From: a virus | Direction: 5' to 3' (one strand) | Length of the DNA: 38,287 nucleotides | IMG/VR virus record: IMGVR_UViG_3300047462_000737 | Coordinates: 1-38,287 of that record | Made by a program: the position numbers and the translations under genes | Shown: in pieces, positions 1-38,287 of the stretch | Numbering within the stretch: the first letter of the stretch is position 1 | How the letters are laid out: every line of letters begins with the position of its first letter | Notes under the pieces: model-generated | What the model saw: only the letters and a program-made list of their open reading frames with translations | Database searches by the model: none | What the model was told of the DNA's origin: nothing

Positions 1-399
1 ATGAATCATTCATACTCCCCCGGTGCCGCGATCTCATCCGGTGCCATCGGCACCGCCGATCTTCTGGACCTCACGCGCTCCCATCGAACCTCCGCGTTCT
101 CCAAAACCGAATCGCCAGAACCCCGCCTCCTCCGTGGCCGCCCGCTCGGTTCCCAGTTCCTCGTCCGTAAGGTCAAGTTCGTTGACAAGGGCCACATCAT
201 CACGCCAGAGAACGCTCATCGCGATACCGGCGAGGCCGATGTCATCGCCATCGGTTCCAAGGTCGAGGAGATCCAACCCGGCGACCGGGTGACGATCCGC
301 AAGTACAGCGGGGTGGGATCAGAATTTTCCCACGATGGCGACACCTACCTGGTCATCGACGCCAACGAAGTCCTGCTCGTTCTCCCGGACGAATTCTAA
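1..399 (+). CDS. GroES-like co-chaperonin (phage-encoded)
   Basis: 132 aa. Residues about 45-131 read as a GroES fold: a mobile-loop-like stretch (VDKGHIITPE, about 61-70), then GDRV (94-97), KYSG (101-104) and a C-terminal strand pattern DGDTYLVIDANEVLLVL that matches the end of bacterial GroES. Known family role: a heptameric lid on GroEL; phages such as T4 (gp31) use their own version to fold capsid protein with host GroEL. The loop keeps the hydrophobic I-I-x-P pattern used for GroEL contact, so an active partner is plausible (inference). About 40 N-terminal residues rich in Ser, Thr and Ala have no GroES counterpart. The window begins on this ATG, so upstream signals cannot be seen and the true start could be internal. 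The stop is followed at once by the ATG of the next gene, suggesting co-translation with the Acb2-like gene. Confidence 0.8.
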   Translation: MNHSYSPGAAISSGAIGTADLLDLTRSHRTSAFSKTESPEPRLLRGRPLGSQFLVRKVKFVDKGHIITPENAHRDTGEADVIAIGSKVEEIQPGDRVTIRKYSGVGSEFSHDGDTYLVIDANEVLLVLPDEF

Positions 400-618
400 A
401 TGGACGCCACCAAAATATCCGGCTACCGGGACCTCACCGCCGACGAAATCAAGCTGATCAACGTGACCAAAGAAAACGCCGCGTTAGTCGGTGAACTCTG
501 TGACGGCATCACCGCTATGCCGGACACGGACAAACGCTGGACAGCGATAGCGAAGACCCAGCTACAGCAGGGGTTCATGGCTCTGGTCAGAGCGATAGCA
601 AAACCGGAGGGGTTCTAA
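400..618 (+). CDS. Acb2/Tad1-like hairpin protein (predicted cyclic-nucleotide sponge)
   Basis: 72 aa, all predicted helical. The N-terminal GYRDLTADEIKLIN and the C-terminal RWTAIAKTQLQQGFMALVRA followed by IAKP are the hallmark of the Acb2/Tad1 hairpin family, which includes T4 Vs.4 and Acb2 of Pseudomonas phages. Known role of characterised members: a small hexameric sponge that binds cyclic di- and trinucleotide signals of CBASS, and in some cases the gcADPR signal of Thoeris, so that the defence effector is not switched on. The ATG follows the GroES stop with no gap, and the stop is followed at once by the endolysin ATG; both junctions read TTCTAAATG. No domain beyond the hairpin is present and the length fits the family. 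Which ligand it binds cannot be told from sequence. The family assignment is by memory of the conserved C-terminal signature, not by a search. Confidence 0.8.
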   Translation: MDATKISGYRDLTADEIKLINVTKENAALVGELCDGITAMPDTDKRWTAIAKTQLQQGFMALVRAIAKPEGF

Positions 619-1128
619 ATGCGAAGACTCGAACAACAGGCAATCAATTTGATGGATCTTCTAGACAAGACGGCACCGCCGAAACTGAAGCTGTCGTCCG
701 CTGGTGCCGATCTGATCCACGGCGAGGAGTCGTGCCGCCTCACCGCTTACCAGGACCCCGGTGGCGTGTGGACTATTGGATGGGGCCGTGCTCATGGCGT
801 CCAGCCGGGTCAGACGTGTAGCCAGGATCAGGCGGATCAGTGGTTCCGGGAAGACGTGGCGGAGTTTGAACGAATGGTGAACGCATCGCTACGGGTGCCT
901 GTGTCCCAGCGTCAATTCGACGCTCTGGTTTCGCTGACCTATAACGGCGGCCTGAAGCACGATCTCTTTGCAGCGATCAACAGCGGCGAGTCCCAGCTAA
1001 TCATCACCGGACAGTGGATGCGATGGTGCAAAGACCATTTAGGCGAGATGCTGGACGGGTTGGTCCATCGCCGGATGAATGAGGTCAGAAGCTTCTTCAG
1101 TGACCCGTGGCCTTACCCGGTACCTTAA
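619..1128 (+). CDS. Endolysin, GH24 lysozyme (T4/P22/R21 type)
   Basis: 169 aa. Muramidase that cleaves the N-acetylmuramic acid to N-acetylglucosamine bond of peptidoglycan at the end of infection. The GH24 core starts near residue 28 with HGEESCRLTAYQDPGGVWTI, giving the catalytic triad E37-D46-T52 by alignment with the family pattern EGxRLxAYxDxxGxxTIGxG. It continues with FDALVSLTYNGG, another family landmark. The usual GYGHT reads GWGRA here, so the common His after the second Gly is replaced by Arg. There is no signal peptide or N-terminal anchor, so export should depend on a holin. About 27 N-terminal residues precede the core. It sits third in the + strand cluster and is followed 48 bases later by a small membrane protein that is the natural holin candidate. 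Confidence 0.93.
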   Translation: MRRLEQQAINLMDLLDKTAPPKLKLSSAGADLIHGEESCRLTAYQDPGGVWTIGWGRAHGVQPGQTCSQDQADQWFREDVAEFERMVNASLRVPVSQRQFDALVSLTYNGGLKHDLFAAINSGESQLIITGQWMRWCKDHLGEMLDGLVHRRMNEVRSFFSDPWPYPVP

Positions 1129-1176
1129 AAACTGTATCGGGTTCCCGGCCCTTTGCGATGGAGGGACAATAGAACC

Positions 1177-1350
1177 ATGTTCTTCTTCATGGTCTGGTTC
1201 TGGGATAAGTTAGCCGAACTGATCGGCGGTTATGAACCCGCCGAAACGAAATGGACGGAAATCCCGTGTAGCCTGGAAACCGCCATTAACCTTGCCGTCG
1301 TCCCGCTTTCATTGCTGGCATTGGCCGGTCTCATCTACTCCCGCTACTGA
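1177..1350 (+). CDS. Small membrane protein, holin or lysis-accessory candidate
   Basis: 57 aa from the ATG at 1177; GGAGGG lies 11 bases upstream (1160-1165). A TTG at 1153 in the same frame would add eight residues but has no better ribosome site. The protein has a short aromatic N-terminal stretch (MFFFMVWFW), a charged middle, and one clear transmembrane segment near the C-terminus (INLAVVPLSLLALAGLIY), ending SRY. Its place directly after the endolysin makes a lysis role (holin or holin-like) the best guess, but one clear membrane span and no family match leave this open. Its stop overlaps the end of the convergent 1344-3533 gene by seven bases. Confidence 0.55.
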   Translation: MFFFMVWFWDKLAELIGGYEPAETKWTEIPCSLETAINLAVVPLSLLALAGLIYSRY

Positions 1351-3533
1351 TCCTCGTCCTTTTCCAACCCCAAACGCTTCATCAGTTCTTCATCGGTTTC
1401 CGGTTTCGCTGCTTTAGCCGCCGGTGCCTTAACCACGGGTGCCGCTTTCGGTTCCGCGTCCAGGCCCAGGCGTTTCATGACATCGGCGTCTGATTCCACA
1501 GCGGAACTACCCGCCGCTGGTGTCACCGTTGGCACCTTCACCACCGGCTGATCAGCTTTCTCACTCACCGTCCCCAGCGGAGCCGCCAACATCGACGGAA
1601 TGACGAGGCCGGGTGCCTGAATCTTCGGTTTCGGCGTCATTAAACTTTCCACCACCCGTGAGCTGTTCATCATCTTTGACAGTCCCGCTGTAAGCGAAGG
1701 TTCCGCTACGCCAGCACCGAGACCAGCGGCGACCATCTCCGGGGACCCATGAAATAGTCCCGCCGCCGCCGTTCCCAATCCCTTTAATGCGGCACTGCCT
1801 TCTAATACTCGCTGGACCACTTTACCGGACCCGGATGGATTACTGTCTGCATAGACAACCCGGCTTGTTCTCGCGAGGTCCTGAAGATTCTTGATCTGGT
1901 CATCCGGCAGTACACCGGCAAGCTGTTCCGCTGGCGTCCGGCCTAAGCGTGTCGCCAGACCCTTCAGATCGTACTCACCACCAGCGGGGGAGATCAGCCG
2001 GTTCACGGCCTGACGCTGTAATTGGGCATTTAAGGCATCATTGCCTGTGTAGGCCATGGCCTGATTAAACTGTCTTACCCGTTCCGGCTTCAATCCCGCC
2101 AGACTATTCGCCGTCGTCAGGCCGTCCGGGGATCGAACCAGGTGATAAAAGGGACTGGTCAGATCGTCGTATTCCTTCGCTTGCCTAAACAAGTCGTTAG
2201 CGTCCCGGAAATTCTGAAGCTGATCTGGTGTGAGTCCAGCGGAACCTTCCGTCATCGCATTATCGGTAGCAGCGGCGAGTTGCTTCAGCCATCCCTCGGA
2301 CCGTGACCCGGCGATGTCCGGTGATCGGTAAGCGGTCATGAGATCGGAACGAAGCTTCTGGAGATCAGACCATGTATCCGCTGCTTTAGCGGTGGAGAGC
2401 ATCTCATACGGTTTACCAGCGGCGTCCAGGACAGCGGACACGTTCGGTTTCGCCGCTTTCGTCCCCCCAGCGAGATCCTTGGCGATGGACCACGCTTGTC
2501 CAGCCCCGCCTTTCAATAACTCCGGGTGATTCTGGTAGTACGCTTGATTGTCGTCGATGATCCGCTGAGCCGTCTCCCGGACTCCAGAGGCGTCCGGCTG
2601 TGTGTCACCCACGTCGCTGGTCAGCTTGTCAAACAACTCCCCGGACTTATCCATCAGCCCCTTCTGGTGTGCTTTTAACGCTGCCTGGGCCGCATTACCA
2701 AAGTCTTCGCGGCTCATCGCCGTTGGCGACGCCGCATTATGGGTATCCTCTGCCCACCGTTGTAATGCCTCGATGTTATTGGCCGCGTTCTCTTCATAGG
2801 CATTCGACCCGATCAAGGAATGTTCAGTGACTTTCTTGACCATCTTGGGGACGATAGCTTTCCCGCCCGTAGCCTGAGACGCATCGAGGTTGACCCCGTT
2901 GTCTCTAGCAGTCTCATAGAGTTCACGCGGGGAAACGCCTAACGCCGGGATCTTCTTATTCAGCGTCCCCTCGGACGCGATCATCCCTTTGAGATCGGGC
3001 AATATGTCGCCGACATGCTTGATAAGTTCCGGCGTTGATGCCGCTGCCATTGCCAGATTAGGCAATGACTCCCCGGCGTTCTCCGCCGCGTCGCCGCTGT
3101 CCTTAGCGTTGATCGCTCTGTAGATGGACGGCACCGCCTGACCCGCACTGATAGCGGGAATAGCGAGTCTGGCCACAGCGGGTAACGCCGTGGCGACTCC
3201 CTTCAAGGCTGGGGTTGTCAGCATCGTGGTCATCACCGATGACGGTGTGGTCATCCCCGCCACCGCCTTTAACGCACCATGCAGCGTATGTCCCGCCGTG
3301 GTCTTCGGATCATGGACCATAAGGTCCAGCGGCAGGAGTTCATTGCTATGTTCTGTGTAGCCGGGATCACCGGGGTCCTCGGTCGGGTGTATGCCAATGG
3401 CATTGGCCAATGTCGGATGAGCACGGGTGAGATTCTGGCCGATGACGCTGTTGGAAAGCATCCGCTGGAGATTGTCCCAGAACGTGGGTGATGCCGGTCC
3501 TATCGTTGGACCGCTGGTGCTAGGCGTCGGCAT
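1344..3533 (-). CDS. Large internal virion (DNA-ejection) protein candidate, gp16-like position
   Basis: 729 aa; last gene of the structural block. I do not recognise a catalytic domain: no lytic transglycosylase signature is evident. The N-terminal third is rich in Ala, Pro and small residues with a hydrophobic patch around 115-135 (LKGVATALPAVARLAIPAI) that could insert into a membrane. The middle (about 200-560) is helical and rich in Gln, Ala, Asp and Leu, as in proteins that line an ejection channel. The C-terminus carries a duplicated motif, DADVMKRLGLD and DEELMKRLGLE, separated by an Ala-Lys-Pro linker. Its position after two other Ala-rich proteins, downstream of the tail nozzle, corresponds to T7 gp14-gp15-gp16 or P22 gp7-gp20-gp16. 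The role is therefore an inference from synteny and composition. Its start overlaps the stop of the preceding gene by one base. Confidence 0.6.
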   Translation of the reverse strand: MPTPSTSGPTIGPASPTFWDNLQRMLSNSVIGQNLTRAHPTLANAIGIHPTEDPGDPGYTEHSNELLPLDLMVHDPKTTAGHTLHGALKAVAGMTTPSSVMTTMLTTPALKGVATALPAVARLAIPAISAGQAVPSIYRAINAKDSGDAAENAGESLPNLAMAAASTPELIKHVGDILPDLKGMIASEGTLNKKIPALGVSPRELYETARDNGVNLDASQATGGKAIVPKMVKKVTEHSLIGSNAYEENAANNIEALQRWAEDTHNAASPTAMSREDFGNAAQAALKAHQKGLMDKSGELFDKLTSDVGDTQPDASGVRETAQRIIDDNQAYYQNHPELLKGGAGQAWSIAKDLAGGTKAAKPNVSAVLDAAGKPYEMLSTAKAADTWSDLQKLRSDLMTAYRSPDIAGSRSEGWLKQLAAATDNAMTEGSAGLTPDQLQNFRDANDLFRQAKEYDDLTSPFYHLVRSPDGLTTANSLAGLKPERVRQFNQAMAYTGNDALNAQLQRQAVNRLISPAGGEYDLKGLATRLGRTPAEQLAGVLPDDQIKNLQDLARTSRVVYADSNPSGSGKVVQRVLEGSAALKGLGTAAAGLFHGSPEMVAAGLGAGVAEPSLTAGLSKMMNSSRVVESLMTPKPKIQAPGLVIPSMLAAPLGTVSEKADQPVVKVPTVTPAAGSSAVESDADVMKRLGLDAEPKAAPVVKAPAAKAAKPETDEELMKRLGLEKDEDQ

Positions 3534-5149
3534 TATTGGACCACCTTCCCGCCCGCTGCCAATACAGCGGCGAGTTTGTCAGGCGTGACGCTGACGACGG
3601 TGCCGCCGCGTAGCTGGACGCGGGTCTTGCCGCCGCTCTGAGTGTTACCACTGGTCTGAGCCGTGCCTCCTGTACTGGAAGTCGGCGTGATCGTGAACCC
3701 GCCAGACGGAGCACCATGGACGGTGCCTCGATCCTTGAATATCTGAGCCGACTCCTCGGCTTGATGCAGAGTCGAATTCAAGTTCGCCGGGTCGAATCTC
3801 GGATTGGTCAAGTCTTGAAGATCCTTCATGACATATTCGCCCCTCGCACCAAACATAGCGGCCTGATGCTCCGCCACGGTAGCCGCTGCTGCCCGGTACA
3901 TCGCTATGTCCGGGTCATCGTTGCCTATCGCGTTCTTCATCGCTGTGATGCGTCCGGCACCCGTCCCAAATAGATCAGGCCGTCTCGCGATCACATCCCG
4001 CATATTGCCAATGCTGTGTAACACGCTAGTGGCCCAGTCACCCGCCCGACGTTCGCCGCCCGTAGGTTGCGGGTTGTAATGGGAATCTTCAGCGAAACCT
4101 AACCTATCCGTGGCCAGACGCAAGTTCTCACGCATGAATTCGGTACGGTCCTGCTCCGCCTTGATGCGGGCGACGATAGCCTGATTTTGCAAGCTGTTGG
4201 GATCACCCTGGATCTTGGTTTTGAGATCGTCTAGTCTCGCTTCTGAAGCTTTTAACGCCACTGTCGCTTGATCCACCAGTGCCTTCGCCGCCATCTGGCG
4301 GCCTTGTTTCGATGCCGGGTCAAATTCAGTCTTAGGCAATCCCGTAGCCTCGTCGATCACGGGTTTACCATCCGGCCCCACCACGATCTTGTTTCCCTTC
4401 GCTATGGCATCCGCTGTGATCTTTGCGTACTTCTCTTTTCTGTCCGCATCCGCTTTATTGGCCGCGTCCTGAATCTTCTGAAGGGCGTTGGCGTTCTTAT
4501 CTTCAGCCTCTTGTGGTGCCAGTGATGCGTTATTCGCGGCTATCTGAGCCGCGATGTTGGCCGTGGCACCGGTCGCCCGCTGCTGAGCATCCGTTGCCTC
4601 TCGTTCAGCTTGTTCGACGGCTATCGTGTGATGCCACGGAGTACCCGGTATCTGGGCCATGACTTCCGGTGCGATAGCGGACCCGGCTGCATTCAATACA
4701 TGAAGGCCAACTGTCCCGGCCCGAGCGAGAGCACGAAGGAACGGGTTCTGGATATTGGCCTCGCGAGACCATAACGTATCGAGACCCGGCTTAGATGATT
4801 CCACGGATGCGGCCTTTGACGATGCCGCTTTAGCGGCTAAGTCCTCTGGCGTCTGGCCAACGGTCTGATATGGTTCACCGCTAGTGTCCAACTTGGGTAT
4901 CTTGATAGCGGGTGCGATATCGCCGGGTGCTGTGATTCGTGGTGCTGCCGGTGCTTCGGGTGCTGGTGCCGGGGTTGAATTCTCCGCTGGTGGAATGGAT
5001 AGAGCCAACGGATTCCCCGCTGGTGCGGGCGCAGGCGTACCGGCCAAGCCTTGAGCTAGCAAGCTTGGAGGCGGTGGCGGTGGCTGGAAGGCCGTGTAAT
5101 TCGCTAAGAACTTGCTGACGGCATCCTGATCTACTTGAGTGTCTGGCAT
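3533..5149 (-). CDS. Internal virion (DNA-ejection) protein candidate, gp15-like position
   Basis: 538 aa. The N-terminal 90 residues are Pro/Ala-rich with a run of six prolines (QPPPPPPSLL). Residues about 165-345 are strongly helical and rich in Ala, Gln, Lys and Glu, probably coiled coil. A less repetitive domain follows (about 350-470), then a Gly/Thr/Ser-rich linker and a small C-terminal beta-like element (KTRVQLRGGTVVSVTPDKLAAVLAAGGKVV). No enzyme motif is visible. Composition and place between a small Ala-rich protein and the 729 aa protein suggest the middle member of a three-protein ejection set (inference). The start ATG is preceded by TAAGGACC, in which AAGGA can act as the ribosome site and TAA is the stop of the previous gene. 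Confidence 0.6.
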   Translation of the reverse strand: MPDTQVDQDAVSKFLANYTAFQPPPPPPSLLAQGLAGTPAPAPAGNPLALSIPPAENSTPAPAPEAPAAPRITAPGDIAPAIKIPKLDTSGEPYQTVGQTPEDLAAKAASSKAASVESSKPGLDTLWSREANIQNPFLRALARAGTVGLHVLNAAGSAIAPEVMAQIPGTPWHHTIAVEQAEREATDAQQRATGATANIAAQIAANNASLAPQEAEDKNANALQKIQDAANKADADRKEKYAKITADAIAKGNKIVVGPDGKPVIDEATGLPKTEFDPASKQGRQMAAKALVDQATVALKASEARLDDLKTKIQGDPNSLQNQAIVARIKAEQDRTEFMRENLRLATDRLGFAEDSHYNPQPTGGERRAGDWATSVLHSIGNMRDVIARRPDLFGTGAGRITAMKNAIGNDDPDIAMYRAAAATVAEHQAAMFGARGEYVMKDLQDLTNPRFDPANLNSTLHQAEESAQIFKDRGTVHGAPSGGFTITPTSSTGGTAQTSGNTQSGGKTRVQLRGGTVVSVTPDKLAAVLAAGGKVVQ

Positions 5150-5158
5150 TGATGGTCC

Positions 5159-5710
5159 TTAGTGGTGGCTAGCGTACCCGGTCGCGATGCTCGTAGCGTC
5201 TTGCAGCGGAGCCATCCAATTCGATGCCGACTGCTGGTTAGCGTTGGTCAGTTGGCCGATAGCGGCGTTGGACAGTCCGAGGGAGGAGAGCACCGCCTGA
5301 GTATTGGTGTTGTACAAGTTGCTCAGGCCAGATGCCGCATCAGCTTGACGCTGATTGGCTAAGTTTGTTGAGGCGGTGTCCACTCCCAGGGCGTTGGTGG
5401 ACTGTTGCTTCATCGCGTTCCTCGCGACATCATCAGCCGTGGACGCTACGCCAGCGGCGTTACGGTCCCGTGCCGCCATTAGGTTGCCGGTGCCGAATGC
5501 AGCGGCCTCGCTGCCTCCGAGTGATTGACTGGACGATGTAAGCATCTCAGCGGCCTGGGCCGGAGTGTAGCCCTGAGGGTTGGTCAAATTACGCTGATAA
5601 TACGGCGTAATCGCAGCGGAGTCGGCACCAGCGGCGGTGCCGTAGCCGGTGGCCCGGTTATTCGCTGCCGTGACGTTATTTTGTGCGTCTGTTGAAGCCT
5701 GCCTGGACAT
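5159..5710 (-). CDS. Small Ala/Asn/Gln-rich virion protein, gp14/gp7-like position
   Basis: 183 aa, exceptionally rich in Ala, Asn, Gln, Ser and Thr and poor in Leu, Lys and charged residues. It is predicted to be mostly helical, with segments such as AEMLTSSSQSLGGSEAAAFG and LSNAAIGQLTNANQQSASNW. No recognised domain. Such small, polar, Ala-rich proteins are typical of the first of the ejected internal proteins in podoviruses (T7 gp14, P22 gp7), and this gene sits at the head of the trio. The function is inferred from composition and order only. AAAGGAG lies a few bases before the ATG, overlapping the end of the short spacer from the GNAT-like gene, whose stop begins at 5712. Confidence 0.55.
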   Translation of the reverse strand: MSRQASTDAQNNVTAANNRATGYGTAAGADSAAITPYYQRNLTNPQGYTPAQAAEMLTSSSQSLGGSEAAAFGTGNLMAARDRNAAGVASTADDVARNAMKQQSTNALGVDTASTNLANQRQADAASGLSNLYNTNTQAVLSSLGLSNAAIGQLTNANQQSASNWMAPLQDATSIATGYASHH

Positions 5711-5711
5711 T

Positions 5712-6107
5712 CTAAAACTCCTTTAAAAAGCTGGTCCAAGCGGACCGCATCCACCCGAACTGTTTAACTAATCTCTTCATCCCGAACCGTTCCACCAACT
5801 CCGGCGTGATCCAACAGTGAGCGTCCGTATACCCGAACCGCTTCAACCTCGCTATCACCCGGTCATGCAGCATGGCGAAACCGGAAAACCGCCATTTGGG
5901 AGTCCTCCATTTCTGATCCATCAGAAGGTAGGTCTCAACCGTCCTCCGGCAACATATAGCCATTACGGGGATGTCGTTGTCATCCGCGAGAACTTCCACG
6001 TAAAAAGTGGGCGACTCCAGATCTGGAAGAGGATACTCGCTTCCCATTTCCCGGTGTAGATCACGCAAAGTTCCAACATCGTCCGGCCTCATCTCCCTAA
6101 CTATCAC
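5712..6107 (-). CDS. GNAT-fold protein, T7 gp13-like position
   Basis: 131 aa. It opens with MIVREMRPDDVGTLRDLHRE, the usual first strand and helix of GNAT acetyltransferases, and continues with an alternating alpha/beta pattern. It lacks a clear Q/RxxGxG/A acetyl-CoA loop; the region FAMLHDRVIARLKRFGYTDAHC is where that helix would lie, so catalytic activity is doubtful. GNAT-like proteins without obvious acetyl-CoA motifs are common next to podovirus tail genes and correspond to T7 gp13. The start is GTG at 6107, six bases after the recurring GGTCCTGAG motif (6114-6122), which itself abuts the TAA of the previous gene. An internal ATG 15 bases downstream has AGGGAG directly against it, too close for a good ribosome site. 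Confidence 0.65.
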   Translation of the reverse strand: MIVREMRPDDVGTLRDLHREMGSEYPLPDLESPTFYVEVLADDNDIPVMAICCRRTVETYLLMDQKWRTPKWRFSGFAMLHDRVIARLKRFGYTDAHCWITPELVERFGMKRLVKQFGWMRSAWTSFLKEF

Positions 6108-6113
6108 TGATGT

Positions 6114-6122
6114 CTCAGGACC
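6114..6122 (-). promoter_or_regulatory. Start-associated motif, copy 1
   Basis: GGTCCTGAG on the - strand, directly after the TAA of the 6123-6689 gene and six bases (ACATCA) before the GTG at 6107. No classical GGAGG is present at the right distance. Confidence 0.7.
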
Positions 6123-6689
6123 TTATAACGATGGAGTTCGGCCATCCGGCCCCAGTCTCATCGACGCCGTGCCAGATCCCTGACCACCGGACTGGCCGTC
6201 ACAGCTTGTGGCACCGCTGCCGGTTGAAGGTAGCCACGCCGGACCCGCCACGCCGCCAGGGTTGACCATGGTCGGCACCTTCCCGCCATGAACGATAGGC
6301 GTGGATGCCGGACCTCCCGGATATTGCGAGTAACCACGGACATAAATCGGTGAGGCTGATCCTACCGTCTGCCGGAATGTCCGGGATGGTCCAAGGTGAA
6401 AGACGTGGGGCTGGTCAAAGGACGATGTGGTGGATGTCTCGATGTAATAGTTGACCGACTTGTGAACAGGTGCCGTCCCGTCCGATAGCTGGACATGGAC
6501 GATCCCATCAGCAGCGGCTACCTGGATGCCGGAGACGGGAGGCGGAGCAGAGACGGCCTGTCCGCTGGGATGCACTCCGGTGGCCGTGGATATGTTGGTC
6601 AGTGCATCCTGGACATCTGTCAGGCAGGCACCAAGCTGGGAATCCCGCTGGATAATGGTTTGAAGATGCTTGAGGATCGGCTTAGGCAT
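6123..6689 (-). CDS. Small virion protein with beta-sandwich domain (tail accessory)
   Basis: 188 aa. Residues 1-40 are helical (LKHLQTIIQRDSQLG, VQDALTNIS) and may form a short coiled coil. Residues about 48-130 have the strand pattern of a fibronectin-III-like fold, from PPPVSGIQV through NYYIETSTTSSF to PIYVRGYSQYPGGPASTP. The last 50 residues are Gly/Ser/Pro-rich and look disordered. No enzymatic motif is seen. It starts one base inside the end of the nozzle gene and lies between nozzle and GNAT-like genes, so it is probably a minor tail or decoration protein. A counterpart of the P22 tail needle is possible by position but is not supported by sequence. Confidence 0.5.
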   Translation of the reverse strand: MPKPILKHLQTIIQRDSQLGACLTDVQDALTNISTATGVHPSGQAVSAPPPVSGIQVAAADGIVHVQLSDGTAPVHKSVNYYIETSTTSSFDQPHVFHLGPSRTFRQTVGSASPIYVRGYSQYPGGPASTPIVHGGKVPTMVNPGGVAGPAWLPSTGSGATSCDGQSGGQGSGTASMRLGPDGRTPSL

Positions 6690-9600
6690 TAGACACGCCC
6701 CCCGACCGGCGTCAGTTGGTCCGCTGAGAGCGACATGGTGAGTTTTCGAAGCTGGAAGTAAGCATCGATGGACCCGGTGGCCGGGACAGCTTCAATACGT
6801 AACGCCGTGCGTTCACCGAGGACATTGGCCGGGAATTCCACGTCGTGCATCACCAGCGATGCAAGATCCTTCTGTCTCAGCGGTCGCCGTGGGTTATCCG
6901 TGCTGTCCACATATGGCGTAATCAGCATGGAGCCGACGCCCCTCGCCGATGCCGATACGTATTGAAGGAGGTGCCTGTGGCTGCCCAGATTGAACTGAAG
7001 TTCATCGTCAGAACCAACCATAAACGCGGTCACATAATAGGCAGGAATCGGCACCGTCGAATCATCATCGCTCAAGTAGTTCTTGTTCAGCACGTAGATT
7101 TGAGACTGAGTGCTCAGCCCGAAGGACATCTGGTCATCGGTTGTGGTGGTCAATATCTGGCCGCATAACGCCGGTAGCTGCCATGGACTCCATTTCCTGG
7201 AATTCTCTGTGGCGGATATCTTCCCGGCTACTGTCACATGGATAGGCGTCGGGAGGTCCGCTGACTGGCAGCTACGGAAGCTGCATGTGAGGACCTGATT
7301 GATGGACGTGGCTCCCGGCCCGAAGGGGATGCCGATATAGATCATGCGTTCTACCGGATCATGCCTGAGCCATATCAGCTTTGCTGCCGCCCAGTTGATC
7401 TGGTCCCAGGTATTCTTGATCTCGTTGCTTATGATGTCGTAATCAGTGCCGGTCAACAGATGGACGCCTGAACGGTTGGCTACGAAGTATCCTTCATCGC
7501 TGCCATCGGCTGCCCTTGGGCTGATGCATCCAACCTTGTTGGACACTTCGTTAATCTGCCAGCTTGAAGGCTCCGACCCGCTGTCCACCGTATAATACGT
7601 GGCCTTGTCGGTCGCAATAAAAAGCTGATCACGGAATTTCCACATGTTGCGGACTGGACTGTTTCCCGGAATTCTTAAGAGCCCGGTCACGCCGTCAAAG
7701 GCCGTGGGGTTGAATGCATAGGACGCCCTGATCTGAGTACCGACCACCGGCATATCATCCGGGATGATCTGGAGTTCACTGATTGAGACGCTAAACCCAG
7801 CGGGAAGGTAGAACTCATAGACCCGGATGATCGCTGATGGATCGATGGTGGCGGGCATCGTCGGGAATGTCGCCGTGACCCAGACACCCGACGTTGTGGC
7901 TTTTGTCAGATCATAGGACGACGAATAGACCGCGTTATTGGCTCCGGTGATGTCTATTATCAATTCGCTGGCCGTTGTGACCACAGCGGACACCCGGACG
8001 AATGCTCTCCAGCGGTATGTAGTCAATGGCTTCAGGATAGGGACGTTCAAGCTGTCCTGGTACGCCGACTGAGCGATAACGCCGATGGCGTTCTGTGACC
8101 CGTCCCCGGTGATCGTGTAGCTGTATTGGTTAGCCTGAGCCGCTGATTGCGTCCCGGTTCCATACGCCGTCCAGCCCGCTGGTGTGGAAGGGCTGAACTG
8201 AGCGGACATCGACATCCCCACGAAGTTCTGGACTTTGTTCCACTCTCCCCAGCAAAACAGCCTGTCGGCGTATTCAACCACGCCCTGACAAGGTGCCAGC
8301 GTCACTTGAGCAAAGAGATTGTTTCCGGGGATGTCGATGGCCGTAGCAGCGAGTAATGAAGCATCGGAGAAGTCAAACGTAGCTGACAAGGTGAAATTGT
8401 CAGGGATTCTTGTGGACGTGCCGATCAACGCCGGAGTCGATACGCCGCCTAATGTGCTTTGCGCTCCGATAATATCGGTCGGCAGATAAAAGAAGTTAGA
8501 TCCGCCAGCGGCGGTAAAGGCCACGCATCTGGCGACGACGTTAGGCGTCCCGATTGGCAAGTTGTACACGGTCACTTTTGTGCTACCGCTGCAATTAAAT
8601 TGAGTGAGCGGAGACGGAGCCGTCAGAGATCCATCGGCTAATTCGTAAAAGACGCACACCTTATGAACGCCTGGAGCCAGTTGGCCGCCGCATGACAAGG
8701 TCCCGCCTGTGCCGACATCGCCAGCATTCTCATACGCATCAAACTGGAAGGTGTAATCGTCTACGATTGCCTTTACAATCCACTGGCCGGGATTCACTAC
8801 GCTGTTCAGCGTGTCGTTGTAGCTGTTGTTATATTTGCTCTCGCTATTGCCTGATATCACAACGCCGTCATCCACTAACAGGCCGTGAGGCGTCGCCGTC
8901 ACACAGGTAGCGGTCACCGGTGCCACGGTTCCGCCTGTGCCAACGGCGAGGCCGGTGGTTGTAGCGGAGAAGGTGAAAGAGATTGGAGACGGTACGCTGG
9001 TGACTTTCTGAAGGCCGTTATACCCGGCGACAGTGAATCCGGCCAATAACGCCGTATCGCCGACGCCGAAGGGATGCGGACCCGGCGTCACCACCGTAAC
9101 CGTTGATCCCGATTCCGTGCATGTACACGTTCCCGCTGCCGCTGATGGAAGGAATGGCATCCCGATAGCTGAGCGTCCACCGGCTACGGGAGCGGTTCCC
9201 AATGCCCATGACAATTCCACGTAACACTGAGGACCCTGTGACCAGTTGGACCAACCGAGTTCCAGTGGATAGTTTCCCGCCGCTGAGAATGAGACGACAA
9301 TGGTGTCCCATGTCCTGGCTGAATCGGCGAGATGATTACGTCCGGCGATATAAGCGTTCCCGGCCAGGGAACTCGCCTCCGGCCCGACTCTTGGACCGCT
9401 GACATAAGTACATGTTCCTCCTCCAGTAGCAGCGGAGCCTATGAACAGATTCCATCCGTCATCGATCAGGGCGTACATAGTATAAGTGCCAGCGGTCGTC
9501 ACATGCAGGACAGTCTGGACATTGCAATCAAAACCATATCCGTCCGTGCTCAAACGGGCGGATTCTGGAAAGAACGTGTCCCCGGTCCAGTTGCCGGTCG

Positions 9601-11116
9601 GTCCTTCTTGCTGTTGGGACATCGGGGTCCGGCTGTGGACATCGCCGATGCCGGAGACCGGGAAACTGGGGATCAGTTGGTTAAACGTAAGGCTGGTGCC
9701 GCCGATGTACGGCGTGGGGTTGGTTTTTGTGCCTGTACCGCTATAGACTCCGGTTTGGTTCTCATAGAAATTGATGACCGTCGTCCCGATGCTTAACGCC
9801 GCTGCCGCTGGCAACACACCGAGCGGGGATGGCTGAGAGATCGACGCGATAGCGATATTGGCGGATTGTTCGGACACAACCACGGGCAATGCTGGACCAT
9901 CTTGCGTGAGTCTCGTTAGGGTGGTGCCGTCCCATATCGCGGGAGCACTTGCCCCGCCTGGGTCGGTCTGATTGAAGGACGCGAGATACTGCCGGGTGTC
10001 ATAGACAGCGGATTTGATGAGACTGCCGGAAGGGACAAAGGACGCGGGTCCGGCTGAGATCATTTCGACTGTTGTGGATGCGATGTTGGCCTGCTGATAC
10101 AGATTGCCGTCCGTGCCACACATCAATGTCGTCGGTGTCCCGTTCGGTAAGTCATAAGTGTCGGCGTACACCATCGGCGTCGGGAACGTCGGGACGGTGT
10201 CCACGATAGTCGTACCGTTAATCGTCCCGGTCAATGTCCCAGTTAACGCCGTTGTGCTGACCACCGGCGTATTCTGGACGCTGCAATCAAAGATCAGGCT
10301 ACTGGTTGGCGGGTTCCCTTCAATCGCTGCTTGATGATCGGCTAGCGTCGTCTGTCTCGACCACATATAAGTATCGGCGATGATTACGAGTTCCGGGCTG
10401 AAGTATCCGGGTCCAGGCGGGTTTGAAAAGTACGCCACGTTAGGCGTCCCAACCTGGAAGCTGGGATCGCTCACCATGGCCGCTGTGTTGATCGGTAATG
10501 AATATGGCAAGCTGCCAAACGTCGTCACTTCGTCGCCGGTGCCAACATACAGCGTAATCGTCATAGCGGAGACATTGCGTGAAATCCCGATGTACGTCCA
10601 TTGGTTGGCCGGGATGTGAGTGGCGAAGATGACCGGGGACATGGACACGATTCCAGCGGACGTGCCGCTATCGTGCGAATAAAGAATATTGAACCCGCTG
10701 GCACCATCGGATGTCACGGTTACGAGATAAGCGAAATGAGCGCCGGGGTTAGAGTCACCGAGGCACCCGAATGAAAGGATGCATCCGTTGGCACCGGTGG
10801 GAAACTTTACCCAGACGCCGCAGGACCAATCGGTGTTTATGTAGAGACTGGCAAGATTGCCGAAATTGACAAAGTCAAACTGGTGATAACCGCCGACGAC
10901 GCAGGAGAACTGACGCCCGTAGTCGAATGCGGCACCGGGAGAGAATAAACGCTGGAGACCGGGCCGTGTCGCTACGGAACCTTGTTCAAAAGCGACATCG
11001 CTGTTCTCCGGGCTGACGCCCATCGGCAAGTCAACCGGGTCAGCGTCGCTGACGAGGGAGCCGAAAAGGTCAATCGAGATATTGGCTGTAGCTTGGGATT
11101 CGTTTGCGTTGGGCAT
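6689..11116 (-). CDS. Giant tail nozzle protein (T7 gp12 / P22 gp10-like) with LamG and PA14-like inserts
   Basis: 1475 aa, far longer than usual nozzle proteins (about 470-800 aa). It starts with a short segment ending in RPGLQRLFSPG, typical of nozzle N-termini. Residues about 80-270 read as a concanavalin/LamG jelly roll (WSCGVWVKF, ANQWTYIGISRN, IADTYMWSRQT). Residues about 450-650 resemble a PA14-like carbohydrate domain (TYTMYALIDDGWNLFIG, YPLELGWSNWSQGPQCYVEL). Ig-like repeats follow (about 670-830). A second sugar-binding-like sandwich (about 980-1150) and the nozzle propeller blades (VRNMWKFRDQLFIATD, EGYFVANRSGVHLLTGTDYD, IIS, about 1190 onward) complete it. The protein would close the portal channel and may also contact host glycans (inference). 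Its ATG lies directly after the stop of the connector-candidate gene, so coupling is likely. Confidence 0.75.
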   Translation of the reverse strand: MPNANESQATANISIDLFGSLVSDADPVDLPMGVSPENSDVAFEQGSVATRPGLQRLFSPGAAFDYGRQFSCVVGGYHQFDFVNFGNLASLYINTDWSCGVWVKFPTGANGCILSFGCLGDSNPGAHFAYLVTVTSDGASGFNILYSHDSGTSAGIVSMSPVIFATHIPANQWTYIGISRNVSAMTITLYVGTGDEVTTFGSLPYSLPINTAAMVSDPSFQVGTPNVAYFSNPPGPGYFSPELVIIADTYMWSRQTTLADHQAAIEGNPPTSSLIFDCSVQNTPVVSTTALTGTLTGTINGTTIVDTVPTFPTPMVYADTYDLPNGTPTTLMCGTDGNLYQQANIASTTVEMISAGPASFVPSGSLIKSAVYDTRQYLASFNQTDPGGASAPAIWDGTTLTRLTQDGPALPVVVSEQSANIAIASISQPSPLGVLPAAAALSIGTTVINFYENQTGVYSGTGTKTNPTPYIGGTSLTFNQLIPSFPVSGIGDVHSRTPMSQQQEGPTGNWTGDTFFPESARLSTDGYGFDCNVQTVLHVTTAGTYTMYALIDDGWNLFIGSAATGGGTCTYVSGPRVGPEASSLAGNAYIAGRNHLADSARTWDTIVVSFSAAGNYPLELGWSNWSQGPQCYVELSWALGTAPVAGGRSAIGMPFLPSAAAGTCTCTESGSTVTVVTPGPHPFGVGDTALLAGFTVAGYNGLQKVTSVPSPISFTFSATTTGLAVGTGGTVAPVTATCVTATPHGLLVDDGVVISGNSESKYNNSYNDTLNSVVNPGQWIVKAIVDDYTFQFDAYENAGDVGTGGTLSCGGQLAPGVHKVCVFYELADGSLTAPSPLTQFNCSGSTKVTVYNLPIGTPNVVARCVAFTAAGGSNFFYLPTDIIGAQSTLGGVSTPALIGTSTRIPDNFTLSATFDFSDASLLAATAIDIPGNNLFAQVTLAPCQGVVEYADRLFCWGEWNKVQNFVGMSMSAQFSPSTPAGWTAYGTGTQSAAQANQYSYTITGDGSQNAIGVIAQSAYQDSLNVPILKPLTTYRWRAFVRVSAVVTTASELIIDITGANNAVYSSSYDLTKATTSGVWVTATFPTMPATIDPSAIIRVYEFYLPAGFSVSISELQIIPDDMPVVGTQIRASYAFNPTAFDGVTGLLRIPGNSPVRNMWKFRDQLFIATDKATYYTVDSGSEPSSWQINEVSNKVGCISPRAADGSDEGYFVANRSGVHLLTGTDYDIISNEIKNTWDQINWAAAKLIWLRHDPVERMIYIGIPFGPGATSINQVLTCSFRSCQSADLPTPIHVTVAGKISATENSRKWSPWQLPALCGQILTTTTDDQMSFGLSTQSQIYVLNKNYLSDDDSTVPIPAYYVTAFMVGSDDELQFNLGSHRHLLQYVSASARGVGSMLITPYVDSTDNPRRPLRQKDLASLVMHDVEFPANVLGERTALRIEAVPATGSIDAYFQLRKLTMSLSADQLTPVGGRV

Positions 11117-11911
11117 TTATGCCACCAAGGGGGAAGTTCCCCCGCTTCCCATGAATACGGATCGTCCAAAGCGTCCAGAGCCGTATGGACGACGGCGGTA
11201 TGTTTGCCGCTGCTTACGCATGTCATCGCGGTTGGCCATGCGTTCCAGCGAGGCTTGAGCCTTTGCTTCGAATGCCGCTGCTAGTGCGGACCCGCGAGTT
11301 TCGGCGAACCGGGCAGCGGTCATGTAGGACAGAGCATCGGCTACCCGCATGATCATGATGGGAGATGTGGGGCCGCTGATAGCGGGTGCATAAGTCAGAT
11401 AGCGGATGGTGAGATCGACGGCCTGAGAAGCCACCGGAAGATAAAGGGCGTCCTGCCGCCAGTCCCATGTACGGTGGAATGAGTTACCCGCGTAAAAAGG
11501 CTTGCCGTCTGCCTGGGGCTTCATCTGGAGATAACGGCCATTCATCCCAGCGGGACGTTCGCCGATAATCAAAGGCTGAAGTAGATCAGTAGGTAAGGCC
11601 GGGGTTGCGGTAGTTACGCCGTCTTGAGTGAATCCGCTGAAAGTGATCTGACATTCAGAAGCGTAGTCGATCATCCGGGACGCGGGCACCGCTGGTATCA
11701 CGGCTTCTTTGGTGTAGGTGCTGACGCCCATGTCCATGAGGATGTCCTGGCATGCTGAATAGGCGGAGTCCATCAGGACGAAGGTGTATGGCTGATCGTC
11801 GGCGAAGAGGTCGCCGGTTAAAGTGCCGTCCTGGAGATCGTTCAGGATGGCCCGCGTTTTAATTGCGATGTCTTCCGCTACAAGGTATGGGCCACTGTCC
11901 AAGACAGGCAT
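11117..11911 (-). CDS. Head-tail connector / adaptor candidate (T7 gp11, P22 gp4-like position)
   Basis: 264 aa. It opens with a helical segment (YLVAEDIAIKTRAILNDLQDG), followed by mixed alpha/beta sequence and a long C-terminal helix (ADALSYMTAARFAETRGSAL and onward). It ends in a basic, Gly-rich tail (RRRPYGSGRFGRS). This arrangement and its place just before the nozzle gene fit the ring adaptor that joins portal and nozzle in short-tailed phages. The call is from position and general pattern; I see no diagnostic motif. The ATG has GGGAG about eight bases upstream. A GGTCCTGAG copy lies 33 bases upstream, not next to a start. Confidence 0.6.
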   Translation of the reverse strand: MPVLDSGPYLVAEDIAIKTRAILNDLQDGTLTGDLFADDQPYTFVLMDSAYSACQDILMDMGVSTYTKEAVIPAVPASRMIDYASECQITFSGFTQDGVTTATPALPTDLLQPLIIGERPAGMNGRYLQMKPQADGKPFYAGNSFHRTWDWRQDALYLPVASQAVDLTIRYLTYAPAISGPTSPIMIMRVADALSYMTAARFAETRGSALAAAFEAKAQASLERMANRDDMRKQRQTYRRRPYGSGRFGRSVFMGSGGTSPLVA

Positions 11912-11944
11912 GGTGAGTTCTCCCGGCCATGGGTGGCCTGAACT

Positions 11945-11953
11945 CTCAGGACC
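11945..11953 (-). promoter_or_regulatory. Start-associated-type motif, copy 2 (not next to a start)
   Basis: GGTCCTGAG on the - strand, 11 bases after the stop of the 11965-12720 gene and 33 bases before the ATG at 11911. That ATG has its own GGGAG ribosome site, so this copy lacks an obvious partner start. Confidence 0.5.
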
Positions 11954-11964
11954 TTGTTACAGGC

Positions 11965-12720
11965 TTAGGAACGGGCTTTACTGGCGGGTTTCTCCGTTGG
12001 TGACTCAGCCGGGGGAACATAACCCTCTTGCCCTGATTCCCATTTCTGACGATCAAGAATAGATCCACAGCTATTACATTTGGCAGCGGCGGGATTGACC
12101 TTGGCAAAACAGAAACGGCAGTCGGTCATCTGGACGGGAGTAACGTCCCATTGGCGATACTGGCCGAGGTAGGAGGCCGCTTTGCGGTGGATGCTTGATA
12201 GCTGGTTGCGTTCGGTTTGGGTGCCGTTGAAAAGGATGTCGCCTTGTTGGAGGAACTTCTGCATGGTGGCGGTGAGTCTCTTCTTCGCTTCCGTCAGTTC
12301 GGTGGCGGTTGGTTTGTCCCCGGCACTGATAAAGACTCCCCAGTTCCTAAGATCATTTTCCGGGACCCCTTCGGACTCGCCAGTGATGTCTTTGGCTACG
12401 TCCCGGCCATCCCAATAATTAAGGGCCAGTTCTCCCTCGCCTTTGTCATAAAATTCAAAAACGATGGATTCAACAATAAGCGGTTTAGAAACCGTGGCCC
12501 AGTCAGCGTGATTAGCGGACCCGTTGTCACTGCAAGCCGGGATGACAAACATCCCGTGCGGCGATATCTGCCGGCGCCATTCAACCGGGTACACGTTCCA
12601 GATGTAGACTTTGGGCCGTGCGTCCCTCTCTTTCAGAAGGATCTCTGGTACTTCGGCCTTCTTACGGCGATTGAGGCCGCTGACGCTGTTAAACGCTTGT
12701 GATGCTGAGATAGCTGGCAT
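11965..12720 (-). CDS. Unknown protein with C-terminal zinc ribbon, capsid-region
   Basis: 251 aa. No family recognised for residues 1-195, which contain a beta-rich part (VYIWNVYPVEWRRQISPHGM, VESIVFEFYDKGEGELALNY) and helices with Gln/Lys/Thr (about 135-175). Near the C-terminus, MTDCRFCF and AKCNSCGS form a CxxC-x10-CxxC zinc ribbon (C201, C204, C215, C218), followed by a Pro/Lys/Ser-rich tail. It lies four bases from the preceding gene and among head genes, so it may be a minor structural or assembly protein, but the zinc ribbon would also suit nucleic-acid contact. The ATG has AGGTG eight bases upstream. Confidence 0.55.
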   Translation of the reverse strand: MPAISASQAFNSVSGLNRRKKAEVPEILLKERDARPKVYIWNVYPVEWRRQISPHGMFVIPACSDNGSANHADWATVSKPLIVESIVFEFYDKGEGELALNYWDGRDVAKDITGESEGVPENDLRNWGVFISAGDKPTATELTEAKKRLTATMQKFLQQGDILFNGTQTERNQLSSIHRKAASYLGQYRQWDVTPVQMTDCRFCFAKVNPAAAKCNSCGSILDRQKWESGQEGYVPPAESPTEKPASKARS

Positions 12721-12723
12721 TGA

Positions 12724-13377
12724 TTACACCTGTTCGAATGAATTCTTACCGACTTTGCGGATGTTGGCCGGGAGATCAGATATCGTCCGATCCATGCGGA
12801 TCTTGTCGATATCCGCCGTATTCGTAGCACCGCCATAGCCGATGGTCGGGCCGTAATGCAGCGGCATCGCCTCATCAAATTCGTCGGATATCCGCTGATG
12901 GTGGGCCTTCTTCTGGGCTTGCATGCGATCTTTGATCGCTATCCGTTTGTCGCTGAGCGAATAGAGATTACCGCGTTCCACGTTGATTACGATGGCACGG
13001 ACCAACGCCGGGACGGGCTGCTGGTAGGTGTCGTTTATATGGAAGAGATGGACCGTTTCGTAGTCGCCGCGATGAGGGAATGGGCCGCAGGAGAGATAAC
13101 CCCACGCGTCACGGTTCTGAATGTCCCACATGGCGGGAGACCCATAGAGATAGGGAGGACACCATTTTTCAAGAACGAATGCCTGTTCGGTGTAGCGGGC
13201 GATGGGCCGATATTCATAGCGGGCGACATCGGCCCAATAACCGCCGACGATCTCTTTACGGGATGGACCCCATATGAGGCGATAACGCGGGCCGCCGTAT
13301 GGGTTGCTGCCGAATTCGGCTAACAGCCGATCCGCCCAGGGAGGTGCTGGCCGGGTATGTTCTTTGAGAAGTCTCAC
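12724..13377 (-). CDS. Unknown conserved-type phage protein downstream of capsid gene
   Basis: 217 aa. I recognise no catalytic domain. It has an aromatic-rich, strand-like first half (RYRLIWGPSRKEIVGGYWAD, YEYRPIARYTEQAFVLEKWC) and a helical, charged second half (KDRMQAQKKAHHQRISDEFDEA). It starts with GTG at 13377, five bases after GGTCCTGAG (13383-13391), where TGAGG could also serve as a weak ribosome site. Its stop is three bases from the start of the zinc-ribbon gene, so the two are probably co-translated. Position between the capsid terminator and the connector suggests a head-completion or minor virion role (inference). Confidence 0.55.
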   Translation of the reverse strand: MRLLKEHTRPAPPWADRLLAEFGSNPYGGPRYRLIWGPSRKEIVGGYWADVARYEYRPIARYTEQAFVLEKWCPPYLYGSPAMWDIQNRDAWGYLSCGPFPHRGDYETVHLFHINDTYQQPVPALVRAIVINVERGNLYSLSDKRIAIKDRMQAQKKAHHQRISDEFDEAMPLHYGPTIGYGGATNTADIDKIRMDRTISDLPANIRKVGKNSFEQV

Positions 13378-13382
13378 AAAGC

Positions 13383-13391
13383 CTCAGGACC
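13383..13391 (-). promoter_or_regulatory. Start-associated motif, copy 3
   Basis: GGTCCTGAG on the - strand, five bases (GCTTT) before the GTG at 13377. It lies 25 bases downstream of the capsid terminator hairpin. Confidence 0.7.
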
Positions 13392-13416
13392 GTGCGGAAG
13401 AGGCCATATAGACGCG

Positions 13417-13448
13417 AAAAGGGCCTCCCCGGTTGAGGAGGCCCTTTT
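13417..13448 (-). terminator. Strong bidirectional intrinsic terminator after the capsid gene
   Basis: Perfect 12-base stem AAAAGGGCCTCC / GGAGGCCCTTTT around an 8-base loop, with the T run built into the stem on both strands. It lies 20 bases after the capsid stop. Partial termination here would give more capsid than tail mRNA (inference). Confidence 0.85.
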
Positions 13449-13468
13449 CTTCAGTTGTAGGTTGCCGA

Positions 13469-14707
13469 TTAGGAACCAGCGGTGACGGTTAAACCATCGA
13501 TGTAACCATTGGCCATCGGATTGTCTGCGTAGGTTTGCATACCACATGCCAGATACGCAAGCGTCGCAGATGCCACGCCGCCTGATGGACCCACCTGCGG
13601 AAACATCGTCTGGCCCCCAAACTCAAGCAAATCAACCGGAGCAACTTCGCTACGGCCCCATGTCTTGAGGTTCAGAGCATCAACACGTCCATACTGAGCA
13701 TATACGCTCTCGATTATTTTTCGGCCCGCCATCGTGACGGGTGCCGATTCTGAAAGCATATCCATCGTGGAATCTCGCTTGCTTTCCACAAGGTCAATTC
13801 TTTGTACGGTGGTGCTGAGTTGTTCCCATGCATAGGACTGGTCAGGTCCGAGGTGGAAAACGAGCCCTTCTCCAGCGGCGGTACCCAATGTCCTGCGAAT
13901 CTGGTTGATTAACAGGCGTGGCATACCAACGCTTAGTGGAGCGTTGCCGCCCGATACGTGGTTGCTGCGAAGGATGGGATACGTGGTGCGGGACAGTCCC
14001 AGGTACGTCCCGGTTGTGGCCGCTGAGTTCACATACTCCAAACCAAACAAAGCGCTTGCAGCGGTGCCGGGAGCACCCGCAAGAATCAACAGATCGTTTG
14101 CGGCGGTGCCGGTCGGTACTGCTGCTACTGTGATCGTGTGGGAGTTTGCAGACACGCCTGTGACGGTGGCGTTTCCACGCGACGTACCACCTAAAGCCGG
14201 AAATACTTGAATTACCTGGCCAACGGCGAACCTATTGGCGTTGTCATTTAAGGTGATCGCATTGCCCGAGACGCTGGCGACGCTGCCTAATGTGCCGCTG
14301 CCGTCTGTGTTAAGTAACGACTCCAAACCGACCAACAGTGCATCCGTGGCATCCGTGATCATGGCCTTGGTTGCATTAGCAACAGCTTTCGTATCGCTAT
14401 TCGTGGCGTATTCTGCGGCCTTTGAAATCGACATCGCTTTCACGTAATAGTTCGGCGTCAGAGTTGCTACGTCGTAGCTGGCTGATGTTCCAATTCCAAG
14501 GTCGTCGCCGTCCATGGTTTGCATGGAAATGCCGCCGCCGAGACTGGTCTTGATTGGCACACGGAGAGCACGGGATGAAACTACTTCAACACCGGCCTTT
14601 TCTTTTATGAGTGAGTACAGGCCATGGTCCTTCTGGAACCACAGCGGGATGTTTTTGCGGACCTTTTCAAGCTGTATTGCTACAACTGCCGCGTTCTGAG
14701 TTGGCAT
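13469..14707 (-). CDS. Major capsid protein
   Basis: 412 aa. Identified from size, position (terminase, portal, scaffold, then this gene), and sequence. It has a polar N-terminal arm with VAIQLEKVRKNIPLWFQKD, a strand-helix region (ALRVPIKTSLGGGISMQTMD) and a beta-rich insertion of about 80 residues (about 135-215, SGNAITLNDNANRFAVGQVI onward). A long spine-type helix and a C-terminal part with LLEFGGQTMFPQVGPSGG follow. It would form the icosahedral shell on the scaffold. The insertion could be a surface-exposed knob. The ATG has GAGG nine bases upstream. It is the only gene flanked by both a long structured leader and a strong terminator, which fits a highly expressed product. Confidence 0.87.
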   Translation of the reverse strand: MPTQNAAVVAIQLEKVRKNIPLWFQKDHGLYSLIKEKAGVEVVSSRALRVPIKTSLGGGISMQTMDGDDLGIGTSASYDVATLTPNYYVKAMSISKAAEYATNSDTKAVANATKAMITDATDALLVGLESLLNTDGSGTLGSVASVSGNAITLNDNANRFAVGQVIQVFPALGGTSRGNATVTGVSANSHTITVAAVPTGTAANDLLILAGAPGTAASALFGLEYVNSAATTGTYLGLSRTTYPILRSNHVSGGNAPLSVGMPRLLINQIRRTLGTAAGEGLVFHLGPDQSYAWEQLSTTVQRIDLVESKRDSTMDMLSESAPVTMAGRKIIESVYAQYGRVDALNLKTWGRSEVAPVDLLEFGGQTMFPQVGPSGGVASATLAYLACGMQTYADNPMANGYIDGLTVTAGS

Positions 14708-14767
14708 AATGAACCTCGTGAAATTCGTTGATCGAATCGCACGCTATCCACCGTGGCCAGATAACTC

Positions 14768-14848
14768 AGTCTTCAGCCGTGAGGCTCAGGGTGTACTCTC
14801 CCTGAAGTAACCGACGACGGATCAAGCGTTACTGATCGTCTGAAGACT
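14768..14848 (-). promoter_or_regulatory. Structured leader between scaffold and capsid genes
   Basis: The 158-base gap 14708-14865 holds no ORF. Two 9-base arms, AGTCTTCAG (14768-14776) and CTGAAGACT (14840-14848), can pair over 63 bases. Inside lies a second hairpin, TCAGGG (14786-14791) with CCCTGA (14800-14805). The outer arm overlaps a GGTCCTGAG copy. This may be an mRNA leader structure for capsid expression; no known riboswitch pattern is recognised. Confidence 0.45.
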
Positions 14849-14855
14849 CAGGACC
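14847..14855 (-). promoter_or_regulatory. Start-associated-type motif, copy 4 (not next to a start)
   Basis: GGTCCTGAG on the - strand, ten bases after the scaffold stop and 139 bases before the capsid ATG. No ATG, GTG or TTG follows at 4-7 bases. It overlaps the outer arm of the capsid-leader inverted repeat. Confidence 0.5.
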
Positions 14856-14865
14856 ATTGACGGGA

Positions 14866-16101
14866 TTAATCGGCCCATGTGACAAGCTTCCCGGATCGAA
14901 GGTAAGCTTTAGAATCCATGATCATGTCCCCGGAACGCTTGTAATCTATTTCGGACGGTGATGGTGGTTTGGATAGTCTCATCACGCCGTTGGAGGTTGG
15001 CGTGCCTTTGGCCGTTGCCGTGGCCGTCGTTGGCGTAGTCCCATTGGCCGATCCAAATGCCCGCATCACACGCTTGGTTGCGTCAGGGAGATGCTTCGTT
15101 ATCCTGGCCGTAAAGAACTTCGTAATTCTTGCCTTATCTCCAGACTTCAGTACCGCATCCCGTTGCTGAGCGAACGTAGGATCAGCGTTCATCAGCTTCG
15201 TCAATTCGCCGCCGACATTGGCCTCAATGATCGAATAGGATTCTTTGTCCAGCTTGCGGCCTTTGAGGTAAGGCTCCAGGCTGTCTTTAATGCCGCGCTC
15301 GATGTGCTGGCCGATGCCAGCATTGACCTCCTGCATGAAGAGTTCTGATTTGCTCTTTTCGAAGTCGGCCTTTTCCCTCAGAAACTTTTCACGCTCCGGG
15401 TCCACTTTGGGTTTAGGGGCTTCGGCTGCTAGCCGGTCAATGCCGCCAACGATGGAAGAAATCTTCTTCAGCAGGGCGGATGCTTCTGGATTGTCTTTGA
15501 GCATCGCTGATAGCAGCGAGAGATCCTGTGATACGCCCGCCTGGGACAGCGTGGAGGCCATGACCTTCGCTACCTCGTGCGTCCATCCGCTTTCATCCGC
15601 TTTGCGGAATTCGTCGAAAAGGGCGGGTGCCAGCTTTGCGAAGCCTTCTTTATTGGCGGGTTTGGCCAGGAACTTGTCCAGGACGGCCTTGTCCCCGGAT
15701 TCAAACATCCGATCTATTTCGGCGAACTCCGCCTGTGTAGCGTTTATGCCGTCGAAACCGCCCAACGCCGCAAGCTGGTCCAGCGTCTCCGCTGCCTTTG
15801 CCGGTGTTTCAAAATGCTTGCGGAATTCTTGGGCTTGAAAATACATGGCCCGTAGCTCTTTGTGTTCCTTAAACACTTCCCGGAGATGTTTGGGGATTGT
15901 ACGGCCATCATTAGGCGTCGGCTCCGGCTTATCGGTGGCGTCAGCGTCAACATCGGCCTGGTCTGAGTTCTCCGCTGCGGACTGGTCCCCGGCCTCGTCG
16001 CCGTTGCCGGTCGCTTCATCCGTGGAGGTGTCTTCAATACTTGTATCGATGTCGGGAGTGTCGGCGGGAGCAACTTCCACGCCCAATGCTGCTAGATCCA
16101 T
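14866..16101 (-). CDS. Scaffolding protein
   Basis: 411 aa. The N-terminal 75 residues are very acidic and low in complexity (Asp, Glu, Thr, Ala). Residues 75-330 are almost wholly helical and charged, with heptad-like segments (REVFKEHKELRAMYFQAQEF, EREKFLREKADFEKSKSELF). The C-terminus is Ser/Thr/Pro-rich with basic residues (SEIDYKRSGDMIMDSKAYLR). This is the usual make-up of phage scaffolds, which co-assemble with capsid protein and leave or are degraded before DNA packaging. Its position between portal and capsid (T7 gene 9) agrees. ATG at 16101 lies five bases after a GTCCTGAG motif copy (16107-16115); no GGAGG is present. Confidence 0.82.
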   Translation of the reverse strand: MDLAALGVEVAPADTPDIDTSIEDTSTDEATGNGDEAGDQSAAENSDQADVDADATDKPEPTPNDGRTIPKHLREVFKEHKELRAMYFQAQEFRKHFETPAKAAETLDQLAALGGFDGINATQAEFAEIDRMFESGDKAVLDKFLAKPANKEGFAKLAPALFDEFRKADESGWTHEVAKVMASTLSQAGVSQDLSLLSAMLKDNPEASALLKKISSIVGGIDRLAAEAPKPKVDPEREKFLREKADFEKSKSELFMQEVNAGIGQHIERGIKDSLEPYLKGRKLDKESYSIIEANVGGELTKLMNADPTFAQQRDAVLKSGDKARITKFFTARITKHLPDATKRVMRAFGSANGTTPTTATATAKGTPTSNGVMRLSKPPSPSEIDYKRSGDMIMDSKAYLRSGKLVTWAD

Positions 16102-16106
16102 ATGGG

Positions 16107-16115
16107 CTCAGGACT
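16107..16115 (-). promoter_or_regulatory. Start-associated motif, copy 5
   Basis: AGTCCTGAG on the - strand (first base differs from the consensus), five bases (CCCAT) before the ATG of the scaffold gene. The spacer is identical to the one at 34833-34837 on the other strand. Confidence 0.65.
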
Positions 16116-16149
16116 GCTGTAAATGGCGTGATGTCGCCATAAAAGGAGA

Positions 16150-16178
16150 CCCCCGCATCGGATCACCCAATGCGGGGG
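16150..16178 (-). terminator. Hairpin after the portal gene, probable terminator or attenuator
   Basis: Nine-base GC-rich stem CCCCCGCAT / ATGCGGGGG with an 11-base loop, in the gap 16116-16264 between portal stop and scaffold start. On the - strand it is followed by TCTCCTTTTA, an imperfect T tail, so read-through into scaffold and capsid is likely. Confidence 0.6.
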
Positions 16179-16264
16179 GTATGCGAAACACACGCAAGGA
16201 ATGCAGCTATGGCGAACTGCATACTTACGGTTAGATAGTCGGATTATTGAGGAAAAGTTCTCAC

Positions 16265-18574
16265 TTACATCATTGCCGGAGCCGCCATCGGCGGTGTGGC
16301 CGGTGCCATAGATGGCGGAGGCGGTGGACCAACCTCGAAACCAAGTTCGCTCAAAGCTTGATTCTGAGCACTGGCCGGAAGATCCTTATAACTGGCACTC
16401 AAGCTTACCGATGGCGGTTTCGGCGGTGGCGGTGGAGGTGCCGCCGCTGCCGAGGCAGCATCCATAACGGCCTTCTGGCTGAGACCATAGAGCCGAACGT
16501 TGGCATAACCATTGGGATTGTCCTTTTTGGCCTTCTGGCCATCTGGGGAATTGATCCAATCGCTAACAGCTTTAAACTCATTTGCAGCGTCATCATAAAT
16601 CGGGTCATTTTCAATTGAGCACTTGAATAAAGCCTGGAACGGTGGCTGAGGCGGTATCGGCTGGCCGGTCGCTATGGCCTGAGCCTTTGCAGCGGCGTAC
16701 TGTTCCGCTACTTCGATGTTGGGGATGGGTCCATCGGCCAGGAGTTCGTCGATGGTGTTTAGAACCTTCTCATATATGTCGCTACCTTCGATGATCAAGT
16801 CTTCAAGGCCGAGGAGGTCTTTACCAAGAGCCATGTTTTTCGGCTGGCTCAAGATGTTGGCCATGACGGGATTGTCAGCCATGCCAAGCAATTGCAGGAA
16901 GATGCCCCGCTTATTGGACCACGACTGTGGGAACCCCTCATCCGATGACGGGTAGCATTTGAAATCGCCTTTAAGATCTTGAAGGCTGATCTGGATTGTA
17001 GACGATTTGCCCCTCTTGCCTGGGAAGCTGGTCTTTACGTCCGTATCCCGGTTCTTACAGCCACAGCGGACGGCCTGATAGATTACCGACGTGTAGCAGC
17101 GGCGGAGAGATCGATATGTGCCACCGAGTTGCCCAAGCGCATTATCTCGTAGCTGGGCGATGCCTGACGCCGTGGTGTTATCGCTGCTGGCTTGACCGAA
17201 TAAAGCCTCAGTCACTCCTGAGACCTTCTCCAGGATCGGGCCGAGGAGAGCATCAAAGAACGCCACCATGTCCGGTGGCACTTCCGCCGAGGCGGATTGG
17301 AAGAAGGCATCGGCGACAGATTGGCCGTCTTTAGGTTTGGCCGGGATGTGGACATTGGGCCGAGCCTCTTCTTCCACTAACACCTGCGGATCGACCACCT
17401 CAGGATCGACATACGTGATTGAGGCACCCGTACTGAAACTCTCAACACGTATCGATGTGGATTCATTCAAAATATCCTGTATGGGGACAATCATGGCCCC
17501 AAGACTCTTGGCAGCTTGAGAATCATGGCTGTCTGGGAAAACGACGGTCCAGTGATCGTCCATGTTCTCGTTCCGTGCGTTTGCAAAAGTCCCGCCCACC
17601 ATCTCGACCAGAACGCCGTCCGGGTATGTGGCCTCTAAGTCCATCCGGTCAGACTCTTCAGCTAGAGCACGGTACGTGCTGGGACGGAGCCATGTCCGAC
17701 TGTAAGTAACTAACTCATCCTGTGCCTCGGTCGATCCGATAAGCTGGCTACCAGACATGACGGCCTGACGTGCTATCCGCTCGTAATCATCGTCCTCGGC
17801 ACCCGGCGTGATTTTGTCGGCGATGTCGGGAAACATCGTCTGAGCTATGGTCTTGTCGATCTCATAGGAGAGATTCAAGTACGAGTATTCGGACTGGTCC
17901 CGCGTCGATATCGGGACCTTGACCTCAAGGACCCCGTAAGCGGTAATGTTCTCGCGTGAGTTAGGCACCCGTTCACCGTCTTCGTTTAGTCGGTATCCAT
18001 AGGCGGCTGCTGATGTTGTCCAGCGGGTAAAAACATGGGTCCTGCCGTCCGTCCATAGATAGCGGTCCGTGTCTGAGAGTACTTGATCAACATTGGAATC
18101 TCGCTCGATGACCTTGCGTAACGATTCGGCAGCACGGGCGGTGGAAATGTCCGCTGGATTGTCGGGGTCTGACGGCTCAAACCGGACGCCGGGTATGGCC
18201 TGTGTCAGCACCGCTGACATGGCACGTGCGGTGGCTCCATAGACATCTATGTTGTGTCGATAGGCACCCTCGTCCTCTTCAACGTCGCCGGTGCCGCCTT
18301 CAAACGGTCGCCAGCAGGAACGGTCGCTATCCCAGACTATGATCTGGTCTCCCCGGATGTAGGCTCTCTGACGCCGGGCTTCTTTGACTTCGATCCTTCT
18401 GGCCGTCTTGTTTTTGCCGGTGAACTTTGCCACCAGCATCTTCAGATTCTTTTTGGTGTCGTCTGAAATATCGGCAGGAGGGTCCGTTGGCCCATCAATA
18501 GGTGCAAACATCCCCGGCAGAGGCTTAGCGGAAGTCTCCTCGTCGGTCGCTTCTATGGTGCTGGTATCGGTCAT
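16265..18574 (-). CDS. Portal protein, P22/T7-like podovirus type
   Basis: 769 aa, near the length of P22 gp1. It forms the dodecameric ring at one capsid vertex through which DNA enters and leaves. Residues about 40-130 carry the usual start (EARRQRAYIRGDQIIVWDSD, then DVYGATARAMSAVLTQAIPG). A long helical stretch with SGIAQLRDNALGQLGGTYRS follows in the second half, as in portal stems. The C-terminal 100 residues are Pro/Ala/Gly-rich, with a run of six prolines, and probably disordered or barrel-forming. It follows terminase and precedes scaffold and capsid. The ATG has TAAGG nearby. A stretch of low-complexity Pro-Ala-Met ends the protein (APATPPMAAPAMM). Confidence 0.85.
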   Translation of the reverse strand: MTDTSTIEATDEETSAKPLPGMFAPIDGPTDPPADISDDTKKNLKMLVAKFTGKNKTARRIEVKEARRQRAYIRGDQIIVWDSDRSCWRPFEGGTGDVEEDEGAYRHNIDVYGATARAMSAVLTQAIPGVRFEPSDPDNPADISTARAAESLRKVIERDSNVDQVLSDTDRYLWTDGRTHVFTRWTTSAAAYGYRLNEDGERVPNSRENITAYGVLEVKVPISTRDQSEYSYLNLSYEIDKTIAQTMFPDIADKITPGAEDDDYERIARQAVMSGSQLIGSTEAQDELVTYSRTWLRPSTYRALAEESDRMDLEATYPDGVLVEMVGGTFANARNENMDDHWTVVFPDSHDSQAAKSLGAMIVPIQDILNESTSIRVESFSTGASITYVDPEVVDPQVLVEEEARPNVHIPAKPKDGQSVADAFFQSASAEVPPDMVAFFDALLGPILEKVSGVTEALFGQASSDNTTASGIAQLRDNALGQLGGTYRSLRRCYTSVIYQAVRCGCKNRDTDVKTSFPGKRGKSSTIQISLQDLKGDFKCYPSSDEGFPQSWSNKRGIFLQLLGMADNPVMANILSQPKNMALGKDLLGLEDLIIEGSDIYEKVLNTIDELLADGPIPNIEVAEQYAAAKAQAIATGQPIPPQPPFQALFKCSIENDPIYDDAANEFKAVSDWINSPDGQKAKKDNPNGYANVRLYGLSQKAVMDAASAAAAPPPPPPKPPSVSLSASYKDLPASAQNQALSELGFEVGPPPPPSMAPATPPMAAPAMM

Positions 18575-18580
18575 CTGGCC

Positions 18581-18946
18581 TTACTTGCTTGTCATGCCTT
18601 TAACCGCCGACATCAGGGATGGCGATGGTGCCGCTGATGCAGCGGAGGGGTCCGAGGCGTCGAGATCGGCGTCGGCGGAGTCGTCGGGAAGGATGGATGC
18701 CAGATGATCCATCAGCGAGGACTTATCGGGATGACTTTCGGCACCGTCACCGGCATCTGTGACATAGCCTGAACCGGTTGGATCGGTTGAGATCACTATA
18801 TGGACCGTCTGGGTGTGATCTTCGTCCTTAGACTTCGGTCTTGACCCGCTCATTTTCTTGACCGGCTTGGAATCCGAGTCGTCCTGGTCCATCATCTTTC
18901 CGTATGCCGGATTGGCGTAGGTTTTCCCGCTTTTTGCTGTGTACAT
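18581..18946 (-). CDS. Small unknown protein upstream of portal
   Basis: 121 aa from the ATG at 18946, which has GGGGGAG nine bases upstream; a GTG further up in the same frame would add 31 residues that look like read-through of the overlapping gene. The protein is polar and rich in Asp, Ser, Lys and Ala, with a central strand pattern (TQTVHIVISTDPTGSGYV) and an Ala/Ser-rich C-terminus. No family recognised. It ends six bases before the portal gene start, so co-translation with portal is likely. It overlaps the 18828-19247 gene by 119 bases in another frame. Confidence 0.55.
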   Translation of the reverse strand: MYTAKSGKTYANPAYGKMMDQDDSDSKPVKKMSGSRPKSKDEDHTQTVHIVISTDPTGSGYVTDAGDGAESHPDKSSLMDHLASILPDDSADADLDASDPSAASAAPSPSLMSAVKGMTSK

Positions 18947-19247
18947 GTTGATCAACTCCCCCGTAAAATGCCTCGTCCAGCATGCGAAGGTTTCGACCGA
19001 CCTTGTTAAGTGCGGCCTCCTTACGTGCTCTCCGGTCACGCATCGATAACCTGACGCGGAACGGCTTGAGCAGCGCTGGTGCTACGGTCTCAGGACCTTG
19101 GGCGACGTGATCGGGGACCGAGGATAGCGTCAGAAGGTTATTGAGGCGTTCGTTCTCGCGTTTTAGATCTTCGATCAGGGTGAGGGCTTCGCCCAAAGCG
19201 TCACTGTTGAATGGGTCGGTTATAAATTGCTTCAGCATTTCGAGCAT
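18828..19247 (-). CDS. Small unknown protein after terminase, possible coiled coil
   Basis: 139 aa; ATG with AGGAGG nine bases upstream, inside the end of the terminase gene. Residues 1-45 form a helix with heptad spacing (ALTLIEDLKRENERLNNLL). Residues 65-95 are basic (RVRLSMRDRRARKEAALNKV). The last 40 residues are highly charged and overlap the next gene by 119 bases, which is unusual and suggests that the C-terminus is either a free overprinted tail or the product of a lost stop or frameshift near the GGGGG run at about 18958-18962. An in-frame GGTCCTGAG (19089-19097) encodes Gly-Pro-Glu. Function unknown. Confidence 0.5.
   Translation of the reverse strand: MLEMLKQFITDPFNSDALGEALTLIEDLKRENERLNNLLTLSSVPDHVAQGPETVAPALLKPFRVRLSMRDRRARKEAALNKVGRNLRMLDEAFYGGVDQHVHSKKRENLRQSGIRKDDGPGRLGFQAGQENERVKTEV
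19089..19097 (-). promoter_or_regulatory. Start-associated-type motif, copy 6 (inside a gene)
   Basis: GGTCCTGAG on the - strand within the 18828-19247 gene, read in frame as Gly-Pro-Glu. No start codon follows at the usual distance, so this may be chance or a non-translational role. Confidence 0.35.
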
Positions 19248-20783
19248 CTAGTGACGCCTCCTACGTTTAGGGTGAAAAGACGTTGTCTTCCGCTTTTGCT
19301 CATCGTCAAAGCGGAGACTGGCGAGATAAGCCTGGGTCAGGTTGCCGCTTGCAATGAAGGGGGCCATCGCTTCAGCCCTCAGCGTGTCCGCTGGTTTCTC
19401 ATTCAGCTTTCGTCTCGAAAAAGTTAGATAACGTAGGTCGTCGAGGACATCGTCTGATTCCGCGTCCGTCTTCAGAACGTCTTCCAGCTTCTTCGGGTTG
19501 GTCAATGCCATCGGTATCGCGTCGATGGTCTTTGGACACTGGTCAGATATCAACAGCGTTGAATACTCCGTGTCGCCGTTTAGAAGTTCGTGAAGATACC
19601 GCCAGCCCTCTACCCGGTTATTCGAAGCGGGAACAGGCCGGGGAAGCTTATTGGCCACCATAATGTCCCCGATGATCTTCTGCCTGGAATTCCCCTCGCC
19701 GCATGCCTCCGGCGACAGAAAGAAACGCTGTAGCTTCTGGCCGCGATTTAGGCGGATGATCTCCTGTGCCAATGCGGATTCACCGAGGCCGGTTACGACA
19801 TACTCGCGATATTTGACGGTATGTTCTTGCTTGGTGCCGTTGGGAGAATAACGGTTCAGGGTGCATGCCCAGGAAACGGACGCTGCATGCTGGAATCCGA
19901 TGTCCATACTGATCCAATGCGGTTGCCATGGCTGAGATGCGATCAGTTCAAGAACTTCGTCATGATGGATGACAGAACGCGCTCTATCAAAGCAGTCGAA
20001 ATAGGCACCTTCGAAGGTGTCCCATGAACCGATCAGATAAGCTTGCCGCTGAGCGGCGGGCAGCGACTCAAGAGCGGCGATATACGCCTGATCGTTGGCA
20101 TAGGTGGCGTTATCCCGCAAAGTGGATTTAATGAATTTGTAGTGTTCCGGCTTGTACTTGCCGGGTTCCTGGCCGGGATACGGTTCCTTGCGTAACCAGT
20201 TGGCACGGATAAAAGCATGGCCCGGACCTCCCGGATTCGTGGTCATGATCATCCGTGGGAACACGGGCCTCCCGAACATGTCCGTCTTGATCGGCGTTCG
20301 GTTACAGCCTTTCAGATTCTCAAATATGTACGGGGTGAACTCGCTGAACTCTTCAATGACGATCAGGCCATAGGAGGCACCTAAATACTGCCTGACGGAT
20401 ATCTCATGCTGGCAGGCACCGAAGGTGATCGTAGACCCGTTATCGAATGTCACGATGCCGGAAGTGCGGTTAAATGCGTGGGGATTGCTGCTATAAACCC
20501 ATCCGGGAAGTTTGAGGAACTCTTGAACCACCGTCCTCTTCAGATCTTTAAGAATGCGGCGGAGAAACAGGACATTGATACCCGGACAGCGGTGGCATGT
20601 CATGATCGCTTCCCAGATCGCCGCGTGGGTCTTGCCGCCGCCTCTCGAACCGCCAAAAACGGTGTACGGACAGTCTGAGGTGTGAAGTTCTAGCTGTTTT
20701 TCTTGCGGACGGTAGAGGACGACGCCGTTTATGGTGAAATCGGGCGGGATGTACTCGGATGATTGCGGAATCGGCGTCAACAA
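19248..20783 (-). CDS. terL: Terminase large subunit
   Basis: 511 aa. DNA-packaging motor with ATPase and nuclease. Walker A is FGGSRGGGKTH (about 43-53), Walker B is LIVIEE (140-145), the coupling motif is TTNP (181-184), and the RNase H-like nuclease begins with HWISMDIGFQHAASVSW, giving D294 as a metal ligand. All are in the usual order and spacing. Start: two TTG codons stand in tandem at 20783 and 20780. GGTCCTGAG (20787-20795) is three bases before the first and six before the second, so the second fits the pattern seen elsewhere in this phage. No GGAGG is visible. The stop meets the ATG of the next gene directly. The small-terminase candidate precedes it. Confidence 0.92.
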   Translation of the reverse strand: MLTPIPQSSEYIPPDFTINGVVLYRPQEKQLELHTSDCPYTVFGGSRGGGKTHAAIWEAIMTCHRCPGINVLFLRRILKDLKRTVVQEFLKLPGWVYSSNPHAFNRTSGIVTFDNGSTITFGACQHEISVRQYLGASYGLIVIEEFSEFTPYIFENLKGCNRTPIKTDMFGRPVFPRMIMTTNPGGPGHAFIRANWLRKEPYPGQEPGKYKPEHYKFIKSTLRDNATYANDQAYIAALESLPAAQRQAYLIGSWDTFEGAYFDCFDRARSVIHHDEVLELIASQPWQPHWISMDIGFQHAASVSWACTLNRYSPNGTKQEHTVKYREYVVTGLGESALAQEIIRLNRGQKLQRFFLSPEACGEGNSRQKIIGDIMVANKLPRPVPASNNRVEGWRYLHELLNGDTEYSTLLISDQCPKTIDAIPMALTNPKKLEDVLKTDAESDDVLDDLRYLTFSRRKLNEKPADTLRAEAMAPFIASGNLTQAYLASLRFDDEQKRKTTSFHPKRRRRH

Positions 20784-20786
20784 AGA

Positions 20787-20795
20787 CTCAGGACC
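20787..20795 (-). promoter_or_regulatory. Start-associated motif, copy 7
   Basis: GGTCCTGAG on the - strand before the tandem TTG starts of the large terminase; spacing is three bases to the first TTG and six to the second. Confidence 0.7.
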
Positions 20796-20817
20796 CGCTT
20801 TTTAGGGACAAAAGAGA

Positions 20818-21363
20818 TTAGAAAGACTCTTGGGTATCGGCGTTTTCGAGGAGTTGGGCCGGTTCATCGGTGTCGATGAATGGCGGATTGATTGGGGGGA
20901 GCATGCGGGAATCTATGAGCACAACTGTTGCTCCTCCCGCTGCTATAGCGTCGGTCTCTTCTTTCGAAGGCTGAGGCCGTCCATCAACCCTATTCGCTAG
21001 TTGCTCAATCGCCGCCAGAGCCACCTTCGGATCGTCCGACCGGGAGAGATCGTACAGGCGTCTGGCTATCTCATCCGCTTTGCACCGGCTGACCTTCCGG
21101 TCATCTGGGTTTTCGTTCATCAACCGCATCAAAGCTTTACGGATCGACTTGTTACTTTCCGCTGGAGCACTACCGGAAGACAGACTGGTATGACCGGGAA
21201 GGAATGCGTGAGGCGAGGGATTCTCTTTGGAAAACTGAGCGGCCTTCCGTGGTGCATAATCTGGGTCCATAAAGTTGGGATTCCCTTTGGGATTGGGGCT
21301 GTGTTTCGCCTTCCAGGGACGCTTCGGCATCGGCGGGCCGAGGTCAGTCTTCCACCAGTCCAT
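20818..21363 (-). CDS. Small terminase / packaging DNA-recognition candidate
   Basis: 181 aa, 34 bases upstream of the large terminase. The N-terminus is Pro/Lys-rich (KRPWKAKHSPNPKGNPNFMD), resembling the PGxxGNPxG openings of DUF5681-type phage proteins. The middle is helical: NKSIRKALMRLMNENPDDRK, then KADEIARRLYDLSRSDDPKV, AALAAIEQL and ANRVDGRPQP, the pattern common in small terminase subunits that oligomerise and bind the packaging site. The C-terminus is Pro/Asp/Glu-rich. A small-subunit role is inferred from position plus this pattern. Its ATG is three bases from the stop of the previous gene and has no clear ribosome site, so coupling is probable. Confidence 0.6.
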   Translation of the reverse strand: MDWWKTDLGPPMPKRPWKAKHSPNPKGNPNFMDPDYAPRKAAQFSKENPSPHAFLPGHTSLSSGSAPAESNKSIRKALMRLMNENPDDRKVSRCKADEIARRLYDLSRSDDPKVALAAIEQLANRVDGRPQPSKEETDAIAAGGATVVLIDSRMLPPINPPFIDTDEPAQLLENADTQESF

Positions 21364-21366
21364 GGT

Positions 21367-21735
21367 TTACAGAGCGAGTGGGACCCCATTATTTATTTGT
21401 GCCCCGTACTGAGTGGCGTAGAAATTAAAAATCGAGTTCACCGCTGTTTGCATGTCCGAATCACTACAAAACGTGCCGGACAACGATAATGTGATGCCCG
21501 CCGCGATATCGGCAAGGATCGTCGATGAATATGAGAGGCCGGGAGCCATATATGCGGCGTAGTACATAGGCTGCATGACTATCGCATTCGCAAAGGCGAG
21601 ACGGGCCGTGTGATTGCTTACCGATGTAGCTTCATTGAATACCGTATTGCAAACCTGTAAGAGAGCACCGCACACCTGCTGAGTGAAGGCGGTGCTGAGA
21701 AATGTTTGAGCCTGGGATACGAGAGATGCTGACAT
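21367..21735 (-). CDS. Unknown small protein between fibre and terminase genes
   Basis: 122 aa, rich in Ala, Ser, Thr and hydrophobic residues, with four Cys spread over the chain but no zinc pattern. Helical segments alternate with small polar ones (NHTARLAFANAIVMQPMYYA, SSTILADIAAGITLSLSG). No signal peptide or lasting membrane span is convincing. The ATG has AAAGGA six bases upstream. Its place between tail-fibre and packaging genes suggests a virion or assembly accessory role, but I do not recognise it. Confidence 0.5.
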   Translation of the reverse strand: MSASLVSQAQTFLSTAFTQQVCGALLQVCNTVFNEATSVSNHTARLAFANAIVMQPMYYAAYMAPGLSYSSTILADIAAGITLSLSGTFCSDSDMQTAVNSIFNFYATQYGAQINNGVPLAL

Positions 21736-21747
21736 AGAAATCCTTTC

Positions 21748-22914
21748 TTATGTGGTGCGATAGCCGAAGCTGCCTGAGATCGTGTGCGACGCGGCACCAT
21801 AACTGGTGGTGTTATTACCGCCCGCGTAAACCGTGAGTGAATTGCTTGACGAGGCTGTAGCCGCAACCAAGGGATTATAGGTCGTCGCCGTGGTGCTTGT
21901 GGTGCCGGAGACGGCGACCGTGGAAGCATAGACAGAGTTGACTGGCAGTGTCATAACGACTGATACCGCTGCTGTGCCGCCAGTCGTAAAAGTAACTTGA
22001 AACGTGAGGAAGGTGATGGGTCCAATGGTCAAATATTGAGCAAACGTGATCGTTAAGCCGCTGATTGTCATGCTGCCGGTGCCGGTCACGGTCGGCGTGT
22101 AGTTGACCCAACCGCCCATCGTGCCTGTGACGGCGGAGGACATCGCGATACCAGATGAGGTAACCGCTATCGCATTGGTACCGGCTAGATTGCGGAGATA
22201 GAGGTTTGGCGTGTCGATGTAGATAGCACCGGGCGGGCTGCTAACACTTCCAACGGCGATCACGCGAGGATCGACTCCAGGGAGTCCGGGGCAGAGAGTG
22301 ATTGCGCCTCCAGACCCAGCGGCAGAAAAGATGTTGGAGTTGTAACCACTGTTAACGTTGCTGAGGACGAGGCCAGCTACACCAGCATTAAGGCCGGTCG
22401 CGTTCACGGTCGGAACGGTTGTCCCGTCACCGGCTAAGCCGGTATCGTTGAGAGTGGTGCCGGTTAGGCCGGACGCTATCTTTCCCGTCGTAGTTGGTGA
22501 TGTGCCGCCAGCGGTCGTGCGATACACGGAGTATGTGATGGCCCCCTCCGGCGATGTCACAGCGGTCCAGGTGATCGTGCTGTAGTTTGTCGCCGATAGC
22601 GTGGCGTTTCCTGTCGAGGTCAGACCGTAGGAAAAGCCTACTGTGGACCCGGCTGTGGTTGATCCATCCGGCAGGACAGCGACTACGCTGTACCGATAGC
22701 TACTAGTGCCAGCCGTGCCGCCCTGTGTAATGGTAGGTGGTAGCGGCGTAGCGGTGCCTGTCGCGGTGACGCCGGAGGCTGTCAGGTTGCCGTAAGGTGA
22801 GACCGTGATCGGCAGCGAGGCTGAGATATTGTTGGAGGCATCTACGGCGAATGCAACGTTAGTAGACCCGCTGGGTGCCGCTGGGAGTGTGGAGGAGAAA
22901 TTGAGGTTGGACAT
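21748..22914 (-). CDS. Second tail fibre/spike protein with shared C-terminal module
   Basis: 388 aa, low in charge and rich in Thr, Ser, Gly and Val, as in trimeric beta fibres. Residues about 60-170 look like a fibronectin-III-like domain (YRYSVVAVLPDGSTTAG, AITYSVYRTTAGGTSPTTTG). The last 125 residues start with GTMGGWVNYTPTVTGTGSM and match the C-terminal domain of the neighbouring 1195 aa fibre ([19 protein letters not shown]), including a following IGP motif (LTIGPITFL against IRIGPWVFV). The two genes thus share a terminal receptor-binding-type module and probably arose by duplication or domain exchange. The ATG has AAAGGA seven bases upstream. It would bind host surface sugars or proteins (inference). 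Confidence 0.72.
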   Translation of the reverse strand: MSNLNFSSTLPAAPSGSTNVAFAVDASNNISASLPITVSPYGNLTASGVTATGTATPLPPTITQGGTAGTSSYRYSVVAVLPDGSTTAGSTVGFSYGLTSTGNATLSATNYSTITWTAVTSPEGAITYSVYRTTAGGTSPTTTGKIASGLTGTTLNDTGLAGDGTTVPTVNATGLNAGVAGLVLSNVNSGYNSNIFSAAGSGGAITLCPGLPGVDPRVIAVGSVSSPPGAIYIDTPNLYLRNLAGTNAIAVTSSGIAMSSAVTGTMGGWVNYTPTVTGTGSMTISGLTITFAQYLTIGPITFLTFQVTFTTGGTAAVSVVMTLPVNSVYASTVAVSGTTSTTATTYNPLVAATASSSNSLTVYAGGNNTTSYGAASHTISGSFGYRTT

Positions 22915-22923
22915 TGGGTTCCT

Positions 22924-25900
22924 TTAAGTACAGCGGTAAAACGCCTCGAAGATGAAGCCATAGTTCGTCGCGGTGTAATTAGCCAGACCTGACAAGGCAA
23001 AAGCGAAGTATGGACCGCTAGGCAGCGTGAAGCCGCATCCGGGGGCATACACAGAACTGACGCCGATGATCAGTGAGGCGACTGAGGGGTTTCCGACCGG
23101 CGTCACAGGGCAACTAACATAGACATAATTGGAAACTGTTCCTGCAACGGTCAAGTTGCCGTACAACTTGACGAACACCCACGGGCCGATGCGAATGTAT
23201 TGCGCGTCAGTGAAAGTCACAGCGGAGGTGGTCATGGAGCCCGACGCGGTGACTGTCGGCGTGTATGTCAGCCATCCGCCGAGGGTTCCGGTGATTGCTG
23301 CTGACGACGCTAGACCAGCGGCGGAGATGCCACCGGATGCGGTGAGCGCCGCTACTGTCTGAGTAGTTCCGGTGAACGTGTTGCTGGCCGCGAGAAGGGC
23401 GTATCCGGTGGAATCATCGACTCCGCCGACGCCGGTGGAGACGCCGGTGCCATTGACCGCTACGGTCAAGGCTGACTGGACGGTTATGATTTGCCGCCAG
23501 ACGGGAGTCGATGACATGGCGTCGTACTCCAGAGCGATGTTGCTGTTAGCCGCCAGGGTGATGCTGGCGTTGTTTGATCCGGCGTTATAGATGTTCGTGC
23601 CGTTGCCGGAGATAACGCAGGAAGATGTGGTGACGTTGTTCAGTAGTAGTTGCTGTCCGGCCATCGGCGATGCCGGTAACGTCTCTGTCGTTACTCCGTT
23701 CAGCACTAACGTGTAATCGCTGCTTGTCGCGGTGTCGGTGGACGTTGTTACTACGCGGACGTGGCCATTTTGTCCGGCACCGAATGTCTGAATGCCGGTG
23801 AAGGTGTTCGCGGCGAGTGACGCGGCACCTAATGATGTCAATGCGGCGGACGCTGTAGAAGCATTCGTGCCGCCGCGTGAGATTGGAAGGACGCCGGTCC
23901 ATCCGAGCGTGAGCGCCTGACCGGAGATGGTGCCGGTGATGTTGGTGTCGTTGACGACTGATTCTACGGTGGTGGAGGGCAAGTCCGCCGCTACAAGTGA
24001 ACGTAAAGACGCGGTGCCTGTCGAGCCTGATGGGGTGGCGAGTACCTGATTAGCCGAGCCGGACGGCGAAGGCCCTGTAGCTCCTGTCGGTCCGGTTGAT
24101 CCCGTAGGCCCTGTTGCCCCGGTCGCACCGGCAGCCCCGGATGTTCCGGTGGCTCCCGTGGCTCCAGCCGGGCCGGTGGAACCGGTTGGGCCCGTGGCAC
24201 CTACAGCCCCTTGCGGTATGCCGAAATTGAAAGTAGCAGCGGATGAGGTGCCGCTGTTGCTGACTGTCGCCGAGGAGCCAGCCGCTAACGTGGATGTCGT
24301 TCCTACGGCAATCGTGGCCGCTGAACCGCTTGCTCCGGTTGCGCCGGTAGTCCCCGCCGTGCCACTGGCTCCGGTCGGACCGGTAGGCCCGGTTGGACCT
24401 GTAGGGCCTGTCGCCCCCGTAGCCCCAACACTACCCGATGAGCCGCTAGAACCGGTAGCTCCGGTAGCTCCGGTAGCTCCTGTAGCGCCCACCTGGGCGA
24501 GGAGTTGCCAATAACCCGAACCGGTGGAGGGTGCCTGACCTGTGCCGTTAGCTATTGCTATCCATGAGGAGCCGTTATAGGAAACCGCGTTTGTGGTGAC
24601 GTAGGCGGTTGAACTGCTCCATGGCCCTAACCAGATGACGCCGGTGGCTCCAATAGACGCGAGGAGTGACCAATAGGAAGGGCTTGATGAAGGCTGTTGG
24701 CCGGTGTTGCCCACGAGACAGTAATAAGCCGAGCCGTTGTAGAGGACAGCCTGTGTAGCTGTGTATGTAGTGGAGCTACTATATGCATCCTGCCATGAAA
24801 GTCCGGCGGCCCCGATCGAGGCGAGGAGAGACCAATACGAAGGACTGGAGGCCGGGTTCTGACCTGTGTTTCCGACCAGACAGATATAGGCGGAGCCGTT
24901 ATACTGAACCGCCTGGTTCGCGGTGTATGCGGTGCTGAAGCTATAAGTGCCCTGCCAGGAAATGCTTGTGCCTTGAGGACCGGTAGCCCCAGTCGGACCT
25001 GTGGGGCCGGTGCTTCCGGTCGGCCCTGTGGCCCCGGTGGTGCCTGATCCGGTTGCCCCGGTCGAACCGGTTGGGCCTGTAGGGCCGGTGGCCCCGATGG
25101 AACCAGCGGCACCAGCAGTTCCAGTGCTGCCAGTTGGCCCGGTCGGACCAGCGGGACCCGTAGGTCCGGTGATTCCTTGGATGCCTTGGGCACCTGTCGC
25201 ACCTGCTGAGCCTGTCGCCCCGGTGACTCCTTGGGCTCCAGTCGGGCCGGTAATACCTTGGATACCTTGAGGGCCGGTTGCCCCGGTGGCTCCGGTTGGC
25301 CCTGTGATGCTCGATCCTGTCGCCCCGGTAGATCCAGTTGCTCCGGCGACTCCTTGCGGTCCTGTCGGCCCAGTAGGTCCGGTCGGTCCAGTGGGTCCTG
25401 TGGGTCCTGTGGCCCCAGAACCGCTACCAGAACCAGACGGGCCGGTGGGTCCAGTTGCTCCGGTTGGGCCTTGAGGTCCGGTCGGCCCGGTAGGGCCGGT
25501 TATGGATGAGCCTGATGGTCCGGTGGCTCCAGTAGCTCCGGTCGAGCCTGTTGGCCCTGTGGGGCCTTGAGCACCGGTGCTTCCCGTGGCACCTGTTATG
25601 CCCTGAATTCCTTGCGGGCCAGTTGGGCCTGTTGAGCCTGTCGGGCCGGTGCTTCCGGTTGGCCCGGTTGTGCCTACTCTGGTTGCTCCTGTGGCACCGA
25701 CCGGACCTGCGGAACCGGTTGGACCGGCGATACCTTGAGGGCCTGTAGGCCCTGTGTTTCCGGTAGGCCCAGTGCTGCCCGCCGATGTGCTCTGGGTCCA
25801 GTAGAGGGGGTTGGTGTCCGGTTCTTTGTTTGAACCCGCTCCAACGGCGAGATAGCTTGATCCGTTGTAGAGGACAACGTCATAGACGTTGTAAGTTGTG

Positions 25901-26511
25901 ATCGAACTCCAGGCTCCTCGGAAGTTGAAGCCTTGACCTTGTGAACCGGCTGCACCTTGAGGCCCTGTGGCCCCAATTGCTCCGGCTGGACCCGTGGGTC
26001 CGGTTATTCCGTTGGTCCCCGCTGGTCCTGTGTTGCCGACGCTGGCGAGTAGAGACCAGTAGCTAGACGAACTGGATGGGGTCTGATTGGTGGAGGAGGC
26101 TATCGCAATCCATGAGCTACCGCCATATGACACAACGTCATTTGGCGTGTATGCCTGAGTGGAAGACCATGCGGATAACCAGGTGAACGGCGTGAGAAGA
26201 CCGCTGGAGCCGAGGCTCAGATCTTGAGCGATGTACGGGTGAGTAAGTGCCGATCCATACGCCTGGATTGTGTAGGTACCGGCAGCGGCATAGAAAGAGA
26301 TTGTGCCCGTTCCGTCTGGCGTGAACGGGTTTGATAACGGCGTGATTCCCGCTGGGTCTTGGTAGATGGAAGCTAGAGGAGATCCGGGATACAATGACAA
26401 TCCGGTGGCGGGTATGCCTATGGCCGCTTGCACGAGGACGGCGACGTTGACGTTGACTATGGGCCGTCCGAATGAGTCGGTGAATGACTCGCTGAACTTG
26501 TAGAGGGACAT
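22924..26511 (-). CDS. Collagen-like tail fibre with five CBM-like modules
   Basis: 1195 aa. Residues 1-105 are a tail-attachment-type domain ([31 protein letters not shown]). Long Gly-x-y tracts, mostly GPT and GAT triplets, run at about 158-190, 246-510, 676-715 and 760-815 and should form collagen-like triple helices. Between them lie five copies of a 48-residue module resembling the CBM5/12 chitin-binding fold (for example [20 protein letters not shown] ending SYWSLLA), at about 109, 195, 517, 572 and 625. A C-terminal domain of about 380 residues ends with the [13 protein letters not shown] module shared with the next gene. The protein is probably a long trimeric host-recognition fibre. 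Repeat-rich coding DNA here makes large mirror ORFs on the + strand, which are not genes. The ATG follows the previous stop directly. Confidence 0.85.
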
Positions 26512-26769
26512 TTAGTTTGGGCTCCTGCGGCGTCGGCGGGTCTGGCGGGACGGAATCGGCGGTAGAACGGGTGTGGATTGGATGGAGGAGTTGAGACGGG
26601 ATAATGCCCGCTTCTGTTCCGACTCCCGAATCTCGCTGTAATTGGCATGGAGGGATTCCCGCTTGATCACTTGCGACATCTCGCGATAGGTCATGCCTAG
26701 CTGCTCCGCTGCTATGAAAGCGGGGACATCGGCACGGGCCAGAGCGGTAATTTTGTCGAGGAGCGTCAC
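26512..26769 (-). CDS. Small HTH-like basic protein
   Basis: 85 aa. Residues 17-45 (AFIAAEQLGMTYREMSQVIK) have helix-turn-helix-like spacing, and the C-terminus is very basic (SRQTRRRRRSPN). It could bind DNA as a small regulator or packaging accessory. The GTG start at 26769 is five bases after GGTCCTGAG (26775-26783). The stop touches the ATG of the long fibre gene, so it may set fibre translation by coupling. I do not recognise the family. Confidence 0.5.
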   Translation of the reverse strand: MTLLDKITALARADVPAFIAAEQLGMTYREMSQVIKRESLHANYSEIRESEQKRALSRLNSSIQSTPVLPPIPSRQTRRRRRSPN

Positions 26770-26774
26770 ATGGA

Positions 26775-26783
26775 CTCAGGACC
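26775..26783 (-). promoter_or_regulatory. Start-associated motif, copy 8
   Basis: GGTCCTGAG on the - strand, five bases (TCCAT) before the GTG at 26769. The ATG inside the spacer is followed by TGA and cannot be the start. Confidence 0.7.
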
Positions 26784-26858
26784 TTGCGGGGGCGGATGTC
26801 TCCGCTGTAGAAGTGGCGAGAGGATTGGAGCGGATTGCCGGACATTGCACCGGCGTTT

Positions 26859-26875
26859 CGATGCTGGTAGCATCG
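26859..26875 (-). terminator. Small hairpin between modification and virion blocks, weak terminator candidate
   Basis: Perfect 7-base stem CGATGCT / AGCATCG with a 3-base loop, 27 bases after the stop of the Mom-like gene. There is no T run on the - strand, so factor-independent termination is doubtful. The rest of 26784-26901 holds no gene. Confidence 0.35.
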
Positions 26876-26901
26876 TGGCTTCCTGTTTAGCCGATCTCCG
26901 C

Positions 26902-27354
26902 TTAGTTGAGAACCCGACGCCAGCGAGTCTTTGGCGTGATGGGATGTTTATCTATCCGCTTGCGATTGGCCTGTTTCGGGCGGTCCCATGTTCCCCCGCC
27001 AGCGGGACCTTCGTTGATCCAACCGGCAGCACGGAGCGTGGTGCCAGGTTCGGTGTCCAGGATGTAGGTGATGATTGACTTGTATCCCATGGCCTTTGCT
27101 ACCTGGGCGGCTGCTGAATACAGATAGCTACAGGTGTTGGCGGTGCCATCGGTGCATAGGCGGGAGACTTCAGCGGTGAGGCCGTCATCCAGCATGCGGG
27201 CCGCTGGTCTGCCAACGATGACGACGTCAACGAGGTTATCGGCGTCGTCATAGGCACCGAGGCTGAACTTGTGGGTCTGGACCTTCTGGTGATGCCGATG
27301 TAACGCCGTTACAAAGGCGTTGGATTCACGAAGGTGAAGGGGTTTCCGGGTCAC
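26902..27354 (-). CDS. Mom-like acetyltransferase, XF1762 family (predicted DNA modification)
   Basis: 150 aa. The pattern LRESNAFVTALHRHHQKVQT, KFSLGAYDDADNLVDVVIVG, RPAARMLDDG, EVSRLCTDGTANTCSYLYSA, then AKAMGYKSIITYILDTEPGT and LRAAGW is the signature of the XF1762/Mom-like GNAT group. Known relative: phage Mu Mom, which converts adenine in DNA to a carbamoylmethyl form and shields the genome from restriction. Activity here is inferred. It directly follows a DNA methyltransferase gene (24-base gap), so the two may act on the same DNA. The GTG start at 27354 is six bases after a TGTCCTGAG motif copy; an alternative ribosome site is not seen. The basic C-terminus (RKRIDKHPITPKTRWRR) may contact DNA. 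Confidence 0.8.
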   Translation of the reverse strand: MTRKPLHLRESNAFVTALHRHHQKVQTHKFSLGAYDDADNLVDVVIVGRPAARMLDDGLTAEVSRLCTDGTANTCSYLYSAAAQVAKAMGYKSIITYILDTEPGTTLRAAGWINEGPAGGGTWDRPKQANRKRIDKHPITPKTRWRRVLN

Positions 27355-27360
27355 TACAGG

Positions 27361-27369
27361 CTCAGGACA
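27361..27369 (-). promoter_or_regulatory. Start-associated motif, copy 9
   Basis: TGTCCTGAG on the - strand (first base differs), six bases (CCTGTA) before the GTG at 27354 of the Mom-like gene. Confidence 0.65.
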
Positions 27370-27378
27370 TCGGGATCA

Positions 27379-28032
27379 TTACGGTTTGCCCGTGGATTTG
27401 GCGAATGCGATCTCAAGGCGGGAAGCCGCTATATCGCAGAGGCGTTCGTCTATCTCGATGCCGATGGCATGGCGTCCGCTGTGGACTGCGGCGATGAGGG
27501 TGCTTCCGCTTCCAGCGAAGGGGTCCAGGATCAAGTCGCCGGGTTTGTTGGCCTTGTGGATCAGGTATTCGAGCAGGGCGATGGGTTTGGGGGTCGGGCA
27601 GAAACGGTAGTCAGCTTTGACCGCTGCGAAGCGGAGAATGGCGGAGTCACGGGACCCGGACAACTTGCCAGTGTTGCGGACTTGGATAAGTTCCCAGGTG
27701 GGCTTCCAACAGGTGTTAGGATCTCCGCCTCCACCGACGTGGCCGCCTTTGGACCAGACTAGGTGCTGACGCCATCTACCGGGCCATGGACGCATCGGTG
27801 AGGCAAACGCGATGGTGGGGGCCTTCTGGTAGTGATCGAGGACCAGAGTGCCGATCTCCTGATCCTGATCGCCAGCTACGTGGTAGCTGGAGTCTGATCG
27901 TCCATGATTGGTTAGCTTGATTCCGTAAGGTGGGTCGGTAATCACGATGCTGGGGGCCGGGAGAGTGGGAAGAAGGTCGAGGATGTCGGCGTTGTAAATG
28001 GTGATGCCGGATCGGGAATAGTATGGGGTCAC
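27379..28032 (-). CDS. DNA methyltransferase, beta class (N6-adenine or N4-cytosine)
   Basis: 217 aa. Catalytic motif DPPYGIK is at 33-39 and the AdoMet-binding motif DPFAGSGST at 170-178. This order (catalytic before AdoMet site) marks the beta class of amino-methyltransferases, which modify exocyclic amino groups in a short target. About 130 residues between them form the target-recognition region, including LVWSKGGHVG and GKLSGSRDSAILRF. No restriction partner is nearby, so it is a solitary phage enzyme, probably for evading host restriction or for control of expression (inference). Start is GTG at 28032 with no clear ribosome site. The sequence just upstream (ATCCAGCCCATAGC) only partly resembles the start motif. 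Confidence 0.88.
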   Translation of the reverse strand: MTPYYSRSGITIYNADILDLLPTLPAPSIVITDPPYGIKLTNHGRSDSSYHVAGDQDQEIGTLVLDHYQKAPTIAFASPMRPWPGRWRQHLVWSKGGHVGGGGDPNTCWKPTWELIQVRNTGKLSGSRDSAILRFAAVKADYRFCPTPKPIALLEYLIHKANKPGDLILDPFAGSGSTLIAAVHSGRHAIGIEIDERLCDIAASRLEIAFAKSTGKP

Positions 28033-28063
28033 GCTATGGGCTGGATAGTCGCCGGATGCTGAA

Positions 28064-28816
28064 TTACTGGGACTCGCGGTGCCAGCGGCGTAACCGTGCT
28101 AACGCGGATGCGATCACCTGCGGGAGTCTGGCCTCGGAGACGAAGGAACGCTTAGACAGCGTCCGCATGTCCCGGATTGGCCTGGTATCCGCTGATCCTA
28201 GGCCGAGGTGCAAGGTCAGTACAAGTGCCTGCTCGGTGGATAGTGCTGCCAGTGCTTTGGTGACGTATTCGCTGGATAACATCGTCTCCAGGGAACCGTC
28301 GTCCTCGGCCTCCAGCGTGGCTAGAAGGCCGGTGTCAGCGGCGTCCGGGGTCTCAGCATCCCAGTCGGGATCAGCGGCTAGCAGCGGATCATTGACCCTG
28401 CGGTATCTGGCGTAGCTGGTGCATAGTTGCCGCTGGATGGTGGTCTTGACGTATAGCCGGTGGTGACGATGTTGTGGCTTGACCTTGAGAAGCTTTATCC
28501 GGCAGTCTTGGGCCGCGTCCTCGGCGTCCTCGCGACTGGCACCGTAGGTGCTTCGGAATCTCTCATTGACGGTCAGAAGCCATCCGTCGTACTCAGCGAT
28601 GAGTTCGGCGTCTGTTAGCGGGATGTCTGGCGGTTCGGTGGACGCGTCCTGCGGACGCGAAGGAACAGAACGGCGTCGTAGGTCCAGGCTGGTGGGGGGA
28701 ATCGCGTGGGCGTCGCCGGGACGCCGGGAATGATGCCTCTGGGCCATCGGTGGACGGATGCTGGCGGTTATTGTGGATCTCGGATTGGTAGCTGGCAGAT
28801 AGAAGCCTCCTACCAT
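28064..28816 (-). CDS. Sigma-factor-like protein
   Basis: Up to 250 aa. Residues about 70-150 resemble sigma region 2 (AELIAEYDGWLLTVNERF, REDAEDAAQDCRIKLLK, HHRLYVKTTIQRQL). Residues about 190-250 resemble region 4 (TKALAALSTEQALVLTLHLG, SEARLPQVIASALARLRRW). The linker between is acidic. The size and two-domain plan fit an ECF-like sigma factor that would redirect host RNA polymerase, perhaps to late genes (inference). The first 65 residues are Arg/Pro-rich and unlike sigma factors, so the start is uncertain: ATG at 28816 or 28747 are both possible and neither has a good ribosome site. A 21-bp tandem repeat lies just upstream. Another helix-turn-helix regulator is the main alternative. Confidence 0.6.
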   Translation of the reverse strand: MVGGFYLPATNPRSTITASIRPPMAQRHHSRRPGDAHAIPPTSLDLRRRSVPSRPQDASTEPPDIPLTDAELIAEYDGWLLTVNERFRSTYGASREDAEDAAQDCRIKLLKVKPQHRHHRLYVKTTIQRQLCTSYARYRRVNDPLLAADPDWDAETPDAADTGLLATLEAEDDGSLETMLSSEYVTKALAALSTEQALVLTLHLGLGSADTRPIRDMRTLSKRSFVSEARLPQVIASALARLRRWHRESQ

Positions 28817-28820
28817 GCGG

Positions 28821-28862
28821 TGCCGTAGTCGAGTTATCGGGTGCCGTAGTCGAGTTATCGGG
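28821..28862 (+). repeat. 21-bp perfect tandem repeat, two copies
   Basis: Two adjacent identical 21-base units beginning TGCCGTAGTCGAG and ending TTATCGGG, at 28821-28841 and 28842-28862. They lie between the sigma-like gene (-) and the serine-recombinase promoter (+), so they may be paired binding sites for a regulator or recombinase. Confidence 0.75.
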
Positions 28863-28947
28863 ATCTACATCGGAGACGTGGCGAGCTACCTCCATCTCGG
28901 ATGCGAGGACCCGGTACCATCTAAGGTGTTTCTGAAGCTTATAAGAC

Positions 28948-28976
28948 TTGTCTTAGCCTAAACGTCCGTATAGAAT
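28948..28976 (+). promoter_or_regulatory. Sigma-70-type promoter for a leaderless recombinase mRNA
   Basis: TTGTCT (28948-28953), 17-base spacer, TAGAAT (28971-28976). A start of transcription seven bases further would fall on the ATG at 28983, so the mRNA would have no leader; indeed no ribosome site precedes the ATG. The -35 box overlaps a 14-base palindrome, TAAGAC-TT-GTCTTA (28942-28955 by the sequence), a likely operator or recombinase site. Confidence 0.65.
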
Positions 28977-28982
28977 TAGCTC

Positions 28983-29621
28983 ATGGCCAGTTACATCGCA
29001 TACTATAGAGTCTCGACCGATAAACAAGGGGCCAGCGGCCTCGGATTGGAGGCTCAGAGATCGGCTGTTACTGGTTTTGTGCGGGCCGGGGAGTTAGTTG
29101 GCGAGTTCACGGAAGTCGAGTCCGGGAAACGGCACACAAACCGGCCAATGCTGGCCGCTGCTATGGCTGAGTGCCGCAAGCGTAAAGCCGTGCTGGTGAT
29201 CGCCAAACTAGACCGATTGGCCAGGAACGTCCATTTCATTTCTGGGCTCATGGAATCGGGAGTCGAGTTCACCGCTGTGGACATGCCACAGGCATCGAGA
29301 CTCACGATTCATATTCTTGCTGCCGTGGCCGAACACGAACGCGAGATGATCAGCCAGAGGACAAAGGCAGCGTTAGCCGCTGCTAAGGCGAGAGGCACTG
29401 TCTTAGGCAATCCGAGATTAGCGGAGGCCAGGATCAACGCCGTAGCAGCTACCAGAGCCACTACATCACCAGATGTGGTCCGGCTGATGGTGGAGGCCAG
29501 GAACCAAGGGGCCACGCTACGGGATATATGCAAGAAACTCAATGGCCTCGGCCTGAAAACGTCTCGCGGGTCTGTCTGGTACACCGGAACCGTGGCGTCT
29601 GAACTGAAGCGGGTGGCCTGA
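28983..29621 (+). CDS. Serine recombinase (resolvase/invertase family)
   Basis: 212 aa. YRVSTDKQ near the N-terminus gives the nucleophile Ser11. LVIAKLDRLARN, with the conserved Arg pair, and HILAAVAEHEREMISQRTKA match the resolvase catalytic core and the long E helix. The C-terminal 50 residues carry a small HTH (LRDICKKLNGLGLKTSRGSV). It cuts and rejoins DNA through a phosphoserine link, as resolvases, invertases or small integrases do. The phage also has a tyrosine integrase, so this enzyme more likely resolves dimers, inverts a segment, or regulates. It is alone on the + strand between - strand blocks with its own promoter and terminator, as expected for a moron acquired separately. No invertible segment is recognised nearby. 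Confidence 0.92.
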   Translation: MASYIAYYRVSTDKQGASGLGLEAQRSAVTGFVRAGELVGEFTEVESGKRHTNRPMLAAAMAECRKRKAVLVIAKLDRLARNVHFISGLMESGVEFTAVDMPQASRLTIHILAAVAEHEREMISQRTKAALAAAKARGTVLGNPRLAEARINAVAATRATTSPDVVRLMVEARNQGATLRDICKKLNGLGLKTSRGSVWYTGTVASELKRVA

Positions 29622-29627
29622 TTCCAG

Positions 29628-29651
29628 GCTAATCGGAAACGATTAGCTTTT
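29628..29651 (+). terminator. Intrinsic terminator of the serine recombinase gene
   Basis: Perfect 8-base stem GCTAATCG / CGATTAGC with a GAAA tetraloop, followed by TTTT. It begins seven bases after the stop codon. Confidence 0.9.
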
Positions 29652-29664
29652 CTCTGGGCCGGGT

Positions 29665-29683
29665 CGATCAGCGATGCTGATCG
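29665..29683 (-). terminator. Hairpin after the primase gene, possible terminator
   Basis: Perfect 8-base stem CGATCAGC / GCTGATCG with a 3-base loop, five bases after the primase stop on the - strand. It lacks a T run, but the recombinase terminator hairpin lies just beyond, so convergent transcription probably ends in this 66-base gap. Confidence 0.5.
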
Positions 29684-29687
29684 GGGT

Positions 29688-30725
29688 TTAATGGTGCCAA
29701 TTCTCTAGCATCCTCTTGGTTGACTTTATAATACAAAGCGGATCTATAAATTCCGTAAATACCGTCATAGTTTCATCCGGCGTGATCACGCCGCGTGGTG
29801 TTGTGGGCTGCCTATAGCTTGCCTTCCCAGTGGCCAGATATTCAAGAATCTGATCCTGTGACGAGATGCGCACCGGAGCAACCCGGCGCTCTATTCCACG
29901 GGTCAACTCATCAACCGGGAACAGGCTCAATAGCTGGCGTCGTAAGGCGTGAGCCGTGGTGCGATCCCGGAGACAGTCAGAAGGATCTTTGGCGGGACAG
30001 TTGTGGATGTCCCAGGTCTTAATGCTATGCCAGCCTTTAAACTTCTTCGCGAGGTAGCGGGCGGACTCAATGCCAGCACCATCCCGGCCTACCTGCTTCC
30101 CGGCTTCATTGTCCAGCATCAGCTCAACGGCCTTCACGCCTAAAATGCCGAGGTAATCGATGTGGGCCTCATTCAGCCTCTTGCTGCCGGAAGAGATCAC
30201 AGGCACATGGGGAGCCAGTAGCCGGACCGCGAGCACATCGAAGAACCCCTCTACGATCAGCACTCGACCGTAGATCTTAATGCTCCGCAAAACCCAGTCC
30301 GTGTCCCCGAACCAGGACGGATGACCTTCTTCCACCGGCAGACCGAGGTTGACATATTTTGTGGGTTGTCCGTTTATGCAGAAATTCCACTGGGGATAAA
30401 GCTTGTAATGCGTCAGGATCGAACGGTAATCAAGCTGAGGAAAAACGATTGAAGGTCCCAGCTTCATTTGCGTGGGGATGTAGAATACCCTTAGATCGCG
30501 TAGTATGGGGTCTAGATTCGATTCTATGAGGCGGAGGCATGGTTCCCATCCTCGGGCGGGGATAATCTTCTTAGCCGCGAGGGAGAAACGATCTCCCAAT
30601 CCCTTCGGCGTGACAAACTCATCGTAAAACTTTGTGGTCTCTGCGATGAGCCAGTGGATGTCCTTCCAGGGGCCTTTGTCCTTCCAGGACGCGCCTCGAA
30701 ATAACTCAGATGAGGAAATCGGCAT
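29688..30725 (-). CDS. TOPRIM-domain primase (DnaG-like)
   Basis: 345 aa from the ATG at 30725; a longer frame to 30857 overlaps the previous gene out of frame and is not used. The TOPRIM core reads RVLIVEGFFDVLAV (catalytic E159), then VELMLDNEAGKQ with D205, and KDPSDCL near residue 249, in the order found in DnaG-type primases. The N-terminal half contains a primase-like fold with YRSILTHYKLYPQWNFC and PTKYVNLGLP; an N-terminal zinc finger is missing. It makes RNA primers at the phage fork (family role). It is one base from the stop of the initiator-like gene, whose C-terminus does carry Cys pairs that might supply the missing zinc function. Helicase lies just upstream. Confidence 0.85.
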   Translation of the reverse strand: MPISSSELFRGASWKDKGPWKDIHWLIAETTKFYDEFVTPKGLGDRFSLAAKKIIPARGWEPCLRLIESNLDPILRDLRVFYIPTQMKLGPSIVFPQLDYRSILTHYKLYPQWNFCINGQPTKYVNLGLPVEEGHPSWFGDTDWVLRSIKIYGRVLIVEGFFDVLAVRLLAPHVPVISSGSKRLNEAHIDYLGILGVKAVELMLDNEAGKQVGRDGAGIESARYLAKKFKGWHSIKTWDIHNCPAKDPSDCLRDRTTAHALRRQLLSLFPVDELTRGIERRVAPVRISSQDQILEYLATGKASYRQPTTPRGVITPDETMTVFTEFIDPLCIIKSTKRMLENWHH

Positions 30726-30726
30726 G

Positions 30727-32115
30727 TTACGCCTCCACCGGGTCCAGATCCAGCCGCCAGGGGGCCAGGTGCTCGTGCATGCATGCACAAGGCACACAAA
30801 TCTGAAACCCCATGTATGCGGGATACATTGATGCTGTTTCAATGGTGTCTCCCTCACCGTGGCAACGGGGACAATCAGGATCAGAGATCATCAAATGCCG
30901 GTGCAGGGTGATCACCCGGAAGTCTGGCGGTACTTGTTTCGCCATGGTTGGGAGTGATTTCTTTAGGCTCAGTATCGATTTGATGCCGCGATCAACCCAC
31001 CAGCGTTTATGAGGCGGGAGACCACGCCAGTGATACCACATGATCCGCTGTAGTTCAGCGGGGGAGAAACCAGCGAACTCCTCGTCACGGGTAAAAGCAT
31101 AATCCAGCGGATCGAAGTCCTCGTCCGTGATCCTGAGCGGATGCTGAAACTGCCGGAGTTTCTCATACGGATCTCTGGCACATCTGTCGTCCAGGAACGG
31201 GGAACCGGATTTGTGAACGGGAATAATGTCTGTGGGTCTACCGTTTACCTGATCCGAGATTCCGCTTTCGCAAGCGGCGAACCCATCCCGATCCGGTTGA
31301 CGGGAATTATAATCCCGTGAAGCCTCATCCTGATTTATGTTCCCGCTGGGGATGTGTTCCCGGTTCGGTAGACGGGAACTATGATTGACCTGACCCGCTT
31401 GCCTTGTCCCTGACGGGAGAAGCCTCCCCTCCTTCAGCGGACGCTTCCCGCGTCCGTGGTTTTGTCCGTTGCTTTGGGTTTGAAGAGAGAGAGAAAAAAA
31501 AGAAGGCGTAGCCGCGTCAGCGGCGTGAGCGGCGATAGCCGCGTTCTCGTCCGCGATAGCGGACCCGGCAAAGCCGGTCTCTTCTCTTCTTTTCTTTTCT
31601 ATTCTATTCTCTTCTGGCTTGATAAGATCTTGACCCACTCTTGAGTGACTCAAGACAACCTCAAGAGGGACTCTTGATGTTGCTACCAGATTCGTACTAT
31701 CAGGTTTATTCCCGTCTTCATCAGCGGGTTTCTCCGCCATGAATCTCGCCAGCTTATCCTTCGGCAAGGTGGCACCTTGTTTGTATCTGCCGCGTAAGGA
31801 CTCCGCCATCAACCTTCCCGGTTTATCCGATCCCGTCCACCATCCCCATTCAGTCCCGTCCTTATCCTGGAACCGGAACAACAGCTTCGTCCGTTCAAAC
31901 TCATTGAACATGGCCTCCACATCGTCAACGCTGATGTCCGGTCGGTTGTAAGAATAAAGGTCCCGGTGGACCAGTATCGGATCACATTCAAACGTTCCGT
32001 TCCCCAGGCCCAGCGTCAGCAATAAGGCCAGTTCCGCCCGGTATCGCACCGGCTGGACGTTTCTTAGTTTCTTGCTCCGCGCTATCGAATCCCCGCAAAT
32101 ATATCTCTTTGGCAT
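30727..32115 (-). CDS. Replication initiator-like protein with C-terminal zinc motif; carries a putative origin
   Basis: 462 aa. Residues 1-110 resemble the winged-helix N-terminus of phage replication proteins (ALLLTLGLGNGTFECDPILV, HRDLYSYNRPDISVDDVEAM, FNEFERTKLLFRFQDKDG). Residues about 170-300 are low-complexity and polar, rich in Ala, Ser, Asn, Arg and Gln; their DNA holds repeats and hairpins (31294-31616). Residues 325-410 are a folded helical part (SPAELQRIMWYHWRGLPPHK). Cys415, 418, 440 and 443 form a CxxC...CxxC zinc site. Place and layout, between helicase and primase, fit a lambda O-like initiator or a helicase loader. AAGGAGG lies four bases before the ATG. The linker may be tolerant of sequence because the DNA itself is functional there (inference). 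Confidence 0.65.
   Translation of the reverse strand: MPKRYICGDSIARSKKLRNVQPVRYRAELALLLTLGLGNGTFECDPILVHRDLYSYNRPDISVDDVEAMFNEFERTKLLFRFQDKDGTEWGWWTGSDKPGRLMAESLRGRYKQGATLPKDKLARFMAEKPADEDGNKPDSTNLVATSRVPLEVVLSHSRVGQDLIKPEENRIEKKRREETGFAGSAIADENAAIAAHAADAATPSFFSLSLQTQSNGQNHGRGKRPLKEGRLLPSGTRQAGQVNHSSRLPNREHIPSGNINQDEASRDYNSRQPDRDGFAACESGISDQVNGRPTDIIPVHKSGSPFLDDRCARDPYEKLRQFQHPLRITDEDFDPLDYAFTRDEEFAGFSPAELQRIMWYHWRGLPPHKRWWVDRGIKSILSLKKSLPTMAKQVPPDFRVITLHRHLMISDPDCPRCHGEGDTIETASMYPAYMGFQICVPCACMHEHLAPWRLDLDPVEA
31294..31418 (+). repeat. Degenerate iteron-like repeats inside the initiator gene
   Basis: Two 21-base copies, at 31294-31314 and 31366-31386, share 17 bases around GACGGGAA; a third partial copy, TGACGGGA, is at 31411-31418. 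GGGAAC also recurs inverted between them (31339-31360). The first copy is nearly palindromic (ACGGGA ... TCCCGT). Candidate initiator-binding sites. Confidence 0.5.
31482..31616 (+). other. Four tandem hairpins flanked by purine and pyrimidine tracts; putative replication origin
   Basis: Within the initiator gene. A 24-base purine tract (31482-31506) is followed by four perfect hairpins: GCCGC-GTCA-GCGGC (31511-31524), GCGGC-GATA-GCCGC (31529-31542), GTCCGC-GATA-GCGGAC (31549-31564) and CCGGC-AAA-GCCGG (31565-31577). Then comes a pyrimidine tract of nearly 40 bases (31578-31616), broken only by two A residues, which is roughly complementary to the first tract. Next to the iteron-like repeats, this recalls the lambda origin, which also lies in its initiator gene beside a purine-rich AT stretch. 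Function is inferred. Confidence 0.5.
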
Positions 32116-32133
32116 CTCGCCTCCTTTTTTCCC

Positions 32134-33768
32134 CTACTGCAACGCCGCTGTGTCATCCATGTCCATCGCCGGGTATCGGCCCATCATGCGCTCATGTTCC
32201 TGGTCCTGCTTCGCCAGTCTGGCTGCCCTGCCGCGTCCCTTTTTCTTTTTCTTTGCTATTTCGTCTTCCATCTGCGCTTCCAGGTGAATATTGGCCGACA
32301 CCTCGGCCCGGTGTGCTTCATACGTGGTCTCCCGCATATAGCGTGTCCGCCGATCAGCTTTCACATAGAACGGTTCGAAGTGAACCGAACGTCGCGACTT
32401 CATTTCTGAAATTTTCGAGGTTGCGGTGGCCTTCAGTGTCTCGCCGTGGTAAAAGACATTAATGATCAGGTCAAGGTCCCTGACGGCATCGGTGAATGTG
32501 TCCACATCGGTGCCGTCGTAGACGCCATACTCTGCGGCATCGGGAGCCCACGCCGCCGCTTTCTGGAAGCCTGCCTTGTTCACTTGCAGCGGGGTCATCA
32601 CCACAATGCCTTTTCCGTCTTTATAGGTTTGGGTCAATCCCTGGGCATGATGAAATATCTTGGAGATAGCTTCTCGCCTATCGTTGCCCTCGTAGTTCAG
32701 CCGTCCAATGTAATCGACCGCCAGTACATCGTATGGCAACGCTGACCCGTTTACCAGCTCGACGATCTCCGGCCACGTCGAGGCATGATAAGCATCAAGC
32801 TTACCCGGCAACGTCTTACCCGACTTCAGTTCTTCGATTAGGAGCTTCAGGTTTTCTTGATGCTGCGGAGTTACCTCTTTGGGATGAGATTCCCAGTAAT
32901 CGAGAGCCGGTAGGTTGATCTTGTTCTGGTAATGGAGATGTAGCCATGCTATGCGCTTCCAAGCCTCCATCGGGGGGAACTCTAGAGGTATGAGCAGAAT
33001 CCGCTTTCCGGCCCGCATCATGTTATAGATCATCGTCATCATGAACATGGACTTGCCCTGATTGGTAAAACCGGCGATGCCGACTGTACGGAGTTCCTGC
33101 GATGGTCCAATTAGCTGGGTATCGTCTATGCCGGGAAATCCAGTAAAGCATCTCTTCTCGTCAGGGTCTTCTAGCCTGTCAAATAAGTCCTTCTCAACCA
33201 GCGATAGGTTATCCCGGAAGTCGCCCTCGACGCTGCCAGCGTCATAGATATCCTCCAGCATCCTTTCCCGGATGTAGCGTTTTGCATCCGCCACGCCGGA
33301 CCATGGTCTGTTCTTGTCTTTTGGGTTCTCGACTGACCCGGCGACGATCTTCTTGGCAGTGTCATACGTGATCTCATGGTGGATGCGTCTCGCCTCGGTC
33401 AAGGCCACCGCCAACGCCAGATCCCAGTCCGTGGCGTCCCGCCTTCCCGAGTTAGCATCGTCATCGATGTAATCGATGGCCTTTAGGTATTCGGCCTTCT
33501 GCTGGAGGAAAACGTTCCTGATGCGGAGTCCACATGTCTCCGTCAGTTCCGGCACCGCCAGGATGAAGTCGATGAGATCCTGATGACACTCCGGCATCTC
33601 GTTCTTGTATCTCGCGTAGGACTGGATCACAAACAAGGCCCTGGAAGGCTCCATGTCGTAACAGTGTAGGGACTGCTCCTGACAGAACGTCAGTGCCTCC
33701 CGTGCCTTGGCCAGTTGGTGTAACTCGACTTTGCCGTCCATGATCATGCTGATTATGGTGTCTAGCAT
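32134..33768 (-). CDS. Replicative DNA helicase, DnaB/RecA-fold
   Basis: 544 aa from the ATG at 33768, which has GGAGG six bases upstream; a longer frame to 33942 has no such signal and overlaps the winged-helix gene. Residues 1-170 are the helical N-terminal domain. The RecA-like core begins near 210 with CFTGFPGIDD, then Walker A GFTNQGKS (233-240), a strand with RILLIPLEFPPMEAWKRIAW, and Walker B YDVLAVDYIGRL. Sensor-like segments follow (KGIVVMTPLQVNKAGFQKAA, LDLIINVFYHGETLKATATS, KISEMKSRRS). It unwinds DNA at the fork as a hexameric ring (family role). The C-terminus is basic (AKKKKKGRGRAARLAKQD) and acidic at the end. It leads the helicase-initiator-primase series and may be coupled to a small upstream ORF. 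Confidence 0.9.
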   Translation of the reverse strand: MLDTIISMIMDGKVELHQLAKAREALTFCQEQSLHCYDMEPSRALFVIQSYARYKNEMPECHQDLIDFILAVPELTETCGLRIRNVFLQQKAEYLKAIDYIDDDANSGRRDATDWDLALAVALTEARRIHHEITYDTAKKIVAGSVENPKDKNRPWSGVADAKRYIRERMLEDIYDAGSVEGDFRDNLSLVEKDLFDRLEDPDEKRCFTGFPGIDDTQLIGPSQELRTVGIAGFTNQGKSMFMMTMIYNMMRAGKRILLIPLEFPPMEAWKRIAWLHLHYQNKINLPALDYWESHPKEVTPQHQENLKLLIEELKSGKTLPGKLDAYHASTWPEIVELVNGSALPYDVLAVDYIGRLNYEGNDRREAISKIFHHAQGLTQTYKDGKGIVVMTPLQVNKAGFQKAAAWAPDAAEYGVYDGTDVDTFTDAVRDLDLIINVFYHGETLKATATSKISEMKSRRSVHFEPFYVKADRRTRYMRETTYEAHRAEVSANIHLEAQMEDEIAKKKKKGRGRAARLAKQDQEHERMMGRYPAMDMDDTAALQ

Positions 33769-33842
33769 GACTCGCCTCCGAGATAGAAGCCGCGTCTGGA
33801 TAGCCGGGACCGTCCGGTCCCTTGATAGTTGGTGTTCGCCAT
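33762..33842 (-). CDS. Possible 26-aa leader peptide overlapping the helicase start
   Basis: ATG at 33842 with AAGGGGGAAAT just before it; the peptide MANTNYQGTGRSRLSRRGFY continues LGGESC and stops at a TAG that overlaps the helicase ATG (ATGCTAG). It is Arg-rich. Its DNA includes a perfect hairpin, GGGACC / GGTCCC (33806-33821), so it might control helicase translation. Too short to judge by coding statistics; it could be chance. Confidence 0.4.
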   Translation of the reverse strand: MANTNYQGTGRSRLSRRGFYLGGESC

Positions 33843-33869
33843 ATTTCCCCCTTGCGTGCTTTCGCGGTC

Positions 33870-34232
33870 TTACGCCGCTGTTACTTCCAGTTCCCGCCGC
33901 GTCAAAGACATCAGATGATCCGCATAGCTCCGTGAGAGGCAATAGCTGATCCTGGCCCGGTTCATGTGTGTCTCGCTTTCTTCGGCGTGTCTCGCCACCA
34001 GCCCCAGCGTTACCAAGCGTTGCAGGGACTTAATAGCCGTGGGATGGCTGAGTGAGCACATCCGGCAGAACTCGGAGGCAGTGGCTCGATGTAAGTCCGG
34101 CAGTGAATCAGCAAGATACATCAGAATGCATTTACCGCTGAACGGTATGTCCCGGTCATCCATCATGATTTCCAGGTTTATTGGTGAGTGGTTACGTTCG
34201 ATTGTGGACGTGGTGGTGACTATAGCTGGCAT
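33870..34232 (-). CDS. Winged-helix DNA-binding protein of the replication module
   Basis: 120 aa. Residues 30-90 form a winged-helix pattern: GKCILMYLADSLPDLHRA, then TASEFCRMCSLSHPTAIKSL with QRLVTLGLVARH as recognition helix and wing start, followed by ARISYCLSRSY. MarR-like or replication-initiator-like folds share this plan. It may be a regulator or a second origin-binding factor; position upstream of helicase suits either. AAGGAGG lies three bases before the ATG. No catalytic motif is present. The 101-base gap to the helicase contains the 26-aa ORF described above. Confidence 0.65.
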   Translation of the reverse strand: MPAIVTTTSTIERNHSPINLEIMMDDRDIPFSGKCILMYLADSLPDLHRATASEFCRMCSLSHPTAIKSLQRLVTLGLVARHAEESETHMNRARISYCLSRSYADHLMSLTRRELEVTAA

Positions 34233-34279
34233 GATGCCTCCTTCTGGTGGTGACTCACAATGGTTAATACCGCGTAGCT

Positions 34280-34295
34280 TTCGCGCTTCCGCGAA
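34280..34295. other. Small perfect hairpin in the gap upstream of the winged-helix gene
   Basis: TTCGCG-CTTC-CGCGAA, in the 138-base gap 34233-34370 between two - strand genes. It may be a terminator remnant or an operator; no T run. A weak - strand promoter-like pair (TTGAAG, 17 bases, AAAATA) lies nearby at about 34297-34326. Confidence 0.3.
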
Positions 34296-34370
34296 CTATT
34301 TTGTGGTCGGTTGGACTTGCTTCAAGGCTGATGTTTATTTCATCCGCCATAAGCGTTGTTCAAAAGCGGG

Positions 34371-34754
34371 TTAAGGAATCTCGGGCACCCCGAAAATAAA
34401 GTTGGTGCCTGCCGTCCATTCGTCATAAACGGTTAAATCCGCCTCATGCTGGCGTAGCTGGCGGATCAGCATATCCAGCCGGTCCACGTTCATGGAAGAG
34501 ACGAAATATTTGATCCGGTTATCCGGCGTTACTGTGATCCGTGGCCGCCCGAAGTTGTGGACGCCATGATGCCGTTTGCCGAATACCGGATCGAAGTCGA
34601 AATAGAAAACGGTGTTGTCGTAGCCGAGGTCTGTCCGCTTCATGCTTCCGCACAATGCCGCCAGGGATGTCGCCGCCGCTAATGCTTCATGGCGTTCGGT
34701 TGAGGTTTCGGTGTTTAGCCGTTGATTGTTAAGAGTGGTTAAATTTTGTGCCAT
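34371..34754 (-). CDS. Unknown small protein at the start of the replication module
   Basis: 127 aa. It starts MAQNLTTLNNQRLNTETSTE, has a helical stretch with Ala (HEALAAATSLAALCGSMKRT), then a strand-rich middle (NTVFYFDFDPVFGKRHHGVH, PRITVTPDNRIKYFVSSMNV) and a closing helix (RLDMLIRQLRQHEADLTVYD). No motif that I recognise. It is the first gene of the - strand replication series and divergent from the AP2-domain gene, so the 83 bases between them (34755-34837) should contain promoters for both. No strong ribosome site precedes the ATG. Confidence 0.5.
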   Translation of the reverse strand: MAQNLTTLNNQRLNTETSTERHEALAAATSLAALCGSMKRTDLGYDNTVFYFDFDPVFGKRHHGVHNFGRPRITVTPDNRIKYFVSSMNVDRLDMLIRQLRQHEADLTVYDEWTAGTNFIFGVPEIP

Positions 34755-34823
34755 ACCGAGGATTCGGTAGTCGCAAACTTTGTTTACTGTGTGTTTTGGG
34801 CGGGCGGAATGGCTTCTCGAAGC

Positions 34824-34832
34824 GGTCCTGAG
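34824..34832 (+). promoter_or_regulatory. Start-associated motif, copy 10 (+ strand)
   Basis: GGTCCTGAG on the + strand, five bases (CCCAT) before the ATG at 34838. It is the only + strand copy linked to a start and precedes a + strand gene, so the motif follows gene direction. Confidence 0.75.
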
Positions 34833-34837
34833 CCCAT

Positions 34838-35641
34838 ATGCCAGACCGTTTTCAAACAGCAGAAGAAGCGATCCTAAAAACTCTGAAGCTGCATCCGCAA
34901 CTGACCATGCCTCAATGCCATCGCGTTTCCGGCCTCGAAGATCGAACCGAGTCCCGGCGTCTGGTCGATCAGCTTACGCGTGACGGGATTCTGATATTGG
35001 TCGATGAGGGCGGGACCAGATTTTACAGCCGGTCTCCCGAGTTGGGCATGGACGATCCGCCGCGATCACCAGAACCGGTGCCACCGCCGATACCCGAACC
35101 ACCAACCCCTACGGCACCGGCCAAAGTCGAAGCACCAGCGGAGACCAGGCCCACGGTCCAGTCCACAGCGGAGACACGGCCACCGGCCATAGTCTCGCCG
35201 CCGCATGTGAAGACATCCCGATACCCCGGCGTATGTTTTGACCGCACAACCCAGCGATGGAGGTCATTTTGCACCGTTGGCGGGAAAACGAAAAATTTGG
35301 GAAGCAACTATCCGAGCGAGGAGGCCGCGTTTCGGGCGCGGGAAGCATTCGTGCAAGAACATCACATACAGTCAAGGCCATTGGCCACAGACGCCGTGCC
35401 AAAGGCACAAGAGGCCACGGCACCGTCACCCGGTGGTCCCGCTGTAACAGCGGAACACACGATCCACGTCTGCCGCCTGGCCGTCTATTCAGCATCCGAA
35501 AAGATGCGGCAGGAGTTGGTGATAGACCGGATGGTCCGGGCCGAATTAGCAGCGGCCAGGACAGCGGGCCATGCCGGTGCCGTCGTCATCTACAGCGATG
35601 AGAGCGGTAATGTCACGGGCCGGGAGACGGTCAAGTTCTAG
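34838..35641 (+). CDS. AP2-domain DNA-binding protein with winged-helix-like N-terminus
   Basis: 267 aa. Residues 1-65 look like a small helix-turn-helix or winged domain (AEEAILKTLKLHPQLTMPQC, SRRLVDQLTRDGILILVDEG). A Pro/Ala/Glu/Thr-rich linker covers 70-125. Residues about 127-175 match the AP2/ERF fold (SRYPGVCFDRTTQRWRSFCT, then LGSNYPSEEAAFRAREAFVQ), known in phages mostly fused to HNH endonucleases; no HNH motif is seen here. A C-terminal alpha/beta part (about 205-267) is unassigned. It probably binds DNA as a regulator. It stands alone on the + strand between two - strand genes, suggesting separate acquisition. Its start uses the recurring GGTCCTGAG motif. It ends five bases before the end of the convergent next gene. 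Confidence 0.72.
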   Translation: MPDRFQTAEEAILKTLKLHPQLTMPQCHRVSGLEDRTESRRLVDQLTRDGILILVDEGGTRFYSRSPELGMDDPPRSPEPVPPPIPEPPTPTAPAKVEAPAETRPTVQSTAETRPPAIVSPPHVKTSRYPGVCFDRTTQRWRSFCTVGGKTKNLGSNYPSEEAAFRAREAFVQEHHIQSRPLATDAVPKAQEATAPSPGGPAVTAEHTIHVCRLAVYSASEKMRQELVIDRMVRAELAAARTAGHAGAVVIYSDESGNVTGRETVKF

Positions 35642-35646
35642 CGCCG

Positions 35647-36429
35647 TTAATCACTGTCGGCATAAATTTCGCAATCCCACTCACCGGATGCCGCCCGCCG
35701 CATTGCGTGAGTGTCGCCTCCCTGCATTGACTCGCGTAACTTCTTTACACCAGCCGGTGTCTGGTTCCTTTTCGCTTTCTTTTGTGTTTCGCGTGCCTCG
35801 TCCTGCCGGTCGCTGATGATCTCATTAACCGTGACCCGATAACCCGCCGTATCCGCATACCGCCCAAAAACCGAAATGATCCGGTCTAACATCTCCGGGT
35901 CCGGCTTATCTTCTGTTCTGCCTAGTTTCTTCTTTTCAGTCACCGTCAGTTTGATAAGTAGATCGGATTTGCATTCCATCTTCCGCTTCCGCCACCGCTC
36001 TACTTCTTTCGCCGTTGTGTGCCGGTGGATGATTCCTTCTTCAAAAGCCTCCAAAAACAAATCCTGGCCTGTCACCGAATTCCGGCCTAACAGCGAGATC
36101 TGATACAGCGTCCTCCGAGCGTCCGGCAAGATGTCGCGATATTCGGGGTCGTTGATGTTAGGATGCTTCCCGATCTTAATCAGCTTGCGAAACCACGAAT
36201 ACTGGCAGGGGAGGCCGAGGTCGTCGTAATCAGATTTCTTAACATGCCTTTGAATTTTGACTGCGATCTCCGCCACCGCTAGATTTGCTTTTAGTGTGTC
36301 GCCCCAATGCCGCCTGAACTCCTGGATAGCATCGACTTCGCGGAAAGTGTCCCAGCGGGACACTTTAGGAAAATTCTGATCCGGTCTTGAGTATCTGGCG
36401 GTAGGTTGTTTCTGGTGGTGGGAGGCCAT
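35647..36429 (-). CDS. Unknown basic protein, possible DNA-binding regulator
   Basis: 260 aa, strongly helical and basic. Residues 25-120 (VSRWDTFREVDAIQEFRRHW, LAVAEIAVKIQRHVKKSDYD, LPCQYSWFRKLIKIGKHPNI) have the flavour of proteins with an HTH that decides on binding by a short recognition segment. Residues 120-165 continue helical (RHTTAKEVERWRKRKMECKS). The C-terminal 90 residues are very charged. No repressor, partition or nuclease motif is certain. As the only gene leading leftwards from the AT-rich control region opposite the excisionase-like gene, it is the best-placed candidate for a lysogeny regulator (inference). The ATG has a weak AAAGAG upstream. Confidence 0.45.
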   Translation of the reverse strand: MASHHQKQPTARYSRPDQNFPKVSRWDTFREVDAIQEFRRHWGDTLKANLAVAEIAVKIQRHVKKSDYDDLGLPCQYSWFRKLIKIGKHPNINDPEYRDILPDARRTLYQISLLGRNSVTGQDLFLEAFEEGIIHRHTTAKEVERWRKRKMECKSDLLIKLTVTEKKKLGRTEDKPDPEMLDRIISVFGRYADTAGYRVTVNEIISDRQDEARETQKKAKRNQTPAGVKKLRESMQGGDTHAMRRAASGEWDCEIYADSD

Positions 36430-36537
36430 GGCGTGCTCTTTCGCCTACGAAATGGCAGCACAACAGCGGCCCGAGGTATGACTCTGGATTGACCAGAATC
36501 TAGAAAATGAGTTCCCCGCCGTAGGGCCGGGGGGATG

Positions 36538-36650
36538 TTACCTTTTACCTTATACCTTTCGCAAGGAAAGAGTTATAAAAACCCTAGAAAACCGGGTATA
36601 CCCTAGTACCTTGTATAGGTTTTTGGTATACCATGGGATAGGTAAGATTC
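36538..36650. promoter_or_regulatory. Repeat-rich control region between divergent genes (operators or attP arms)
   Basis: The 260-base gap 36430-36689 has no gene. Three tandem 7-mers (TTACCTT, TTACCTT, ATACCTT) fill 36538-36558; related TACCTT is at 36607-36612 and inverted AGGTAAG near 36640. ACCCTAG occurs at 36581 and 36600, and the palindrome GGTATACC twice. The region is AT-rich compared with its flanks. It may hold operators, integrase arm sites or promoters for both genes. Confidence 0.55.
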
Positions 36651-36689
36651 ATTCGCCGCTGTCACGCTGGCGTCACCAGGAGACCCCAT

Positions 36690-37079
36690 ATGACAGCGAC
36701 ACAACCCGCGTTTGATCCCGCCGTATTTCTTTTTATAGCGGATTCCGTGATCCGGCAGTACGCCGCCAGGAGACCGGCACCATCTATGCCTCAGCGGTTT
36801 GGAGGCGTGCTGGAACGGTTACGGCAGCACCGGCCTCCCGCCCGCTCAGTCAAATCCCGGACGCCGATCAAGCCAAAGGCACCAGAGCCGCTTCCAGTCG
36901 AAAAACTGCTTTACTCGCGGAAAGACGCTGCATTCGCTCTGTCCATCTCCGTCCGGGCTCTGGACTACCGGATAGAGGACGGGAGAATTAAGACTCAAAA
37001 GCAAGGTCGGAAGGTAATGATCACCGCCGCCGAACTGAAACGCTATGCCAGGTCTGACAATCCATCCCGCTTTAAATAA
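36690..37079 (+). CDS. Excisionase-like helix-turn-helix protein
   Basis: 129 aa. The C-terminal half (about 70-125) is a MerR/excisionase-type winged HTH: LLYSRKDAAFALSISVRALD, YRIEDGRIKTQKQGRKVMIT and AAELKRYARSD, the standard pattern in which a basic wing follows the recognition helix. The N-terminal 65 residues are Pro/Arg-rich and unassigned. Such proteins bend attachment-site DNA and steer integrase towards excision, or act as regulators. It stands 56 bases before the integrase start, in the same direction, as in many temperate phages. The ATG has AGGAG seven bases upstream. Confidence 0.78.
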   Translation: MTATQPAFDPAVFLFIADSVIRQYAARRPAPSMPQRFGGVLERLRQHRPPARSVKSRTPIKPKAPEPLPVEKLLYSRKDAAFALSISVRALDYRIEDGRIKTQKQGRKVMITAAELKRYARSDNPSRFK

Positions 37080-37135
37080 CCCGGCCATCGCTGGTGGCAC
37101 TTGCATTAGGTTCAAGCCGGAGGTACCATCAGCCC

Positions 37136-38287
37136 ATGACAAAACAACCAGCGAAGAAAATTCGCGGCGTATATGAACACCCGGCAGATTCAAACATCTG
37201 GTGGGTTCAATGGTTTGATGCCAGCGGCATCCGGCACCGGGAGAAGGCGGGCACAAAGGCCGCCGCCATCAAACTCAAAACAAAACGAACAACGGACAAA
37301 CTAGAAGAACGGAAGATCCCGGCCACTTTGAAGTACAAAGTGGACGTGACTTTCTCCGAACTCTGCGACGATGCTGAAACGGAAGGGAAGGCCGAGAACG
37401 GCGAAAGTGCCTATAAGAACCTTTGCACGATCACGAAGGCACTCAGGCCGGACTTCGGCGACCGGAAGGCGTCATCGATCACATCTGATGAATTAAAGAA
37501 GTGGCTCCGCGCTCAAGACGCAAAGCGGGACTGGGCGGACGGCACGTATAACGGCTACATCACCCAGTTGTGTGTCATCTTCGGCCTCGGAATCAAGCAT
37601 AAGAAGATCAGCGAGAACCCGGCCAAAGAAATCAAACTGCGGACGCTGCATAACGACAAACCCCGCTATCTGTCGCCGGACGAGGCCAATCGTTTTGAGA
37701 CGACGATCAAAGAACTCTTTCCCCAGCACTGGGAGGCGTTCCAGTTCGCCCGTTTCATTGGCTTTAGAGCCTCGGCCCAATTCAATTTGAAATGGACCCA
37801 GGTCGATCTACAACAGCGGAAAATATCCCTGCCGCCGATCCGCCGATCAAAATATAAAAAGTGGCGAGACTTCCCCATGAATTCCATTGTCTACACAATC
37901 ATCTTGGACCGATGGAACCGCACCAGCGATCACCGGGGTTACGTTTTCGCCGAATACCACCAGGGCCCAGAATACCTATCGAAACCCGCTTACTGGTTCC
38001 CGGAGATTGTCGAGGCCGCTGGCGTCGAGGACTTCACTTGGCATTCATTGCGGCATGACTTCATCAGTCAGCTTGTCATGAAGGGCGTGAACCTGAAGAC
38101 CGTCATGGATCTCGCCGGACACGCAAACCTGAAACAAACCGCCAAGTATGCGGCACTGGCCCCGACCACTTTGGCTGAGTCATCGGAATTGTTGACCACT
38201 GCCACCGTAACTGCCCCCACGCCAAACCCCGATCATGTATCGGGTAACGAAGTGCCACCAAAACTGCCACTGGCGGTTTTAGCCTAA
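37136..38287 (+). CDS. int: Tyrosine recombinase / phage integrase
   Basis: 383 aa from the ATG at 37136 (GGAGG about 12 bases upstream); an in-frame GTG at 37094 would add 14 residues. The N-terminal arm-binding part includes KKIRGVYEHPADSNIWWVQW. A core-binding helical domain follows (about 70-165). The catalytic domain has R211 in FIGFRASAQFNLKW, a basic SKYKKW stretch (about 238-243), H303 and R306 in WHSLRHDF, H329 in LAGHANLKQT and the nucleophile Y338, all in canonical order. It joins phage and host attachment sites. The stop codon is the last three bases of the window, so the attachment site and any host tRNA would lie just outside. No attL or attR is seen. Confidence 0.95.
   Translation: MTKQPAKKIRGVYEHPADSNIWWVQWFDASGIRHREKAGTKAAAIKLKTKRTTDKLEERKIPATLKYKVDVTFSELCDDAETEGKAENGESAYKNLCTITKALRPDFGDRKASSITSDELKKWLRAQDAKRDWADGTYNGYITQLCVIFGLGIKHKKISENPAKEIKLRTLHNDKPRYLSPDEANRFETTIKELFPQHWEAFQFARFIGFRASAQFNLKWTQVDLQQRKISLPPIRRSKYKKWRDFPMNSIVYTIILDRWNRTSDHRGYVFAEYHQGPEYLSKPAYWFPEIVEAAGVEDFTWHSLRHDFISQLVMKGVNLKTVMDLAGHANLKQTAKYAALAPTTLAESSELLTTATVTAPTPNPDHVSGNEVPPKLPLAVLA

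Follow-up and report, generated by a model that had tools for sequence, protein, structure and literature searches.

The window analysed here is a 38,287-nt stretch of viral DNA (IMG/VR record IMGVR_UViG_3300047462_000737, positions 1 to 38,287) with genes encoding the terminase large subunit (TerL), a portal protein, the major capsid protein (MCP) and a putative sigma factor. Between its genes stand ten copies of a short repeat, GGTCCTGAG, all of which were confirmed at the places listed in the initial annotation. The 9-mer is exact at seven minus-strand sites (first base at 6122, 11953, 13391, 14855, 19097, 20795, and 26783) and one plus-strand site (34824), and carries a single mismatch, both times at base 1, at 16115 (AGTCCTGAG) and 27369 (TGTCCTGAG). 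All ten copies are intergenic and oriented with the gene, and this agreement in direction, the single plus-strand case included, had been recorded correctly. The features are as follows, with +1 denoting the predicted transcription start and Shine-Dalgarno energies given in kcal/mol.

6114-6122, minus strand: putative late promoter element; +1 is an A one base 5' of GTG 6107
11945-11953, minus strand: putative late promoter element, leadered; ATG 11911 at +1 plus 28 nt, Shine-Dalgarno -7.4
13383-13391, minus strand: putative late promoter element; +1 is the G of GTG 13377, presumably leaderless
13415-13450, minus strand: terminator-like hairpin between the MCP gene and the 13391 element; one hairpin search detected it and a second scan did not
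14847-14855, minus strand: element of the major capsid gene; MCP ATG 14707, predicted leader of about 134 nt, Shine-Dalgarno -6.6
16107-16115, minus strand: element AGTCCTGAG; +1 is the A of ATG 16101, presumably leaderless; the gene (14866-16101) is called scaffold from its position only
16150-16178, minus strand: terminator-like hairpin between the portal gene and the 16115 element
19089-19097, minus strand: leadered putative late promoter element, with GTG 19039 as its first start
137 nt past the +1 of 19089-19097, minus strand: alternative ATG (121 aa) for that element, strong Shine-Dalgarno (-8.6)
20787-20795, minus strand: element GGTCCTGAG of TerL; predicted +1 at 20781, terminase large subunit start TTG 20783 or 20780
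26775-26783, minus strand: putative late promoter element of an 85-aa gene; +1 is the G of GTG 26769
27361-27369, minus strand: element TGTCCTGAG of a Mom-like modification gene; +1 is an A one base 5' of GTG 27354
28064-28816, minus strand: divergent sigma factor gene by homology, an ORF of 250 aa whose product would read the ten elements
34824-34832, plus strand: the only plus-strand element; +1 is the A of ATG 34838, whose product (267 aa) matches AP2 weakly, below the cut-off

Comparison with shuffled sequence supports the repeat: eight exact 9-mers were counted, against a mean of 0.41 and a maximum of 3 in 500 dinucleotide shuffles. When up to one mismatch was allowed at any base, there were 23 matches with 10.1 expected, so that the 13 extra loose matches are at about chance level. 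A weight matrix, derived from the same ten sites that it scores, gave these sites 20.4-24.2 bits and the next ten places at most 10.1 bits; the ten sites lie outside called ORFs, and the next ten places inside ORFs on either strand.

Past the GAG of the block, all ten sites share the consensus N-C-Y-D-Y-R-K, which the initial annotation did not report. In it, the C is present at nine of ten sites, and the last pyrimidine and the purine at all ten. The fixed pyrimidine/purine step occurs also at the three sites that have no adjacent start codon. This suggests a transcription start, with +1 at the purine, the sixth base after the block. Upstream of the block, we saw a weak preference for T at -43/-41 in the window and nothing more; a -35 element was sought in six phages and none was found, and sigma-70-type sites showed no excess in the region 5000-22000 (8 found, 9.8 expected).

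Seven copies do abut a start codon (ATG twice, GTG four times, TTG once), and five of these starts are not ATG, as previously described. In the remaining three cases, the first likely start follows the predicted +1 at a distance of 28 nt (ATG 11911), 134 nt (MCP, ATG 14707), and 44-137 nt (the gene after 19097). The repeat-linked genes had been said to lack a clear GGAGG that most other genes have. The former part stands, as Shine-Dalgarno energies at the seven starts are weak (-1.9 to -5.0 kcal/mol); the latter holds for about half of the genes, since 17 of 33 window genes reach -5 kcal/mol or below with the best candidate start chosen. The MCP and 11911 genes have leaders with Shine-Dalgarno sites of their own.

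No close relative of the window was found across our searches. None of 50,697 phage records matched positions 8000-32000 in a megablast search, and the terminase, capsid and window sigma factor as single queries retrieved no relative from viral_contigs, while the portal query retrieved relatives at most 37% identical. No phage record was matched by the portal in tblastn; the terminase matched 305 phage records at below 60% identity. The 38 genome relatives are all titled Acidobacteriota. For comparison, we used 15 records including the window, seven with and eight without a sigma factor gene; the sigma-lacking class may include incomplete records, and G013 and G014 in it are covered only in part.

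Judged by homology, the ORF 28064-28816 encodes a divergent sigma factor. A protein profile of the six sigma-bearing relatives matched it with E = 1.9e-11, the next window ORF scoring 0.24; in the eight sigma-lacking records no match was better than E 3. Pfam Sigma70_r2 matches were found in 7 of the 15 records, window included, one of them above the family cut-off; that of the window protein is below it. In a PDB search, the best 60 of 91 matches were all named sigma factors, with FliA at the top (4.8e-9). The predicted structure is of middling quality (pLDDT 70, pTM 0.41), and the best 50 of its 276 Foldseek matches were sigma factors or transcription complexes, with a best E of 1.1e-3, none reaching 0.001. 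Its C-terminal helices can be superposed on structures of sigma region 4 (3vfz_A; rmsd 1.7 over 62 residues, Z 8.6), although Z values of at most 8.6 for such a model may reflect only a common helical arrangement. Sigma70_r4 matches, below the cut-off, were present in five of the six relatives and absent from the window protein, which is 15-24% identical to the sigma factors of the relatives. Scans with further sigma profiles revealed no new sigma factor: A3 and A4 returned only their six source records, and the 7 of 50 records matched by A2 were its seven source records.

The window 9-mer is essentially absent from the distant relatives (2 copies in 1.77 Mb), and several of them carry a different motif in the same gaps. 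In a motif test over six homologous gaps between late genes, five of the seven sigma-bearing records were significant (z = 6.0, 5.6, 9.8, 10.6, and 7.7), compared to none of the eight sigma-lacking records (z at most 1.3); the association of motif and sigma presence has a Fisher p of 0.007 in these 15 related, non-independent records. The two sigma-bearing records that failed the test were G003 (z 0.7), which carries the G004 motif in five exact copies, and G006 (z 1.3), where we spotted by eye only weaker GTTATATT-like words. The motifs are of the GTTTA type in G001, G002, and G008 and of the GTTCTATTC type in G003 and G004. G001 has the element GTTTARATAATCYMGA and G008 has RGTTTATCTAGWGYAG, their portal proteins being 76% and their sigma factors 51% identical. 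Grouping the six relatives by portal or by sigma protein gives the same two sets, and hence the similarity of motifs cannot be attributed to the sigma factor alone. The initial k-mer screens gave many weak words in the relatives, and only those in homologous gaps were followed. An upstream motif search with a width of 18 recovered the motif in G000 and G002 and was swamped in G001 by Shine-Dalgarno plus ATG; with an information cut-off, the G001 motif was found as well.

The positions are kept between phages: after TerL and MCP, around portal and MCP, and before gp5712. In five relatives, 27 of 32 sites fall in gaps that hold window sites, if two kinds of gap are equated with those of the window, namely "before MCP" in phages with a displaced scaffold gene and "before gp5712" in phages in which no gp6123 was found. 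These counts come from degenerate patterns fitted to sites already seen; they leave out weaker copies (e.g., G003 22902) and all of G006, and count each member of the divergent pair G004 38818 and 38799. A site lies 62-124 nt past the MCP gene in all six phages. The leaders before the MCP are 134, 113, 108, and 116 nt long in G000-G003, with Shine-Dalgarno energies of -6.6 to -7.4; in G004 and G008 there is no start of a 75-aa ORF within 220 nt past the pre-MCP site.

In our view, GGTCCTGAG-N-C-Y-D-Y-R is probably a single-element late promoter read by the phage's own sigma factor, the product of ORF 28064-28816. We infer the pairing of sigma factor and motif from their co-occurrence in the 15 related, non-independent records. 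Joined to the host RNA polymerase core, the sigma factor would recognise the block (about -14 to -6) with no need of a -35 element, and RNA would begin at the purine six bases past GAG. As that purine falls on the start codon of seven genes or one base before it, their mRNAs would be leaderless; this would explain why Shine-Dalgarno sites are weak there and why a DNA signal seems tied to start codons. At MCP and 11911, the same promoter would stand further upstream and produce a leader with a Shine-Dalgarno site. The portal and MCP genes would each be followed by a terminator and then by a promoter, an arrangement that would split the late region into transcription units. The exact start sites, the late timing and the leaderless translation are predictions. 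A region-4-like domain is recognisable, by matches below the cut-off, in the sigma factors of five of the six relatives, yet no -35 element is seen, which counts against this explanation. The earlier suggestion of a binding site for a phage protein controlling several genes, one of three offered in the initial annotation, agrees with a promoter element that a phage sigma factor would read.

The repeat could instead be a translation signal that works at the mRNA level, 5-6 bases ahead of the start codon, like the start-associated sequences (SAS) of cluster K phages, a parallel drawn in the initial annotation. This reading draws on the start-codon spacing at seven of the ten copies, five of them before non-ATG starts, and has become highly improbable: three of the ten copies have no adjacent start and stand before leaders, two of which (MCP and 11911) have clear Shine-Dalgarno sites of their own, the pyrimidine/purine step persists at sites with no start codon nearby, and in G001-G003 the counterpart motif lies 108-116 nt before the MCP start. 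Moreover, terminator-like hairpins close upstream of several sites, 13391 and 16115 among them, leave little space for another promoter. Such hairpins also stand directly upstream of motifs in relatives (e.g., G001 36361 and G008 21690), in a count made without a control.

Promoters of some other specificity, with the sigma gene a bystander, are very unlikely; their reader could be an alternative sigma factor of the host, an activator encoded by the phage or a phage RNA polymerase that went unrecognised. Sigma homology is no proof of which promoter a sigma factor reads, but the motifs differ between phages although the genome relatives share the Acidobacteriota title, the motif type follows the sigma group (though the portal groups are identical), and the six-gap motif is significant in none of the sigma-lacking records. 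The single-subunit RNA polymerase family PF00940 matched 0 of 15 records and likewise 0 of 14 controls, so that this search carries no weight on either side. A T7-type promoter was our first reading of the motif, and a sigma factor was considered once the sigma gene appeared. The least probable reading is an asymmetric operator or stoperator through which a phage repressor would keep late genes off in the lysogen. An integrase and an HTH_17 protein are encoded by the phage, and its intergenic, oriented copies resemble the stoperators of cluster A, 13-bp sites that regulate transcription (PMC3203893). Cluster A stoperators are asymmetric and are bound by the repressor of the phage. Nevertheless, neither a step at a fixed distance nor MCP leaders of similar length in four phages would be expected of operators, and motif significance tracks the sigma gene.

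Late promoters of phage T4, TATAAATA, have a single -10 box and no -35, with the phage sigma factor gp55. The window is similar in its single box, the lack of a -35 and the proposed phage sigma factor, but its GC-rich block GGTCCTGAG has no TATAAATA box, and a region-4-like domain is present. Phage sigma factors with their own promoters are of an already known kind, as reported for phiEco32 gp36 and 7-11 gp47 (PMC8948821). The divergent gp36 reads tAATGTAtA, one 9-base element without a -35, transcription starting 6-8 bp downstream of it, and its lack of region 4 homology is given as the reason for the missing -35 (PMC8948821). Similarly, the window phage encodes a sigma-70 family protein, divergent and with its Pfam match below the cut-off, and has one conserved block without a -35; its block is a different one, in another phage group, and, unlike gp36, the sigma factors of this group keep a recognisable region 4. 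The 7-11 gp47 has region 4 homology and bipartite promoters, GTAAtg-(16)-aCTA, with positions like those of phiEco32 and different sequences; the authors argue that the two sigma genes were acquired independently (PMC8948821). The window group shares with 7-11 the region-4-like sigma factor and promoters that keep their positions under changed sequences, and differs in its single-element promoter, and the same two groups of portal and sigma proteins among the six relatives suggest joint descent and divergence, unlike in 7-11. The 7-11 motif predicted from sequence (PMC4331800) differs from the promoter mapped later (PMC8948821), a caution for motifs predicted from sequence, as here.

The cluster K SAS, GGGATAGGAGCCC, has a Shine-Dalgarno core (AGGAG), is found in the non-structural half with ATG at 80 of 93 sites, and virtually every copy has a start codon only a few bases away (PMC3203893). 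Like it, the window repeat is short, asymmetric, near start codons and mainly in one orientation; unlike it, the repeat has no Shine-Dalgarno core, belongs mostly to late structural genes and includes leadered copies, with 7 of 10 at starts. Bacterial leaderless genes carry TANNNT, a sigma-70 -10-like element, about 12 bp before the start (PMC3160421); the window also has its putative promoter element just 5' of the start codon, with a phage-specific block instead. Neither PMC8948821 nor PMC4331800 uses the word "leaderless" in its main text. Literature searches found nothing linking a phage-encoded sigma factor to "leaderless", a single paper, on mycobacteria, that combined leaderless mRNAs with late promoters of phages, and no sigma factor of Acidobacteria phages among the matches listed.

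What would be unusual here is the Acidobacteriota-associated group, sigma factors and promoters diverging together, a promoter fused to the start codon, and no -35 despite a region-4-like domain. We give an even chance to a lineage that keeps its promoter positions while the sigma factor and its 9-16 bp elements change together, to GGTCCTGAG in the window, with start-fused, leaderless promoters and a region-4-like domain without a -35. What began as an odd start-linked repeat becomes a sigma-promoter pair open to test, in phages whose group is poorly cultured, and also a caution that a motif fixed to the start codon is not necessarily a translation signal. G001, G002, G003/G004, G008, and the window would be natural sigma-promoter sets with position kept and sequence changed, which makes the co-evolution of a regulator with its multiple sites directly testable and offers candidate orthogonal sigma-promoter pairs.

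All ten copies of the nine-letter block reported in the initial annotation were found in the window, nine on the − strand and one, at 34824, on the + strand (sites are named by their first base). Comparison with shuffled sequence, run for the exact 9-mer, yielded eight observed copies, whereas 500 dinucleotide shuffles averaged 0.41 and never exceeded 3. Allowing one mismatch anywhere gave 23 matches versus 10.1 expected, and hence loose matches carry little meaning. An 18-position weight matrix scored the ten sites at 20.4–24.2 bits and the next best place at 10.1 bits; as the matrix was trained on the same sites, the gap is informative, while the absolute score is not. All ten sites lie outside called ORFs, and the ten next-scoring places are all inside ORFs.

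Downstream of the block, the aligned sites share N-C-Y-D-Y-R-K, with the C present in 9/10 sites and the last pyrimidine and the purine in 10/10. Upstream, there is a preference for T at −43 and −41 only, which is absent from relatives. If the purine is taken as +1, the block occupies −14 to −6. At seven sites the start codon falls on the purine or one base later, and the earlier observation that five of these seven starts are not ATG holds (two ATG, four GTG, one TTG); the terminase gene has an additional TTG starting two bases before the purine. The three sites without a nearby start codon read TTCAG, TTCAG, and CGTAG over the Y/R region, and therefore start codons alone do not account for the pattern.

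The proposed reader of the block is a divergent sigma factor encoded by ORF 28064–28816 (−). Sigma70_r2 matches were found in seven of 15 records, one of them above the cut-off, and the window match falls within this ORF; weak Sigma70_r4 matches are present in the sigma proteins of 5/6 relatives (G001, G002, G003, G004, G006, and G008). A profile of these six proteins retrieved the window ORF at E 1.9e-11 (next window ORF, 0.24), and found nothing better than E 3 in the eight records with no Sigma70_r2 match. With a seven-row profile, the best 60 of 91 PDB matches were all named sigma factors (top E 4.8e-9), and two of the matches listed are sigma fused to part of the beta subunit. For the window ORF, structure prediction gave a helical model (mean pLDDT 70, pTM 0.41). 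The 50 Foldseek matches listed for this model all represent sigma factors or transcription complexes, with E above 0.001 throughout, and VIA-align gave Z values up to 8.6, which, according to the tool's warning, helical folds may commonly reach. A 21-bp tandem direct repeat in two copies (28820–28861, −), seen by eye, lies immediately upstream of the sigma ATG at 28816 and could serve the sigma gene as an operator.

Although the window 9-mer occurs only twice in 1.77 Mb of relatives, five of the sigma-bearing relatives carry counterpart motifs.

Counterpart motifs in five relatives, and positions of the sites in six phages including the window (MCP, major capsid protein; gp numbers, conserved late genes)
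G001: motif GTTTARATAATCYMGA, 7 sites
G002: motif RGTTTTATARAGTGTC, 7 sites
G003: motif SCGTTCTATTC, 5 sites
G004: motif SCGTTCTATTY, 8 sites
G008: motif RGTTTATCTAGWGYAG, 5 sites
Gap between TerL and portal: sites in 6/6 phages, 151–967 nt after TerL
Gap between MCP and gp12724: sites in 6/6 phages, the first 62–124 nt past the MCP gene
Gap before gp5712: sites in 6/6 phages
Region between portal and MCP: sites in 6/6 phages
Gap between gp11965 and gp11117: sites in the window, G003, and G004

The listed gaps account for 27 of the 32 sites found in the five relatives, an agreement that is partly expected, as intergenic space is concentrated in some of these gaps. The remaining sites are G002 14574 and 24697 and G004 2828, 38818, and 38799, the last preceding a relocated scaffold gene. 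Among contigs with a related portal, L108 (Acidobacteriota) carries CTAGYCACT-type repeats arrayed between genes on both strands, a different kind of motif, and in L075 ten of 11 one-mismatch copies of the word AAACCCAAG are intergenic.

We also searched blindly for motifs in homologous gaps, taking five or six in each record, with 20 shuffles each. The z values were 6.0 in the window, 5.6 in G001, 9.8 in G002, 10.6 in G004, and 7.7 in G008, and 0.7 and 1.3 in the remaining sigma-bearing G003 and G006; the eight records without sigma gave −1.9 to 1.3. Thus, a significant gap motif was found in 5/7 records with sigma versus 0/8 without (Fisher p = 0.007), or in 6/7 (p = 0.0014) if G003, where the G004 motif recurs in exact copies, is included, both p values being optimistic as the records are related. 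In G006, one CCGTTATATTC stands behind a hairpin, and similar words were seen by eye at two homologous gaps.

Of the 42 sites, nine have a called hairpin with a T-rich tail on their upstream side, a count made without a control. Two are short and distant (G004 38818, G008 23420); the other seven are at window 16115 and 13391, G001 36816 and 36361, G002 12127, G004 16858, and G008 21690. A second, separate scan listed the 16115 hairpin, and that at 13391 was absent from it; G003 7241 has, by eye, a hairpin without a T tail. At G001 36361 the T run stops two bases short of the motif, so that this terminator, if working, implies transcription starting at or past the motif. A block acting in RNA would require a separate promoter further upstream, but no conserved promoter is visible there. 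Sigma-70-type sites are not enriched in 5000–22000 (8 vs 9.8 expected). Were the block a −35 element, RNA would begin within the seven genes. That the block is itself the promoter is well supported, and ORF 28064–28816 is its likely reader.

The seven start-abutting genes have Shine-Dalgarno energies of −1.9 to −5.0 kcal/mol, and more distant promoters go with stronger ones (11911 ATG, −7.4; MCP ATG 14707, −6.6). For the gene after 19097, the candidate starts are a GTG (−3.2) and, further downstream, an ATG (−8.6); annotation of 18581–19247 (−), between terminase and portal, is uncertain, as ORFs 18828–19247 and 18581–19039 overlap and the second contains a start that would give 121 aa and has a strong Shine-Dalgarno. 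Predicted MCP leaders are 134 nt long in the window, 113 in G001, 108 in G002, and 116 in G003, and all four contain a strong Shine-Dalgarno; no 75-aa ORF starts within 220 nt downstream of the pre-MCP site in G004 or G008. We infer where transcription starts, that it occurs late, and that the seven messages are translated without leaders. Leaderless translation as such is not new, since bacterial genes that lack a leader and have a −10 signal ∼12 bp ahead of their start are described as widespread (PMC3160421).

The window is a viral record 38,287 bases long that encodes a terminase, portal, major head protein, integrase, and Mom-like protein, together with a protein weakly matching an ATPase. 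IMG/VR contains 184 portal relatives, 80 of which (29–37% identity) were kept, and GTDB contigs contain 38, whose titles, which are those of the relatives and not of the window's host, in all 38 cases name Acidobacteria, Acidobacteriota, Terriglobia, Acidiferrales, or Acidiferrum. Individual genes noted in the window are as follows.
28983–29621 (+) and 37094–38287 (+): serine recombinase and tyrosine integrase, both in one phage
26902–28032 (−): Mom-like DNA modification protein, adjoining an N6/N4 DNA methyltransferase match and carrying its own putative late promoter element
22924–26511 (−): likely tail or fibre protein of 1195 aa, which has collagen repeats and matches to CBM_5_12 (carbohydrate-binding)
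400–618 (+): Acb2/Tad1 hairpin-domain protein (PF24729, E 1.2e-16), likely anti-defence, between a Cpn10-like ORF (1–399) and phage lysozyme (619–1128)

The system would operate in the manner of phiEco32, whose gp36 is described as recognizing a single element, tAATGTAtA, with the start 6–8 bp downstream, while gp47 of phage 7-11 uses a bipartite promoter (PMC8948821). Unlike phiEco32, it would combine a region-4-like domain with the lack of a −35 element and join start codons directly to the promoter, and its phage group is associated with Acidobacteriota and has an integrase. As a caution, the motif predicted from sequence for 7-11 (PMC4331800) differed from the promoter later mapped (PMC8948821).

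Portal identity divides the six relatives into G001/G002/G008 (56–76%) and G003/G004/G006 (70–82%), with 49–54% between groups; for sigma, the respective values are 37–51%, 38–42%, and 21–25%. Judging from these identities, sigma evolves faster than the portal. The motif type tracks the groups, being GTTTA in the former and GTTCTATTC in the latter. Between phiEco32 and 7-11, promoter positions are reported as conserved and sequences as not, and separate sigma acquisition is argued (PMC8948821); here, by contrast, the sequences suggest that sigma and motif were inherited jointly and diverged together, rather than being acquired separately.

Follow-up and report, generated by a model that had tools for sequence, protein, structure and literature searches.

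A probable replication origin inside the initiator-like gene of an IMG/VR phage combines phased iterons with a strand-asymmetric pentamer repeat

We analysed a viral IMG/VR record of 38.3 kb (38,287 nucleotides), here called the window, which has genes for integrase, portal, terminase, major capsid protein and tail fibres. Its replication operon lies on the minus strand and begins with a gene for a small MarR-like HTH protein (33870–34232), followed by a gene for a DnaB-like replicative helicase (32134–33942), an initiator gene directly downstream of it, P0001 (30727–32115; 462 aa), and, directly downstream of that, a gene for a TOPRIM DNA primase (29688–30725). An AP2/HNH-type homing-endonuclease-like gene on the plus strand (34838–35641) adjoins the operon. 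The window helicase shares 27% and the primase 38% identity with its counterpart in the Tunturiibacter jumbo phage Tunturi_5 (309 kb), in which the two genes lie far from each other. This distant kinship fits an acidobacterial host, and we infer that the host of the window phage is probably acidobacterial. Elsewhere in the window, an imperfect 21-nt inverted repeat (86%; 23846–23866 and 28146–28166) encloses part of a collagen-like tail-fibre gene (22924–26511), with a serine recombinase/DNA invertase gene nearby (28983–29621); the tail-fibre segment between the repeats is possibly invertible.

The protein encoded by P0001 has a winged-helix N-domain, a low-complexity linker and a Cys-rich C-domain. 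In a PHROG search it matched only phrog_1408 ('replication initiation protein'), with E 0.14 and within the N-domain. Of 23 aligned N-domains from the family described below, 20 match the same PHROG, the best at 3e-9, and the window N-domain is 31–51% identical to the other members of this alignment, so that the assignment of the window protein rests on its homologues, its own score being only E 0.14. Given the family alignment, AlphaFold2 predicted a winged-helix DNA-binding domain (31723–32115, minus strand; pLDDT 91), with helices at residues 24–35, 46–54 and 63–75 and strands at 41–43, 79–83 and 89–93; a fold of the N-domain predicted without an alignment was useless (pLDDT 40). In Foldseek searches of BFVD, the best viral structure matches were predicted models of Replisome organizers and of phage replication proteins. 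Solved structures matched at Z 6–7 were winged helices of the Fur/PerR and plasmid Rep types, with the plasmid Rep structures 4pt7, 4pql and 5kbj at Z ~6 amid many other winged helices and our model comprising one winged helix; these matches therefore show the fold only. Searching the sequences of solved structures with the initiator returned chance matches only. None of the Pfam or NCBIfam families for lambda O was matched by the initiator either, and we therefore call the system lambda-like for its layout, without classing the protein as a homologue of lambda O. Judged by its predicted fold, the PHROG matches of its family and its neighbour genes, the gene at 30727–32115 is initiator-like.

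The DNA encoding the linker contains, in the coding direction, phased iterons, a 5-nt tandem repeat, GC hairpins and a pyrimidine tract, all following the winged-helix domain. The iterons are five copies of TCAAGA/TCTTGA at 31628, 31639, 31650, 31661 and 31672 (span 31628–31677), at an exact spacing of 11 bp and upstream of the purine tract in gene direction. They are the only chain of at least three copies of a 6-mer at 10–12 bp in the 38-kb window, they build two perfect palindromes with 7-bp arms (31661–31677 and 31639–31655), and five copies occurred in 0 of 20,000 synonymous shuffles. A first-pass annotation of this DNA had placed iteron-like repeats at 31294–31616. Repeats are indeed present in that range, namely a 28-nt pair (82%; 31286 and 31358) and the dispersed heptamer ACGGGAA/TTCCCGT, but the stronger iterons lie outside it, at 31628–31677. 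Four of the six ACGGGAA copies in the window fall in the initiator gene (31217, 31300, 31372 and 31709; span 31217–31715), where they flank the purine tract on both sides and are possibly secondary binding sites.

The purine tract (31579–31616, purines on the coding, minus strand) consists of seven head-to-tail GAANA pentamers (31614–31580), which read GAAGA, GAATA, GAATA, GAAAA, GAAAA, GAAGA and GAAGA on the coding strand, a makeup that the first-pass annotation overlooked. At a lag of 5 nt the tract matches itself at 28 of 31 positions, compared with 18 of 31 for the runner-up in the window and with no equal in 20,000 synonymous shuffles. It is the top 5/6-periodic place of the window locus, and its GC content is 36% against 55% locally. 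A period of 5 within a triplet-coded stretch speaks for selection on the DNA. We presume that the pentamer tract is the region of strand opening or ssDNA capture.

Next in the coding direction come four consecutive perfect GC hairpins (31565–31577, 31549–31564, 31529–31542 and 31511–31524, minus strand; fold z -3.08), with stems of 5, 5, 6 and 5 bp. The 67 nt that they occupy (31511–31577) form the densest hairpin cluster in the window, a density reached by only 3 of 1,000 synonymous or codon-permutation shuffles. The hairpins pointed out in the first-pass annotation are real. The same is true of the two roughly complementary tracts that it reported: the coding strand carries a pyrimidine tract at 31482–31506, and in the predicted ssDNA fold this pairs with the purine tract to form a multi-branched stem that encloses the hairpins (z = -4.6; 0 of 200 shuffles equal). 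Further perfect hairpins lie downstream in gene direction, at 31438–31456, 31415–31428, 31300–31318 and 31262–31277 (span 31262–31456, minus strand). The cumulative GC skew of the window has its maximum at 31538, with a polarity opposite to the bacterial convention.

Relatives were difficult to find. Direct searches of IMG/VR, genome contigs, phages and plasmids gave no usable relatives, whether the query was the complete initiator, the helicase, the terminase or the primase, and the family was opened only by a degenerate DNA pattern for the motif W.G.[DE]KPGRLP, around KPGR. Alignment of the relatives found with the motif then led to 25 and subsequently 32 IMG/VR loci, in overlapping sets, and to three loci from Acidobacteriota MAGs, altogether about 30 distinct relatives; in a survey of Acidobacteriota genomes the family was present in 2 of 396. 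The linkers of the relatives cannot be aligned with one another. One relative, L016, is full-length and shares the N-domain, the C-domain (E 4e-15) and a helicase orthologue directly upstream of the initiator gene (E 2e-62), a gene that is found in the same place in L010 (E 1e-48). In L029 a DnaB gene lies directly downstream of the initiator gene, and in L026 and L030 a primase/helicase gene lies a little way downstream.

We scored 35 loci, comprising the relatives and the window itself, with a detector that measures self-match at lag 5 or 6 in 42-nt windows. In 27 of the 35, the detector's top place in the whole locus was a tract directly after the winged-helix domain. The test interval had been picked after the first relatives had been inspected; among the 13 distinct loci retrieved after the pattern was noticed (L047 onwards), the tract ranked first in 10. 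Collapsing kin at 60% identity left the tract first in 19 of 23 clusters (P 7e-24). Directly ahead of the tract, either in coding sequence or shortly past the end of the gene, a 6-mer recurred at 10–12 bp in 31 of 35 loci, compared with 15.7% of control intervals. Recurrence peaked sharply at this spacing, and chains of at least three copies occurred in 8 of 35 loci, compared with 0.04% of control intervals. Some two dozen distinct relatives keep the layout of phased sites followed by a one-sided 5–6-nt repeat.

The letters of iterons and tract vary from phage to phage while the layout is kept. In L012, CCTAGGA sites are followed by GGGTTTGGTAGGGGTAGGGTTAGG and then by the hairpin GCGGCTGACGCCGC; in L060, CAATGG recurs at 11 bp and is followed by (GGTTCT)5 and a hairpin; L056 has five CTCAGC sites at 11-bp spacing; and the tracts of L053 and L029 are (GGGTT)n and (GGCTTA)n. 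Tracts of the relatives usually show GG every 5–6 nt, with a mean period of 5.4 where the tract is noncoding and 5.6 where it is coding. Their mean GC content is 48%, against 53% for the locus, values that do not support AT-richness of the unwinding element as a trait common to the relatives. The hairpins, which the first-pass annotation had stressed as an origin feature, were significant (p <= 0.05) in only 7 of 31 loci; they are therefore a variable accessory and the least conserved part, not a conserved core, and the iterons and pentamers are the key elements. Four loci with the N-domain (L018, L023, L035 and L057) had no periodic tract by the detector, and their origins may lie elsewhere. 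A GC-skew maximum near the tract was found in 1 of 11 relative contigs examined, that of L016, and for this reason and because of its polarity we do not count the skew in favour of an origin.

This arrangement resembles the origin of phage lambda, in which palindromic iterons within gene O, about two helical turns apart, are followed by a tract whose purines lie almost all on the same strand (PMC5043065, PMC7466680). As a positive control, the detector that we used on the relatives selected the A-rich tract of lambda ori, at +431 of gene O and directly after iteron 4. In lambda, in Stx and other lambdoid origins and in the window alike, the origin or candidate origin lies centrally in the initiator gene, with iterons and then a one-strand purine tract in the coding direction, and the geometry is similar, the window tract lying at +500. 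There are also differences. We found no protein sequence relation to lambda O, and the window has its own DnaB-like helicase and primase genes adjoining where lambda has a P-type loader. The window sites are short and occur once per 11 bp, the tract is a regular 5–6-nt repeat that is G-rich rather than AT-rich in most relatives, and the window has four extra hairpins. The comparison with relatives, the predicted fold, the family's PHROG matches and the neighbour genes all support the first-pass suggestion of a lambda-like origin within the initiator gene, and we conclude that the linker region very probably holds the phage replication origin. The layout of this region supports an intragenic origin of the lambda type, whose phased tract, rich in G or A/G and mostly not AT-rich, is unusual.

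We considered whether the repeats and hairpins could simply be by-products of protein need, arising by chance from the simple codons of a flexible, low-complexity linker. The linker is indeed low-complexity in most relatives (GFGFGF, GLGLGL, EEKRREE and Ala-rich types), and in many of them a period of 6 preserves the reading frame. The period of 5 in the window and others is, however, no multiple of 3, neither the pentamers nor the five iterons appeared in 20,000 synonymous shuffles, and the spacing of iterons in relatives peaks at 10–12 bp. More directly, the tract is noncoding in nine loci (L020, L021, L024, L026, L027, L030, L062, L066 and L067), where the frame stops before it, and in L058 it is on the opposite strand, which argues that the DNA and not the protein is under selection. 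In several of the loci with noncoding tracts (L020, L021, L024, L026, L027, L062 and L066), a homologous C-domain is encoded by a separate gene after the tract, and the same C-domain is fused across a translated tract in L017, L025, L055 and L056. In relatives with the same N-domain, the comparison that the first-pass annotation had proposed as a check, phased repeats and a strand-asymmetric tract recur at the corresponding position even where it is noncoding, and we regard an origin of the pattern in protein need as very improbable.

A function in the DNA need not be replication. Phased palindromic sites are typical of operators too, and the region is transcribed as part of an early operon, so the sites and tract might autoregulate the replication operon as an operator or attenuator instead of serving as an origin. 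Operators seldom need a 40-nt periodic tract, however, no T-run terminator follows the hairpins, and the strand asymmetry of the tract and its fixed place by helicase and primase genes match lambda ori; regulation in place of an origin is accordingly unlikely, with a small share of probability left to it, and the two roles could coexist. We give even less credence, indeed scarcely any, to a partition or centromere-like site, or a recombination or packaging signal, that travels with the initiator. Partition systems also use iteron arrays and G-rich repeats could recombine, but the site is linked with the initiator gene and not with the terminase, which lies at 19–21 kb of the window.

If the linker DNA is the origin, as we favour, initiation might proceed as follows. 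The winged-helix domain would bind the iterons of its own gene, at one site per helical turn, and the bound initiator would bend or wrap this DNA. The adjacent tract would then open, aided by negative supercoiling and by transcription through the early operon, and its purine- or G-rich strand would be kept single-stranded by the initiator, by an R-loop or by another non-B structure. At the opened tract the neighbour-encoded DnaB-like helicase, and then the phage primase, would be loaded. A cruciform extruded from the hairpins and the pyrimidine tract may stabilise the open state, in an accessory role. Within this origin reading, the tract could work through transcription, as an R-loop or, in relatives with G3 runs, a G-quadruplex, rather than through binding of initiator to ssDNA. 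Consistent with such a role, almost every scored locus has its G- or purine-rich strand as the non-template strand (the exceptions are L058 and L032), runs of at least three G occur in L012, L022 and L053, and lambda ori is activated by transcription (PMC5043065). Against it, L058 has the opposite orientation, and the window tract has no G-runs, so that a quadruplex is not common to all; because of this, and because many relatives have GG only, we rejected the G-quadruplex as a common principle. A transcription-based mode of action thus seems rather unlikely to us, though a real contender.

Other known systems share parts of this design. Plasmid iterons sit outside the rep gene. In other respects iteron plasmid origins (RK2, F, P1 and R6K) are similar, with phased iterons beside a repeat region of which one strand is bound by a winged-helix initiator; unlike the 5–6-nt G/A-phased units here, their unwinding element consists of AT-rich 13-mers. 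Winged-helix plasmid Rep proteins bind one strand of the repeats in the unwinding region (PMC4081077), which provides a precedent for strand capture. Bacterial oriC with DnaA-trios likewise places double-stranded initiator boxes beside a strand-specific short repeat, but its period is 3 nt and its initiator, DnaA, is an AAA+ protein, whereas here the period is 5–6 nt (7 in other phages) and the protein has a winged helix; on its period we rejected an unwinding element of the DnaA-trio type.

Also similar are the phrog_1408 or 'RepA-like' initiators of Mx8 (p19), F10 and Streptomyces and Mycobacterium phages, which also have a winged-helix N-domain, a variable linker and adjoining DnaC/DnaB genes. 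In those sampled, the linker carries the most asymmetric short repeat of the locus, often GGGAACA heptamers; they differ in their distant sequence, in a period of 7 in many cases compared with 5–6 here, and in linkers that are otherwise unrelated. Applied to GenBank phages, the period-5/6 detector placed the tract at the top of the locus in only 4 of 12 and missed the heptamer tracts. With periods of 5–7 and purine asymmetry, a measure tuned on data already seen, 12 of 13 described phages, among them lambda and Mx8, had the top tract of the fetched stretch within the initiator gene. The GGGAACA heptamers are near-identical and lie at about +375 to +435 of the initiator genes of five phages (L114, L112, L115, L113 and L116) that infect unrelated hosts, namely Marinomonas, Streptomyces, Mycobacterium and Propionibacterium. 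The linkers of Bordetella IFTN1, E. coli HK639 and Pseudomonas F10 (L107, L109 and L106) carry CTGATTC heptamers (GAATCAG on the other strand) that translate as DSLNLIP-type peptides, and the Vibrio VvAW1 initiator gene contains the repeat GGAAAAGGAAAG.

The literature that we searched, with subscription journals outside its scope, describes no G-rich or pentamer phage origin element, which is weak evidence. As far as this literature shows, the phased 5–6-nt strand-specific repeat would be a conserved element undescribed so far. We tentatively propose, with rather less than even confidence, that phage genes for winged-helix 'replisome organizer' initiators generally carry such an undescribed origin element: a 5–7-nt one-strand tandem repeat beside phased iterons, with units of GG or GA per half helical turn or, in actinophages and others, GGGAACA heptamers. 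It would not be AT-rich, could move freely into and out of the reading frame and, as a phage counterpart of the DnaA-trio read on one strand, would capture and open the origin.

The replication start site and mode are unmapped for most phages, lambda being the textbook case. An initiator winged helix, followed by iterons at 10–12 bp and then by a 5–7-nt one-strand repeat, is a computable signature that would show where replication probably starts in a clade of phages, probably acidobacterial, of which no member has been studied. In part the signature carries over to Streptomyces, Mycobacterium, Vibrio, Marinomonas and Myxococcus phages. It would offer a straightforward way to predict origins in metagenomic phages. 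It also raises a testable question, whether the winged-helix initiator reads the short repeat on ssDNA, and it provides a possible minimal replicon for Acidobacteriota plasmids.
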